Positions 1 to 64,000 of a stretch of DNA of 64,000 nucleotides are shown here, one piece after another; positions within the stretch are counted from its first letter, which is position 1, and each line of letters begins with the position of its first letter. The stretch is from Hermatobates lingyangjiaoensis (taxonomy: Eukaryota; Arthropoda; Insecta; Hemiptera; Hermatobatidae). Below the pieces are notes generated by a model. The model saw nothing but the letters and a program-made list of their open reading frames with translations, had not been told where the DNA came from and searched no databases. The stretch spans positions 342,001 to 406,000 of the forward strand of contig JAPFBL010000527.1 in assembly GCA_026182355.1 (NCBI GenBank), given 5' to 3'. Both the position numbers and the translations under genes were made by a program.

Positions 1-328
1 AATTTCTAAATTTAAGTGAAAACACGACATGTAAACTTCTAGGAAACGGTTTCTTAAAATTATTTGTTTTGATAATTCATTTTTATGTAAAATAGAATCT
101 CACCTAAGTTTCTTCTATTTTGTATTAATTCTTTTGTATAAATATGCTATGAAACAATACATCTATTGGATTTTAAATAAATATTCGGTTAGTAATTATT
201 TTAATTTAATTATTAAAATATTACTCATTTGATTATTTAGTCTAGAATCTGATTATTATTCAAGGGTGTTGAGTTATAGGTTTATGGACCCAAGGGGGCG
301 GTCACTCGAAAAAGTTTGGGAAACACTG
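1..328 (-). mobile_element. hAT-type non-autonomous element, partial, cut by window start
   Basis: Ends at 328 with GGGAAACACTG, the complement of a CAGTGTTTCCC terminus. Its sequence is the reverse complement of much of the element at 38185-38992 (for example the stretch carrying CCAAGGGGGCGGTCA). It interrupts PLE sequence, which resumes directly with CTTTAAAT at 329-336. That octamer is the expected 8-bp target duplication; its partner would lie left of the window. Confidence 0.6.
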
Positions 329-642
329 CTTTAAATAATGTAAATTTTCATTTTCTTAGTTAAAAAAAAATTCTTACTTCTGTAAGTAATATTGTTTTAT
401 GTATCTCTGCAATATTTCTACTTGTAATATTCATAAGTTGTAACAATCCATTTTCATATTGTGTATATCTTTGATGTTGATATGTGATTTCTTATTATCC
501 TTTGTTTGTAGGCCTATGAAAAAGGTTTTAAATAAAACCGAAACGTTGGCAACGAGAGTTTGACTTTTTATCCTGGAAAATTGATCGAACCCCGATTAAA
601 GAACACACCTATTCTATCTAACGGTCGATATATTATTGAATC
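329..642 (+). mobile_element. PLE 3' end with pseudo-LTR (family F1, related to the 18-21 kb copy)
   Basis: Matches the 3' untranslated region and pseudo-LTR of the copies at 18.0-21.1 and 21.8-22.8 kb. It carries the F1 hammerhead-like core at 510-551: GCC, TATGAAAAA, a GGTTTT/AAAACC hairpin, GAAACGTT and GGC. Its 3' end is the long form, with CGGTCGATATATTATTG before (TA)n at 643-658. The hAT element at 1-328 is inserted into it. Confidence 0.7.
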
Positions 643-658
643 TGTTATATATATATAT

Positions 659-1135
659 TTGTGTATTTTGGGAGCAGACCTTCAATCAAACATGTTTTAT
701 TAAAAATTATGCCAATTTTAACTTTTGTTCATTTCCGAGTTAATTTTTCAAGTTTTCTCACTATGGATTTCCACCTTTATGGTAAAATATAAAGTAATTC
801 ACCAAAAGATTTATTTGTTAATAATGTTAATAATTGTGTTAATAATTTAGATAGTTCTTATTTTTGTATTTGAGTTCTGTTATGATTTAGTTATTAGTGC
901 CTGAAGATGGTCAGAGCTGACCGAAACGTCGTATATACTTTGTATGTAATGTTAATTTGTTTGTTATGGTTAAAACTTGTTAGTGAATAAAATGGAAGTC
1001 AAGAATAAATCTTTTGGTGAATTACTTTATATTTTACCAGAAAGGTGGAAATCCATAGTGAGAAAACTTGAAAAATTAACTCGGAAAAAAACAAAAGTTA
1101 AAATTGGCATAATTTTTAATAAAACATATATATAT
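659..1135. mobile_element. PLE inverted dimer, ACGT-C hammerhead family
   Basis: The minus arm (about 659-820) starts at (TA)n with the long end GGGAGCAGACCTTC. The plus arm (about 897-1125) runs from an intact hammerhead through an open reading segment (FGELLYILPERWKS, KIGIIFNKT) into (TA)n with the short end. That peptide is the recurrent start of PLE ORFs here. The arms share the N-terminal coding part; the minus arm is truncated before the ribozyme. Confidence 0.7.
897..934 (+). ncRNA. Hammerhead ribozyme (PLE), helix III palindrome ACGT
   Basis: Core CTGAAGA (901-907), extra T, helix II GGTCAG/CTGACC with an AG loop, GAAA (923-926), palindrome ACGT (926-929), cleavage base C930. Helix I pairs GTGC (897-900) with GTAT (931-934), including two G-U pairs. 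This is one of the cleanest cores in the window. Confidence 0.75.
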
Positions 1136-1187
1136 CAGTTCACAAACGAAGAAAAGCAACACACAGAGAAAAAGACACACTTAAAAA

Positions 1188-1218
1188 CTCAAATTTTCGG
1201 ATGATCCGTCTTCAGGAG
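1188..1218 (-). ncRNA. Hammerhead ribozyme (PLE), helix III palindrome AATT
   Basis: Minus-strand core: CTC, CTGAAGA, extra C, GGA-TCA-TCC, GAA, AATT, T, GAG. Helix I is CTC/GAG. All core positions match the hammerhead consensus apart from the extra base after A9. Confidence 0.7.
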
Positions 1219-1445
1219 AAAAGAGAGAATGGGCGACCAAGCACGCCGGAAACACAACGGCAGGAAACCCAGTTTAACGAAGATCGTAAGTCAATAATAC
1301 ATAAACTTAGAAGTAAAACAAGATATACTCCTAGAGCAAAAAATAGCAAAAGAACAACAAACTCAAAGAAATAAATGTTATGAGTTAAAAATCAACAAGA
1401 ACTGCTTGTCTTTGAAACAAAGTAAAAAATGATGGTTACAATAGT

Positions 1446-1735
1446 GAGAATATTAAAAGGTAGTAAGAAACAGGAGAGAAAAGAAAAAAATCGACACAAA
1501 AGAAACGATAATAGGAATGAAATAGCGTTAAAACAAAAAAATAGCGTTAAAACAAAAAAATAAGAACACAAAGTTAAAACAGGCAAGAGTAACAGAGAAT
1601 ATTAAAAGGTAGTAAGAAACAGGAGAGAAAAGAAAAAAATCGACACAAGAGAAACGATAATAGGAATGAAATGGCATTAAAAGAAAAAAATAAGAACACA
1701 AAGTTAAAACAGGCAAAAGTAACAGCACAGAAGGT
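1446..1735. repeat. Direct duplication of about 140 bp
   Basis: The block beginning GAATATTAAAAGGTAGTAAG and ending AAAACAGGCAA occurs twice head-to-tail (from about 1447 and from about 1598) with few differences. The first copy has an extra AAACAAAAAAATAGCGTT segment. It lies inside a PLE-like unit. Confidence 0.7.
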
Positions 1736-1898
1736 CACAAGGTTGCCCATAGCGCACTAAAATCCACTTAAAATTCGAAAAAACGATCCAAACTGGACGC
1801 AAATCAGTTCACAAACGAAGAAAAGCAACACACAGAGAAAGAGACACGGAAACCTGCCGTTGTGTTTCCGGCGTGCTTGGTCGCCCATTCTCTCTTTT

Positions 1899-1929
1899 CT
1901 CCTGAAGACGGATCATCCGAAAATTTGAG
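1899..1929 (+). ncRNA. Hammerhead ribozyme (PLE), helix III palindrome AATT
   Basis: CTC (1899-1901), CTGAAGA (1902-1908), extra C, GGATCATCC helix II, GAAA (1919-1922), AATT, T1926, GAG. It is the same family as 1188-1218 in the opposite orientation. Confidence 0.7.
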
Positions 1930-1949
1930 TTTGTAAGTGTGTCTCTTTC

Positions 1950-1993
<44 letters not shown>

Positions 1994-1997
<4 letters not shown>

Positions 1998-2262
1998 ATT
2001 AAAAGAAACGGTCCAGCGGACTTTTTTAAAAATAAAATAAATTCAAAGCGAAGGAAACACACAGAAAGACACAGACATAACTCACATCGATATTTCGACC
2101 ATCGTCGTCATCAGGAGGTGCGAAGAGCGAAGAGTCCCGCAGGAAGACAGGGCGGTGACTCTCTTCTCTCTTCACACCTCCTGATGACTAAGATGGTCGA
2201 AATATCGATGTGAGTTATGTCTGTGTCTTTCTGTGTGTTTCCTTCGTTTTGAATTTATTTTA
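1994..2262. mobile_element. PLE inverted dimer, GACGATGGTC hammerhead family
   Basis: The minus arm begins after (TA)n with the long tail containing GGTCCAGCGGAC (a small hairpin). The plus arm ends in the short form GAATTTATTTTAT before (TA)n. The hammerhead on the minus arm is intact (2084-2120). On the plus arm helix II is broken (CTGATGACTAAGATGGTC at 2181-2198). The unit lies in the intron just 3' of lipase exon D. Confidence 0.75.
2084..2120 (-). ncRNA. Hammerhead ribozyme (PLE), helix III palindrome ATAT
   Basis: Minus strand: CTGATGA (2108-2114), extra C, GAC-GATG-GTC, GAA, ATAT, C, then GATGTG. It pairs imperfectly (one mismatch) with CACCTC upstream of the core as helix I. Confidence 0.7.
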
Positions 2263-2315
2263 TTTATATATATATATATATTATATATATATTATTTGAA
2301 GAGGAAGTGACTTAC

Positions 2316-2472
2316 CCCATGCTGGGACACACTTGACCTGGAGGACAAGGAAAGCATTCCCCAGCAAGAAAGGCTTCATAAGAAGTACAAGCAACAGCAG
2401 GGAACTGACACTTAGGGCTGACAGAGTCTGTGAAGAACTTGTAGGCTCTGCGGTGATTGCACAGGGACCTAC
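2316..2472 (-). CDS. Lipase exon D (catalytic His, lid end and Cys-rich segment)
   Basis: Encodes RSLCNHRRAYKFFTDSV, then ACTSYEAFLAGECFPCP and CPSMG. The His in CNHRRAY aligns with the catalytic histidine (His263 in human pancreatic lipase). CTSYEAF-GECFPC-CPSMG is the Cys-rich stretch that follows in the family. The acceptor is TGGCAG|GTAG (or four bases downstream, paired with the alternative exon C donor) and the donor is ATGGG|GTAAGT. The remaining C-terminal exons, including any PLAT domain, should lie beyond the left edge of the window. Confidence 0.9.
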
Positions 2473-2706
2473 CTGCCAGGGCTGCACCGGCTGCAATCAA
2501 AACAACAATTACCTAACCTACCATCTGATATTCTAACAAAAAAAAATATTATTTACATGGAAATACACCAATAATCAATATAGTAAGCAATTACTTATAA
2601 TAAGTAAATCTTCAGGCAACTAAAGCCAGAAGAAAGAAGAACTGCCCGAAAGATCGAGGCCACCGGATCTAAACTAGTGAATGTAGAAGCTGCTGCAAAT
2701 TTCAAC

Positions 2707-2712
<6 letters not shown>

Positions 2713-2758
<46 letters not shown>
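2713..2758. repeat. (TA)n microsatellite, example of the PLE target tract
   Basis: Uninterrupted TA dinucleotides. Similar tracts border nearly all PLE units in this window, for example 1954-1993, 5559-5612, 8048-8082, 10111-10142, 21739-21782, 22777-22863, 34675-34735, 46470-46516, 48731-48773, 49315-49352, 51295-51322, 53519-53555 and 54768-54811. Confidence 0.95.
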
Positions 2759-2760
<2 letters not shown>

Positions 2761-3095
2761 ACTAAAAAATGATTGATCGGGATGCGGTCATTTTCTTCCA
2801 CTTTCAATTCAAACTCTCATTGCCGACGTTTCGATTTTATTTAAAATCTTTTTCCAAAGGCACAAGTAGGAGTATTGGCAATTGAAGGAACTATTACAAT
2901 TACATTTCTGAACTAGTATTGAAGCTTAAACTATTCAAAAAAAAAAAAATTTTAAAAAAAAAGATTTTAAATAAAATCGAAACGTCGGCAATGAGAGTTT
3001 GAATTGAAAGTGGAAGAAACTGACCGCATCCCGATCAATCATTTTTTAGTTGTATATCTGTCACACGGTCGAGAATTTATTAATGTTTATATATA
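2759..3095. mobile_element. PLE inverted dimer, F1-like family
   Basis: The minus arm (2759-2875, short end ACAACTAAAAAATG) and plus arm (about 2955-3095, long end with CACACGGTCGAGAATTTATT) share GATCGGGATGCGGTCA and the ATCGAAACGTCGGCAATGAG core. The hammerhead strand 1 is the altered type (GCC-TTTGGAAAAA on the minus arm). (TA)n lies on both sides. Confidence 0.7.
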
Positions 3096-3114
3096 TATAT
3101 ATTTTTTTTCTTCT

Positions 3115-3330
3115 TCCACATGTACCTATTCCGTCTTCAGAGAGGTACCCTCTATTTCTTACCGCAAACCTGCTAATCTTAGATGTATCTTTTCTCATAT
3201 TTCTTCTCCCAAGCCTCCCAATACTGCTGGTGGTATGGTTCAATGTGGACGCCGTGGTTGTATTACTTGTCCTATCATCAATCCCATTCCTTCCTTTACT
3301 TCTTTCCTCAGTTTTTTGTTTCATTTCTGA
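3115..3330 (+). pseudogene. PLE ORF fragment, linker with CGRRGCITCP motif
   Basis: One frame reads FREVPSISYRKPANLRCIF, then GGMVQCGRRGCITCPIINP. The NLR segment followed by C-G-R-x-x-C-x-x-C-P is the Cys motif found between RT and GIY-YIG in many PLE proteins. RT and endonuclease are absent here. It is followed by a pseudo-LTR N-terminal piece (RLKIGKLFNDTCLKQG, about 3375-3440) that runs into (TA)n. Confidence 0.6.
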
Positions 3331-3475
3331 GTGTTCTTTGTGTCAATATAGTTTATATATATATAAGAAACATTCAAGACTTAAAATAGGCAAGTTATTT
3401 AATGATACATGCTTAAAACAAGGTTGCTTCCAAAGTATACCAATATATATATATATGTATATTCATCATGCTGTT

Positions 3476-3660
3476 TGTTTCTTGACCGCTCTATATTCAC
3501 AAGTTTTGAGATTTTTTGAGGGTTTTGGTCTAGATATTAAAAAACGCTTCTTCGCTAACGTTTCGACATATATTTCTGTCCTCTTCAGGGCTAAAACATA
3601 ATACATTGAGCATAAATATTACGACTACATTAGCTAATATGTAACAAAAAAGTTAAACTA
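3476..3660 (-). mobile_element. PLE pseudo-LTR piece with hammerhead, minus strand
   Basis: A single minus-oriented pseudo-LTR flanked on its 3' side by the short (TA)n near 3450-3465. An intact hammerhead core lies at 3554-3591. I see no plus-arm partner. Confidence 0.6.
3554..3591 (-). ncRNA. Hammerhead ribozyme (PLE), helix III palindrome ACGT
   Basis: Minus strand: CTGAAGA (3582-3588), extra G, GACA...TGTC helix II with a loop of about 8 bases, GAA, ACGT, T, AGCG. Helix I is weak: GCC/AGC with a mismatch next to the cleavage site. Confidence 0.6.
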
Positions 3661-3794
3661 TGGATTTAAGTATTCCAGTCTGGTTTTGTATTATATTGAT
3701 AAAAATTTCCAGAGATTTAAATTTGTTTACCTGGGAAGTCTCTTTTATCCTAGTTTTTTTTCCATTTGTATAAATTATTTATTTAATATTTTTA

Positions 3795-3975
3795 GAGAAC
3801 TTCATATACCATGAAAATGATCACAATAGACTACAAATTGCTGAAGCCCTTAAGATAATAGAACTGAAATCAAATATGAACAACCAAACTACAGGATTCA
3901 ACAGGACGTTAAAACTATATTCTAGAACAACTCAGGAACACGAACCAAGATAGAAGACCCAACAGATGGAACCTA
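3795..3975 (+). pseudogene. PLE GIY-YIG C-terminal fragment
   Basis: A frame reads HENDHNRLQIAEALRIIELK, then NNQTTGFNRTLKLYS. It resembles the EAL...N-Q end of the GIY-YIG region and closely parallels DHTRLQILEAILILEKQ...INSQGGGFSRILKLY in the palindrome at 4.4-5.6 kb. Stops follow. It probably belongs to the pseudo-LTR at 4050-4345. Confidence 0.55.
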
Positions 3976-4049
3976 GAGACATTTCATGAAGTTAAGTGGT
4001 ACACCTGATTATGACAGGTGGCTAAAACTTCTTCAAAAAAAAAAATGTT

Positions 4050-4345
4050 TATATTGGTGATAGAATTATTTCTGGATGTTATGGAAGATCATAGTGTTAA
4101 TTTAAGAAATGTATAATGTATATAGTTGTGATTAGTAGGAATAAGTTTTTTTTTTATAAATATGATTAACTCTGAAGATGGCCAAGGAGACCGAAACATG
4201 TCAGTTATAAATAATACAGCATTTGGAGAACTAGTGTCTTTAGTACCACAAAGATTTAAAACAAAGATGAGAAAACTTGTAAGATGGACAATGAAATTTA
4301 TTCATGCCACAGTACAAAGGTCGTTCAACAAAATATGTGTATATA
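4050..4345 (+). mobile_element. PLE pseudo-LTR, ACATGT hammerhead family
   Basis: A plus-oriented pseudo-LTR with a hammerhead at 4167-4207, followed by an N-terminal coding segment (FGELVSLVPQRFKTKMRKL) that ends in a short TA run at 4340-4350. A second copy of the terminal part (RKLERWTMKFIHDTVQRS) is at 53870-53995. It lies directly downstream of the C-terminal ORF fragment at 3795, consistent with one 5'-truncated element. Confidence 0.65.
4167..4207 (+). ncRNA. Hammerhead ribozyme (PLE), helix III palindrome ACATGT
   Basis: TAACT (4167-4171), CTGAAGA (4172-4178), extra T, GGCCAAGGAGACC (helix II with one mismatch), GAAA (4193-4196), ACATGT, C4202, AGTTA. Helix I is a perfect 5-bp TAACT/AGTTA pairing. 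Confidence 0.65.
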
Positions 4346-4430
4346 TATATGAACTTTTTCTTCTTCTTGGAGTTTGGTCAGGGTTAATATAAGGAATCAC
4401 AATACAATCACAATAATCAGGATAGATAAC

Positions 4431-4462
<32 letters not shown>

Positions 4463-5553
4463 GCCCAATTTAACTTTTACACTTTTTCTTATCCGTTTTT
4501 CAAGTGTTCTCATACTTGACTTCCATGGTTCTGGAACTAAAAACATAAGTTCACCAAAATTTTTATTACTATACATCGACATGTTTCGGTCATCGTTGAC
4601 CATTTTCAAGGTTAAAGAATATATAAAATTATTAATGATCGAAAAGTGAATAACAATTAAAATAAACTAAAATAAACATAACGAGTCCATAACACATATT
4701 CACAACTAGGGAGGTTATCAAAGGTAAAGGTATGTTGAGGTTTCACCAGGCTCTTGGTTACCTTCCATCCGTCATTTGTATCTGGGAAGGTAATCGATTA
4801 ACTTCTATACCTCTCCCAGACTGGTTCGCCTTCTGACTGCCTTCATATAATTTTAGAATTCTTGAAAATCCTCCTCCTTGGCTGTTAATACTAGGTTGCT
4901 TTTCGAGGATCAAGATAGCTTCCAAAATTTGCAATCTGGTGTGGTCATGTTCTTGTTGTAATATTACAGTATTGTCTGTTAACCAGGGAATGGTTAACAG
5001 ACAATACTGTAATATTACAACAAGAACATGACCACACCAGATTGCAAATTTTGGAAGCTATCTTGATCCTCGAAAAGCAACCTAGTATTAACAGCCAAGG
5101 AGGAGGATTTTCAAGAATTCTAAAATTATATAAAGGCAGTCAGAAGGCGAACCAGTCTGGGAGAGGTATAGAAGTTAATCGATTACCTTCCCAGATACAA
5201 ATGACGGATGGAAGGTAACCAAGAGCCTGGTGAAACCTCAACATACCTTTACCTTTGATAACCTCCCTAGTTGTGAATATGTGTTATGGACTCGTTATGT
5301 TTATTTTAGTTTATTTTAATTGTTATTCACTTTTCGATCAATAATAATTTTATATATTCTTTAACCTTGAAAATGGTCAACGATGACCGAAACATGTCGG
5401 TGTATAGTAATAAAAATTTTGGTGAACTTATGTTTTTAGTTCCAGAACCATGGAAGTCAAGTATGAGAACACTTGAAAAACGGATAAGAAAAAGTGTAAA
5501 AGTTAAATTGGGCATTACTTTTAATAAAACGTGTATAAATGAAGGCCTGCTCC

Positions 5554-5558
<5 letters not shown>
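4463..5558. mobile_element. Near-perfect PLE palindrome (inverted dimer of 3' ends)
   Basis: Two arms of about 520 bp, centred near 4987 (GTTAACCAGGGAATGGTTAAC), are almost identical; I see only a few differences, for example at 4636/5340. Outward from the centre each arm has the end of the PLE ORF (HDHTRLQILEA to MTDGR and stop), a 3' region, a hammerhead-like core and the N-terminal peptide GELMFLVPEPWKSSMRTLEK. Each then meets (TA)n, short on the left and long on the right. Arm identity suggests a recent origin or gene conversion. Confidence 0.85.
5369..5398 (+). ncRNA. Variant hammerhead core with TTGAAAA strand (twin copy on minus strand near 4579-4610)
   Basis: ACC, TTGAAAA, extra T, GGTCAACGATGACC helix II, GAAA, ACATGT, C, GGT. 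All three helices are intact, but the consensus C3 and G8 read T and A. That would keep the known C3-G8 pair as U-A. Activity is unknown. Confidence 0.5.
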
Positions 5559-5612
<54 letters not shown>

Positions 5613-5614
<2 letters not shown>

Positions 5615-5700
5615 ATGATCGTCTATATATCAATCAAATCACGTGACTTCTACTGATGATGAGGGCGATTAATCGAAATATATACGGATAAAACAAACTT
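5613..5700 (+). mobile_element. Short PLE remnant with hammerhead-like core
   Basis: After the (TA)n at 5559-5612, CTGATGA (5653-5659), extra T, GAGGGCGATTAATC and GAAATATATA resemble a hammerhead with only two helix II pairs. It is a single small piece. Confidence 0.35.
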
Positions 5701-5844
5701 TCATAATGACCAAATGAAATAAAAGTCATATTAAGAAATACACATATTTCTTAAAACAGAAATGTTAACATTTCTTGGATGGGAAGGATAGAAATGGACA
5801 CATGCATGTACGTTATAGTAAATATATGCATATGTTAATACCAC

Positions 5845-6065
5845 TGAGGTTAGTATGATTTATATTAGAAATAGGTAAAACCGTCATACCTCGTAAGATG
5901 ATTTTGGAGTTGGAGCGCTTTCGGACGTTGTCCATCTTCGATCGCAACAAACCGATCGAAGGTTTGTTGCGATCGAAGATGGACAACGTCCGAAAGCGCT
6001 CCAACTCCAGGATCATCTTACGAGGTATGAAGGTTTTACCTATTTCTAATATAAATTTGTTATAG
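5845..6065. mobile_element. Palindromic PLE-like unit with GGACAACGTCC helix II
   Basis: Arms 5861-5952 and 5957-6053 are near-perfect inverted repeats centred in CGATCGAAGG. Both hold TCGAAGA, T, GGACAACGTCC, GAAA, GCGCTC, which is a hammerhead-like core with strand 1 altered at positions 3 and 4 but helix II, GAAA and the AGCGCT palindrome intact. It sits just 3' of lipase exon C. Confidence 0.6.
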
Positions 6066-6173
6066 TAGGTTTTACTGGTTTTCATCAGAGCCACAAGCTG
6101 ATGGCCCTGAAAACCAAATTTTTGATTGAAGAATCATATTTGTTGCAGAGGAATAACAAATTGATATACATAC

Positions 6174-6401
6174 ACCAGACGAGGTCGGTGAAAGCGCCTA
6201 CAAACAAGTTACTACAGCCTTTCTGCATCCTGCCGCCATTGGGATAGAAGTCAACATGGCCCATAGGCTGCCATGATCCCAGGCCGCCTAGGATGAGCGC
6301 TTCGCCATTGCTGTGGATGACATCGACGTAGCGAGCATCGCCTGCATCCAGTCGAAGACTGGCCTCTTGCGACTCGAACAGTGGTCCGGCAGGGTCAAGA
6401 C
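6174..6401 (-). CDS. Lipase exon C (catalytic Asp, GLDPAGPLF)
   Basis: Begins by completing RITGLDPAGPLFES, where the Asp of LDPAG is the second triad member. It continues through RLDAGDARYVDVIHSNG, LGSWQPMGHVDFYPNGG and KGCSN to DLVW. VDFYPNGG is a hallmark of the family. The acceptor is GACCTCAG|GT. Two donors are possible, GGT|GTATGT (used here) or CTG|GTGTAT; they differ by two bases and both keep frame with a matching acceptor in exon D. The lid loop starts here at KGC and looks shorter than in human pancreatic lipase. Confidence 0.92.
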
Positions 6402-6499
6402 CTGAGGTCAGGCAAAAGTCACGCAAATCATAACAAACGTATTATGTAACAACTAGCAGACGGGTATTTTACAAAAATCAGAGATGATACGTGGTTTTT

Positions 6500-7400
6500 C
6501 AAGAAATATTATTAGAAAAAATATATAGTAGGAAAAAATATATTTATTAGCCCAGTGTTAATAAGTGCATCTGCATTCGCCACATTAGCTGTCTGTCCTC
6601 CAGGTTCATGGAAGAACAGAGAGTCGGAACTTGTAACTCTTGAGCAAGGAACATACAGTTGACCATGTGAGAAACACTTGGTCTCTCTCACTTTTAATTC
6701 CTGCCGTGACAAGTTTGGCCTTGTGACTTATTTATCGTCATTGCGAAACAGACGCTGACGGAAATTGCAACCGTTTGAATTGGAAAGGACAGTTGCTAGG
6801 TATCAATGGTGTGCATGGTATAAACAGTTACTCTCCAATACCACACTCAGTCATGATATCAACCTCTATGACGTATCTGTGCAAAGCACGAATTCGGAGT
6901 CGTGTCCTGTTGCACATTTTTGTTGGGAGCTTAAACGAAAATGAAATTAAAATCAACTAACAATATCTACACCTAAGACAGCTCGCTATCTATGTCTTAT
7001 GGTGGCTGAGTTTACTTGTGACAAAATTATGCAGACAAACTGACCACCCGACAAACCGACTGAACAGAAATTGTTCTATTATTTCAAATAAATAATGTTT
7101 TATTTATCAAGACCTTTCAACACATCGTATTTAATAAACTGAAATTTAGATAATAATAGACAATACAGACATGTATTTTTTCAAAATAAACATGTCTGTG
7201 AAGTTAGCGAAACGCAGCTTAAAAGTCCATATCTTCGCTTCTACGTTGAATTTTCAATCCATTCAATGCTTATACTTTATGTTAAACATACACAAACCTA
7301 CTTTCAAAGTTTCAGCTCGCTATGTCTTATGGTGGCTGAGTTTACTTGTGACTAAATTATGCAAACAAACTGACTGAACAGAAATTGTTCTAAGGGTGTC
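6500..7400 (-). mobile_element. Helitron relic (Pif1-helicase C-terminal region), minus strand
   Basis: The minus strand near 6570-6715 reads TKCFSHGQLYVPCSRVTSS, the SHGQLYVALSRVTS helicase motif of Helitron Rep-Hel proteins. Nearby (6850-6905) it reads TRLRIRALHRYVIEVDIMT, the CNGTRL region. The 7080-7400 part matches the 5' region of the copies at 33.2 and 35.3 kb. It is fragmented by stops and partly duplicated (CTATGTCTTATGGTGGCTGAG at about 6990 and 7321). It lies in the intron between lipase exons B and C. Confidence 0.7.
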
Positions 7401-7470
7401 CCAAAGAAAAAAACAAGTTGTGTGGAAACAAAAATAATAGTCAAGAAAAACACTCTGGTCGCATTCTTAC

Positions 7471-7702
7471 CTGTTATTCTGTACACATCGCCTAAATGAT
7501 CCCCAGCAAACGCAGCAGCATGGGCTCCTAAGCTAAAGCCGATTATGTGGACCTTTGCTGGGTCCAGCCTGTGCTTGTCCCTTAGCTGAGACAGCAGCAT
7601 GGACAACTGCCTACCGACCATGCGTGTGTTGGCGGCAGCACGCACGTAGTTGGGGAAAGAGGCACCTCCCTCCCAGTCAACGCATACCACGTTGCACTCC
7701 TC
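7471..7702 (-). CDS. Lipase exon B (nucleophilic elbow, GFSLG)
   Basis: Encodes EECNVVCVDWEGGA through HIIGFSLGAHAAAF to DVYRIT plus one base. The serine of GFSLG is the catalytic nucleophile of the alpha/beta-hydrolase fold (Ser152 in human pancreatic lipase). CVDW and the AH after GFSLG are family signatures. The acceptor is GTTTCAG|GAG in phase 0. The donor ATAACAG|GTAAGA leaves one G, which completes the glycine of GLDPAG in exon C. No stop or frameshift interrupts the 77 codons. The product is presumably a secreted acylglycerol or phospholipid hydrolase; the substrate cannot be judged. Confidence 0.92.
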
Positions 7703-7761
7703 CTGAAACACAATTAGCAAATCCCTTCACACCTCTAGCTACATACCATATATATATATAC

Positions 7762-7875
7762 TAGAATTTTTAAAAGAACACATAGAAAAGAAATCACTGA
7801 ACTCACTACTATATTTCGATGTCCTCGTCTTCAGGAAAAGATGTGAATCGCTCCAAAGGCTGATAACGACTCATA
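7762..7875 (-). mobile_element. PLE pseudo-LTR piece with weak hammerhead, minus strand
   Basis: Follows the TA run at 7749-7761. Minus strand: CTGAAGA (7828-7834), extra C, GAGGACATC (two helix II pairs), GAAA, ATAT, A. It resembles the copy at 48614-48735 in the distal CACATAGAAAAGAA segment. Confidence 0.5.
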
Positions 7876-7882
7876 TATATAT

Positions 7883-8043
7883 AATCAACCACAATATGAA
7901 ATGCGGAAAAAAGAGTAAGATCTTTCAGTTGGGGTTTGACTCTGATGAAGACCGCTTGTTACGGTTGTAAGATCTAGGTCTTGTTTTCCCATTTCTTATT
8001 GTGGTTTGATCATTGATTGTTATTTCACGTGTTTATGTGAAAT

Positions 8044-8047
<4 letters not shown>
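7883..8047 (+). mobile_element. PLE pseudo-LTR, K family (GACCG...CGGTT), plus strand
   Basis: CTGATGA (7942-7948), extra A, GACCGCTTGTTACGGTT, then GTAA instead of GAAA, so one catalytic-core base is mutated. The 3' end is the long form ending in the hairpin TTTCACGTGTTTATGTGAAA before (TA)n at 8048-8082. A degraded minus scrap (7883-7905) lies to its left. Confidence 0.6.
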
Positions 8048-8082
<35 letters not shown>

Positions 8083-8087
<5 letters not shown>

Positions 8088-8210
8088 AATTCAAAACGAA
8101 GGAAACACAAAAAGACACAGACATAACACATCGATATTTCGACCATCGTCGTCACCAGGAGGTGTGAAGAGCGAAGAGTCCCGCAAGAAGGCAGGGTGGT
8201 GACTCATAGT
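8083..8210 (-). mobile_element. PLE pseudo-LTR, GACGATGGTC family, minus strand
   Basis: Short-end form next to (TA)n. The hammerhead core at 8137-8158 reads CTGGTGA (one base off), C, GACGATGGTC, GAAATATC. It is a single arm. Confidence 0.6.
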
Positions 8211-8225
8211 ATATATATATATATA

Positions 8226-8520
8226 TTTGTAAATTTTGGTAGCAGTCCTTCCTTGACCCACTCATTATATTGAAAATTATACCAAACTTAGCTGATACCT
8301 GTTTCTTAACAAGTTCCTCAATTTTTCTAAATTATACTATCGTTATTTCGACTTCACCCAAAAAGATATTGACGTCCTGATGATGAATGTTATCATTCCA
8401 CTATAGGAGATGTACTTTATTGTGTAGACAAAATAACGAGAGTGTTATTTAGAAAAATTGAGGAACTTGTTATGATACAGGTATCAGCTAAGTTTAGTGT
8501 AATTTTCAAATAAAAATACG
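8226..8520. mobile_element. PLE inverted unit without a recognisable ribozyme
   Basis: The minus arm (8226-8340) and plus arm (about 8440-8520) are inverted repeats of a segment coding IEELV..DTGIS.. near the PLE ORF start. The left end is long (TTTGTAAATTTTGGTAGCAG); the right end is short. A CTGATGA at 8378 has no GAAA partner on that strand. Confidence 0.5.
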
Positions 8521-8880
8521 TAATAATAATATTGTTTATGCATAGTAAAGGTATAGTTTACTTAAGATAACGATATTGGAGTAGCCTAGGCTACAAGGTC
8601 TTACTCTGCCCTCATAGTGAATTACCAATAACCGGATGATAATTTATACTATTAGAGAAAAAAAAAGTACGAAAACTTAAAAGTATGGTTATTTGAAGTT
8701 TTAAAATCAAGTCAAGTATATATAAAAAAATTTAGTGCATTTTTCATAAACACGTTGTTAAAACTGAGTACAAGCATTATAAATTTCATTCTATCTGTAT
8801 GTTGTTTATATTTAAATATTATAAACAAAATAATATTTGTTTTTACAATTTTTTTAAAATGTTAAAAAAACAACCTTTCG
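8521..8880. other. AT-rich intronic DNA, nothing recognised
   Basis: Lies between lipase exons A and B. No ORF, RNA gene or repeat signature was seen beyond A/T runs. Confidence 0.6.
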
Positions 8881-8914
8881 TTGTTTAAACAGAAATATGA
8901 AAACATGGACTTAC

Positions 8915-8989
8915 CACAGACATGAGGGCAGATCTCATCTCGTAAACCCATATATGTGAGCAGGAACTACCGAAGCCATGTACAATGAT
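8915..8989 (-). CDS. Lipase exon A (HGF oxyanion-hole segment)
   Basis: This 75-nt exon encodes 25 residues beginning IIVHGFGSS and ending RSALMSV. It matches the pancreatic-lipase family segment with the HG-F motif, whose backbone forms the oxyanion hole. The acceptor is TTGTTCTAG and the donor is GTG|GTAAGT, both phase 0. It joins exon B in frame to give ALMSV-EECNVVCVDW, which is the normal family order. An in-frame stop lies just upstream of the acceptor, so the exon cannot extend 5'. It lies in AT-rich DNA between PLE pieces. Confidence 0.85.
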
Positions 8990-9159
8990 CTAGAACAATC
9001 ATGAACAATATCATGGTTCATTCAAATCTGGAATTGTCTAAATTCAACTTTATTATAAATAAACTAAATTAACTAAATATTTTAATAAATTAACTAAATA
9101 TTTTGATAAATTTTCCATTATATCTTTTCAGTGGTTTGGAATAGTGACATTTATGTTGG

Positions 9160-9335
9160 AAACGTATTATCAAACTGATCACTATTTTAGACGTATTATC
9201 AAACTGATTACTTTATCTTGGAAACATATATTAACTGATTATTTATCTTGGAAACGTATTATCAAACTGATCACTTTTTTAAACGTATTATCAAACTGAT
9301 TACTTTATCTTGGAAACATATATCAAACTGATTAT
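9160..9335. repeat. Minisatellite, imperfect repeats of 25-45 bp
   Basis: AAACGTATTATCAAACTGAT plus ACTTT or ATTTATCTTGG recurs five to six times with variable length. It lies about 170 bp upstream of lipase exon A. Confidence 0.7.
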
Positions 9336-9494
9336 TTGGTTAACTACCACTTCGTAGTAGTAGTTATATTATATCATAAAAAGTATGGTGAATTAATTTA
9401 TGAGTTAAGAAACACAGAATAGAAAAAAAAGGCTTCATGTAATTCGAAAAGTTCTCCATACAACTTAACAAGATAAAATTGGACATATACTTTT

Positions 9495-9805
9495 TAAATA
9501 TACATACATATTTATTTGTAAAAGTAGGAAACAAACCTTTATTGAAACATATATTGTTAAATAACGCCCCATATTTGGCTTGTATCTGATTCCTACATAA
9601 TTTCTCCAATTTCTGGAATTCCTTCTTCGTCTCTTCATTAAAACTATAAAGCTTATCACCAATATTATTAGTCATATGTAATACTGGTCATATTGGTGAT
9701 AAGCTTTATAGTTTTAATGGAGATACGAACAAGGAATTCCGGAAACTGGAGAAATTATATAGGAAACAGATACAAACCAAATTTGGGGCGTTATTTAACT
9801 ATATA
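9495..9805. mobile_element. PLE inverted dimer retaining only the N-terminal coding end
   Basis: Arms 9500-9675 (minus; NIGDKLYSFNEETKKEFQKL, then GALFNNICFNKGLF) and 9688-9798 (plus; EFRKLEKLYRKQIQTKFGALFN) are inverted repeats centred at about 9682. The left end is long and the right is short, and (TA)n follows at 9800-9811. No hammerhead is retained. Confidence 0.65.
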
Positions 9806-9811
9806 TATATA

Positions 9812-10108
9812 GTTAAATGTACATAAAGAAACAGAGAAATTAAAAACACACACTTACAGTCTCTAATTTTCGGTTGAAACTTCTTCAGGAGAGATAAGAG
9901 AGGGAAACCAACCACACTGGTACAGAGACGGTTGGAGACCCAACTCCAACCGTCTCTGTACCAGTGCGGTTGGTTTCCCTCTCTTATCTCTCCTGAAGAT
10001 GGTTCAACCAAAAATTAGAGACTGTAAGTGTGTGTTTTTCATTTCTCTATGTTTCTTTATGTACATTGAACTGTATTTGTCCATCTCGAATGGTATTTTC
10101 ATCGAATA
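9812..10108. mobile_element. PLE palindrome, GGTTCAACC hammerhead family
   Basis: Arms about 9815-9940 and 9945-10070 are inverted repeats. The right end is long (TTTGTCCATCTCGAATGG...ATCGAATAAG) and the left is short. The minus hammerhead (9861-9892) has a helix II change. The plus one (9989-10018) has AAAA for GAAA. Both are probably inactive, while helix I (TCTC/GAGA) and the AATT palindrome persist. Confidence 0.7.
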
Positions 10109-10109
10109 A

Positions 10110-10142
<33 letters not shown>

Positions 10143-10146
<4 letters not shown>

Positions 10147-10513
10147 TTGATAAAAGCATCGACCGTGGAATAGAAACAAAACTATAGTTTATCGGGACTC
10201 GGTCAGTTCTTCAGGTTCAAATTAAACTCTCATTGCCAACGTTTCGGTCTTTATTTAAAACCTTTTTTATAGGCAAAAGTATAAATTTTGAAACAGAAAA
10301 ACTAAGTATTACATTACAAATTATTTTACAAAGAAAAATCCACATACTAGTTTTCTTTGTAAAATAATTTGTAATGTAATAGTTAGTTTTTTTTTGTTTC
10401 AAAATGTATACTTCTGCCTATGAAAAAGGTTTTAAATAAATACCGAAACGTTGGCAATGAGAGTTTAATTTGAACCTGAAGAACTGACCGAGTCCCGATA
10501 AACTATAGTTTTG
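10143..10513. mobile_element. PLE palindrome, F1 family
   Basis: Arms about 10180-10330 and 10345-10513 are centred near 10337 (TACTAG). The left end is long (ATCGACCGTGGAATAGAAAC) and the right is short, running into (TA)n. Both arms carry the GCC-TATGAAAAA type core, stem GGTTTT/AAAACC-like, GAAACGTTGGC; helix II has small indels. Related plus-strand ends are at 32625-32788 and 62385-62560. Confidence 0.7.
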
Positions 10514-10639
10514 TATATATATATATATATGATATTATATATATATTTTTTTTTGCATTTTTATTATTTATTGTCTTTATTATTATTTCGTATTATATAC
10601 TTTTTATCTTGTTTTATAAATAAATATTGGAGGAATTTC

Positions 10640-10975
10640 TATTTTTCCTCTCCTCCGCTGGGGGGCAGCATTGCGGTAGTTCCACGAGTTACTCTGGAGG
10701 CCAGTAGCAGTTTGCTTCTCAACGCGAGTACTTCGCACTTCTTCCCGATGACCACGGATGTCTAAATATCGAAGTTGAGTTCTGTAGTGTCTTTCTGTGT
10801 TTTTTCTCTGTGTTATAGTATATATATATAATATATATATATTTTAAAGATGGGTTTCCGAAACGTCGGTATTGAAAGTTTGATTTGAACAACGGTTCGG
10901 CAGGACTGATACACTTAAAATAAACTGTGACAGATAGAAAGAAACAATACATTCACTTTTCAATATTTCGACCGT
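10640..10975. mobile_element. Two degraded PLE pseudo-LTR pieces
   Basis: 10640-10818 (plus): CCGATGA, C, CACGGATGTC, TAAATATCGAAG is an eroded hammerhead, best compared with the minus copy at 48614-48735. 10850-10975: GAAACGTCGGTATTGAAAG is fused to a minus piece with the long tail GGTTCGGCAGGAC of the GACCG family. Neither core is intact. Confidence 0.5.
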
Positions 10976-11009
10976 TAATAAATTCAAGCTACTAAGTCTC
11001 TCCCACCAT

Positions 11010-11335
11010 TTTAATATCTCTCTCTACCCTTCTATCCACCATCCTCTCACTCTGTTACTCTTTACCCCTTCCTCTATCCTCTGTATTTGTCGCCCTTCAC
11101 CCCCTCAACTATCCCTCTCACTTCCTCTCTCCTATCTCCCTCTCTCTACCCTTCTATCCACCATCCTCTCACTCTGTTACTCTTTATCCCTTCCTCTACC
11201 CTCTGTCTATATTTGTCGCCCTTCACCCCCTCAATCTATCCCTCTCACTTCCTCCCTCTCTCTCCTCTCCCACTAAGTCTTTCCATCTGATCGCACCCTC
11301 CCTATCCACTCTACCCTCTCTATCACACTAGTCAT
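11010..11335. repeat. CT-rich tandem repeat, two to three units of about 120 bp
   Basis: The block CCCTTCTATCCACCATCCTC through CACTTCCTCTC occurs at about 11028 and 11150 with few changes. The sequence is almost pure pyrimidine on the plus strand. It lies 3' of the coding exon at 11532-11655 in the sense of transcription. Confidence 0.75.
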
Positions 11336-11531
11336 GTTCTCCCTTCCCGCACCTCTTCCCATACATTTTTCTTTCCTTCCTTCTTTCTCGCAGCAAGTAT
11401 AAGATATTGATCAGAAAGGGAGAGAGAGAGAGTGAGAGCGATGACATATCCGCTATACATCCCCCACTTGAGCTAAGCTTGACACAGGGCTGTCCATGCA
11501 CTCCGGTTTCTTTCAGTGCTGCCACCCTTAC

Positions 11532-11655
11532 CTGGTCGAGTTCCGCCTGTGCTCGGCCTTCCATTGATAAACACTTTCAAGGACTGCTTGGAACAGCTGT
11601 GGGTCGTTTACTTCATCCAAGGCCTCTTGTTCGGCGGTGGCCCACGGTGTTCCAC
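11532..11655 (-). CDS. Coding exon, probable N-terminal exon 2 of the lipase gene
   Basis: This is a 124-nt open exon between acceptor TTGTGTTCAG|GT and donor CGACCAG|GTAAGG. It encodes GTPWATAEQEALDEV, then NDPQLFQAVLESVYQWKAEHRRNST, a hydrophilic helix-like sequence I do not recognise. It starts with two bases of a codon, as needed after the signal-peptide exon at 53.4 kb. It ends with two bases of a codon, while lipase exon A starts in phase 0. At least one more exon must therefore lie between them, and I did not find it at 9.0-11.5 kb. Gene assignment is tentative. Confidence 0.5.
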
Positions 11656-11739
11656 CTGAACACAAAAAGAAACTTCTCATTAGAATGGAAATCACAAAGA
11701 GGCCAAAAGGCCGGGTGTTTAAAAAAAAATTGACAACTT

Positions 11740-12285
11740 TATTAGATCTCATTCAAATTGCTTGAACAATTTATAGCATGTACAAAATCAGTGTGAAATA
11801 ACATTTTCATTATAATTTTACCTTCACGTTCATTATTCATTCTACAGGTAGAGTAATAAAATGATGAAATAGTAATAGAGTGATTAAGCGCTTCTGATAG
11901 CCTCTAACACTCAACTCCGACTTTCGGCCTTCACGAGGCTACTCTGTTAACTTGCTATAAACAGGAACGAACAAAAGAGGAGGAGAAGGTGATCAGGGAC
12001 TGGGCCTGACCATCTTCGTTTCACAACCTTTCTAATCCCCAAATCCAATCCTTTTATCTCAGCCCTAATCTAAAGTGTTATGCGATCCGTGCTGAAGGAT
12101 GGATGATACAGGGGTTACTGTATTATGAATGGAGCCTCAAGGGCACCAGGCGACCCCCTTGAGAAAATAGCCTTCCTCCGGTATGCACTGCTCTGCCGGA
12201 GCGGACAAAATACCACCGACAGAGCTTCAGGGATTTTCCCCTGTATAATACTAAGGAGAAGGAAGTCTGGAGACCATTATGACAG
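11740..12285. other. Unique sequence, no gene recognised
   Basis: Normal-complexity DNA. 11940-12270 has a GC-richer patch with short open frames but no recognisable domain and no splice-flanked exon I could defend. Confidence 0.5.
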
Positions 12286-12812
12286 AAATGTTGTTATAAA
12301 AGCGATCTTGTTATCTGTCATGTTTGGTATTGTAGAAATGTTGTTATAAAAGCGATCATATTATATCTGTCATGTTTGGTATGACAGAAATGTTGTTATA
12401 AAATCGATGATATTATATCTGTCATGTTTGGTATGACAGAAGTGTTGTTATAAAAGCGATCTTATTATATCTGTCATGTTTTGTATGACAGAAGTGTTGT
12501 TATAAAAGCGATCTTATTATATCTGTCATGTTTGGTATTCTAGAAATGTTGTTATAAAAGCGATCATATTATATCTGTCATGTTTTGTATGACAGAAGTG
12601 TTGTTATAAAAGCGATCTTATTATATCTGTCATGTTTTGTATGACAGAAGTGTTGTTATAAAAGCGATCTTATTATATCTGTCATGTTTGGTATGACAGA
12701 AATGTTGTTATAAAAGTGATCATATTATATCTGTCATGTTTTGTATGACAGAAGTGTTATTATAAAAGCGATCATATTATATCTGTCAAGTTTGGTATTG
12801 TAGAAATGTTGA
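12285..12812. repeat. Satellite of about ten 52-bp units, each with a hairpin
   Basis: The unit is roughly GTTGTTATAAAAGCGATC, TTATTATAT, CTGTCATGTTTTGTATGACAG. The last part is a 7-bp stem (CTGTCAT/ATGACAG) with a 7-base loop. Units differ at a few positions (GACAG versus TGTAG, GCGATCA versus GCGATCT). It abuts family R at 12816. A lone hairpin-like copy is at 14614-14634. Confidence 0.85.
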
Positions 12813-12815
12813 TAT

Positions 12816-14470
12816 AAAAAAAAATCTGGAGTGGCCTACACTCTACTTTACTATAAGTAACTTAATGTCAATTTCTTGAGTATATAAAAACATAACGTCT
12901 CATTAAGCATAACGTAAACATCAAAATGGGATATAATTATTAGCCTGTCATTCATGAGGTAGTACAGATAGTGATTGAAGGAAATATCAATTTATATAAG
13001 CTTATTTTTGTATATCACAAATAATTTATTATTTGCAAATAATTTCATTAGTATAACTACAGCAGTAATAACATTTTTAAAAACAAAAGTGAACATTTCT
13101 TGAAACGATTTAATCTCCTACAAGAGAATGGCTTTCGTTCAAACAGCCAGTAGATTTCTTACATCGTTTACTTGACATTCTTCTACATTGAATATTAAAG
13201 TAAAATTTTTAAATTTAAAACAGGAAAAATACCTTTTTTTTCTCTGAAAAACATCTTAAACAGGGAAGAAAATGTTATTTTAAGGTGCTTTGTTAATTAA
13301 AGATGTACGATAATTACATTTATTAATCTCTAAACGAAAGATTCCAATATGAATTATCATTTACATTTTTGGTCTTTTATAGAATTATTATACTGGAATT
13401 TTAATCTTTAAAATAATAATAATAATAAGCTTCTAGTAATTTAATAAGATCATTTTCCTTCCCTTGGTCAAATAACATACGAGTTTATACGAATTTTTTT
13501 CTGAGTGAGTGTTATCATTTTCCTGCACAATATTATTCCTCTTACATCTCTATAATTCAATAAACAATTTAAACTGTTCCTTTATAAAATCAATTTTATC
13601 TCAGTGGATTCGCTCAAAAAATTTCTAAGTCAATGTAAACAATGAAAAAAATATAAAAAATTCGACAAGTATAGCAGGTGATTCTTACTCTAAGATAAAC
13701 AAACAGTTTTTATTAGCGTTATTGCTCTTTTCCGTAATTGAAACTTTATGAATTTTTTTTTATGAATTGCTAATTTTTTTGTTCCATTTTGGTCAAATTT
13801 TCATTATTTTTTAATGAGCCGTTTAAGCGTCAAAAAAACATTTTCTAAAACAGAAATGTTATATAACGCCCCTTTAGCGAATGTAATTTTGAAAAAAAAA
13901 ATATCTCAACTCATTCTACACATAATGTATTTACTTTTAGGCATCGTTTCATTGTGATCGTCTAACAGTATGGCTTGTATCGCTTCACAAGGTTTGAGAT
14001 TGAATTATAAGTCAAAATTTTTACATTTTATTGAAAAAAAAATATTTCCTGTTGTTTTAAAATTCTGAATATAATTTCGTTTGTTCCATTTGTAACTCAA
14101 AGATAATGTCAAAATTTCAAACTTAGGGTTATCAGTTTAGGAAATAAATGTTTTAAAAAACGGTTTTTGGCAAAAAAGTGACTTTCTCATCATGCATAAT
14201 TCTTCGCAAACAATAGGGATCTTCCTCCTATGAGCCCCATTTTTGTGTAAAATATCAACTTGATCCATCAAGATTCTGGACCGTACGTGGTAACAAGCAA
14301 TGCTAACACACGCACCCACCCACCCACCCACCACCCACCCACACACACACAGACATCATCGTAAAAAACGTCATAAAACGACTTCTGGGACTCAAAACCT
14401 GTAATTCCGTCAAAATCTCGAGATCGAATTTTTTCACGATCACTATACTTTACTTATAGTAAAGTAAAAA
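12816..14470 (+). mobile_element. Dispersed repeat family R, longest copy, non-coding
   Basis: Starts with A8-9 then TCTGGAGTGGCCTACACTC and ends GATCACTATACTTTACTTATAGTAAAGT. Shared internal blocks are AACAATAGGGATCTTC, TCAACTTGATCCATCA, a C/A-rich microsatellite and CTCGAGATCGAATTTTTTC. A similar copy is at 39338-40760 and shorter ones at 15785-16234, 41385-41503 and 42435-42715. There is no ORF and no certain target duplication, so the class is unknown. The end motif ACTTTACTATAAGTAAAGT is nearly self-complementary. Confidence 0.7.
14295..14352. repeat. (CCCA)n / (CA)n microsatellite inside family R
   Basis: CACCCACCCACCCACC passing into CACACACA. The other R copies have the same position filled by pure (CA)n (40555-40630) or (GGGT)n (42550-42600, minus orientation), so it is an internal variable tract of the family. 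Confidence 0.85.
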
Positions 14471-14479
14471 TTATTTATG

Positions 14480-15780
14480 TTAGGTTATTTCAGACTGCGC
14501 TTTAGACGTTGACTGCTAATTAATCTTATACCTGGCAGCATGTTGTCAGAAATGTAGTAGGAACTCAAAGAGATTATGTTGTCTGAGGTGCCAGGTGCCA
14601 TGGTATATTACATCTGCCATTTTTGGTATGACAGATATATTACCCAAAGGGATTAAGTTATGTCACTTTAATAGATTTGTATGAATGATTATTAATCATG
14701 CTGTTTATGAATGACTGGAAGGTTCATCAATTGGAAGGTACTAATTAGTTTCGTTCATCACTAATGATAATGACTTTAATTACACTTTGATTGGTCGTTA
14801 AATACACTTTAATCCTTTGTCACCGTGACTATGCACTTTTCTATACACTTGACATTCTTTTCAAGTAATGCCATATCATTTACTAAGTGCCTGTCACAAT
14901 CAATTCGACCTTCACTATGAGTGGCAGTTGTCATTCAGTCATGGCTCAAGTAAACATGACGGATATGCATTTACACTGTTATTACAAAAGTAATTAATTC
15001 ATGTAACAGATTATTAATAAATTTAAGTATTTTAATTGTATTGTTGAGCACTTTTACAGATTGCTGTGACATTAATTTTAATTACAAACGACTAACAGGC
15101 ATTAACGTGTGATAGAGTGTGAGTTGTAATTAGGTGTTCTACTATCTTGCAGATTCACTATCCTACTGTTAATTAGAGATAATCGGGTTTAAAAAATCTA
15201 GCCCGACCCAGCCCATGATCGACTCCAATTTATATTGGGTATACATTAGAGTTTATTCTCTACCAGCCAAGTAAATCTCGGACATCTGTTTGATCAAGAT
15301 TATTCATTTTGATACAGACTACCATTCAGTGTTACCGACTACTATTCAGTGTTGCCAACTACCAATCAGTGTTACCAACCACAATTCAGTATTATCAACT
15401 AACATTCAGTGTTACTAACTATTATTCAGTGTTGCCAACCACCAATCAGTGTTACCAACTACTATTCAGTGTTGCCAACTATTAATCAATTTAAATCTGG
15501 ATTAGCCTACCTTCAGCTTTACCATATGTAAACATATAGTAAATTTTTTATTACGATAATAAAACAGAATCTACCCTGGTATACAAACCACTACACATTC
15601 CATCACAGCAGGCAATGCGAATGAAACAAAAGTTATTTTTATGACATAAACAGAATAATTTGGCTTTTTATTTAAAAAAAATAAAAAAAATATATGATAC
15701 GAAGTGGAAATGTAATTGGGATATGAGCTAATCATAATCAATTGTTATTTTATAATTGTTTATGAGGTAAGCATAATCAA
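14480..15780. other. Intergenic or intronic DNA with a short minisatellite
   Basis: No gene recognised. 15316-15490 is a tandem array of about 20-22 bp units of the form CAGTGTTACCAACTACCATT (about eight copies). Confidence 0.6.
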
Positions 15781-15784
15781 TTAT

Positions 15785-16234
15785 TACTTTACCATAAGTA
15801 AAGTATAGTGATCGTGAAAAAATTCGATCTCGAGATTTTGACGGAATTACATGTTTTGCGGTCCCAGAAGTCGTTTTATGAAGGAGGTCAAGTAAAACGA
15901 TGTAAGAAATCCACTGGCTATTTGAACAAAAGCCTTGTAGGAGAATATTTCGTATCAAGAAATGTTCACTTTGGTTTTTCAAAAATGTTATTACTGCTGT
16001 TGTTATACTAATGAAATTATATGCATCAGCTGTGTGATATACAAAAATAAGCTTATATATTGATATGTCCTTCAATCACTATCTTTACTACCTCAGGAAT
16101 GAAAGACTAATAATCATATCCCATTTAGATGTTTACGTTATGCTTAAATGAGATGTTATGTGTTATATACTCAAGAAATTTGATATTAAGTTACTTATAG
16201 TAAAGTTGAGTGTAGGCCACTCCAGATTTTTTTT
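15785..16234 (-). mobile_element. Family R copy, internally deleted
   Basis: Both ends of family R are present (ACTTTACCATAAGTAAAGT at the left; GTGTAGGCCACTCCAGA plus a T run at the right), but most of the interior is missing. Confidence 0.7.
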
Positions 16235-16237
16235 ATA

Positions 16238-17790
16238 ATTTTGATGAGGTATGAGGTATAAATCTTGCGACCGTCGAAGAGAGGTAACAATAGTTACTAC
16301 ACCACAGAGTTGAAGTATTTTGATAATGATTGCAATGCAGATTCAAAACAGCTGAGTCATATTCTGAAATAAGAAGAATGAGAGATTTCTAAAGGGTAAC
16401 AAAAGCATTGGGACAATTAAAGTCATATGATTAGCTTGTAATGTAGCTTGTAATGAAGCTACGGTTTGTAGCTTGTAATGAAGCTACGGTTTGCAGCTTG
16501 TAATGAAGCTACGGTTTGCAGCTTGTAATATTCATGCTGCAGTTTTTTTTAAATCATGTTAAATGATTGTTTAAAAGTTTATTTAGAATCTAAATATCAA
16601 TTCTAAATCTTTTGAAATGTTAAACAAGCCACGATGAAGCAGTAATAAGATTAATTGAACAAAGTGATTATCTCTAATCAGATAGGTTGATAAGCGCATG
16701 CGCCCAGGTGATTTTTCTATAACCTTTACTTCGTCTACAAAAACACAACAACCTGAACCCTGGGAAGGTCATTTCATTGTTATCCTTTATAAAACAGTGT
16801 TTACTGTTTTTAACACGACATTGTAGCTAATACAAGAGAATGAAGTGTTATTTATTATGTTAATTTATCAGACTAGAGATTTCGTACTTTAAATAATAGT
16901 ATTTTCAAGTTCCACACTTTTTTTACCAAGACCTGAAGGTATCAAGAAATTAAAACGAAACGTTGGCTTAAGATTTTTTTTAGAATTTTTTTGACCCTTG
17001 ACCAAATCTTGTTAAAGAAAAATAGTGTAGAATATATGTGTTCAAGGTATATTGAAATGCCACAATTGGCATTTTTATATTTTAAAACATTTTTCTTAAG
17101 CGTACTTCATGATTTAAAAGGCCACATGTGACCTTAAGGTCGCATTCCCCACGGCTGGATTAGACTTTTTTTTTCGTTTATTATTTATTTATAATAGTGT
17201 TTATTTAAAGGAAATGTATAGTGTGGTAAAGTAAGTGGAATTGAGATAGTCTAGTCCTAATAGAAAGTTTTATTGATGTTACGTATATAGTACGTCTTGG
17301 CATGCTGTCTACCACTAAGCCTCCCCTAACCACAATTAGGCTACTACTTACCAGTGTTGCCAATTTCCGGGCTTTTCTATTTCCGGACCTGACTCAGTCT
17401 CTATGATACGGAAATCCGAGGGTCGAATGTATTACATATACCCATTCTGGGTGCTGGAAGCTTTACAAAAGACGAAAAGTGATTTAATGTTAGATTGCCA
17501 CCCATCCAAATGGTAAAAACACAAAATTTAGGTTAATTTTCGTGATCTAACAGGCATTAGTGTAGTCAACTTAGCTAGGGGTGGTAAAACTGTTTCTTTC
17601 AAAGCCTTAAGACAACAGATACCAAGCACATATGCTATAACCTATCTAAGAGTTGCTAAACTTTGATAGGCTAACGGTGATAGAAAGGTAATGTGGCGTC
17701 ACCAATCCAAGTGGTAATCGCACCAAAGTTGTTTAACTTCATTAACAACATGACAATGGTTTGTGGGTTTTAAGATTAGTCGAGAAGTTT
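16238..17790. other. Unique DNA with a small 29-bp tandem repeat
   Basis: 16434-16525 holds three to four copies of AGCTTGTAATGAAGCTACGG with a TTTGC linker. The rest shows no gene, RNA gene or element that I can name. Confidence 0.6.
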
Positions 17791-17791
17791 T

Positions 17792-17990
17792 GGGTGGCCA
17801 GAGTAGCAGAGTGGTAGCGTGCTTGGCTTTGGACTCGTAGGTCCGGGGGTCAATACCACTCTGGGCCACGATTTATTTACTTGGGAGGTGAACAAATCTG
17901 AACACGTCGTCTCTTAGAGAGGATGTTAAGCCGTCTGTTCCGAGCCCGTATGACGTCAGGCTAAATATCCCTGTTCTTTACTTTACTATG
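17792..17990 (+). mobile_element. tRNA-derived SINE, copy 1
   Basis: The head has an A-box-like AGCAGAGTGGTAGCGTGC and B-box-like GGGGGTCAATACC, then the body GGGAGGTGAACAAATCTGA, CACGTCGTCTCTTAG and CCGAGCCCGTATGACGTCAGG. The same body recurs in eight other places here. It is not a functional tRNA: the cloverleaf is not closed and the sequence continues into the SINE body. Confidence 0.75.
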
Positions 17991-18022
17991 TGTCGATGTA
18001 ATATATATATATATATATATAT

Positions 18023-21000
18023 CATAGGTGTATAATGTAATCGGGATTCGGTCAATTTTCCAGGATCAAAATCAAACTCTCAATGCCGACGTTTCGGTTT
18101 TATTTAAAACCTTTTTCATAGGCCTACAAACAAAGGATGACAAGAAATCATATATAAACATCAACATATAACTAACATCAAAATGGAATATTACAGTTGT
18201 GAAAAAACAAAAAATATATATACAAGTAGAAGTAATAGAAAAGCAATAAACATTTTATGAACTTACAGAAGTCAGAATTTTTGAATTAGAAAAATGATGA
18301 AATTTACATTATATAAAATGAAGTAACAATAGATAGTTAGTGAACTAACATCTTAACTGGTCAAAAACTTGGACCAGACTAACTGATTACAATTACATGT
18401 AAACCGAACAATGTTCACTCAAAGAACACAAAAGGAACTAAGGAAATTAATTTCACTAAAATCAACTTAACACTCCTGAATAAATAGTGTTCAAATGGTA
18501 ATGTCACTTCTATGATTAACTGAACTTAGATCTTTTTTAATATATAGCATTTCGAGGGTCTTTCTTCTTTGCTCATCTTGTTCTTTATCTACTATAATTG
18601 CTTCTTCAAAATCGAACATGTGACCTTCGTTTAAAGCATGGAATGCTAAAGCAGTGGCGTTACTTTTATTAGTTCTTATTGAATAAGAATGTTGATAAAG
18701 TCTTTCTTTTAAAAAACGACTTGTTTCTCCGTAATAACGCTTGTCGCAGTCTTTACATTTGATCGCATAAATGAGGTTACTTTGTAACTCCTTTGGTATT
18801 TTTTGTTTCAATTTTGAAATAAAGACTTGACTTTTCTTTTGTTATAAAATGCCAATGTAACTTCAGGTACATTTCGTTTGAAAACTTTTCTAATTGATTG
18901 TGATAAGCCCTCAACATACGGAAATTTGAAATACTTTTTATTTAAAACTTCAAGTTCAGCATGATTTTGATTGGAATGTTCTGGTTGTTCTCTTGTATAT
19001 TTAAACCAATAACGTTCAATTAAGTTGTTTGGATAACAATTTTTCTGCAACAATGACTTTAACCTTTTCTTATTTTCTTTTAGAAAACATGGACTACTAA
19101 TTTCAACAACCTTCTTAACTAAATTTTGAACGCAATTCAATTTTTGGTTTATAGAATGAGAGGAGTGATAGTTCAGTATTCTTCCTGCACTGTAGGCTTT
19201 CTATACCAATCCGTTAAAAATAATGCCCATTTCACCTCTTATAACTTTTACATCTAAAAATGGCAGATTTCCGTCTTTTTCTATTTCATAGGTAAATTGT
19301 AGACGATTATGAAAAGAATTAAACGTATTTAATACATACTCTTCTTCTCCTCTTTCAATAATTAAAAATAAATCGTCTACATATAATTTAATAAATTTCA
19401 CCTTCGTACCTAATTTATTAATACAGTCTTCTAATAACTCAATCATAACTATTTAGCAGGATTGGTGAAATTGGAGATCCCATAGGTAGTCCAAATTTTT
19501 GTTTATAAATAATATCATCAAAGGTGAAATACCTTGCTTCACATATAAGATCTAGTATGGATAGGGAAAACTTCTTTGACATTCCAACCTGTGATTTTAT
19601 CTTATTCCATTGCTTATTTACTAAATTAAATGCTAAATCCAAAGGAATGTTAGTGAATAATGATTGAACATCTAGTGAAATCATAATTACATTATCAGTT
19701 AGCACTTGGTTTGACAGCGCTTGTTTGAATTCTGAAGAATTTTTTTACGTTCAACTCATTTTTGCTTGTAATATAGCTAAGATATTTTTCCATATATTTA
19801 GAAAGTTCGTAAGTTGGACTACCGATGAATGATACAATAGGACGGAGAGGAAAGCCTTGCTTGTGTAGTTTTACTAACCCATATATTCTTGGTGCTATTC
19901 ATTATAAGATTTCAAAATTGATGCTTGACGTAGATCAATGCATAGTGTCTTCTTTAATTCATCAACAATCTTATTTACTTTTTACGTAAGTTGATGAAGG
20001 ATCTCTTCTTGTGATTGAGTATGTATCATTATCTTCCAATAGAGTTTTCATCTTTGCTTTATACTCTGCTTCTTTCATTATCACTGTATTACCAGATTTG
20101 TCACTTTTGCAAACCACAATGTCCTTATGCTCTTTCAGAAATTTACAAGTTTTCTTGTAGCAACGTTCTACACAAGCATTCTGTCTTTTCATACGGTTTG
20201 ATGAGTTATTTAATCTATTCCCGTGGTTTGTAATTATATTTACACATTGGTTCTAATGACATCACTATTTTCCATGTTTACACATGAAAATATCTTTTCT
20301 AAGTCTCCTATTATGTCAAATGTAGGGATATCTCTTTTTTACCAATTTCTATGGCAAACTTTTCTCCTAATGAAAGTAAATGGAGGCTATCCCTAGGAAT
20401 TTCAACATTAGTTAAATTTGTTATAGCCAAACTCTCCAGAAAAGTCAAAGAAACTTTACCTGGTTTTTAAATGCAGGTTATTCATCTTCTTTTGCAAATT
20501 TAATTTACTTTTATTAAATACAGATTCTTTGAGACTATTCATTGAACTAATATGTTTCTTAAAATCATATCTGGTAATTTAACTCTTGCAATTTCTATAC
20601 AATCACTAATAAGTCTGTTAACACTATTAATACGCTAGATGGTAACTTTAATTTCAATATTCAAAACACCTTGTTTAAAACGATTTAACACTTTTCCATT
20701 TCTCTATGAAAAGGCTATCACTCACTACTAAATCTTGAACTGAATTCACATAATCACTAATATGTTTGGAAAACAAACAGTCACTTCTACATTTAACAAG
20801 AAAATTCTTCTACTTGATTGTCTAGCTAATTTCGCTGTGTAACATCTCCATTTCTTCAAACATTCACTCACATCTTCTCCATATACTCTTCTTATCTCCT
20901 ATCTATTGTTACTTCATTTTATATAATGTAAATTTCATCATTTTTCTAATTCAAAAATTCTGACTTCTGCCTATGAAAAAGGTTTTAAATAAAACCGAAA

Positions 21001-21066
21001 CGTCGGCATTGAGAGTTTGATTTTGATCCTGGAAAATTGACCGAATCCCGATTACATTATACACCT
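18023..21066 (-). mobile_element. Penelope-like element, most complete copy
   Basis: About 3.0 kb between TA tracts. Read on the minus strand it has 5' coding relics, RT, thumb/linker, GIY-YIG endonuclease, a 3' region and a pseudo-LTR (18023-18170). An inverted pseudo-LTR copy (20930-21066) closes the other side, so both 3' ends point outward (ATAGGTGTATAATGTAATCG and its complement). Both carry the F1 hammerhead-like core (18062-18124 and 20970-21012). The ORF is broken by frameshifts, so the copy is not autonomous. Confidence 0.88.
18491..20192 (-). pseudogene. PLE reverse transcriptase plus GIY-YIG endonuclease, frameshifted
   Basis: In order on the minus strand: FLKEHKDIVVCKSDKSGNTV and DPSSTYVK (20192-19971, the N-terminal RT part); ISLDVQSLFTNIPLD and GLPMGSPISPILLN (19705-19439, RT palm); FIKLYVDDLFLIIE (19446-19201, YVDD catalytic aspartates); PYVEGLSQSIRKVFKRNVPE (19140-18808, linker); LIYAIKCKDCDKRYYGETS followed by R and H (18811-18491, GIY-YIG). 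Frame changes occur near 19440, 19150-19200 and 18810, and at least one break lies between 19.7 and 19.97 kb. PLE proteins reverse-transcribe their own RNA at a nicked target. This copy is inactive as it stands. Confidence 0.9.
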
Positions 21067-21119
21067 ATATATATATTGTAGAAGACGAGCCAATCCCTGT
21101 TACGTATTACTTTGGGCAC

Positions 21120-21540
21120 TTCTTATTGGTTGTGGGTGTTTATTCGTTGAACACGTTTCTCCTTAGCACACTCCGTCTGCTCGGCCGCCTCAGCCTTCAC
21201 TCCGGGAGAGGGCTCGCAGTCCCTACTTAATTTTCCAATAGAGTTGGATGAAGGTCTTGGCGTCCTGGCTTGGAAGTGTACCTCGTCGAACTCGGTGTTT
21301 ACTATGGGCTTAGTGGATTTCATTAGATACTGGTTGTTGGTGTTTTCTGTAAATTCTATTGATGTGGGTGTTTAGACCTTTTCCCCGTCGGTTTCTTAAC
21401 ACGCTTGGCCGCATCCGCCGTCCTTCCTGGGAGGGCTCGCAGTCCCTACTTTAATTTCACAGAGGGCAGGAATGGCATAGGCGTCCTCACGCAAAGAGTT
21501 CCTCGTAAGAATCTGGTCCGGGCTATGGGCATTATGAGTT
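21120..21540. repeat. Diverged tandem pair of about 230 bp, unidentified
   Basis: GGCCGCCTCAGCCTTCACTC...GAGGGCTCGCAGTCCCTACTT at 21182-21225 recurs as GGCCGCATCCGCCGTCCTTC...GAGGGCTCGCAGTCCCTACTT at 21408-21450, with related flanks (TGTGGGTGTTTA; CCTCGT; ATGGGC). The minus strand is partly open (VNTEFDEVHFQARTPRPSS), but no domain is recognised. GC is higher than in the surroundings. Confidence 0.5.
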
Positions 21541-21738
21541 GAAGTTGAGTGTGTGTGGCGTTTGTCATTAGACCCCTTTACTGCAGTGTTTTCTTGAAGA
21601 ATGCGTGGGCGCCTTCCTCGTGTCGTTGCGACCGGTTTCGACCGTTCCTCGGTCATTCTCAACTGGTGGGTGTAGTTCCTGGCTGGATTGTGCGTTATTA
21701 TATATATATTTATACTATATATATATACTATATATATA

Positions 21739-21782
<44 letters not shown>

Positions 21783-22776
21783 TATAGGTGTGTTCTCTAA
21801 TCGGGGTTCGGTCAATTTTCCAGGATAAAAAATCAAACTCTCGTTGCCAACGTTTCGGTTTTATTTAAAACCTTTTTCATATCCTACAAACAAAGGATAA
21901 TAAGAAATCACATATCAACATCAACATATACACAATATGAAAATGGATTGTTACAACTCATGAATATTACAAGCAGAAATATTTCAGAGATACATAAACA
22001 ATATTACTTACAGAAGTAAGAATTTTTAACTAAGAAAATGAAATTTACATTATTTAAAGGAACAACAATGTTAGCCGGACAAAACCTTCGACTAGACTAA
22101 TAAGATAACATTACAAATAACCTCAACACTGTTCACTCAAGGGAACTAAATAAATCAAATTTCACTAAACCTCAGCACAACACTCCAGAATAAATTTACT
22201 TAAATTAGTAATATCACTTCTGATTAATCGAACTTAGATCCTTTTTAATATATAACATCTCAAGTGTCTTCCTTCTTTGCTCATCTTTTTCTTTTTCTAT
22301 TATAGTTGTATCTTCAAAATCGAACGTGTGACCCTCGTTTATTGCATGCCCACTAAGGCTGTTGCGTTACTTTTATTTGTTCTTATGGAATAATTATGTT
22401 GGTACAACCTTTCTTGAGAAAACGACTAGTTTCACCATAGTAACACTTGTCACAGTCTTTACATTTGATGGCATAAATGAGGTTACTTTGTAACTCCTTC
22501 GGTATTTTTTCTTTCAAATTTGAAAATAAAGATTTTTTTTTCTTTTATTATAAAATGCCAGTGTAACTTCAGGTACGTTTCGTTTGAACACTTTTCTAAT
22601 TGATTGTGATAAGCCCTCAACATAAGGAAATTTGAAATACTTCCTATTTATAACTTCCAGTTCAGCATGATCTTCATTTGAATGTGCTGGTTGCTGTCTT
22701 AAATATCCTGGAAAATTGACCGAACCCCGATTAGAGAACACACCTATTCTATCAAACGGTCGTATATTATTGAATC
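21783..22776. mobile_element. PLE inverted dimer, F1 family, second coding relic
   Basis: The minus arm (21783-22705) runs from pseudo-LTR through GIY-YIG and linker coding and is 5'-truncated. It is fused at about 22706 to a short plus arm (ATCCTGGAAAATTGACCG onward) that ends in the long tail CGGTCGTATATTATTGAATC before (TA)n. The left end is short. Confidence 0.8.
22200..22741 (-). pseudogene. PLE GIY-YIG and linker fragment, decayed
   Basis: 22741-22514 encodes AELEVINRKYFKFPYVEGLS and IRKVFKRNVPEVTLAFYNKR, nearly identical to the linker at 18.8-19.1 kb. 22510-22230 holds the endonuclease with stops and indels. Sequence upstream of the linker is missing, because the fusion with the opposite arm occurs here. 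Confidence 0.8.
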
Positions 22777-22789
22777 TGTTATATATATA

Positions 22790-22863
<74 letters not shown>

Positions 22864-22864
<1 letters not shown>

Positions 22865-23050
22865 TACTCAAAACACGACGTAAAGAAGAGTAAATAGACA
22901 GTTACTAAATTCAATATTTTGAACTGTTGTTCGTCATCAGGAGAAGAATAGAAAAGAGGACGAAGTAAGAGTGATCTCCCCACGTCGAAAGAGTCGACCG
23001 TAGAGGGTGGCACTACCGTAAAATAAAGGAACTAGACACTAAAGATCGGA
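22864..23050 (-). mobile_element. PLE pseudo-LTR, GAACAACAGTTC family, minus strand
   Basis: Minus strand: CTGATGA, extra C, GAACAACAGTTC, then AAAATATTG, with G12 of the core mutated to A. The intact homologue is at 62796-62826, and a truncated end is at 58515-58560. Confidence 0.6.
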
Positions 23051-23199
23051 AAAGGGAAAGGTCAATGCCAAAGTGTAATTCAAATACAACAAATAAAAGT
23101 AAAAAAAAAACAAAAAAAAATGAATGAAAGAATATAAAATTATAAATAATAAATTGAAGAAACGTAAAAAACTTTAAAAAAGAATAAGTTTAAAATAAG

Positions 23200-23201
23200 A
23201 C

Positions 23202-23233
<32 letters not shown>

Positions 23234-23235
23234 TC
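23200..23235. repeat. (CA)n microsatellite
   Basis: About 16 CA dinucleotides (ACACACGCACACAC...). It lies in unremarkable AT-rich DNA (23050-23640) with no gene seen. Confidence 0.9.
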
Positions 23236-23649
23236 GTCTAGTAGGAAGTGACATCTCTTTATTATAATTTTCTACAGTAGAGTGGCATTGACTATTAACT
23301 CACTTGTCACCAAGGCCTTTTAATAACTTCCTGTTAAAAAGAAAAAAAAAAATGAATTTCTATTATCTAATTATAATATCCACTGAAAGGAAACGTTGTC
23401 ATAGATAGAATTACAAGTCAAGAAATCACTTATGTCAATTATTTTGTGTTTAACGTTTTTCTTCAAGGGGACTGGCATAAATGTTTTAATTTGTGTTGAA
23501 AATGAATTGAGTGGAAGGTTACGGCTATGTGACAGAATGAGTGAAAGCGAGACAGATGAGTAGAGAGGAAAAGAGAACCATGGAGAGGGGGGGGGGGGGA
23601 ATTAATAACAAACAGGGGAGGAATAAAGACAGCAAATGAAATAATATAC

Positions 23650-25785
23650 CAGGGTCTATATTGTTGGCAGGTTTAGTTTATGTTGACTGCGAAGGTGGTA
23701 AGGTTCGTATTGTTGGTAGGCCTGGTTTATTTTGTCTATGAGGATGCAAAGATATCTATTGTTGGTAGGTTTAGTTTATGTTGACTGCGAAGTGTAAGGT
23801 TCGTATTGTTGGCAGGCCTGGTTTATTATGTATATGAGGATGCAAAGATATCTATTGTTGGCAGGTTTAGTTATGTTGACTGCGAGGTTAAGGTTCGTAT
23901 TGTTGGCAGGCCTGGTTTATTTTGTCTATGAGGATGCAAAGATATCTATTATTGGAAGGTTTAGTTTATGTTGACTGCGAAGTGTAAGGTTCGTATTGTT
24001 GGCAGGCCTGGTTTATTATGTATATGAGGATGCAAAGATATCTATTGTTGGCAGGTTTAGTTTATGTTGACTGCGAGGTTAAGGTTCGTATTGTTGGCAG
24101 GCCTGGTTTATTTTGTCTATGAGGATGCAAAGATATCTATTATTGGAAGGTTTAGTTTATGTTGACTGCGAAGTGTAAGGTTCGTATTGTTGGCAGGCCT
24201 GGTTTATTATGTATATGAGGATGCAAAGATATCTATTGTTGGCAGGTTTAGTTTATGTTGACTGCGAAGGTGGTAAGTTTCGTATTGTTGGCAGGCCTGG
24301 TTTATTTTGTCTATGAGGATGCAAAGATATCTATTGTTGGCAGGTTTAGTTTATGTTGACTGCGAAGGTGGTAAGGTTCGTATTGTTGGCAGGCCTGGTT
24401 CACGTTGTCTACGAGGACGACAAGGTCTTTATTGTTGGCAGGCCTGGTTCACGTTGCCTACTAAGACGGCAAGGTCTTTATTGTTGGCAGGCCTGGTTCA
24501 CGTTGTCTACTAGGACGACAAGGTCTTTATTGTTGGCAGGCCTGATTCACGTAGCCTACTAAGACGGCAAGGTCTTTATTGTTGGCAGGCCTGGTTCACG
24601 TTGTTTACTAGGACGACAAGGTTTTTATTGTTGGCAGGCCTGATTCACGTAGCCTACTAAGACGGCAAGGTCTTTATTGTTGGCAGGCCTGGTTCACGTT
24701 GTCTACTAGGACGACAAGGTCTTTATTGTTGGCAGGCCTGATTCACGTAGCCCACTAAGACGGAAAGGTCTTTAGGCAGCTCTGGTTCACGTTATCATGA
24801 GGATGGAAATGTCTTTACTTTTGGCAGGCTTGGTTCACGCCTACTAGATCGGCAGGGTCTGTATTGGTGGCAGGTCTGGTTCACGTTGCCTACACGGAAC
24901 TACAAAAACAGGACGGCAGGGTATGTATTTTTGGCCGGATAGCGAGGTCAATACTGTTGGTAGGCCTAGTTCACGTTGTCTGTTAGATCGGCAGAGTCTG
25001 TACTGTTGGCAGTCCTAGTTCACGTTGCCTGCTAGATCGGCCAGGTCTATACTGTTGGCAGTCCTGGTTCATGTTGCCCTTTAGGGCGGTAGGGTCTTTT
25101 CTGTTGGCAGGCCTGGTTCACGTTGCCTACGAGGATGGCGAGGTCAATACTGTTGGCAGGCCTGGTTCACGTTGCCTACAAGAACGACAGGGTCTATATG
25201 TTGGCAAGCCTGGTTCACGTTGCCCTTTAGGACGGCAGGTCTGTACTGTTAGAAGGTGTGGTTCACGTTGCACTTTAGGACGACAGGGTCTTTGCTGTTG
25301 GCAGGCCTAGTTCACGTTGCCTACTAGAACGACCAGGTCGATATTGTTGGCAGGCCTGGTTCACGTTGCCCTTTAAGACGGCAGGTCTGTACTGTCGGCA
25401 GGCCTGGTTCACATTGCCCTTTAGGACGACAGAGTCTTTGCTGTTGGCAGGCCTAGTTCACGTTGCCTACTAGATCGGCCAGGTCGGTATTGTTGGCAGG
25501 CCTGGTTCACGTTGCCCTTTAGGACGGCAGGTCTGTACTGTTGGAAGGTGTGGTTCACGTTGCACTTTAGGACGACAGGGTCTTTGCTGTTGGCAGGCCT
25601 AGTTCACGTTGCCTACTAGAACGACCAGGTCGGTATTGTTGGCAGGCCTGGTTCACGTTGCCCTTTAAGACGGCAGGTCTGTACTGTCGGCAGGCCTGGT
25701 TCACATTGCCTAGGTCTTTGCTGTTGGCAGGCCTAGTTCACGTTGCCTACTAGAACGCCCAGGTCGGTATTGTTGGCAAGCCTGG
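23650..25785. repeat. Minisatellite of about 2.1 kb
   Basis: The left part (23650-24390) has about 110-bp compound units: TTGTTGGCAGGTTTAG, TTTATGTTGACTGCGAAG, GTTCGTATTGTTGGCAGGCC, GAGGATGCAAAGATATCT. The right part has about 55-60-bp units: TATTGTTGGCAGGCCTGG, TTCACGTTGCCTACTAGG, ACGGCAAGGTC. Adjacent units are most alike, as expected of unequal exchange. Open frames within it shift between units and are not coding. Confidence 0.92.
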
Positions 25786-25959
25786 TAGAGAAAGTCGCCC
25801 TGGCCATTGCGGCGAGCCGAGGAGGCGCAGGCGGCTGTGTTCTAAAACAGGTTTGGAGTACGCTACGTGGACGGATGGCACACATAGGTGAAAGTGAAAG
25901 TAAATCTCTCGTCTGGCGGCAATGCTCCCACCCGTCTGCCCATTAGCAGGAATAATCTT

Positions 25960-26432
25960 CCGCCATGCCACAGGATGCTGCCTCTGCCCCACTACTGTGC
26001 ACTCGCGTCTTTCGCTTCATCAACTACTCAAGTATACCACCAGCTCTATTCCACCAGCATGGATGTGCTCTACGACAACTTATATAGTTTACATTTTAAA
26101 CATATATTTTTACATGCCTTCCATAAAAATCTTTGTAGCAATAACAATCCCTTAGTCCAAAACATCTCCTCAACAAATATCCCAGGAAATCCCCAAAGGC
26201 GCCTGAAGAGAAAGTGGCCAAGAGACTTATTGGTATGAATTACTCTAGTGACTTGTAAATTTAATCTAAGTTTTATAACTTATTTTTCACGCCAGGAAGT
26301 ATAATTACTGGATTATTTCTTCCCTCCTGCCTCCATTTGTAATGTATATATTTCCTTCATCATTGTCACTGGTAATGGTTACATTTAGGTTGTTGTGACT
26401 ATGTAAAATAAAAATTAAAAAAAAAATATTTT
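25960..26432 (+). mobile_element. Jockey-type LINE 3' end with poly(A)
   Basis: An open stretch ends NIPGNPQRRLKRKWPRDLLV, resembling the basic RRLKRKxPxDLL end of Jockey-clade RT proteins. A 3' region of about 190 bp and an A-rich tail (26404-26430, AAAATAAAAATTAAAAAAAA) follow. A relative at 34741-35130 has the same KMAPR/LKRKW-type ending. The copy is strongly 5'-truncated. Confidence 0.55.
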
Positions 26433-28420
26433 TACATAAAAAATTCATCTGTGTAAGTCGAATGAAAATAACTATAATATAGAAACAGTAATAGAAGAAC
26501 TTTTGAAAAGTATTCCACTAACTGTGATACCAGTATCAGTATAAAAACAAATGGCCTTCAACAAACTAAAAGCCTGTGAAGAAATATTTAAAAGCAATAA
26601 TAAGTCAAGACAAGCGTGCCAATTTAATTTCAATTAAATAAGAAAAAAAAGGAGGAACTTAATTATTCTATTTCGTCATGTTGTTTGATGAACCTGGAGA
26701 TCCCTGACCACTATGAAGAAATAAGTGTTCTGGCTTCCTCATATCCGCTTCCGGCACCCATCCAACCCCCCCACCCCCCCCCCCCCCCCCCCCCAAAGCA
26801 TGATGTCTTGAAACACTCGCTAGACCTGTCTAAACTACCTTCATCCAGATATACTTGATTATCAAGGATATCTGAAACATATTCTTGATAGTTCAAAAAT
26901 ATAATGAAATAGTCCCCCACATATGTTGTGAAATCAGTTTATTATGTGGTATTGACTCATTCTAGAGTAAAAAAAATATAATGAAATAGTCCCCACATAT
27001 GTTGTGAAATTAGTTATTAATATTATGTGGTGTTGACTCATTCTAGGGTAGAAAAAATATAATGAAATAGTCCCCTCGCAGACGGTGAATATCAATTATT
27101 GCGCGATATTTATTAATTGTTGGGGGAAAAGTTTATAAAATTGTCTCCACATATATGGTAGCATCGGTTATTATGCGGTATTATCACATATGTGTTATAA
27201 TAGATGTGTAGTAACAATTAATAATATGTTTTATAATCTCTGTATATAAAGTTCGTGAGTTTGTTTGTGTGTTTGTTCATCCATTTTCCGTGGAGATAGA
27301 ACCTGAAATTAGAATATATATGATTTATTACCTGAATAATGTTAAAGAAAAGTTAATTATTATTTAATTCCAAAAATTGGAGCCAGGGTAGCCAAAGACT
27401 TGCGTGCTCGCCGCTGACAGTAGAGCAAATGTATTATATATAAATGTAACAAAAAAAAAATTAATTTAATATTTGTGAAATATAAACACAGGTAATAAAA
27501 TAAAGGCATGGAGCCAGAGTAGCCCAGTGTCTTGCATGCTCGCCGATGACATTAGTGCAAATTTATTATAATTAAATGTAACATATATATAGTAAACTAC
27601 TACATTAGACATTATTAATGAATAATTGTAGAAACAAACTTGAACACAACTGTCAGATAAAATACTGTTTTAAAGTAACATTATAAAGAAACATTCCTTT
27701 CATTAATGCTATTTTATGTTGGATAAATAAATTGAAATTTCAATTTACAAGTTTTGTTTCTTTTAAATATATTTCATTGTGTATATAACTTGAATTGATG
27801 TTTTATTTATTTATATGATAAAAGAAATGTTTTTTTTGTACTTTTAAATGATTTTTATTTTGTTAAATATACTTACTGTGTATATATCTTGAATCATGTT
27901 AAGAATACTATATCAAAAGCTTGGGTTATATAAGAATCTATTTCCGTGCCTTAATAACAAGAAACAACGATTAAAATTATCCCTGTCAATCATGTTCAGT
28001 GAATTTATTTCAAAAACTGTTACTACATTTTTCAGTGTCATAAAGGGTCACGGGTAGTATAGTCTAATATATGCTTATCAATAATGATCTGGGGAAATTT
28101 TAAGATATCAGACTGGCATTACTGCTACCAGACTTATCTCTATCCTAAGATAGTAAAAACACTATTAGCTATTAAGTTCATTATCGACTTCACACCTTGT
28201 AATTCAAAATCGATTGTTTATTCTTTTCGATTCTACGTGATAAGGTCATAGTGATAAAACAAGATAAGAAAAAAGTTGTTCTAAAGCTTTGATCTGCAGT
28301 AAGGGAAGTGTCAAATTTTGACCTGTCAAATCGACATTTGTCCAGACAGATTTTGTGTAAAGACTTTTATCAGAACAGGTGAAACGACTTTTCTGTTTAT
28401 ACCAAACTTTGTCCTAGGTT
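26240..28420. other. AT-rich DNA with two small direct repeats and a poly(C) run
   Basis: 26766-26795 is a C run. 26893-27080 holds about 2.3 copies of an 86-bp unit (AATATAATGAAATAGTCCCC...TATGTGGTATTGACTCATTC). 27380-27590 has two copies of a 130-bp segment with GTAGCCCAGTGTCTTGC-like sequence, perhaps SINE-derived. No gene recognised. Confidence 0.6.
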
Positions 28421-28789
28421 AGTGGTAGGTTTACGTCATCACACACGCCTAGCTGAAGAGATCAGAAACTTTGGAAACAAAGCAGAAGCAAAAGATATTC
28501 CAAAATATACAAAAGATATTTCAAAATATAAAGAAGCAAAAAATATACGAAAATGGGATCGTATATTTGAAACACAACTTTGTAAAAAAGGGAAAGTGTC
28601 CTTAAACACTGTCATGTTTCAGTGTACAGTGGTACCCCGGGATACGAGTGCCCCAACATACGAGTTATTTGAGTTACCAGCTGTCAAATGAGCGGAATTT
28701 TGTTTTTTCAAATACGAGTGAAATTTGGGATACGAGGAAGAGACAATTGTAGTATCAGGTCAATTATAAATTCATAAACTGTGCAATCT

Positions 28790-28935
28790 GTTATAGTGTG
28801 GTATTTACTCATGTTAGGAAAAATATTAAGTCTCTACACAAAGAAAGTTTATTACTAGAAACTAAACAACGCGTTTCGAACACTTGATGTTCCTCTTCAG
28901 GTTACATCTACAAAAAATATATATATGCATTTATG
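28790..28935 (-). mobile_element. PLE pseudo-LTR nested in the DNA transposon
   Basis: Minus-oriented copy containing an intact hammerhead (28865-28903) and ending on one side at ATATATATGCA. The same family is at 29720-29940, outside the transposon. Confidence 0.7.
28865..28903 (-). ncRNA. Hammerhead ribozyme (PLE), helix III palindrome ACGCGT
   Basis: Minus strand: AAC, CTGAAGA (28894-28900), extra G, GAACA-TCAAG-TGTTC, GAA, ACGCGT, T, GTT. Helix I is AAC/GTT. The related family at 40.8 kb has TTC/GAA at the same place, so helix I covaries. Confidence 0.75.
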
Positions 28936-29719
28936 AGCTTTGATAACATAAGGGGCGAATTAATTAAAATGAATACATCTGACACTATTGAGTGATAACG
29001 GGAATAATATTGAAATGGCTTAAATTGATCCTTAACTTAAAACTACATATTGAGATATGTATAAATTAGAAATATACAATTACATGTCCAATACTTGTGC
29101 ATTGTATAAATTAGACATTATACATTTTTCTTATTCAAAATCACGTAACAAAAACAATTAGGGGTAAGTATTTTTGGGGCTGGAACGGATTAATGGCATT
29201 TCGATTCATATCAATGGGGAAAATTTCTTTGAGATACGAGTAAATTGACATACGAGCAAGGTTACAGAACGAATGAAATTCGTATCCCGAGGTACCACTG
29301 TAGTTGGAGAGTTTTGTCCTGTCGTTTTCGTCATTCGGTGACTCATCAGTTACGCGAAGTAGCGTTGGAACGATGGATTTAGACAAACAGCCCGTTTAGC
29401 AAAAGCTTTGAAAGCAAACTCTTTTATCTGAGTCTATTTCCGTTGGTAAAGGAAGTGTCGACTTTTTCGTAAAAAAATTTCGACTTGTCGAATCCATTTT
29501 TTTTGTTCTAAAGTATCAACAGCTTCTTAAAGAAAAACAGAAAATAATAATAATAAATTTGAGAAGTTCGTTTTCTGTTTAAAACACTGGTATTCTTACA
29601 TGGAAAGCCACTTATGTTTCTATGTTATAAAACATGCAATACAGTTCAAATGAATGCGTATATGTTACAATTAAAATGCCAAATAAATATGAATATAATT
29701 GATTCATTAACTGTACCAT

Positions 29720-29940
29720 CTGTTATAGTGTGGTATTTACTCATATTAGGGAAAATATTAATTCTCCACACAAAACGAAGTTTCGAACTCTTGATGTTCT
29801 TCTTCAGGTTACATCTGCTCTGAGCAGATTCAGGTTACAGAGCAAATGTAACCTGAAGAAGAACAAGTGTTGGAAAAGTCTTCTTTAGTTTCTTATAATA
29901 AACTTTTTTTCTGGGAAGACTTAATACTTTCCCCAATATG
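29720..29940. mobile_element. PLE inverted dimer, GAACA...TGTTC family
   Basis: The minus arm has a nearly intact hammerhead (TTTC 29781-29784, stem to 29799, TCTTCAG 29801-29807). The plus arm (29853-29876) has a damaged helix II and GGAAAA. The centre is CTGCTCTGAGCAG (29816-29828). Confidence 0.65.
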
Positions 29941-30119
29941 AATATAATTAATTCATTTAGACAGATAACAGGTTATCTGTGAACTTATATGGTTATATAA
30001 TTGTGTTCAGAAGGAACAGTTGAATTGTCAGTCACCCAGTGTTGACAAATTATAACGACAGTTAATAAAATAAATTCAATGAACCTGATTGACAGGAATA
30101 GCTGTTATCGCTGTGTTAT

Positions 30120-30345
30120 TTTATTAATATCGATTTTTACTTATGAAGTCAAATGAGAGAGGGAAGAGTTAGGGTGGCAAGCCTGATATTTAATTCCCAC
30201 CTAGATTAAGTTTCGTTACAAGGGGTGGCGGGAGGAGAGGTGGGCGGAATTTTGAGGGCGTAAAAACTGAAACAAATTATAAAAAGTTAACAACAAATCT
30301 AAAATTGTATACCAAAATGTATTCCCTTACTGTCTTTTAAACATT
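30120..30345. repeat. Dispersed repeat with GGCGTAACAAG-type core (relative at 31935-32160)
   Basis: TTTTTACTTATGAAGTCAAATGAGA through GTTACAAGGGGTGGCGGGAGG and ATTTTGAGGGCGTAAAAACT recurs at 31945-32100. The GGCGTAACAAG part occurs inverted at 56095-56155. It resembles a DNA-transposon end, but no second terminus or target duplication was found. Confidence 0.5.
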
Positions 30346-30489
30346 TTTATGTTTATCACTAGCAAACGTACCCGTTATTGACGGAATAAAAATTCTATTA
30401 TACTTGATATTCCAAAATGCCATTAGAAATTATAGACTAGTACAAAATACCATTATTAGTACAGTGTTAAACAAATGACTCTGTATACA

Positions 30490-31326
30490 ATACATTACCT
30501 GTCTGTCCTTCAGGTTCATGGAAGAACAAACAGTTGGAACCTCTGACTCTTGAGCAAGTAAACTACTGTTGACCATGTGAGAAAAACTTGAATTCTTGAA
30601 AACTTGGTCTCGCTAACTTGAATTCCTGCGTTAGATAAAGTTTCCCCTTGCAACTTAGTTAACGTCATTGCGAAATAGACTCTGACGGGACTTTGCAATC
30701 ATTTGAACGGAAACAGACAGTGGCTCGGAATCAATGGTATGCGTGGTATACACACAGACTCCTCAATACCACATCCAGTCATTATGTCCGCCTCTATGGC
30801 ATATCTGTGTAGAGCACGAACTCAGAGTCGTGTCCCGTTGCACAGTTTTGGGGCACTCACGTTTCGTAACATGAAAATTGTTACTACTACTAAATTGCAG
30901 CATGATTGGTGCTCCCTTTTTAAGTTTTTACTTATGAGTAGGCAGTCCAGGAGAAAGAATTCAGAGTCAAAAAATTCAGTTGGATAATGAACTGCTTCTT
31001 CATCACTAATCTCTCTCTTTACTAACTTTAAGTTCTTTCCTCGGCTTCATATAGCATAAGAACTTGTTTGTTGGTTTTTCCTGCCTGTTCATATTAAGAG
31101 TTGAGAATTGCTCGTTCACAAAACTATTTATTCTTAATAGATAGTTCATCTTCAACTCTGGGAAACACCTTTTCAATGATGTCAAATACGCAGTATATTG
31201 ATATGCTCCGACAGAAATTTTTCTAAGGGTAGATTCGGTTTCTCGAATGTATGAAACGTAAAGAAAACTTGAAACGAGTCAGTTGTAAGCAATGGGCAGA
31301 CACAATCATTATTTTATTTATATAGA
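30490..31326 (-). mobile_element. Helitron deletion derivative, minus strand
   Basis: On the minus strand it starts A|TCTATATAAATAAAATAATG at 31326 (a Helitron-like TC start after A), passes through a leader shared with 33.2, 35.3 and 61.3 kb, then FPKF-type helicase relics. It reads KLCNGTRL, VRALHRYAIEADIMTGCGIE (30860-30760), VYFAMTLTKLQGETLSNAGI (near 30690-30640) and the SRV region. These are Helitron Pif1-helicase motifs. Stops and deletions interrupt the frame, and the Rep domain is absent. Confidence 0.72.
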
Positions 31327-31329
31327 TAT

Positions 31330-32600
31330 GAAACATATATTTCGAAGTAGCTTGCCTCATGTTCATTGAAATGTAAATAGTTATAACAGTCTTTCTGTAA
31401 AACCTTCGAGATATTTGAAAACAGTCAAAGCCCCCAGTGTCATCACTTTAACATTGCATTATTTCGTTTGTTTTAATTTGTTCCGGTAAACAATATGAAA
31501 GTTATTTTAAGATTCAGTAGATATAACACGTATCGGATTACCCAAGAGACTGGGTAAGTCGGAAAGGCAATAAGCCAAGACTGTAAATGAGATAAGAGAA
31601 AGCCTTGCGAGTCCTTGTTAAGGTCAAACCAGTGTTGAATTACCACGTAGCCAGTACAACCGCAGGCCTGCCAACCGCCCAATCACAATGTGAAAGTCTT
31701 CAAATGTATTGTCCCGGCTAAATGAATTATATAAAAACTTTCTTTTCCTTCCAAGTAAAATTACCATTTCAAATGGAAAGATAAAACACATTTATCTTCA
31801 AAAAGAGACGAAAAGTAACTTTTTAGGTCCCAGTTTTCTTCTAATAATGTAAAACATTTAATCACGCGTACTTAAAAACGGGACAATAATGAAAAAACAA
31901 GGATATAATCAAGGTTGTCCCACTTAATTATTTTGTTACATCATTTTTTACTTATGAAGTGAAATGAGATCGGGAAGAGTTAGGGTGGCAAGGCTAATAT
32001 TTAAATCCCAGCTGGATTCAGTGGCATAACAAGAGGTAGCGGGAGGGGGGAAATGGTCCGCCCAGGGTGGCATTTTGAAGGGGTAAAAATAGAAATACAT
32101 TATAAAATCCTAACAAAATATTTAAAATTCTATACCAAAATGAGTTTTTAAGGTCCTAATTCTTTTTATGTTCATATTATTAATATTAATTAATAATTAT
32201 TTGTATTTAACAATAATGAGTAATACTGTTTTTAAACGGATTTTCAACGTTATATTTTCAAATTAAAAATAAATTTATTTTAAATTTTTAAAAACAATTT
32301 TTTTTTATTGGGTTCAAACTTTTATTATATTTATTTGCGTAGCCAGTTAATTTAATTTTTTTTTTTTGTATAATGATTTGAACTATACGTTATTTTTTCA
32401 TAAAAATTTTTGGTTTTCTTTGATGATGACTACATAAGATGTAAATCTGGGTAAATGAGAGCAATCTAAAATTAGATCTTTGACTGATGTTTTGGAGCTT
32501 TCAATGTTGACTTAGGATGAACGATTCGATTAGGTTGGGGAGGGGGGGGGGGTAATTTCTTACAATTAAGAAATTTCTTAATTGTAACTAATGGCACTTT
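31330..32600. other. AT-rich DNA, no gene recognised
   Basis: Contains the second copy of the GGCATAACAAG repeat (31935-32160) and a G run (32539-32551). Nothing else identifiable. Confidence 0.55.
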
Positions 32601-32624
32601 TCTGTATGTTTGATTTTTGAATGA

Positions 32625-32788
32625 TTGAATTATTTCTTATATTTCCTCTGTTTTTGTAGGCCTATGAAAGGAGTTATAAATAAAAACCAAAACGTTGGCA
32701 ATGAGAGTTTAATTTGAACCTGAAGAACTGACCGAGTCCCGATAAATTTTAGTTTTGTTTCTATTCCACGGTCGATACTTTTATCAAT
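32625..32788 (+). mobile_element. PLE 3' end, F1 family, plus strand
   Basis: GCC-TATGAAAGGAG, ATAAATAAAAACC, AAAACGTTGGCAATGAGAG: the F1 core with damaged helix II and AAAA for GAAA. The long end ATTCCACGGTCGATAC precedes TA at 32789-32803. A 60-bp scrap with GTCGAAACGTCGGCAAAAGG follows to about 32870. Confidence 0.65.
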
Positions 32789-33210
32789 ATATATATATAT
32801 ATGTCGAAACGTCGGCAAAAGGACTAGTTTGAAATCATTAGTCCTAAACCCTCAAAATAATTTCATCATATATATGTATTTATATAAAAAAAAATCATAA
32901 ACAAAAAGATAAAATGAATTTATTTATAAATAAATAAATAGAAAAGAAAAAATAATAAAAAGATTAAATAAAATACAATAAAACTATATTTGTGATAGAT
33001 AATAAATGGTAAAGAATGACCAGACAATAAAGATAGAGGTAACTAGTTAAGAATAGGATATCTTGAAAAATAAAATACGAAACAAACTATTAATAAGTAA
33101 TAAAAAAGAAAATAAATATATTCATAATTATTTATAATTTAATTATAAAATAATTTAATTTATTATTTTTCTCCCTCCCTCCCTAAGGAGGGAGAAAAAA
33201 ATTAAATAAA

Positions 33211-33830
33211 TCTATATAAAGAAAATAATGATTTTGTCTGTACATTGCTTAGAACTGACTCAATTCAAGTTTTCTTTACGTTTCATACATTGGAGAAACC
33301 GAATCCACCCTTAAAAAAATTTCTGTCGGTTTGTCCCCAAAATTTGTCACAAGTAAACTCAGCCACCATAAGACATATCAAGCCGAAACTTTAACACTAG
33401 ATTTGTGTATGCCCAACTTAAACTATAGGCTATAAATAGATTGATAATTCAGTACAGAAGCGAAGTTATGGAACTTTAAGCTGTATTTTTCAAACTTTAC
33501 AAACAAGTTTGTTTTAAAAATACACTGGTGTGGCAAGTAGGTATTGTTAGTTGATTTTAATTTCATTTGAGCATATAAATATATTGCGTATTTGACATCA
33601 TTGAAAAGGTGTTTCCCAGAGTTCAAGATGTACTATCTATTAAGAATAAATAGTTTTGTAAACGAGCAATTCTCAACCCTTAATATGAACAGGCAGGAAA
33701 AATCAATAAACAAGTTCTTACGCTATAAGAAGCCGAGGAAAGAACATACAAGTAAGTAAAGAGATTGATTAGTGATGAGGAAGCAGTTCATTATCATAAT
33801 GAATAATTTCTGAATGCAAAATATTTCTGT
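33211..33830 (+). mobile_element. Helitron derivative, 5' part, plus strand
   Basis: Starts A|TCTATATAAAGAAAATAATG and continues with the leader shared by 30.5, 35.3 and 61.3 kb, then a decayed coding part (AAGGTGTTTCCCAGAGTTCAAGATG...AACGAGCAATTCTCAAC) that corresponds to the Helitron helicase CERAI region. It is truncated before the CNGTRL motif. Confidence 0.65.
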
Positions 33831-34189
33831 GTTGTTATTAACATCATAATTTTGACTTATGATGTAATCTGAAGATTGCGATGAGGATAGATCTGTTTAT
33901 CATCAGAATAAAATTATACCTAAAAACAGAGCATTATCTAGAGGTAGTGATAGAATTTTTTTTAAATTTAAATTAACAAAAAGAAGGATCATAGTACATT
34001 TAATGTTTCAACTTTATTTATCGTTAAGCCCACTTACTATGGAACAATGATATTTTTCAAAAAAACTAAAATTAAAATTACCAATTAACCCAGACACAAG
34101 ACTTAAACGTACAGACACTAACAGAAATTACAAACTCCTTAGGCTTGTAGACTCAAAATGGAAACTTACACTAACATATAGTACGTTGT

Positions 34190-34310
34190 GTTTCCGGCGT
34201 GCTTGGTCGCCCATTCTCTCTTTTCTCCTGAAGACGGATCATCCGAAAATTTGAGTTTGTAAGTGTGTCTCTTTCTCTGTGTGTTGCTTTTCTTCGTTTG
34301 TGAACTGATA
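34190..34310 (+). mobile_element. PLE pseudo-LTR, GGATCATCC family, plus strand
   Basis: Nearly identical to 1865-1953 and joined to (TA)n at 34311 by the extended end TTGCTTTTCTTCGTTTGTGAACTGA. It includes an intact hammerhead at 34225-34255. No minus arm is attached. Confidence 0.7.
34225..34255 (+). ncRNA. Hammerhead ribozyme (PLE), helix III palindrome AATT
   Basis: CTC, CTGAAGA (34228-34234), extra C, GGA-TCA-TCC, GAAA (34245-34248), AATT, T34252, GAG. Confidence 0.7.
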
Positions 34311-34377
34311 TATATATATATATACTTTTTCTTCTTCTCGGAATTTGGTCAGGGTAAATATATGAAATCACCTTTAT

Positions 34378-34415
34378 GCCAACGTTTCGTCTTTATTTTA
34401 AGACATCCTCAGGGC
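34378..34415 (-). ncRNA. Hammerhead ribozyme (PLE), helix III palindrome ACGT
   Basis: Minus strand: GCC, CTGAGGA (34406-34412), extra T, GTCTT-AAAATA-AAGAC, GAA, ACGT, T, GGC. Helix I is GCC/GGC. Confidence 0.75.
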
Positions 34416-34544
34416 TATAAACTAACAAAAAAACAATAAACAATTGGCATTTGTCATTTCTACTTTAGAAACATCATAACAAATTGAAATTCTAAAGTAG
34501 AAATGACAAATGCCAATTGTTTATTGTTTTTTTGTTAGTTAATA

Positions 34545-34582
34545 GCCCTGAGGATGTCTTAAAATAAAGACGAAACGTTGGC
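34545..34582 (+). ncRNA. Hammerhead ribozyme (PLE), helix III palindrome ACGT
   Basis: GCC (34545-34547), CTGAGGA, extra T34555, the same GTCTT/AAGAC helix II, GAAA (34572-34575), ACGT, T34579, GGC. It is the mirror copy of 34378-34415. Confidence 0.75.
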
Positions 34583-34680
34583 ATAAAGGTGATTCCATAT
34601 ATTTACCCTGACCAAATTCCGAGAAGAAGAAAAAGTGTTTGTTAGTAATTTGTGGTCAAGAAAACAGTACTTGTTATATA

Positions 34681-34739
<59 letters not shown>

Positions 34740-34740
34740 T

Positions 34741-35130
34741 ACATATATATAACGCAGTCCTGAAGCTTTTCTGGGCCTATGGTGTAGAAATCTGGGGTTT
34801 CTACAAACATCCATCCATCCAAATCCAAATCCATCCAAACAAACCATCCAATCTACAGTGTTTACAATCCCTACAGTCGAAAATCATCAGAAAACTATGA
34901 CATTTACATTTCTATGTCCTCAACAAAATCATACATTAAGACCTCAAAGTCCCATCTGTTCAGAACTTTGCAATAGAAAGATACAAATTATTCTACGAGT
35001 ACAACAGATTGCTAACTCACCCCAACTAACTTGTTTATTCCCTTCACTCAGCTGTAATGCCTTCAAAACCGAGTAGGAGTTTAAAAAGAAAATGGCTCCG
35101 AGACCTCCTCTATTAAACCAGCTGTGAGGG
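34741..35130 (+). mobile_element. Jockey-type LINE RT 3' fragment
   Basis: Encodes AVLKLFWAYGVEIWGFYKHP and LQCLQSLQSKIIRKL, the IL-P-xWxYGxxLWG...QRxQSKxLR thumb end of Jockey-clade RTs, then frame-shifted sequence ending LKRKW/MAPRPPLLNQL. No poly(A) tail is clear. Confidence 0.65.
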
Positions 35131-35307
35131 TAACCATGTTACGAAGTGCCACTCATTCCCGTGACCGCTCATTCCCGTTATAAATCCCCGCTAATCGTAG
35201 AAACCAAATTACAATCTTTTCTTAATACAAATACTTATAGTTGAAGTCAAAAAAATTAGTAATTAACAAAAAAAAATCTCTTAAATTCTTAAATAAATAA
35301 AAGAAAG

Positions 35308-36150
35308 GTTTTGTCTGTACATTGCTTAGAACTGACTCATTTCAAGTTATCTTTACGTTCCATACATTAGAGAAACCGAATCCACCCTTAGTAAAATTTC
35401 TGTCTGTCGGTTTGTTCGCAAAAGTTTTTCACAAGTAAACTCAGCCACCGAAATACATAGGTAGTTGACACTTTGATAGTAGGCTTTTGTATGTCTAACT
35501 TAAAATATATGTTTTGAATGGATTGGAAATTCAAAAGTAGAAGTAGAGTTATGGACTTTTAAGCTGTCTTTGGCTAACTTCGCAGACATGTTTATTTAAA
35601 AAAAAAAAACAAAAAAAACAGGTATAGCAAGTAGGTATTGTTAGGTGATTTAAATTTCATTTGAATTGAAGCTCTCAGCAGGAGATAGTTGACAAGGTGT
35701 TTTCCGAAGTTCAAGATCTGCTATCTATTCAGAATAACTGGCTTTGTGAACGAGTAACTCTCACTTCTACAAATGAGCAGGCAGGAATATCAATAAACAA
35801 GTTCTTGCACTATATCAAGCTGAGAAAAGAACTTACAAGTCAGTAAACAGAGTGATTAGTGATGAGGAAGTAGTTCATTATCAAATTGAATTTCTTGACT
35901 CCATGACTGCTCCTGGGCTGCCCTCTTATGACTTAAAACTTAAAGTAAGAGGCAGCAATCAAGCTGTTACGAAACTTCAGTACCCCCAAAAAATGTGCAA
36001 CAGGACACGACTCCGAAATCGTGCTTTGCACAGATACGTCATAGAGGCTGATATCATGACTGGGTGTTGTACTAGGGAGTCAATCTTATAATGGATACCT
36101 AGCAACTGTCCCTTTTCCGTCAGCATCTGATTCAGGACGTGTGGCACTTT
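35308..36150 (+). mobile_element. Helitron derivative with readable helicase C-terminal segment
   Basis: The leader is as at 33.2 kb, then a helicase-like reading: DEEVVHYQIEFLDSMTAPGL, PSYDLKLKVRG, KMCNRTRLRNRALHRYVIEA, DIMTGCC (35860-36090). These match the EAVHYPxEFLNSL...GLPPHxLxLKV...CNGTRL order of Helitron helicases. A deletion removes most of the PIMLLRNL segment. The frame is broken elsewhere, with no Rep domain. Confidence 0.75.
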
Positions 36151-36159
36151 AGGAAGCTG

Positions 36160-36755
36160 CAAAAGAGGTATAGCTTTCTAGAAAAATCCTCAATACTGCA
36201 AAAGAACAAAAAACAGCGTCGCACAAAGAAGAATATATCTCCAAGATTGCTTATTAACCGAGAGAGTCGAAACTAGTTTCCCTTGATATTGTTTACACAA
36301 GTTTCGCTCCATATATAGTTAACACAATCCATTTCACAAAAGAAAAAAAAAAAAAGAAATGAATCGAACAAAAGAAGAATGAAAGAATAAAAAGGAACTA
36401 GAGCTTGCAGTAGGGAGGTGTAGAGAGAAGGCAGTGATGTAACAGGACTTGAACTCGGCTAAGGGGAACAGTGTTGACTTTCTTCTCGTCTGACCTAAAT
36501 ATCCCTACCTTAACTCACTCCCCCCCACCCAACCATCCTCCCTCATTAGACACTCGGAACAATTCAAATCCCTTTTGTCTCCAACCAACAGTGGTACCAA
36601 CTAAATATAAGAGTATCAAAAAAAAAACTTTCTAAAAAAAAATACTATAATTAAACGTATTCTCAAAGTCATTGTCCCTCATCCATTTATTTAATTAAGT
36701 AATTAATCTTAATTCGGCTATTAAACCAATTATAATTAAAATTATCGGTATTTAT
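36160..36755. other. Low-information DNA
   Basis: A-rich, no gene or element named. It has an ACTCCCCCCCACC patch near 36520. Confidence 0.5.
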
Positions 36756-36760
36756 TTTAT

Positions 36761-37073
36761 TATTGTTTAAACCGATCCCCTAGCGGGTGATAACGTCAGC
36801 CGTTTACCGACTTTTTGTTTGATCAGTGATTCTACAGATTCTACTTTGAGAGTTCCAAAGTTTGCCTAACTCAAGTGTATTTAGAGTAGGGATCTTTAAG
36901 GAGTACTTGACATCGCACCGGCTCGGGACCGAATGTTTAACGTCCTTTCCGAGAGACGACGTATTCAGATTTATTCACCTCCTGCGTGAATAAATCGAGA
37001 GCCAGGTGGGGATCGAACCCTGGACTACCAGTTCAGAGGCCAGTACGTTAACCACTGAGCTAACTTGAGCCCC
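36761..37073 (-). mobile_element. tRNA-derived SINE, full-length copy 2
   Basis: Minus strand: AGTTAGCTCAGTGGTTAACG (A box), GGTTCGATCCCC (B box), body GGAGGTGAATAAATCTGA, then CGATGTCAAG, a 3' region with TGCCT/AGGCAAACTTT and GTAGAATCTGTAGAATCAC, and the end CACCCGCTAGGGGATCGG. About 310 bp, the best reference copy here. Confidence 0.85.
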
Positions 37074-37129
37074 AAAATAACCAGTAAGTCACTTTGGAAT
37101 TATATAAATATTCTGAATTTTTTTCCAAA

Positions 37130-37175
37130 AAAAAATTTGGAGTGGCTTACAATCCACTTTACCATAAGTATATAA
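37130..37175 (+). mobile_element. Family R 5' end fragment
   Basis: AAAAAAAAATTTGGAGTGGC, then TTACAATCCACTTTACCATA, 57 bp from SINE copy 2. Confidence 0.55.
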
Positions 37176-37179
37176 TAAT

Positions 37180-37905
37180 AAACTCGTTTACATGAATCTA
37201 ATTTTTGTTTTAATGTGGCAATACATAGATATTAATCAATTACGTATGATATGTTTAAATATGGATTCGATCATTTTATCAGTTAAAACACAAAAAATGA
37301 TTGATCAATCTGAACAATATCATTATTTTAAAATTATAAAATATATTATTATATTTATAAAAACTGAGGACCTGAATCACATTGGACTCGTGAACTGCCA
37401 TATTATACTTTCATCTATAACTAAATTCAATTTCAGATTTTTCGGTCTTTTATGATTTTCATAAATGTACATTGAGATGTATCTATCACTTATGCAGTTT
37501 TAGGAATATTTTGACTAAAATTTTTGACCATTCCGAGATGATTGGCTCGAATACGGATTTAATGTGATTAATGGTTATATCTCTTCTAGATGCAGAGTTT
37601 GCCTTTTTTCGTATGATGTCAAACACAGGTTCTATTCATTGTAGTTAAGCAAACAATTCCTAATAGATGTTCTTAGTACATTTTGAAATTCTCTCTTTGA
37701 ATATATAGTGTTCTTTTCCAAATGTAGTACAGTTGGATTTTTTTTTTTTAAATTATATTTAGCCCGCTCTCCTTGACATTCTTTGACCGCTTTCTTCTTT
37801 TAATTTCTCAGTTTCATTCATCTAAAGGGTGAGGTGTTTAGTGGAACAATCCTTAAGAATTAAGGATATTTTTATAATTCCAAACATTTTTAAATCGTTT
37901 TCTAA
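37180..37905. other. AT-rich unique DNA
   Basis: A short open frame at 37192-37455 has no recognisable features. Nothing else seen. Confidence 0.5.
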
Positions 37906-37912
37906 CTCATTC

Positions 37913-38184
37913 CTAAAGAGCCAGGTTAGCTTAATGGTTAACGTACTCGCCTCTGGGCTTGTAGTCCGGGGTTCGATCCCCACATAGCCCTCGATTTATT
38001 CATGAGGGAGGAGGCCAGGTTAGCTCAGTCCGTCTGTCCTGAGCCTGTACGATGTCAGGTACTTGTTAAAGATTCCTACTCGAAATACACTTGAATTAGG
38101 CAAACTTTAGGACTCCCAATGTAGAATCTGTAGAATCACTAATCAAATAAAAAGCCGCTAAACAGCTGTTATCACCCGCTATAG
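37913..38184 (+). mobile_element. tRNA-derived SINE copy 3, interrupted by a hAT element
   Basis: AGCTTAATGGTTAACGTACT and GGTTCGATCCCC boxes, then a body with a short internal duplication (CCAGGTTAGCTCAG at about 38012). The 3' part stops at CCCGCTATAG and resumes after the hAT element as CGTTAGGAGAATGG (38993-39010), which corresponds to the CGCTAGGGGATCGG end of the SINE. Confidence 0.75.
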
Positions 38185-38992
38185 CAGTGTTACCCAAACT
38201 TTTTCGATTGACCGCCCCCTTGGGTCCATAAACCTATAACTCAACACCCTAGAATAATAATCAGATTCCTAGACTAAATAACCAAATTAGTAACATTTTA
38301 ATATAATAATAATAATAATAACCATTTATTGCATTATAAAACCTTACACTCTTATCTTATTTATATTATACAGATTGTTAATGCAAATCGGCTTTTGCCG
38401 TGCTACTCGGAAACGAGTGAGTTCCGTATTTCGATATTTAGTAAGCTACATTTATATACAATGATATATAAAGGCTTCGAATATTAACAGATATAATGAT
38501 ACACAATTAATGCGTCATTCTAAAGTTTGTTACCCAAATTCTTGTTTACATTTTTATTATTTTATGTATTCCTTACTTACTTCTCTCAGTTATCCTATTT
38601 TTATTATAATGAGTTTTGACTTTACTTCGGCTTTCTTCCTTTGATATGAACATTTTAATAATAAAATTAAAATAATTACTAATCGAATATTTATTTAGAA
38701 TCCAATAGATGTATTGTTTTATAGCATATTTATGCAAAAGAATTAATACACAATAAAAGAAACTTAGGTGAGAATATACTTTTAACATAAAAATGATTTA
38801 TCAAAACAAATAATTTTAAGAAACTGTTTCCTAGAAGTTTACATGTCCTGTTTTCACTTAAATTTAGAAATTATATTGCATGAACATTTTCAATTTAAGG
38901 AAATAGAATCTTTGCTCCTTTTTGCATTACCGACTCCCGATATCAAAGCACCGCCCCCAGGGGGGCGGTACCGCCGACTTTGGGAAACACTG
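38185..38992. mobile_element. hAT-type non-autonomous element inside a SINE
   Basis: Ends CAGTGTTACCCAAAC and the complement of TTTGGGAAACACTG; sub-terminal CCGCCCCC/GGGGGCGG blocks. The flanks CGCTATAG and CGTTAGGA are both derivable from the SINE octamer CGCTAGGG, fitting an old 8-bp target duplication. A relative occupies 1-328. No transposase ORF. Confidence 0.7.
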
Positions 38993-39337
38993 CGTTAGGA
39001 GAATGGTTCCAAACTTTTCTAAATCGTCTGCTGACTCATTTCTAGGTATTCTCTTTGCTGCTAGACACTCATATAAAAAAAAATAATTACACTGTTTCCG
39101 TTACTAATTTATAATCCTTCATTATAACAAACTGGATTGATTTTATAGAAATCAGAAAACGTTCAATGCAGGGGATCTTTGAAGCAGTGACGAAGCAGCT
39201 TTTTTACCACCCCCCGCTGACCGTTCATAATCCGTCAACCATCAAAATTTCCAAAAATACTCAAAATATTTATTCTCATGGAATTATAATCAAGGATTTT
39301 GATTGTATGACAAAAAAGAAACAATGTTTAAAAAAAT

Positions 39338-40551
39338 AAAAAAAAAATCTGGAGTGGCCTGCACTCAACTTTACTATAAGCCAACTTAATATCAATTCTC
39401 TTGGGTATATAATATATAATATCTCATTTAGGCATAATGTAAACATTTAAATGAGAGATGTTTATTAGTCATTCATGAACTATTAGATTAGTTACATTCA
39501 CAAACATAACTCCTCTTTTTGAGGAAAAAGTCCATTCGTCATACTTCAATAGCATGGAAAGACAATACAATTCACAAAGACAAATTTACTTATTAACTCA
39601 TATTAAGTTTTGTTCAAGAGTGAAATATATAGATTTATTAAAGCATTTTATAGGACAAATCTATCATACCATGGAAGACAAAGGAAATTTATTTATGTTT
39701 ATTGGAGTTGTTTTTTTTTTAAATGTCAAAATACTGTTCCTCTTATATCTCATATAAGTCAATAAATTATTTAAATTTTTCTATTATCAATTCTAACATC
39801 AATTTTATCTCAGTGGATTCGCTCAAAAAAATTCTAAGTCAATGTAAGTATTGTAAAAAAATATCAAAAAGTCGACAAGTATAGCATGTGATCCCTTAGT
39901 CTAAGATAAACAAACAGTTTTTATAGCGTTATTGCTCTTTTCCGTAATTGAAACTTCATGATTTTTTTTTTATGAATTCCTAATGTTTTGTTCCATTTTT
40001 GTACAAATTTTCATTATATTTTAATGAGTCGTTTAGTGTAAAAAAAACATTTTCTGAAAACAGAAATCGTACTTTAACGCCCCTTTAGTGAATGTAATTT
40101 TTAAAAAAAATTATCTCGCCTCATTTTCCATATAATGTTCTATTTTAAGGTATAGTTTCATTTTGATCCGTCAAACGGTATGGCTTGTATTGCTCTCACA
40201 AGCTTTGAGATTGAATTAGAAGTCAAAATTTTTACATTATATTGAAAAAAAAAATTCCTATTTTGTTTTTAAATTCTGAATATATTTTTCGTTCGTTCCA
40301 TTTGTTCCTCAAAGATCATGCCAAAATTTCAAAACTGTAGGGTTATCAGTTTAGGAGAAATAAATGTTTTCTAAAAAACGGTTTTTGGCAAAAAAAGTGA
40401 CTTTCCCATCATGCATAATTCTTCCCAAACAATAGGGATCTTCTTCCCTATGAGGCCCATTTTTGTGTAAAATATCAACTTGATCCATCAAAGATTCTGG
40501 ACCGTAGTGTGGTAACAAGCAATGCTAACACACTCACCCACCCACCCTCCA

Positions 40552-40644
<93 letters not shown>

Positions 40645-40760
40645 CATCATCGAAAAAACTTCATAAAACGACTTTTGGGACCTCAAAACATATAATTCCG
40701 TCAAAATCTCGAGATCGAATTTTTTCACGATCACTCTACTTTACTTATAGTAAAGTAAAA
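39338..40760 (+). mobile_element. Family R, second long copy
   Basis: Co-linear with 12816-14470 over its length, from A-run plus TCTGGAGTGGCC to ACTTTACTTATAGTAAAGT. It includes a long (CA)n at 40555-40630 followed by GAGAGAGAGA. Non-coding. Confidence 0.75.
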
Positions 40761-40845
40761 AGAAGGTAACTATGGCAACAAGATTAACTTCATTCTGAGG
40801 TAAAATGGATAAACAAACAAAAATATCCACACAAATGAAGTTTTA

Positions 40846-40884
40846 TTCAACGCGTTTCGAACACTTCGTGTTCATCATCAGGAA
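40846..40884 (-). ncRNA. Hammerhead ribozyme (PLE), helix III palindrome ACGCGT
   Basis: Minus strand: TTC, CTGATGA (40875-40881), extra T, GAACAC-GAA-GTGTTC, GAA, ACGCGT, T, GAA. Helix I is TTC/GAA. Confidence 0.8.
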
Positions 40885-41029
40885 GACACTATACTACAAG
40901 TTATATCTAATCAGTTACAAAATTAGAGTGAAATAATAAAATTCAATTAAGAGAATTCAAGACATAATTGAATTTTATTATTTCACTCTAATTTTGTAAC
41001 TGATTAGATATAATTTGTATTGTAGTGTC

Positions 41030-41067
41030 TTCCTGATGATGAACCAAAGTGTTCGAAACGCGTTGAA
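41030..41067 (+). ncRNA. Hammerhead ribozyme (PLE), helix III palindrome ACGCGT
   Basis: TTC (41030-41032), CTGATGA (41033-41039), extra T, GAAC...GTTC helix II, GAAA (41055-41058), ACGCGT, T41064, GAA. Confidence 0.8.
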
Positions 41068-41384
41068 TAAAACTTCATTTGTGTGGAGACTTTTGTTTGT
41101 TTATCCATTTTATCTCAGAATGATTAAAGACCACACAATTACGGATTACACAACTAGTGATTTAAGATCGACTTCTTTTTCTTGAGACTTTTTGAGCTTC
41201 GTAGAGCTTAAACCTCTTCACCACCAGAACGTACGTATACTGTCATGGCATAACTTTAGGACGAAGTATAAAGCTTACGAGTATACCTCAAGGAAAGTGT
41301 TTTTTGAGTAACCTGTGCTTTTGCGTGTTTGCGTAACTCACTTCCGTTCTAGACCGTAGTGAGTCTAAAAACTTTGGATCATAC

Positions 41385-41630
41385 TCACCCAATCACTCGC
41401 ACACACATACATCAACGAAAAAACTTCATATAACAACTTCTGCAACCTCAAAACATGTAATTCTCGAGATCGAATTTTTTAACCATCACTATACTTTACT
41501 TATATATCCCTCTTCTAAATACACCTGAGTAATCAAAATTTAAGACTCTGAATGTAGAATTACCGATCAAACAAAATGACCGTAAAAGGTTGACGTTTTT
41601 AACCCACTAGAGGATCGGTTAAAAAAAAAC
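41385..41630 (+). mobile_element. Family R 3' end fused to SINE 3' part (copy 4)
   Basis: 41385-41503 is the R end (CTCGAGATCGAATTTTTT, ACTATACTTTACTTATA). It is directly followed by the SINE 3' region (TCCCTCTTCTAAATACACCT through AGAGGATCGGTT plus an A-run). The SINE is 5'-truncated exactly at the junction. Confidence 0.65.
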
Positions 41631-42434
41631 AACTGACGTTCTAACTATGGGAAATATAAATTATACAATTATTTGTTAACAGCACAGTCAAGTTGATAGA
41701 ATTACAAAGCATCTTTCCAGGCAAAGGAAACGGTTAACGGTTAAAAAGGAAATGACAAGAATACTTTAAAACAAAATGCTCACCAATTTTTTTTGTAACC
41801 ACTCTAACAGTTTTGTGGGAAGGTAGTTTTTTTTTTTTTTTTAGTAGTGATAGTAGTAAGCAATTAGTGTAATTATGGGAAGTGAACTGGTCCTTCATGA
41901 TGGCAACACTGATTGAGGAAGAAGGGAAATACAGTGTTGCAATCTGCTTGCATTTAGACGTGTCTAGCAGGTGTCTTTAAAAAAAAACTTTCTTTTTTTT
42001 TGCTACCTGTCATGACAGATGTTATCAATTAATGTTTGGTCGCCCATTAATTGCCATTTATTTTTGATTTGGTAATCTCTTCCTATCATTATTGATGATA
42101 TTACATTTTCCTATTGGTAAACAGATAACCATGTAATCGCATTTAATCAGTCTGTAATTGGATGACTTTTCAACACTGATTTTTAGCTGAGCTGTGACGT
42201 CACCCATAAGACAGAATAAGACGTCCTTATTATATTAAAATCAGCAGTCTGTCTGTCTGTCTGTCCGTTTGTAATATAGAAATAGCCAAACCGTAGACGT
42301 CCAACCGTAGATGTCCAATTGAAAGCCACGGGTCTCTTCAGTGATGTTGCAACTATTTTTACCACCCAGATCGGTCGTAAAATTAGCCCCAAGTATAATT
42401 TCAGATGATTTCTTAGCTTTTTATTTTACGAGTA

Positions 42435-43005
42435 TTCCTTTAGTATATGTAAAGTATTAACGATCATGAAAAAATTCGATCTCAAAGTTTTGACGGAATT
42501 ACATGTTTTGAGGTCCCAGAAGTCGTTTTATGATGTTTCCTCGATAATGTCTGTGGGTGTGTGGGTGGGTGGGTGGGTGGGTGGATGGGTGGGTGGGTGA
42601 GTGTATTAGCATTGCTTGTTACTACAGTGAATCAATCACTATCTGTACTATCTACAAGAATGAAAGACTTATAAATATCTCCCATTTAGACATTTTACCT
42701 AAATGGAACTTTATATATTTTTTTTATTGTTTAAACCGATCCGCTAGAGGGTGAATACGTCAGCCGTTTACCGGCTTATTGTTTGATCGGTCATTCTACA
42801 GATTCTACTTTGGGAGCCCTAAATTTTGCCTAACTCAAGCGTATATCGAGTAGATATCTTTATTAACGAGTACCTGATATAGTACAGGCTCGGAACCGAC
42901 GGCTTAACATCCCTCTCCGAGGGATGACATTCTCAGATTTATTCACTTCCCGCTTGAATAAATCGAAGGCCAGATGGGGAGATCGAACCTCGTTAATCGA
43001 GCCCC
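42435..43005 (-). mobile_element. Family R piece abutting SINE copy 5
   Basis: 42435-42715 is R in minus orientation with a (GGGT)n tract. At 42723-43005 follows a nearly complete minus SINE (3' end GGATCGGTTTAAACAAT at 42726; body ATCTGAGAATGTCATCC; head with B-box-like GTTCGATCTCC), with the A-box area deleted. Confidence 0.7.
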
Positions 43006-43007
43006 TT

Positions 43008-43775
43008 ATTTGTTAGTGACCTTATCTGTGAGTGACCCTATTTGTTAGTGGCCTTATTTTGAGTGATCTTATGTGTAAGTGACCTTATCTTTGAATGATC
43101 TTCTTTGTTAGTGATCTTATCTATGAGTGAACTTACGTGTTAGTGGCCCTATCTGTGAGTACCCTTATTTTGAGTGATTCTGTCTGTGAGTGGCCTTATC
43201 TGTGATTGACCTTATTTGATAGAGTTCTTTTCTGTGAATGACCCTATTTGTTAGTGGTCTTATATTTGAGTGATCTTATTTGTTAGTGACCTTATCTGTG
43301 TGTGACCTTACTTGTTAGCGACCTTTTCTGTGAATGACCTTATCTGTGAGTGACCCTATTTGTTAATGGTATTATATTTGAGTGATCTTATTTGTTAGTG
43401 ACCTTTTCTGTGAATGACCTTATCTGTGTGTGACCTTACTTGTTAGCGACCTTTTCTGTGAATGACCTTATCTGTGAGTGGCCCTAATTGTTAGTGGTCT
43501 TATATTTGAGTGATCTTATTTGTTAGTGACCTTTTCTGTGAATGACCTTATCTGTGTGTGACCTTACTTGTTAGCGACCTTTTCTGTGAATGACCTTATC
43601 TGTGAGTGGCCCTAATTGTTAGTGGTCTTATATTTGAGTGATCTTATTTGTTAGCGACCTTTTCTGTGAATGACCTTATCTGTGAGTGGCCCTAATTGTT
43701 AGTGGTCTTATATTGAGTGATCTTATTTGTTCTCTGTGAATTCCTTATCGGTGAGTCACCTTATCTGTAAGGTCA
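43008..43775. repeat. Minisatellite with higher-order structure
   Basis: A basic 15-17-bp unit, TTATCTGTGAGTGACC or TTATTTGTTAGTGACC, is repeated about 45 times. Within 43255-43735 a block of about 100-120 bp repeats three to four times. No coding frame. Confidence 0.9.
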
Positions 43776-44960
43776 TTTCAGCGTTCCGTTTGCTGCTCCG
43801 AAAAGGAAGCAAGTCAAAGAAAACACTTTTTGCCACTTACAGTGTAACTCCACCCCTCCTCTCCTCCTAATGATGATTTCCCTTTATTTTTCAAAACTTC
43901 CGCTCTTCATATAGATAAATAGTTAATGTATTCCTATTCGCTCCATAAACTTCAATCATGATTTGAAATCTCGTTTAGGTCAATGTAAATCACATACTTA
44001 ACAAGGAAGCTTGTGAAATATACAAAAGAATTTGAGAACTGTTCCACAACAGTACGGCGGTTCCGCCTTAGAATGTTCCTGTTCACACCCCGATCTAGAT
44101 AACGGGGAAATAATAACATAAACTGGCGGCTATTTACGAAACCTCATGCATGAGCAAAAACTGTTTCTTTGATAGCGTAATAGCAAAACCGTAGACCTAA
44201 CGCAGTATGATGATACCGGTATAAAAATGGGGCCACAAAAACAATCATTACTATATAAAACAGGGGTGTTAAAGTCAAAATGGACATAAAAAAAGTCACA
44301 TAAAAAATGTAGCAACAAGCCGATGGCCGGACTGATAAAATGTTTATTGCATTTTTTAAAATTACCACATATAGTGTAGTGAACGAAATTGAACCTACTG
44401 AAAATCTAACAAATATATTGCAATATGATCGGATAAATGAAGCAATATTTTATTATGGCTTTGTCAGTCAATTTTAATTTTCAACAGCACAAAAGACAAA
44501 TTTCCTTTATATATAAATCCCCATAACATGAACATTAAATGTTTGAACCGGTATTATTCAAGACAGCATCCGTGAACATGTACTTTGACTCCCACCTTAT
44601 TTGAAACCACTGGTTCTCAGTGCCCGCCTTCCGTTTTGCCATTTTTGAAGGATTTCTGAAAGTTAACTTTTCCTATTATGCTTATGACTGCTGATAAATT
44701 ATGAAATGAAGTTACGCTCGCTGCGTCGCCTTTGCATTGTGGGAAATGTAGTATTGGTGCGTATAAAACTTCTGCAGCCTGCGGGCCGTAGAAAACCCTC
44801 TCGCGGGCCTTGACTCTGACATGTGGGATGTAAAAGAAGCCATGTCAGTCTGTCCGTCCCTCACAAATCAGACAAAATGAGTTTTCACTTTTTATAAATA
44901 TTGCCCTTTTCTACAATCAGAATTATAAGGCATTATTTTGTTAATTGCTAATTTTAAGTT
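43776..44960. other. Unique DNA, no gene recognised
   Basis: Mixed composition; short open frames on the minus strand near 44130-44370 look random. Confidence 0.5.
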
Positions 44961-44964
44961 TAGT

Positions 44965-45125
44965 TATCTGGACTGATAGATCCTGAGTTCAATACCCATT
45001 CTGGCCCTCAATTTATTAACATGGAGGATAAAAAAGATCTGATCACATTGTCCTTTGCAGAAGACGTCAAGTCGTCGGTCCCGAGCCTGTACAATGTCAG
45101 GTACAATGTTAATGATTCCAACTCT
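44965..45125 (+). mobile_element. SINE copy 6, body fragment
   Basis: GAGTTCAATACCCATTCTGG (B-box area), TCGGTCCCGAGCCTGTACAA and TGTCAGGTACAATGTTAATG match the SINE body. Head and tail are missing. Confidence 0.65.
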
Positions 45126-45714
45126 CAATACATTGACTGGCCGACCTCCTACTAGGTCTACAGTATAAGAACTACCACAGGATACGTGAGGATTCAATTG
45201 TCCCATGGAAACTCTCCATGGGCCCCCGCCCATGTACGGGATACGATGTATTATATCCCGATAAAAGTATCAGGATCTTTTAAAATTCTTTTAAAATAAT
45301 CCAGGTTTAATTTAATGACCTGAAGGTCATAATCACCAATAAGACCAGTGCAACATTGATACTTTCAATGACTGACTACTGGTCTTAGAAGCATGATATG
45401 ACCATAAGGTCATAGTCTTGTATAAATGAGTCTGCCTATGACCTTGAGGTCTAGCAGGCTGGCTAGACTTGAGTGACCTTGAGGTCAAGGAGCCTCACTG
45501 GACTAGTTCTACTTCATAAATTAACTGCGATTGACCTCTTTGACATTCAAGGGTGGTAATCGATTTAGTAGGTTTGTTGCAAGGCAGTAAAACAATTCCT
45601 AGATCCTAGACAAACATAGACTGTGTTACCTTCTCTATATCCTAGTTCTTGTAACATAGGTTACATCAAATTTCAAAGGAGTTTCTAAGAAAAAATAAAA
45701 ATTGTTATTTTATT

Positions 45715-45845
45715 ATGTAAAAAAAAATCTGCAGTGGCCTACACTCAACTTTTTCTTTATTGTTTAAACCGATACCCTAGCGGGTGATAACATCAGCCGT
45801 TTACCCGCTTTTTCTTTGATCGGTGATTCTACAGGTTCTACATTT
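45715..45845. mobile_element. Family R 5' end (plus) fused to SINE copy 7 (minus)
   Basis: AAAAAAAATCTGCAGTGGCCTACACTCAACTTT (45720-45752) is followed at once by the minus SINE 3' end (ATTGTTTAAACCGATACCC to ATTCTACAGGTTCTAC). Confidence 0.65.
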
Positions 45846-46067
45846 TTCTATATATATTTATTTTTATGTATCAATTTCTCTCCTCACTCCACAATTTTTT
45901 CTTTTATTTATTTCTTATTATTGTTACAGTTGAAAGATCTTAGTCTTGTTTTCCCATTTCTTATTGTGGTTTGATCATTGATTGTTGTTTCACTTGTTTA
46001 TGTGAAACCTTTATATATATATATATATATATATATGATCAAACCACAATAAGAAATGGGAAAACAA

Positions 46068-46110
46068 GACTAAGACCTTTCAACCGTAACAAGCGGTCTT
46101 CGTCAGAGCC
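46068..46110 (-). ncRNA. Hammerhead ribozyme (PLE K family), minus copy
   Basis: GGCT, CTGACGA (46100-46106), extra A, GACCGCTTGTTACGGTT, GAA, AGGTCT (one change to a G-U pair), T, AGTC. Confidence 0.7.
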
Positions 46111-46157
46111 AAAAACCCAACTGAGGGTTGTTTTTGACCTATCTCTGTTGGGTTTTT

Positions 46158-46200
46158 GACTCTGACGAAGACCGCTTGTTACGGTTGAAAGATCTTAGTC
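46158..46200 (+). ncRNA. Hammerhead ribozyme (PLE K family), helix III palindrome AGATCT
   Basis: GACT, CTGACGA (46162-46168), extra A, GACCG-CTTGTTA-CGGTT, GAAA (46187-46190), AGATCT, T46196, AGTC. Helix I is a perfect GACT/AGTC. The mirror copy on the minus strand is at 46068-46110. Confidence 0.8.
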
Positions 46201-46293
46201 TTGTTTTCCCATTTCTTATTGTGGTTTGATCATTGATTGTTGTTTCACGTGTTTATGTGAAATCTTTATATATATATATATATATATATATAC

Positions 46294-46462
46294 ACCATGA
46301 TAAACGAAAAACGGTCCGGCAGGACAGATAACAATTAAAATAAGCAGTGACACATAAACTGAAACACAACAAAGACTCACTTTTTAATATTTCGACCGTA
46401 ATGGCGGTCGAAATATTGAAAAGTTAGTCTTTGTTGTGTTTCAGTTTATGTGTCACTGCTTA

Positions 46463-46469
<7 letters not shown>
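46294..46469. mobile_element. PLE inverted dimer fused inside the ribozyme, GACCG...CGGTC family
   Basis: The minus arm (46294-46393; long tail with GGTCCGGCAGGAC) and plus arm (46410-46468; short end) meet at the helix II hairpin GACCGTAATGGCGGTC (46394-46409). GAAA appears outward on both sides and neither CTGANGA strand is retained. Confidence 0.8.
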
Positions 46470-46515
<46 letters not shown>

Positions 46516-46553
<38 letters not shown>

Positions 46554-46612
46554 TTGAGAAAGTAGAAGAGTGGAGTAGGAGCGAGACTGGTGCATAGTGT
46601 GGCAAGAGAGAT

Positions 46613-46646
<34 letters not shown>

Positions 46647-46650
46647 AAAC
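46516..46650. repeat. (GA)n microsatellites with 65-bp spacer
   Basis: AGAGAG runs at 46516-46552 and 46608-46645 follow the (TA)n at 46470-46516. They continue the simple-sequence landscape. 46650-47290 shows no gene. Confidence 0.9.
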
Positions 46651-47289
46651 ATGATGTACTAGAGTTTATATAAGAAAAGACAAAGGAGCATGACTGATTG
46701 AATATGACGCAATGGTTTTGATACAGGAAGATAAAGAGAGTAGAATAGGCTAGGAACAAGGAAGGCAGCAGTGATAAAGGTTACGCAACTGTGTTTTATT
46801 TTGACACGCTTGAGAGTGTTTTGTGATGATTAAGGTGGGGATGTCAAGAGGCATGACTTGGCAGGAAGGATTGACGCAACGCGACACCCCCATGTGGCCA
46901 GATACAATCGTCTACTTGGACCAATAAAGGGCTCAAAGCCAATAGGGCAGGCTTTGTAAGAAATTAGAAAAAAAAAAGTTAACATCTATCAATAAGCGGT
47001 CTTCGTCAGAGTGAAATCTCAACTCATCTCAAATCTTAGTTGAAACACACTCGTAATTATCCAAGATGTACCACGCGTAATATAGCTTAACTTTGGTGAG
47101 CCATAATATTTTCGTGTTAATTTGAAATAATCCAACTATAAAATAACTATAAAATGAACTATAATATAAAATTACTCCCTTTTTGGTAATCTCATGAATA
47201 ATGTGTTATTGACAAACTTTCTGTAATATTATATTCATATTTTAAATCTTTCAAGCACAGGGGGGGGGGGGGGAGGGGGCTTACAACGA

Positions 47290-47455
47290 GTTCGACTCTG
47301 AACTGGTAGGTCTGGTGGTGTTTAATACTACTCTAGTCCTCGATTTGTTGACGTGGGAGGTGAATATATCTGAAACACGTCGTCCCACGGAGAGGACTTC
47401 AAGCCGTTGGTCCCGAGCCTGTACGATGTCAACTCGCTAACGACCTCTAGTCTTA
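47290..47455 (+). mobile_element. SINE copy 8, body fragment
   Basis: Body block GGGAGGTGAATATATCTGA, CACGTCGTCCCACGG and CGGTC/GGTCCCGAGCCTGTACG; head degraded. Preceded by a G run (47260-47279). Confidence 0.7.
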
Positions 47456-47601
47456 GATTAGACTAGGTTAAATTTTAATTTAACCCGTATCATGTATTCA
47501 TTCAAACTAGACAGTAGTTATTAAACTTTAAAACAGTTGTTATCCACAGACTATTTTTCTTGGAAAAAAAATCTTTAATGTACTCGTAATACTTAGTTCT
47601 T

Positions 47602-47604
<3 letters not shown>

Positions 47605-47642
<38 letters not shown>

Positions 47643-47661
47643 ATCTTAGAAAATCTCTTTT

Positions 47662-47723
<62 letters not shown>

Positions 47724-47735
47724 CAGAGAGAGAGA
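47605..47735. repeat. (CT)n and (GA)n pair forming an inverted microsatellite
   Basis: CTCTCT at 47610-47637 and GAGAGA at 47668-47735, separated by about 30 bp; the strands could fold as a hairpin. Confidence 0.85.
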
Positions 47736-47739
47736 GAGA

Positions 47740-47965
47740 GTCGCCGCTCTGCCTTCCTGCGGGACACTTCGCCTCCTGATGACGACGATAGTCGGAATAT
47801 AGAAGTGAGTTATTCCTTTGTTTATCTGTATGCTACCTTCTTTTAAATCGGTTTATATATATATATTAACACATAGAAACTGAACAAAGGACTCACTTTT
47901 CAATATTTTGACCACCCTAACAGTAGAAATATTGAAAAGTGAGTCCTTTGTTATTTTTCTAAATT
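47740..47965. mobile_element. Two eroded PLE pieces
   Basis: 47750-47850 (plus): CTGATGA, C, GACGATAGTC, GGAATATAG is an eroded GACGATGGTC-type hammerhead. 47865-47960 is an inverted pair of ACTCACTTTTCAATATTTT from the GACCG family, with a damaged centre. Confidence 0.55.
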
Positions 47966-48084
47966 TCAAAGTTTATAATAAGTGTTATGTCTTCTACTGG
48001 ATCGAATTTCGTTTATCATATATATATATATATATATAACTTACCGTAGTGTTTATAAAGTGCATGGTCTACCTTTCTCTTTTC

Positions 48085-48272
48085 TCCTGAAGAAGAATTG
48101 CCCGAAAATGTACATAAAGAAACACACACCTCCAGTCTCTAATTTTCGGTTGAACCGTCTTCAGGAGAGATAAGAGAAAGAAACCAAACGCACTGGTACA
48201 GAGACGGTTGTTTCTTTATGTACATTGAACTGTATTTGTCCATTTCGGATAGTATTTTCATCGAAAAAGTGT
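48085..48272. mobile_element. PLE unit, GGTTCAACC family
   Basis: The minus arm contains an intact hammerhead (48136-48168). A plus scrap with the long end TTTGTCCATTTCGGATAG...ATCGAAAAAG (48213-48272) is fused after GAGACGGTTG. A degraded plus core (CTGAAGA, 48087-48093) precedes it. Confidence 0.65.
48136..48168 (-). ncRNA. Hammerhead ribozyme (PLE), helix III palindrome AATT
   Basis: Minus strand: TCTC, CTGAAGA (48158-48164), extra C, GGT-TCA-ACC, GAA, AATT, A, GAGA. Helix I is TCTC/GAGA. It is the only intact core of this family here. Confidence 0.75.
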
Positions 48273-48301
48273 TAATGAGTATATATATATATATATATAT
48301 T

Positions 48302-48587
48302 GGTATACTTTGGGAGCAGACCTTCTTTTAAACATACCTCATTAAAGATCTTGCCAACATTAAGTTTAGTATGTTTTAAACATACCTCATTAAAGATCTT
48401 GCCAACATTAAGTTTAGTATGTTTTAAACATACCTCATTAAAGATCTTGCCAACATTAAGTTTAGTATGTAATTAATCGGTGAGTTAATTTATATGGTAC
48501 CACAGAGATGGAAAGGTAGCATTCGAAACCTTGAAAAGGTATGTAGGAAACATACTAAACTTAATGTTGGCAAGATCTTTAATGAGG
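48302..48587. mobile_element. PLE inverted dimer with an in-frame triplication of the N-terminal motif
   Basis: The minus arm (48302-48470, long end GGTATACTTTGGGAGCAGAC) carries three exact 48-bp repeats. The plus arm (about 48476-48587) has one copy and a short end at TA. On the minus strand each repeat codes HTKLNVGKIFNEVCLK, the conserved KLxxGKxFNxxCLK start region of PLE ORFs. The plus arm reads LVPQRWKGSIRNLEKVCRKH before it, after a small deletion. Confidence 0.75.
48326..48469. repeat. 48-bp unit repeated three times exactly
   Basis: TTTTAAACATACCTCATTAA starts at 48326, 48374 and 48422. The three copies are identical over 48 bp. Confidence 0.95.
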
Positions 48588-48613
48588 TATATATATATAT
48601 ATATATATATATA

Positions 48614-48727
48614 CACTTTAACACATAGAAAAGAACACAGAAAGACACTACAGAACTCACTTCGATATTTCGACATCCGTCGTCATCGGGAAGAAGTGCG
48701 AAGTACTCGCGTTGAGAAGCAAACTAC

Positions 48728-48735
<8 letters not shown>
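48614..48735 (-). mobile_element. PLE pseudo-LTR, GACGGATGTC family, minus strand
   Basis: Minus strand: CCGATGA (one core base changed), extra C, GACGGATGTC, GAAATATCGAAG. It resembles 10640-10818. Confidence 0.6.
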
Positions 48736-48775
<40 letters not shown>

Positions 48776-48929
48776 CTGTGAATCTATGCATGTATGTGTG
48801 AGAGAGAGTGCGTGCATACCACCGTGACGGAATCTTAATGACGTTTCATATACATCGAAGCGTATCCATCAGACAGCTCCATAACTGCATTCAATCCGTC
48901 AGCTAAATACAGATATACTGACATGTATA

Positions 48930-49035
48930 ACATACCTAAATGTATGAACATACCTAAATATATGAACATACCTAAATATATGAACATACCTAAATGTATA
49001 AAAATAACTAAATGTATGAACATACCTAAAGGTTG
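48930..49035. repeat. 18-bp tandem repeat, about six copies
   Basis: AACATACCTAAATGTATG with minor variants (AAATATATG). Confidence 0.9.
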
Positions 49036-49307
49036 GCAACACTATCTACAGTGTCCTCTATCATACTTGAAAACACTGTACTCAAGTACACAGGATTCAA
49101 CTCTGTTTTTATTTCTTCAATTAATATCCATTCAGACAAAAGAATAATATTCTGAAATAAGAGCCTATATTTGTTCGCCGCACAGTCAATCCCAAGGTTT
49201 CTTTACTTTTTTCGTTTAAATACCATTAGAGTATATATATATATATATCAATGATCAAACCACAATAAGAAATATTATTTATTATTAATAAATAATATTT
49301 ATATTTA

Positions 49308-49357
<50 letters not shown>

Positions 49358-49388
49358 GGTAACTCACCACAAATTAGAGAAGATAGTC

Positions 49389-49424
49389 GCTCTAAGGCCT
49401 TTCGTTTTCACGTCTTCAGAGAGC
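49389..49424 (-). ncRNA. Hammerhead ribozyme (PLE), helix III palindrome AGGCCT
   Basis: Minus strand: GCTCT, CTGAAGA (49413-49419), extra C, GT-GAAA-AC, GAA, AGGCCT, T, AGAGC. Helix II is only 2 bp capped by a GAAA (GNRA) tetraloop; helix I is a perfect 5 bp. Confidence 0.7.
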
Positions 49425-49598
49425 AAGTGAATACAAGTTGTAAACAGGTTATGAATTTTGATTTAAAGAAGGAGTAAGATTGGCATCATTGACAGTATTT
49501 TTCCCTATAACTGTTGAAATAGTCTTGATTTGTTTGATAATTCCTTCAATTAGAAATTCATCTAATTTAAAAAGGCCTGGACTAGTGTTGACCAATCT

Positions 49599-50180
49599 TT
49601 GATGTCATCTGTAAGTGAGGAACGTTTTTCAAGAAGGAATTTGCTGGTGGTTCCCTACAGCCCATGTTTAAAAGACATTCCATATTTGTTGAAGAAGCTA
49701 GATATCTCAGTTACATTTAGTAGTGGTGGTAATTTGTCAAATAGACTTGTCCATAACTCTAAAAGAAGCCGAAAAAACTGTTGTGTATACAGAATTCCTT
49801 GCAAGGATTGCGAGTTGGCTTATATTGGACAGACGGGAAAAGGAATGGATACAAGGATTAAGCAACATCAGTATTCAGTTAGAAGACAAGATGATAAAAG
49901 TGCCTTGTTCCTACACATTAGAGACAAAAATCACATAATTAACTGGAAAGAAGCAAAGGAGTTGGTTTTTATGTCATGTGAAAGAAGAAGAAACATTGTT
50001 GAAAGCGCCCTCATAAAAGACTTTTCTAAGAACTTGGTCAACACTAGTCCAGGCCTTTTTAAATTAGATGAATTTCTAATTGAAAGAATTATCAAACAAA
50101 TCAAGACTATTTCAACAGTTATAGGGAAAAATACTGTCAATGATGCCAATCTTACTCCTTCTTTAAATCAAAATTCATAA
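49599..50180 (+). CDS. PLE GIY-YIG endonuclease domain, 5'-truncated ORF
   Basis: An open frame of 193 codons. After a linker (LLVVPYSPCLKDIPYLLKKL), the endonuclease core reads CCVYRIPCKDC, AYIGQTGKG, RIKQHQYSVR and later a Glu in NIVESALIKDF. These are the GIY-like and YIG motifs with the Arg, His and Glu expected of the fold. The RT is missing because the copy begins at the dimer junction. The first ATG is only the first available one. In PLEs this domain nicks target DNA; this truncated frame is unlikely to work alone. Confidence 0.8.
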   Translation: MMSSVSEERFSRRNLLVVPYSPCLKDIPYLLKKLDISVTFSSGGNLSNRLVHNSKRSRKNCCVYRIPCKDCELAYIGQTGKGMDTRIKQHQYSVRRQDDKSALFLHIRDKNHIINWKEAKELVFMSCERRRNIVESALIKDFSKNLVNTSPGLFKLDEFLIERIIKQIKTISTVIGKNTVNDANLTPSLNQNS

Positions 50181-50204
50181 CCTGCTTACAACTTGTATTC
50201 ACTT

Positions 50205-50240
50205 GCTCTCTGACGACGTGAAAACGAAAGGCCTTAGAGC
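50205..50240 (+). ncRNA. Hammerhead ribozyme (PLE), helix III palindrome AGGCCT
   Basis: GCTCT (50205-50209), CTGACGA (50210-50216), extra C, GTGAAAAC, GAAA (50226-50229), AGGCCT, T50235, AGAGC. It is the mirror of 49389-49424, differing at N7 (C versus A). Confidence 0.72.
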
Positions 50241-50324
50241 GACTATCTTCTCTAATTTGTGGTGAGTTACCTGAATATTTATATCACGTGTTATTGTGAC
50301 AATTTTCTATATATATATATATAT

Positions 50325-50417
50325 ATCAATGATCAAACCACGATAAGAAATGAGAAAACAAGACTAAGATCTTTCAACCGCAACAAGCGGTCTTCGTCAG
50401 AGTCAAAAACCCAACTG

Positions 50418-50420
<3 letters not shown>
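50325..50420 (-). mobile_element. PLE K-family pseudo-LTR, minus strand, with hammerhead
   Basis: Short end (ATCAATGATCAAACC) next to TA. Intact core at 50362-50404: GACT, CTGACGA, A, GACCGCTTGTTGCGGTT, GAA, AGATCT, T, AGTC. It ends abruptly at CAACTGA followed by (TA)n. Confidence 0.75.
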
Positions 50421-50446
<26 letters not shown>

Positions 50447-50451
<5 letters not shown>

Positions 50452-50720
50452 AAAAATATGACAATGTTTGTTAACAATGTGTGTTTACAGGAAGGACTGC
50501 TACCAAAATTTACCAATATATATATAGTTTGTTTAGAAGGCCTCAGAGCTTATTTTTCTTTTTCCCCTACGGAATTTTGTCTTATATACATACTCGTATC
50601 TTAGGTGTTGCTAAGATATATATATACCACTTAAAATAAACAGTGACACATAGACTGAAACATAACAAAAGACTCACTTTTCAATATTTCGACCGTAATG
50701 GCGGTCGTCCTCAGGATATA
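50447..50720. mobile_element. PLE end pieces: N-terminal coding end and GACCG-family arm
   Basis: 50447-50516 is a plus N-terminal end with the conserved GGAAGGACTGCTACC...TTTACCAATA running into TA. 50630-50714 is a minus pseudo-LTR with an intact GACCG hammerhead (50680-50714) that ends at CAGGATATATA, immediately after the ribozyme strand 1. 50520-50625 shows nothing identifiable. Confidence 0.65.
50680..50714 (-). ncRNA. Hammerhead ribozyme (PLE), helix III palindrome ATAT
   Basis: Minus strand: CTGAGGA (50708-50714), extra C, GACCG-CCATTA-CGGTC, GAA, ATAT, T, GAAAAG. The upstream helix I strand is replaced by TA repeat, so this copy is clipped at the ribozyme edge. Confidence 0.65.
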
Positions 50721-50774
50721 TATATATATATCCTGATATATATATATATAAATATATATATATATTTATATATT

Positions 50775-51020
50775 CACTTGATAAACGGAAAGTCGATCAA
50801 ATCAGGACACAATATATATATATATATATTCACTTGATAAACTGATAAACGGAAAGTCGATCCAAACTGGACACAATAACAGTTAAACTTACTAGCCGTT
50901 GCGTCTTCAACGTGCTTGGTCTCCTTTTCTCTTTTTTCCTCAAGACGGATTGCCAGAAAATTTGAGTTTGTAAGTGTATTTCTTTACTTTGCGTGCTACC
51001 TATCCTCAGTTTTGAACTGT
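50775..51020 (+). mobile_element. Degraded PLE pieces, GGATCATCC-like family
   Basis: Two minus scraps (CACTTGATAAACGGAAAGTCGATC) precede a plus pseudo-LTR with CTCAAGACGGATTGCCAGAAAATTTGAG (core eroded at strand 1 and helix II). Confidence 0.5.
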
Positions 51021-51120
51021 TATATGTAATATATATATATATATATATAATATAAAGCTTTCACATAAACACGTGAAATAACAATCAATGATCAAACCAC
51101 AATAAAAAATGGGAAAACAA

Positions 51121-51163
51121 GACTAAGATCTTTCAACCGTAACAAGCGGTCTTCGTCAGAGTC
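51121..51163 (-). ncRNA. Hammerhead ribozyme (PLE K family), minus
   Basis: GACT, CTGACGA (51153-51159), extra A, GACCG-CTTGTTA-CGGTT, GAA, AGATCT, T, AGTC. All helices complete. Confidence 0.8.
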
Positions 51164-51212
51164 AAAAACCCAACTACTTCAGTTCAGTTCAGTTCACTTC
51201 AGTTGGGTTTTT

Positions 51213-51255
51213 GACTCTGACGAAGACCGCTTGTTACGGTTGAAAGATCTTAGTC
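51213..51255 (+). ncRNA. Hammerhead ribozyme (PLE K family), plus
   Basis: GACT (51213-51216), CTGACGA, A51224, GACCG...CGGTT, GAAA (51242-51245), AGATCT, T51251, AGTC. Confidence 0.8.
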
Positions 51256-51288
51256 TTGTTTTCCCATTTCTTATTGTGGTTTGATCAT

Positions 51289-51324
<36 letters not shown>

Positions 51325-51582
51325 TATTGTTTTCTTGACCACAATTACTAACAAACACTTTTTCTTCTTCTCGGAATTTTGTCAGGGTTAATATTTAAAA
51401 TCACCTTTTCGCCAACGTTTCTTGAATTTTTTATGATGAATGTAAAGTAGATATGACAAATATGCATTGTCTTGGTTAGTTTATAGCACTGAGAATGTCA
51501 TGCAATAAAGACGAAACGTTGGCAAAAAGGTGATTCTTAATATTAACTCTGACCAAATTCCGAGAAGAAGAAAAAGTGTTTA
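51325..51582. mobile_element. PLE inverted dimer, F2 family, eroded
   Basis: The minus arm is long (GTTTTCTTGACCACAATTAC) and the plus arm is short (AAGAAAAAGTGTTTATATA). The plus core has CTGAGAA (G8 to A), T, GTCATGCAATAAAGAC, GAAACGTTGGC. The minus core has lost helix II. Confidence 0.65.
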
Positions 51583-51589
51583 TATATAT

Positions 51590-51828
51590 AAAACCAAAAA
51601 AGCTAAATCGGGATTCTTATAAAACTGTTGGACCTTCCATATTGTTCTAGTAATACAATTTGTAATACGACTAGTTCGTTCATTTTCAAATATTCCTACT
51701 TTCGCCTTTGAAAAAGATTTTGAATAAAATCAAAACTTCGGCAATGAGGGTTGATTGGAAGTGGAAAAAACTGACTGCATCCCAATTTATCGTTTTTAGT
51801 TATATATCTGTTGCACTGTCTAGAACTT

Positions 51829-51838
<10 letters not shown>
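51590..51838 (+). mobile_element. PLE 3' end, F1-like family, plus strand (relative at 53160-53400)
   Basis: GCC-TTTGAAAAA, GATTTTGAATAAAATC, AAAACTTCGGCAATGAG: helix II intact, GAAA mutated to AAAA. Its sister at 53160-53400 has GCC-TTTGAAAAA, GGTTTTGAATAAAATC, AAAACGTCGGC. Both are probably inactive. Confidence 0.6.
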
Positions 51839-51865
<27 letters not shown>

Positions 51866-51867
<2 letters not shown>

Positions 51868-52035
51868 CACAATTAAAAGAAACGGTCCAGCGGACTTTTT
51901 TACAATAAAATAAAAAACGAAGGAAACACACAGAAAGACACAGACATAACTCACATCGATATTTCGACAATCGTCGTCATCAGGAGGTGCGAAGAGCGAA
52001 GAGCGAAGAGTCCCGCAGGAAGACAGGGCGGTACT
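51866..52035 (-). mobile_element. PLE pseudo-LTR, GACGATGGTC family, minus strand
   Basis: Long end with GGTCCAGCGGAC next to TA. The intact core (51962-51983) is CTGATGA, C, GACGATTGTC, GAAATATC. It ends in GAAGAGCGAAGAGCGAAGAG (a 9-bp tandem) and GGGCGGTACTC before TA. Confidence 0.75.
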
Positions 52036-52182
52036 CATATATATATATATATATATATATAATACATTACAGGGCATATATGAGCAGCCAGTACAAGCAA
52101 GATGAACAAGCGTTGAGAAATATCATCTTTAAGCACGTTTCAACACGTTTCAATCTATTTATTCTCTATTAGTCCAGTTATA

Positions 52183-52508
52183 CCGTTGACCTTTCAATTC
52201 TTTAATTCTAACCGCTTGTTTCTTGTTCATTATTGACCTTTGACCTTCTGTTTATATTAACCTGTACTAATCCTTTTAATCTATTTATAGCAATGACTAA
52301 GCATGAGTCATCGATTTTAATTTAACATGTCACTTGGCCTTTCTTGAATTTCTTGGACTTTCAACTCTTTTATTCTAACCGCTTGTTTCTTGTTCATTAT
52401 TGACCTTTGACCTTCTCTTTATATTAACCTGTACTAATCCTTTTAATCTATTAATAGCAATGACTAAGCATGAGTCATCGATTTTAATTTAACTGTCATA
52501 TGGCCAAC
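52183..52508. repeat. Tandem duplication of about 165 bp
   Basis: TTTATTCTAACCGCTTGTTTCTTG through GAGTCATCGATTTTAATTTAAC occurs twice (52200-52330; 52368-52495) with very few differences. Confidence 0.85.
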
Positions 52509-52539
52509 TCCTTTTCCAGTTGAACCCTGTTAGCAGAAG

Positions 52540-52910
52540 GTTAGTTCGTAGGATCGAATCTCTCAGTCTTAAGATCATGAATGCCGAGATTGCAGTTAAT
52601 TTTAATGATACCTGTTTAAAAGAGGATCTGCTACATATTTATACCAATATATATATAAATATAGAATTAAAAGAAACGGTCCAGCGGACTTTTATAAATA
52701 AAATAAATTCAAAACGAAGGAAACACACAGAAAGACACAGACACAACTCACATCGATATTTCGACCATCATCATCATCAGGAGGTGTCACCGCCCTTCCT
52801 GCGGGACTCTTCGCTATTCACACGTCCTGATGACGACGATGGTCGAAATATCGATGTCAGTTATGTCTGTGTCTTTCTGTGTGTTTCCTTCGTTTTGAAT
52901 TTATTTTATA
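52540..52910. mobile_element. PLE pieces: N-terminal end and GACGATGGTC inverted dimer
   Basis: 52540-52650 (plus): RIESLSLKIMNAEIAVNFND then CLKEDLLHIYTNIYI, the PLE N-terminal end at TA. 52668-52910: minus arm (long, GGTCCAGCGGAC) and plus arm (short). The minus core is 52759-52780 with GATGATGGTC; the plus core is perfect. Confidence 0.8.
52823..52856 (+). ncRNA. Hammerhead ribozyme (PLE), helix III palindrome ATAT
   Basis: CTGATGA (52827-52833), extra C, GAC-GATG-GTC, GAAA (52845-52848), ATAT, C, GATGTC. It is the best plus-strand copy of the GACGATGGTC family. Confidence 0.75.
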
Positions 52911-52964
52911 TATATATATATATATTATATATATATATATATATATTATATATAATATATATAT

Positions 52965-53141
52965 AAAGATTTCACATAAACACGTGAAACAACAATCAAT
53001 GATCAAACCACAATAAGGAATGGGAAAACAAGACTAAGATCTTTCAACCGTAACAAGCGGTCTTCGTCTGACGAAGACCGCTTATTACGGTTGAAAGATC
53101 TTAGTCTTGTTTTCCCATTTCTTATTGTGGTTTGATCATTT
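52965..53141. mobile_element. PLE K-family palindrome fused within the ribozyme
   Basis: The minus arm (long tail) and plus arm (short end) meet at CTTCGTC|TGACGAAG near 53069-53070. The 5' base of each ribozyme strand 1 is the junction, and nothing 5' of the ribozyme is retained. Confidence 0.8.
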
Positions 53142-53408
53142 ATATATATATATATAATAAAAAAAGATAAATCAGGATTCTTAAAAACTGATTCACTTTC
53201 CATATTGTTCTAGTAATGCAATTTGTAATAGTTCGTTCATTATCAAATATTCCTACTTTTGCCTTTGAAAAAGGTTTTGAATAAAATCAAAACGTCGGCA
53301 ATGAGGGTTTGATTGGAAGTGGAAGAAACTGACTGCATTCCGTAGTAGACTTATTGTCTGTCACTCTGTTGATTAGTAATCTATTTTAAAGGTGATGAGG
53401 TTACTTAC

Positions 53409-53483
53409 TTGAGTGAGAGGAAGCGAATCTCAAGTACAACAGCAATACGAAGTAAGGGCTGATCACCATCACCGCAGTGGCGC
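53409..53483 (-). CDS. Signal-peptide exon, probable first coding exon of the lipase gene
   Basis: On the minus strand an acceptor (TTTTGTTGCAG) is followed by 14 bases, then ATG (53469-53467) and about 20 codons reading MVISPYFVLLLYLRFASSHS. They have the hydrophobic core and small-residue end of a signal peptide. A donor, TCAA|GTAAGT, follows. The open codon base (A) fits the phase of the exon at 11.6 kb, giving S-GTPWA. It is a small unique island among PLE pieces. Assignment to the lipase gene is inferred from strand, phase and the secreted nature of lipases. A separate secreted-protein gene is possible. Confidence 0.5.
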
Positions 53484-53511
53484 CTGCAACAAAACATACC
53501 ACCTTATATTA

Positions 53512-53556
<45 letters not shown>

Positions 53557-53567
53557 GTATATATCTA

Positions 53568-53800
53568 ATGAAATGATCAAACCACAATAAGAAAATGAGA
53601 AAACAAGACTAAGATCTTTCAACCGCAACAAGCGGTCTTCGTCAGAGTCAAAAACCCAACTGAAACACTAGACGCAGAAAACATCTGGTGAGGAGTTGAG
53701 AAGAGTGGGAGGGAAGAGTGGTTGAAAGATCTTAGTCTTGTTGTCTTGTTTGGTCATTGATTGTTATTTCACGTGTTTATGTGCAATCATTTTACCTTAT
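53568..53800. mobile_element. PLE K-family unit, minus arm intact
   Basis: Minus hammerhead 53607-53649 (GACT, CTGACGA, A, GACCGCTTGTTGCGGTT, GAA, AGATCT, T, AGTC). The plus side (53720-53800) keeps only GGTTGAAAGATCTTAGTC and the long tail, with a deletion. Confidence 0.7.
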
Positions 53801-53824
53801 ATATATATATATCATGATGTCCTT

Positions 53825-53868
<44 letters not shown>

Positions 53869-53869
53869 T

Positions 53870-53990
53870 ATAATACCAGTAAGATTTAAAAGTGAGAAAG
53901 CTTGAAAGATGGACAATGAAATTTATTCATGACACAGTACAAAGGTCGTTCAACAAAACATATATAAAAGAAGGATTGCACCCTAAATTT

Positions 53991-54034
<44 letters not shown>

Positions 54035-54179
54035 ATTTCAAATAAACACGTGAAATAACAATCAATGATCAAACCACCATATGAAATGGGAAAAAGAGGA
54101 AGATCTTTCAACCTTAACCATCGGCCTTCGTTAGAGTCAAAAACCCTACTGAAACTTTCTGCATCTAGTATTTGATCAT

Positions 54180-54221
<42 letters not shown>

Positions 54222-54355
54222 TATATAAAATAAATTCAAAACGAAGGAAACACACAGAAAGACACAGACATAACTCACATCAATATTTCGACCATCGTCG
54301 TCATCAGGAGGTGTGAAGAGCGAAGAGTCCCGCAGGAAGGCAGGGCGGTGAAATG
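53870..54355. mobile_element. Three PLE end pieces
   Basis: 53870-53995 (plus): N-terminal end of the ACATGT family ending GGATTGCACCCTAAATTTAC at TA. 54032-54180: eroded K-family minus arm (long). 54230-54352: GACGATGGTC minus arm (short) with an intact core at 54286-54307. Confidence 0.65.
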
Positions 54356-54379
54356 TATATATACTCTTTCGTTTGAAAT

Positions 54380-54764
54380 ATGATTCGAAACGAGCAAATT
54401 AGTTCAATGTTTGGTTTCCAAACATTGGTTTGTACACAAATACAGTGCGTTTGGTTTCCCTCTCTTATCTCAATACGGTTCAAACCGAAAATTAGAGACT
54501 GTAAGTGTGTAGTTTTAATTTCTCTATGTTTCTTTTTCAACATTGAACTATATATATATATATAATACTTTAAATAAACTGTTACACATAGAAAGAAACG
54601 TAACAGAAATATCATTTTTCAATATTTTGACCGTTATGGTCAAATATATATATATATAGTTCACACAGGAAAGAGAAAAACAAATAAGAACACACACAAA
54701 AGACTAACAACGATATTTCGATATTCGTCGTCATCAGGCAAAAGTAATCCTTTAGTAGCTGAAG

Positions 54765-54768
<4 letters not shown>
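54380..54768. mobile_element. Three further PLE end pieces
   Basis: 54380-54550 (plus): GGTTCAACC-type core damaged (CTCAATACGGTTCAAACC, GAAAATTAGAG). 54563-54645 (minus): damaged GACCG core (TTTTGACCGTTATGGTC). 54660-54768 (minus): CTGATGA, C, GACGAATATC, GAAATATC with only two helix II pairs. Confidence 0.55.
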
Positions 54769-54811
<43 letters not shown>

Positions 54812-54816
<5 letters not shown>

Positions 54817-55021
54817 GATTTCACATAAACACGTGAAACAACAATCAATGATAAAACCACAATAAGAAATGGGAAAACAAGACTAAGATCTTTCAACCGT
54901 AACAAGCGGTCTTCTTCAGAGTCAAAAACCCAACTGCTAGTTTTTGACTCTGACGAAGACCGCTTGTTTCGGTCGAAAGATCTTAGTCTTGTTTTCCCAT
55001 TTCTTATTGTGGTTTTATCAT

Positions 55022-55022
<1 letters not shown>
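54812..55022. mobile_element. PLE K-family inverted dimer
   Basis: The minus arm is long (hairpin tail) and the plus arm is short (ATCATTGATATA). The minus core (54881-54923) is CTGAAGA, A, GACCG...CGGTT. The plus core (54946-54988) is CTGACGA, A, GACCG-CTTGTTT-CGGTC, where the closing G-U pair becomes G-C. A K-family tail scrap follows at 55055-55093. Confidence 0.82.
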
Positions 55023-55061
<39 letters not shown>

Positions 55062-55126
55062 ATTTCACATAAACACGTGAAATAACAATCAATCCAACTC
55101 CAACTCATACTTGGATTCATCTAGAC

Positions 55127-55548
55127 CAGGGGTGCTCAATACGTCGATCGCGAGGCCAATAGTGGTAGATCGCATACAACTTGTACGTAGTTGTGTGTGT
55201 GTGTGTGTTGTGTGTGTGTGTGTGTGTGTGTTTGATCCTCCTGTAAAGCCTCTGTCTTTGAGCACAATGAAAAGCTACAAAAAACAGCTGTATTATAATT
55301 TTATTTTATTATTATTATTTAATTATTTTTAATTATTATTATTATTATTATACATTTTCAATGTATTGTTATTATTATTATCATATGGTAATTACAAAAA
55401 TATGTTGAGAGCTTATTTTGTTGCAATATTGGCTCATGCAGTAATGCGAGGTAAGAAAAAAGTAGAATACGCTTTTATGGGTCGATAGATCATTTGACTT
55501 GGTCATTTTATAAGTAGCTCTCACACTGAAAAAGTGTGAGCAACCCTG
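55127..55548. mobile_element. hAT-type MITE with perfect 8-bp target duplication
   Basis: Ends CAGGGGTGCTCA and the complement of TGTGAGCAACCCTG, flanked by ATCTAGAC on both sides (55119-55126; 55549-55556). 422 bp with no transposase. Contains a (GT)n tract (55193-55231) and an A/T-rich TTATTATTATT core. Confidence 0.88.
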
Positions 55549-55559
55549 ATCTAGACCTT

Positions 55560-56690
55560 CAAAAACTCTATTCCTATTTTCGAAAAAAGATTCTCTCCCC
55601 CCCCCCCCCCCCCCACCTTACAAACCTCCAACACTAGCTGTTCATTAACCTTCAAAATTCAGAAAGACCTCCAAATATCTATTTTCATGGAGTTACTATC
55701 AAGAATCTAATTTTTAAAATTGATGTTATTAGTCTCAGACTTTCATCTTATTACAGTACTGATATAGATATGCACAGTCATCATCCAAAAAAAATAAAAG
55801 TCAAAAATTGTACTAAACAGAAAAAAAAGTATAATACAAAATCGCAAAAAAAAAATTGTCAACTTAAATTAACTGGTAAGGCAAATAAATATAATAAACT
55901 TTCAAATCACTTCAAAAACGGCTAATTTTAAAAAAATTATAATAAAATTATATTTCAATTTGCAAATATTATAGTTGAAAAATCCGTTGAAATAACATTA
56001 TTTCATGTATGAAACATAAAAACGATTATGACCTTAAAAACTGATATTTTAGATTATTTATTATTTCAATTTTTTTTCTATTTTCACCTCCTCAAAATGC
56101 CACCCCCTTGCTCTTGCTAACCACCCCACCCGCCCTTGTTACGCCACGGGTTTAAAGTTTGTTATATGTATTAAACACGTTTTTTCCTCCTAGAAAAGAT
56201 GAATCAAATATCAGATATTCATTTCATTTGATCCCCTCAAAATCCAAAAATTTTTTTAATGTTTTTTCATAGCTGATATATTAGTAACTCCAATTTCACC
56301 CAATCTTTACCAAATATTTAATCCCCTGAGTCGTATTCACTACCGGTATAGGCAAACATGAAGCAAGCCTTATTACGTTACCACTAGTACCACTACCACA
56401 CCACAAAATGTAATAACACATCCAGTGTTGCCCAACAATCTTGAAATCACTAACAAGTTAATATATTTTCTCTTTTATTTCTTGCTTAACTAAATTCTTA
56501 CATTAGATTCAATATAATTCAAACAAACGTGTTTTTGAATTCATTAAGTAACTTCCCTCACTAACAGTTCATATCGTAATGACTTCATAATTTTTAATGT
56601 GTTCAAATTTTCAGAGTCTTTTTTGGAACAAATTTACATTTTATTATTATTTATGCGTAATCTTATATAAAAATTATATTTGGAAGTATT
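55560..56690. other. AT-rich DNA with poly(C) and one repeat end
   Basis: A C run at 55597-55614, and the inverted GGCGTAACAAGGGCGGGTGG repeat end at 56095-56155. No gene recognised. Confidence 0.5.
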
Positions 56691-56694
56691 TTAG

Positions 56695-57465
56695 TACAGT
56701 AGAACCTCGTAGTACAAGTGCAAACTGTACGAGCTATTCGCTTAACGAGCAGCCATAATAATAATTCTTGTCTCATTCGACGAGTAAAAATTCGTGACGA
56801 GTATACCAACATAACAACAAAATTTTTAAATGATGGTACATAATGCGTGAAATTAAAAAACTCCGTGTACTTTCTGATCATATTTGTGATAGTTCATAAT
56901 TCGGACGTTCAATGATCGTAGATTGAACTACGTTCAAAGACGTATTCGAGCTACCGTCTTTCTCACGCCTTGATGGTTTCGGTTTTAATTGCACTAGATT
57001 CATATTTCAACATTGAAACATTAATATTTCAGTTTCTACAATATCTTTTAGTTTTTATAATTCCAACTTTTCTGTTTAAAAATAAACATAAAATTAGTAT
57101 TGTATGGATGCTACGTATTATTTATTTACGTATTAATTTCAAATCGAAAAATTACTTCATAATATGAGTAATTTGCAATACGATCTCGGTCTGAGAACGA
57201 ATTAAACTCACAATGACAGGCTTTACTATATATTATTAATCATAAATATTCAAGTGAAATTTATTCCCAGTACTCTACAATATACAATAAAGAAATAACA
57301 AAACGTGTATGCTAGATTAAGAAAAAAATTATGATCATTGAACGTCCGAATTATGAACTATCACAGATATGATCAAAAAATACGGTGAGTTTTTTAATTT
57401 CACGCATTATGTACCATAATTTAAAAATTTTGTTGTTGTTGTGTTGGTATACTCGTCACGATCAT
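56695..57465. mobile_element. Foldback element near a CAGTAGAACCTCG terminus
   Basis: Inverted arms 56793-56920 and 57331-57460 (from CGTGACGAGTATACCAAC to TTCGGACGTTCAATGATC) are about 95% alike and enclose about 410 bp. TACAGTAGAACCTCGTAG at 56695 looks like a Tc1/pogo-type end, but a matching right end was not found. Confidence 0.6.
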
Positions 57466-57867
57466 ATGTTCTCAGTTTTGACTGAATAGAATGCGTTATT
57501 TTTATGTTAAAGGTTAGACGACATTTAATTATATAATGATCTGGTTTCTGTGTCATCTGTTGCTAATTGGATAATTATATAATTGCTTACTCGACACTGT
57601 ACTGACCAAACATTTATAATTAGGCGTAACTAATTTGTTACATGTTGACTCATCTATATTAATTGATAGCTAAAAATCAATGTCATCGCCTAATTGTGCC
57701 GATGGTCAATTAAATAATTAGATCTATACCTGATAAATGACAACCTTATTCAGCTATTATTTAAATAGGTTAATTAGAGATCATTAGTAAGGGAAAACAA
57801 CCTGCAGACAGATGCAGCCTTGTTACAAAACAATTATTATCATGTACTTGTTTTCTATTACTAACTA

Positions 57868-58070
57868 CTGGGGTCCATGGTTCAATACCCACTCTGGTAC
57901 TCAATTTATTCACACAGGAGGTGAATAAACCTGAGCACTTTGTCCCTTAGGGAGACGTTAATAGTCGTTCTCTTAGCCTGTATGATGTCAGATACTCGTT
58001 TAACGATCCCATCTCTGAACTACCTTGAGTTAGGCAAAATTTAGAACTCTCAATAAAGAATTAACAGGTA
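57868..58070 (+). mobile_element. SINE copy 9
   Basis: GGTTCAATACCCACTCTGG, GGAGGTGAATAAACCTGA, GCCTGTATGATGTCAGATAC and CTTGAGTTAGGCAAAATTTA match the SINE body and 3' region. The head is missing. Confidence 0.75.
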
Positions 58071-58514
58071 ATGTGGGTCGCCTGTTACCAAAAGGGTGCC
58101 ACAAAATAAATGAGACATACTTTCCACCCCTAGAACAACACCAAAACGGTGAAGGCCTTATATGTATGGGCGTGAATACACACAAACAATAACTTAGACC
58201 AGATTACATATCACCAGATTACCAGATAACCTGATAACATATATATGAAAATACTTGAGTATAGAATGAAAAACATATCATCTATGTTGTACTTATATTT
58301 AAACATTTAACATGTTTATAATATTTGTTGTGTACACCAATAAATATACTTGTATTTGCAGAGGAAAGCAAAAATCTTCGCTTTCAAATTATTCTGGGTA
58401 TAATTCGCAATAGATAATGCAAACACTCAGTATTTTATAATTATACAAACACACAAAAATATATTATATATAATTTAATATTAAAAAAAAATAAAATTAA
58501 ATTAATAACTTTTT

Positions 58515-58755
58515 AAAAAATTACACAAAGCACGACACAGAAAAGAGAATAAAAGAAACTTACAGAATTCAAATAAACTTATATATTAATATATATATAT
58601 ATTATTATATTCATGATAAACGAAAAACGGTCCGGCAGGACAAATAACAATTAAAATAAGCAGTGACACATAAACAAAAAAACAACAAAGACTCACTTTT
58701 CAATATTTCGACCGTAATGGCGGTCGTTGAGGACGACCGCCATTACTACAATATA
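58515..58755 (-). mobile_element. PLE ends: truncated GAACAACAGTTC arm and GACCG arm
   Basis: 58515-58560 stops at ACAGAATTCAAATAAAC. 58600-58755 has the long tail GGTCCGGCAGGAC, core TTTCGACCGTAATGGCGGTCG (58706-58726), then an inverted TTGAGGACGACCGCCATTAC: another dimer centred at the ribozyme strand 1. Confidence 0.7.
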
Positions 58756-58764
58756 TATATAAAA

Positions 58765-60420
58765 TTTATTAAATTAAAAAGAAAGGTTTTTCTGTTAAAC
58801 ATTGCTTAGTGACCATTTAAGTTAGTTTACTTTTAAGACCTAGGACCCCATATTTTTGGGGCCCATCAGATGGAAATAAAGCAATTTAGTTTTTTATTTT
58901 TAAATAAATTCATAACATATTAAAAATTATTTTAATTTTTTTTTTTTTTCCAAAAAATTTTTTATTTAAATTTTTTATTTATTTTTTTTAAATTTCCGTT
59001 TTTTAAATTTTAAATTTATAATTTTTAAAAAAAAATTTTAAATTGTTTTTCTTTTTTCCCAACATAAATAAACCCTTTTTTGAAAGGTGTGTCTTTATTA
59101 ATTTTACCTTCATTCCGTTTTTACTGGGAAGTTCTTTCAATTTGTTTCTAAAATAATTATTTTTTAAACCTTTAAATTTAATTTTAATTTTTTTGGTACC
59201 CTTGCCCTTTGGAAATTTAAATTTAAAATAATATTTGAAATCGAAAAGAAGAAAGGGCTGGGCTTAAACCTGACTCCTTTAATTATGTTTGTTTTTATGT
59301 AATGCTACCCAACCGGCCAATCAAACAAAAGAAAAAATTATAAAAATTTAAAGGGTTCTTTTTAAAAATTGGGTTAAAAACAAAAAAAAACCTCAAACTT
59401 TTGTATAATTTTTAAAGCAAGGGGTAATAACCCAAAAAATTTAAAAACCAAAATTGGTAAATTGAAATTTAATTTATTAAAATAAATTTAATTAAAATTT
59501 TTTATTTTACCTTTGAAACATTCAACACAGGTTCGTTCAATTTGTTTCTTTTTTTTTCCTTTAAGAATTATTTAATTATAAATACTAACCAAAACCCCTA
59601 AAGAAATAATTAAATAATATTTCAAATCGGGCGAGAAAGCCCCGGGCTTCCGATCCTTATATTTTTAAATTTGTAATCAACAACAAAGCCAATTAAAAAA
59701 AGTAAAGTTTTTAATAATTCTCTCTTTTTGGTTTTGGGTTTAAAAACAAACCAAAAACAAATGTTTTTTTTAAATGGATTTGCGGGGTTGGGAAATGGCC
59801 CACGGGAAATCCGGGCCCCGTAGGTCAAAATTTAATTTGAAAATTTGGATTAATTTAAACCGGAATCCACCCAAAGAACAATTTCTTTGTTTTTTTTGGG
59901 TAAAATTAATTTAAATGGTTAAATAATTAAAAAAAATAAAACCCAAGGGTTGAAACTAATCTGTTCCGAAAGGAATTGGAGACTTTCATTAAATTTTTTA
60001 CCCAACAATGATAAAAAAAATAATAACTGATTTTTGGTTTAATTAGAATTTTGTTTTTTTTTGTTCCGGTTAAATGGCCCACCATTTTAAACAATTCCCG
60101 CTGAAAATTTGAAACCCTGGATTGGGTTTAAGGTCCACCCAAAGGGCTTTCTTTTAAATTTTTTAATAAAGGCCCCCCTTAAAATTTTAAAATTTTAAAC
60201 AACCCCTTTCCATATTTGGAAATTTTTTAAGGGAGAATTTATTGATTTTTACCCTTAAAATGATTAAAAAACCCAACATTTAAATAATAATTGGAAATAC
60301 AATTAGAATTTTTTTGTTTTATTTTGTTACAAGGGTAAACTAAAAATTTAAAATATTAAAAGTAAACTTTGGACCCCAGTTGTTTGGGGTTTTAAAATGG
60401 TCTAGCATAATAGCTAAGAT
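58765..60420. other. Homopolymer-rich stretch of doubtful sequence quality
   Basis: Unusual density of runs such as TTTTTTTT, AAAATTTT and doubled CC/GG, unlike the flanks, over 1.6 kb. It begins in recognisable Helitron leader (CATTGCTTAG at 58797) and re-emerges into it near 60420. No ORF is credible. It may be poorly polished consensus or an old low-complexity array. Confidence 0.5.
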
Positions 60421-60700
60421 ATGAATTTATTGGAAATTCAACGTAGAAGCAAAGATAAGGGCCTTTAAGCTGTCTTTAGTAAGCTAAAGAGACATATTTA
60501 TTTTGGAAAATTCACACGTGTAGCAAGTAGGTATTGTTAGTTTATTTTATATTTCATTTGAATTTAAGCTGCCAGCAAGAGCATATTGACAAGGTGTTTC
60601 CCGGAGTTCAAGATCTACTATCTATTCAGAATAACTGGCTTTGAGTGTGAGAGATTCTCAAGCCTTACTAATGAACAGGAAGAAAAAATCAACAAACAAT
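60420..60700 (+). mobile_element. Helitron relic, plus strand
   Basis: GCAAGTAGGTATTGTTAGTT, AAGGTGTTTCCCGGAGTTCAAGATC and ACTATCTATTCAGAATAACTGGC match the derivatives at 33.2 and 35.3 kb. Confidence 0.6.
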
Positions 60701-60799
60701 GACATACCTTTCTTCAGACTGGGGGATTCGATTAAACAAACTAACGTCCTACTAATAAGATTTAACATGACAGTAGAATATATATATATATATATATAT

Positions 60800-61005
60800 A
60801 TTATTAAAGTAGACGGCAGCTTCCGCATTTACGACTTTTTTGCTCTTTTTTATTTTCTTAAATAGTTTTTTTTAAGTATTTCATGGAATTGTCCAGAAAA
60901 ATGGACAAGTTCCATAAATCACTCCTACCAGAAAACTGTAAGGAAACTAGAAAAACGAGCAAAAAAGTCGTAAATGCGAACTCCGTCAACTTTAATTAAA
61001 AATAT
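60800..61005. mobile_element. Small inverted-repeat unit between TA tracts
   Basis: Arms AAAGTAGACGGCAGCTTCCGC.. (60806-60845) and the complement near 60957-60997 (CGCATTTACGAC/GTCGTAAATGCG) enclose about 110 bp, with (TA)n on the left. It resembles the PLE dimers but has no ribozyme or known coding motif. Confidence 0.45.
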
Positions 61006-61051
61006 GTTTACAAGAGAATTTGCTGCCATATACATAATATATATATATATA

Positions 61052-61374
61052 TAATATTAAAAGAAACGGTCCAGCGGACTTTTTTTAATAAAATAAATTC
61101 AAAACGAAGGAAACACACAAAAAGACACAGACATAACTCACATCGATATTTCGACCATTGTCGTCACCAGGAGGTGTGAAGAGCGAAGAGTCACGCAGGA
61201 AGGCAGGGCGGTGAGTTGGTTGAGTTTACTTGTACAAAATTTTGAGGACAAACCAACAGACAGAAATTTTTCTAAGGGTGGATTCGGGTTTCTCTAATAT
61301 ATGAAACATAAAGATAACTTGAAATCAGTTAGTTCTAAGTAATGTAGAGGTACAATTTTTTTTATTTATATAGA
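61052..61374 (-). mobile_element. PLE GACGATGGTC arm fused to a Helitron 5' end
   Basis: 61052-61215: minus PLE arm (long end), core CTGGTGA, C, GACAATGGTC, GAAATATC. 61216-61374: Helitron leader in minus orientation ending with TC at 61374 preceded by A, as in the copies at 31326 and 33211. Confidence 0.65.
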
Positions 61375-61572
61375 TATACTGCTACAAAGCTATTGTTTAT
61401 TTTACTGAATTAAGAAAGTAACGCTCGAGTTACTAATTGCATTTCTCTCGAGTGTGTAATAAACCAAGACGAAAAGCTGTCTTTTTATTATTATTATAGC
61501 ATAAATTATTATTCATTTGGGATGTTTGCGGAGAAAGTAAACTAAATAACCTTGAAATGCGTTTGTCTATAT

Positions 61573-61574
<2 letters not shown>

Positions 61575-61608
<34 letters not shown>
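61575..61608. repeat. (GA)n microsatellite
   Basis: AGAGAG x about 16. Flanking 61380-61760 has no gene seen. Confidence 0.9.
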
Positions 61609-61613
<5 letters not shown>

Positions 61614-61814
61614 TGTGATATGCAGAGAAAGTGCGTTCTGCAGCATCACTGGCAGTCTGGTACGTGACCAGGTATTTTCTTCCGCCTGCTGGACCTCCCT
61701 ACAGGCAGAATCCCACCAATAAACACTTTCTTCCAAACCTCCCCGACTCCTAACAACTCTCCATACAAATATATATATATTATATATATAAATATTATAT
61801 ATATATATTAATAT

Positions 61815-62050
61815 ATGGTGTTAAATTGAATTGCCTAATTAAACATACCTTTTTTTGAGCAGTTTTTCATATTTCCTTGCTAATTTTAAATCGTCTTGAT
61901 TTAGCTGGTGGATTATTTGAGCGAAACTCTGGTAAGCCATCTTAAATATGAAAATAAGAAAAAAGGAACAACATTATCTAGCCTCATAAAAGAGATCACT
62001 GTAAAAAAAAGGTATGTTTAATTAAGGCAATTCAGTTTAACACAATATGT
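61815..62050. mobile_element. PLE-like inverted unit with a short N-terminal peptide
   Basis: Arms 61820-61856 and 62005-62045 (GTTAAATTGAATTGCCTAATTAAACATACC and complement) lie between TA tracts. The minus strand between them reads MAYQSFAQIIHQLNQDDLKL then ARKYEKLL, possibly the start of an element ORF. The right side ends with GAAGGTCTGCTCCC...TTTATACTAATATA, the common PLE end. Confidence 0.45.
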
Positions 62051-62078
62051 TAAAAGAAGGTCTGCTCCCTATTTATAC

Positions 62079-62116
<38 letters not shown>

Positions 62117-62129
62117 AATATATATCATA

Positions 62130-62700
62130 TAGGTGTGTTCTCTAATCGGAGTTCGGTCAATTTTCCAGGATAAAAATTAAACTCTCGTTGCAACGTTTGT
62201 TTTATTTAAAACTTTTCATAGAGAAGTAAGAATTTTTTAACAAAGAAAATGAAATTTACATTATTTAAAGGAACAACAATGTTACGGACAAAACCTTCGA
62301 CTAGACTTAATATATATATAATATATATTATATATATATATATATATATTTAATTTATTTTTGATAAAGTATCGACCGTGGAATAAAACAACATAAAGTT
62401 TTCTTTTATTGTTATTTAATATTAGAAATAATAATTAATAATTTTTCTTATATTTCTTCTGTTTTTGTAGGCCTATGAAAAGGTTTTAAATAAACCGAAA
62501 CGTTGGCAATGAGAGTTTATTGAACTGAGAATGACGAGTCCGATAAACTTTAGTTTTGTATATAAATGGTTCAATGTACATAAATAAACATAGAGAAATT
62601 AAAAGCACACAATTACAGTTTCTAATTTTCGCGCTGAATTAATGCGCTGAACCAGCATCTCCCTCGTCAACTGCGTATTGTGTTTCTCCTGTGTGTGTTT
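62130..62700. mobile_element. Eroded PLE ends, F1 and GGTTCAACC families
   Basis: 62130-62300 (minus) parallels 21783-22075 but lacks many single bases in runs. 62385-62560 (plus) parallels 10345-10513. 62570-62640 (minus) parallels 9812-9900. No intact core. Confidence 0.6.
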
Positions 62701-62744
62701 TAATTATATATATATATAATTATATATATATATATATAACTTTA

Positions 62745-62890
62745 AATTACACAAAGCACGACACAGAAAGAGAATAAAAGAAACTTACAGAATTCAATAT
62801 TTCGAACTGTTGTTCGTCATCAGGAGAGTAGACTAGAAGGGAGGACGAAGTGAGAGAGATTTCCCACGTCGAAGAACGGGCGCGAATGAT
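62745..62890 (-). mobile_element. PLE pseudo-LTR, GAACAACAGTTC family, minus strand
   Basis: Next to (TA)n (62705-62740). The core at 62796-62826 is intact; the segment beyond (GAGAGTAGACTAGAAGGGAGG) matches 22.94 kb. Confidence 0.7.
62796..62826 (-). ncRNA. Hammerhead ribozyme (PLE), helix III palindrome ATAT
   Basis: Minus strand: CTC, CTGATGA (62817-62823), extra C, GAAC-AACA-GTTC, GAA, ATAT, T, GAA. Helix I has two pairs (TC/GA). Confidence 0.65.
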
Positions 62891-62939
62891 ATATATATAT
62901 ATTTATATATAAAATAAAAAAAAAAAAAAAAAAAAAAAT

Positions 62940-64000
62940 AACTAATATATTTAAAGCGTAAGAGGTGCGAAGACGAAACGGTAGTTTCTCCGCATCGGAA
63001 GACAGGCGAGTACTGACATCGGAAACCGCACCAACTCTACACTCACAAAAATTATTATTTTATATTTTCTCTAATCGGAGTCGGAATTTCCAGGATAAAA
63101 ATAAAGTTCCAATTCGATTAAAATTCAACAGAAGTAAAATTTATAACATAAATAAATTATTAAAAAAGTAAGAAAATCAAATTTTAAATATTATTGATAA
63201 AGACATAATAACATAAAGTTTAAGTGTAGGTTCAAATAATATACAACATTCGGTCTTATATTAAACTTATATTCATAGGCTAAAAAACATAAAATATAAT
63301 AAATAATAATAATTATTATTAAATAATTAGAATAAAATCATAACATAATTATCTGGTTTTTGAGGTATGAAAAAGTTAACAAAAAACGGAAACGTTGGCA
63401 ATGAGAGTTCAATTTGAAGCATGAGGAATGCCTCCGATTGAAACTCTTAGGAATAAATTTCATGTAATGAGATAAACGGAGAAAAAAAGAACTCGTTTCT
63501 AATTCCGTGATTAACCTGAAACATCTCTGAAACTGAGTATGCTGATTCCTGGATGGTTATATATATATAACTTTAAGTTAAAACACGAACGAAAAGACAT
63601 AAAAGACACACTTACGAAGTCAATATATTAGAAGTGTCTCAAGAACGTACTAAAGAGAGGTCGAATGAGATGCAGATCCAGTCGTAAGACACGGCGTCGA
63701 TGTTACAGAAATATACCTGATATAGTATATCTTATTAAAATACTATAGATAGATTATTGGATTTAAAGATCAAGAGGCAGTCATTGACAGTTTTCCCTAA
63801 ATACGTTGACAAAGTCTTACTTTGTTTCATAATCTTCAGGAACAGGATTGAAGGAACATGATTTTAAGTTAAGGGAAAAATATGTAATGAGAAAATCTTT
63901 TTAGATTGGCAGTTTACGTGTTTTAAAATAGTATTAGGGTGATTTAGAACGACTGGAAAGAAAGTTAGAACTTCTTGTCAGAAGTAGTACAGAATCGGAA
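62940..64000. other. Eroded PLE-derived sequence to window end
   Basis: Recognisable scraps: GGAAACGTTGGCAATGAGAG (63390, F1), CAGGATAAAAATAAAGTTCC (63092), GGCAGTCATTGACAGTTTTCCC (63776, compare 49.48 kb), CACTTACGAAGTCAATAT (63610). Many apparent single-base losses. No gene recognised. Confidence 0.45.

Follow-up and report, generated by a model that had tools for sequence, protein, structure and literature searches.

Palindromes in place of helix III in candidate hammerhead ribozymes of Penelope-like elements from Hermatobates lingyangjiaoensis

How could a hammerhead ribozyme act if its helix III were a palindrome of four or six bases with no loop to close it? The question is raised by a 64,000-nt stretch of the Hermatobates lingyangjiaoensis genome (the window), in which such motifs recur (Table 1). 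We consider it highly probable, from the sequence pattern, that the motifs are hammerheads of the minimal type I kind, carried in the pseudo-LTRs of about sixteen families of Penelope-like elements (PLEs), and that they complete helix III and cleave as palindrome-paired ribozymes. Each ribozyme would have a palindrome with no loop where helix III is expected, alongside helix I and a short helix II. Because one molecule cannot close a loop-less helix III, two ribozymes would pair palindrome to palindrome over 4 or 6 bp, each completing the active site of its partner, with the cut falling after position 17. Dimerisation and cleavage of these copies would probably take place between RNAs, aided by the PLE protein. 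A sequence-only reading of this DNA had already argued that a loop-less helix III of 2-3 bp must form between two ribozymes, and that argument stands.

Table 1. Hammerhead cores by family, and the endonuclease-coding segment, in the window
Feature	Position	Strand	Palindrome	Base 17	Remarks
Core F1	901..930	+	ACGT	C	
Core F2	1191..1215	-	AATT	T	
Core F2	1902..1926	+	AATT	T	
Core F4	2089..2114	-	ATAT	C	head-to-head pair, left arm, tailed
Core F4	2181..2206	+	ATAT		altered helix II; right arm of pair with 2089..2114, tailless
Core F10	3557..3588	-	ACGT	T	without contiguous helix I in register
Core F12	4172..4202	+	ACATGT	C	
Core F9	5653..5684	+	ATATAT	A	no helix I found in register
Core F5	7810..7834	-	ATAT	A	
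Core F3	9864..9888	-	AATT	A	left arm, tailless
Core F13	28868..28900	-	ACGCGT	T	
Core F2	34228..34252	+	AATT	T	
Core F11	34381..34412	-	ACGT	T	left arm, tailless
Core F11	34548..34579	+	ACGT	T	right arm, tailed
Core F14	40849..40881	-	ACGCGT	T	left arm
Core F14	41033..41064	+	ACGCGT	T	right arm
Core F15	46072..46106	-	AGGTCT		G-U self-pairing; left arm, tailless
Core F15	46162..46196	+	AGATCT	T	right arm, tailed
Core F3	48140..48164	-	AATT	A	
Core F16	49394..49419	-	AGGCCT	T	left arm
GIY-YIG endonuclease end of Penelope-like ORF	49566..50177	+			Pfam PF01541, E 2.9e-5; flanked by two F16 hammerheads
Core F16	50210..50235	+	AGGCCT	T	right arm
Core F15	50366..50400	-	AGATCT	T	
Core F7	50683..50714	-	ATAT	T	
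Core F15	51125..51159	-	AGATCT		left arm, tailed
Core F15	51217..51251	+	AGATCT		right arm, tailless
Core F4	51958..51983	-	ATAT	C	
Core F4	52755..52780	-	ATAT	C	left arm, tailed
Core F4	52827..52852	+	ATAT	C	right arm, tailless
Core F15	53068..53102	+	AGATCT		right arm, tailless; helix I lost at junction
Core F15	53611..53645	-	AGATCT	T	left arm, tailless
Core F4	54282..54307	-	ATAT	T	
Core F6	54712..54737	-	ATAT	C	
Core F15	54885..54919	-	AGATCT		left arm, tailed
Core F15	54950..54984	+	AGATCT		right arm, tailless
Core F8	62796..62823	-	ATAT	T	

The motif CTGANGA occurs at 63 sites on the two strands of the window. If a strict core must have CTGANGA and then a helix II of 3 bp or more that runs up to GAAA, 29 cores are left, while first-order Markov windows (200 runs) held a mean of 1.06 and a maximum of 5. 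The earlier estimate of about thirty copies built as CTGANGA, one base, helix II and GAAA is upheld, with about one core expected by chance. A single extra base separates A9 from helix II in 28 of the 29 when the best of offsets 0-2 is taken for each core, the exception being the core at 29349- (the sign after a coordinate gives the strand). A strict palindrome opens at the last A of GAAA (A15.1) in 26 of the 29 strict cores, or 27 if G-U pairs are allowed; of the 1042 GAAA sites not within 60 bases of any core, 128 (12.3%) lead into a palindrome of 4 or 6 nt, and palindromic cores in the same Markov runs averaged 0.11, with a maximum of 2. Counted by family, this unselected set shows a palindrome in 11 of 12, which bears out the rule as the sequence-only reading had framed it. 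The sole family to miss is again 29349-, probably a chance match. The remaining two cores without a strict palindrome are 29807-, a decayed copy of an ACGCGT family, and 46106- in F15, where one natural change from AGATCT to AGGTCT retains self-pairing through G-U.

Our hand list of sites and family labels is wider, since it takes in five further fitting families (F5, F6, F9, F12 and F16) whose helix II is just some 2 bp long. It comprises 16 families and eight palindromes: ACGT, AATT, ATAT, ATATAT, ACATGT, ACGCGT, AGATCT and AGGCCT. All 16 families have a Watson-Crick inner palindrome pair, against about 5 expected on shuffling, and each of the four Watson-Crick types occurs; only palindrome-bearing families were listed, so this result and the 8/8 shuffle result are descriptive and not independent tests. 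Base 17 is T in nine of the 16 families, C in four, A in three and G in none, as had been claimed. The AGCGCT variant also noted earlier is indeed present, at 5922- and 5992+, but neither copy has CTGANGA.

Helix I supports the identification of these motifs as hammerheads. When pairing is counted with exactly one base (H17) left out after the palindrome, contiguous helix I pairs sum to 44 over the 16 families, against 1-10 in each of six other registers, in agreement with the original identification. Representatives were read at the first palindrome-followed GAAA, and for F10 this was the wrong GAAA, which counts against the test. Helix I in register was not found in F9, nor was a contiguous one at the strict core of F10, and the ATAT families F4-F8 have just 1-2 contiguous pairs before a mismatch. 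Rfam hammerhead models gave no matches at the gathering threshold, and a low-threshold search limited to 46000-55100 returned no hammerhead among 75 weak matches; this miss is a limit of the curated model rather than a defining biochemical feature. Unconstrained two-strand folding of 17 sequences from the 16 families, under a free-energy model that ignores the tertiary core, gave a minimum-energy dimer with the palindrome paired in full for two (F14 and F16), and most of the 17 formed other duplexes. A scan of viral_contigs with one F15 core pattern and one ACGT-type pattern produced no matches.

The PLE setting is seen in coding remnants, among them the GIY-YIG segment between two F16 hammerheads. 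A second PF01541 match lies at 18494-18841, and an RVT_1 match at 19442-19744 reaches 23.5 bits, below its cut-off of 29.6. No start-codon ORF in the window reaches 200 aa, and the PLE coding parts are fragments only. An endonuclease search returned six proteins that are 35-45% identical. Two lipase-like gene pieces also lie in the window.

PLEs are described as having inverted pseudo-LTRs, one of which may bear a tail (PMC3846280), and this arrangement is present here. Same-family neighbours less than 80 bp apart number 22, of which 20 are head-to-head, two tail-to-tail and none direct; as shares of all arm neighbours at that distance, these are 20/20, 2/18 and 0/8. (The script gave 19/20 for head-to-head pairs, having labelled F2t/F2 as hetero; we counted this pair as same-family since 1804-1847 matches F2.) Within 1.5 kb, two of 11 direct neighbours are same-family, namely 28900-/29807- and 51983-/52780-, some 0.8-0.9 kb apart. 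The 3' tail is found on exactly one arm in all 14 scorable head-to-head pairs, out of 21 (the 20 above plus F16 49419-/50210+). Those left out are F2 and F16, where a tail was seen once and both have unequal 3' ends, and F1, two F7, F13 and F14, where a tail is not definable. Because exactly one arm is tailed, each such pair suggests two separate reverse-transcription starts. Fold-back copying of one cDNA was considered as the source of these pairs and dropped, because it should leave both arms with equal ends or carry one of them into the flank, whereas the observed arms stop at two distinct start sites. Arms of one pair are not reliably mutual nearest relatives, and divergence does not show whether a pair came from one template RNA or two. 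In 18 F15 arms, no start coincides with the predicted cleavage site; therefore, F15 template RNAs were apparently mostly uncut.

How would the partners meet? The sequence-only reading had allowed pairing in cis, within one RNA that carries two pseudo-LTRs. With such an RNA read from tandem elements, this would be a version of palindrome-paired cleavage and not exclusive of pairing between RNAs, and we regard it as possible though doubtful. Published PLEs are often tandem, with RNAs that can span several copies (Frangieh et al. 2024), and a review citing Lunse et al. ties dimer action to tandem arrangement. The two direct same-family pairs in the window would suit this, and tandem full-length source copies may lie beyond it. 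However, direct same-family neighbours are absent within 80 bp, and close same-family partners are mostly head-to-head, so that a transcript would join one sense and one antisense copy; the case for one RNA with two pseudo-LTRs is weak here. Much less likely is a role for the palindrome, additional or main, as a dimer-start site holding two template RNAs together, for which the palindromic dimer-initiation loop of retroviral RNA is a comparison. A PLE protein dimer would then cut and extend both strands at a (TA)n break, and one RNA would be reverse-transcribed into each side, giving a head-to-head same-family pair in which one arm is long and tailed and the other short. Copies of F17 and of the AGCGCT variant, which have palindrome and helices without CTGANGA, would pair without cutting. 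That one molecule might cleave unpaired, assisted by a protein or by tertiary contacts, also seems improbable, as a loop-less 4- or 6-nt palindrome cannot fold back and its symmetry would then be needless.

Two further explanations would make the pairing of RNA incidental or unselected. One holds that the palindrome is retained in DNA, for example as a dyad site that the PLE endonuclease or some host factor would use, and we give it little credence. In its favour, the T17 families (9/16) extend the dyad to A14-T17, forming DNA palindromes of 6-8 bp, and F17 keeps ACGT in 12 of 12 aligned copies though CTGANGA is absent upstream. A hammerhead reading of F17 in which a 12-nt palindrome follows its CTGAAGA was rejected on alignment; the hammerhead-like part of F17 is located some 30-60 nt upstream, lacks CTGANGA and is only mildly more conserved (0.96) than its surroundings (0.92 and 0.84), which is weak evidence. 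A single protein should hold its DNA site to one sequence, whereas the palindrome varies among families while A15.1 and U16.1 stay, and it fills precisely the space from GAA to H17, which puts it in register with helix I. The other explanation, that the palindromes were inherited from a few ancestors without selection, is very unlikely. Although F13 matches F14, F2 matches F3 and F4 matches F6 by sequence, in a grouping made by hand, eight distinct palindromes occupy the one place, and their inner pair takes every Watson-Crick form. Cleavage by two palindrome-paired ribozymes remains the reading we prefer.

Within one window, helix III is self-complementary in many PLE families, which supports the published dimer model from sequence alone, and the palindrome could serve as a search aid for ribozymes that curated models miss. 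One tail per pair and apparently uncut templates make the purpose of PLE hammerheads testable, whether it is cutting, pairing of template RNAs, or both, and the arrangement of the elements in the DNA gives a testable hint on PLE insertion.

PLEs and Terminons are reported to carry minimal type I hammerheads (Cervera and de la Pena 2014; Arkhipova 2017) that have the same core and an open helix I, likewise lack helix III and likewise lie in pseudo-LTRs. Double hammerheads of newt and axolotl satellite RNA and of avocado sunblotch viroid also have a short helix III, shared as a joint helix between two ribozymes. In one axolotl type the tetraloop is palindromic, in which it resembles the window sequences, and the dimer is the better cleaver; the axolotl types have a four-base helix III loop, whereas the window palindromes are loop-less. 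Poseidon of Anolis (PAc) is comparable: its PLE hammerhead is inactive without its protein, two reverse-transcription start sites give the optional tail, and AT-rich targets are cut and extended on both strands (Frangieh et al. 2024); the part of that account available makes no mention of helix III palindromes or RNA dimers. Closest are the PLE hammerheads with diminished stem III for which dimer cleavage was reported (Lunse, Weinberg, Breaker 2017). They share with ours the PLE setting and the diminished stem, dimer action being predicted here, and in the passages citing that work no essential difference is shown. The requirement for a palindrome at the end of stem III, which the sequence-only reading took to be its own, had already been stated in a 2019 review citing Lunse et al. 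The palindrome pattern is real but largely anticipated by published dimer hammerheads; to what is cited from Lunse et al. 2017, this one window adds a tally of the palindromes by class, the register of helix I, the use of H17 and a link to insertion architecture.

Rescanning both strands of the window gave 63 CTGANGA sites, 29 of which passed a strict core filter: helix II had to run up to GAAA and be 3 bp or longer. In 200 simulated windows with dinucleotide steps matching those of the window, the mean was 1.06 cores (maximum 5) and 0.11 palindromic cores (maximum 2). A strict palindrome stood at the predicted place in 26 of the 29 strict cores, as against 128 of 1042 other GAAA sites of the window. 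The sequence-only reading, which had claimed about thirty hammerhead-like motifs and a palindrome opening at the last A of GAAA (A15.1), is thus borne out on both counts. As for the three misses, 46106 (-) reads AGGTCT, which is self-pairing if G-U is counted, 29807 (-) is a decayed copy and 29349 (-) is probably a chance match. When the strict cores were taken by family, a set not selected for the palindrome, 11 of 12 families had one, and F5, F6, F9, F12 and F16, whose helix II is weaker, also obey the rule. An extra base lies between A9 and helix II in 28 of 29 strict cores, the exception being the likely chance match, 29349 (-).

Because copies of the same family are not independent, we sorted them manually into 16 families, which between them use 8 palindromes. 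Only families having a palindrome were taken in, so the Watson-Crick inner palindrome pair of all 16, with all four pair types represented, is descriptive only. The base directly after the palindrome, the cleavage base at position 17, is T in nine listed families, C in four, A in three and G in none, as had been claimed. C is usual there in natural hammerheads. In the T17 families (e.g., 34228 (+), 46162 (+) and 50210 (+)) the palindrome extends to A14-U17, and since the dyad takes in both bases, a longer, core-blocking helix is possible in the dimer; cutting could then stay slow until a protein opens it. When helix I pairing was scored over seven registers without use of palindrome symmetry, the register in which a single base separates the palindrome from helix I gave 44 contiguous pairs summed over the 16 families, and the six others gave 1 to 10. 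The order A15.1, palindrome, U16.1, H17 (not G), helix I is that of a hammerhead. F9 did not fit this register, F10 was misread in the test, and in the ATAT families F4-F8 a mismatch interrupted helix I after just one or two contiguous pairs.

The hammerhead sites sit in short repeats, many ending in (TA)n. F16 ribozymes lie on either side of the GIY-YIG endonuclease end of a Penelope-like ORF, and a second GIY-YIG piece and a sub-threshold reverse transcriptase match lie elsewhere in the window. From these features we conclude that the motifs are minimal type I hammerheads of the pseudo-LTRs of Penelope-like retroelements (PLEs). Rfam models gave no match at gathering score in the window, and no hammerhead was among 75 weak matches at 46000-55100. 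Self-comparison also showed long tandem repeat arrays at 12278-12819, 23659-25786 and 43003-43768, and 6088-6441 and 7355-7726 (-), which both match the Pfam Lipase domain, probably represent exons of one host gene.

Where fewer than 80 bp separate two repeat arms, same-family neighbours made up 20/20 head-to-head (F2t/F2 counted as one family; 19/20 by script), 2/18 tail-to-tail and 0/8 direct arrangements. A hand-made, ribozyme-centred list with a 1.5-kb limit gave 12/14, 1/9 and 2/11, respectively. Head-to-head pseudo-LTRs are the commonest inverted arrangement in rotifer PLEs, according to an excerpt of PMC3846280. They cannot yield two sense ribozymes in one RNA, and the absence of same-family direct neighbours within 80 bp weighs against the earlier proposal of pairing within one RNA bearing two pseudo-LTRs.

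In five families a 3' tail can be recognised, about 27-39 nt long; that of F15 reads as a hairpin. Exactly one arm was tailed in all 14 scorable head-to-head pairs, with well-separated scores. If each arm were tailed independently with even odds, the probability of this outcome would be 0.00006, and it would be lower still at the rate seen in unpaired arms, of which 5 of 18 are tailed. The same outcome disfavours fold-back copying as the source of the pairs. In rotifer PLEs the tail is optional on one of the inverted pseudo-LTRs (PMC3846280, in part), and the anole (Anolis) enzyme reverse transcribes from two adjacent sites, both strands being extended (PMC11167929, in part). We infer that each head-to-head pair arose from two separate starts, one per site.

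Most F15 copies apparently derive from RNA uncut by the ribozyme, since 13 of 18 arms begin at the core or upstream of it and none near the predicted cleavage product end (unit position 52). Nine of the 13 share a start at unit position 1-2, upstream of which the copies diverge; 3 of the 18 begin within the core, before position 17. In one F8 arm, 58505-58572 (-), the start and the predicted cleavage site are about two bases apart at most. The F15 ends agree with the anole PLE, whose dominant substrate was unprocessed RNA (PMC11167929).

Head-to-head pairs and hammerhead-like copies lacking CTGANGA (window positions)
Feature	Position	Strand	Detail
Head-to-head same-family pair, one arm tailed	1994-2268		
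Head-to-head same-family pair, one arm tailed	7887-8046		
Head-to-head same-family pair, one arm tailed	9807-10113		
Head-to-head same-family pair, one arm tailed	10143-10520		
Head-to-head same-family pair, one arm tailed	34324-34675		
Head-to-head same-family pair, one arm tailed	46035-46266		
Head-to-head same-family pair, one arm tailed	48120-48270		
Head-to-head same-family pair, one arm tailed	51055-51292		
Head-to-head same-family pair, one arm tailed	51324-51581		
Head-to-head same-family pair, one arm tailed	52665-52909		
Head-to-head same-family pair, one arm tailed	52966-53143		
Head-to-head same-family pair, one arm tailed	53572-53788		
Head-to-head same-family pair, one arm tailed	54817-55025		
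Head-to-head same-family pair, one arm tailed	62361-62559		
F17 copies	540, 2979, 10445, 20997, 32689, 53289, 62497, 63389	+	
F17 copies	2832, 10245, 18095, 21856	-	
AGCGCT head-to-head pair	5922 and 5992	- and +	GAAAGCGCT after GGAC/GTCC helix II

If cutting is dispensable for insertion, the palindrome might itself be there to pair RNAs, so that two templates reach a protein dimer and one is copied into each side of a break. We regard this as improbable, although the same-family head-to-head pairs and the uncut templates would suit it, as would two families that lack CTGANGA but retain helix II and the palindrome and, for the most part, helix I and GAAA. In one of these, F17, ACGT stands in 12 of 12 aligned copies, GAAA is altered in two, helix II shows one compensatory change and helix I (GCC/GGC) is mostly kept; the upstream box is commonly TATGAAAAA, on one reading alignable as U3 and A8 plus an inserted base, with a possibly exchanged core pair. 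The other is the AGCGCT variant, whose palindrome was found as the sequence-only reading had it, but whose 5' box is not CTGANGA. However, F17 conservation is only slightly above that of its surroundings, arm divergence gives no sign of two different templates, and the one-tail rule is asymmetric, whereas a symmetric RNA dimer might be expected to initiate in the same way on either side. The literature passages retrieved hold no statement of this idea, which is not proof of its absence in print.

As to ribozyme dimers, a loop-less palindrome of 4 or 6 nt cannot fold back onto itself, and two ribozymes joining theirs would form a helix III of 4 or 6 bp and complete both active sites. Lunse, Weinberg and Breaker (2017) reportedly found, going by their title, PLE hammerhead variants that cleave as dimers, in agreement with the mechanism proposed for the window's copies. 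Unconstrained co-folding gave full palindrome pairing in 2 of 17 sequences (F14 and F16 only), which argues that most families do not form a stable dimer unaided and is consistent with the need of the anole PLE hammerhead for its protein, as reported in the excerpt of PMC11167929. Joining of two ribozymes likewise agrees with the double hammerheads of newt, axolotl and avocado sunblotch viroid (PMC7229834, PMC6155905 and PMC6466107, each in part). The strict palindrome rule had been offered as new; it is largely anticipated in print, since a review passage on dimer-acting PLE hammerheads, citing Lunse et al., states the palindrome requirement (PMC6466107, in part). The observation is therefore correct and well supported and mostly a rediscovery of those dimer-acting PLE hammerheads, to which we add useful counts and a possible link to the PLE mode of insertion.
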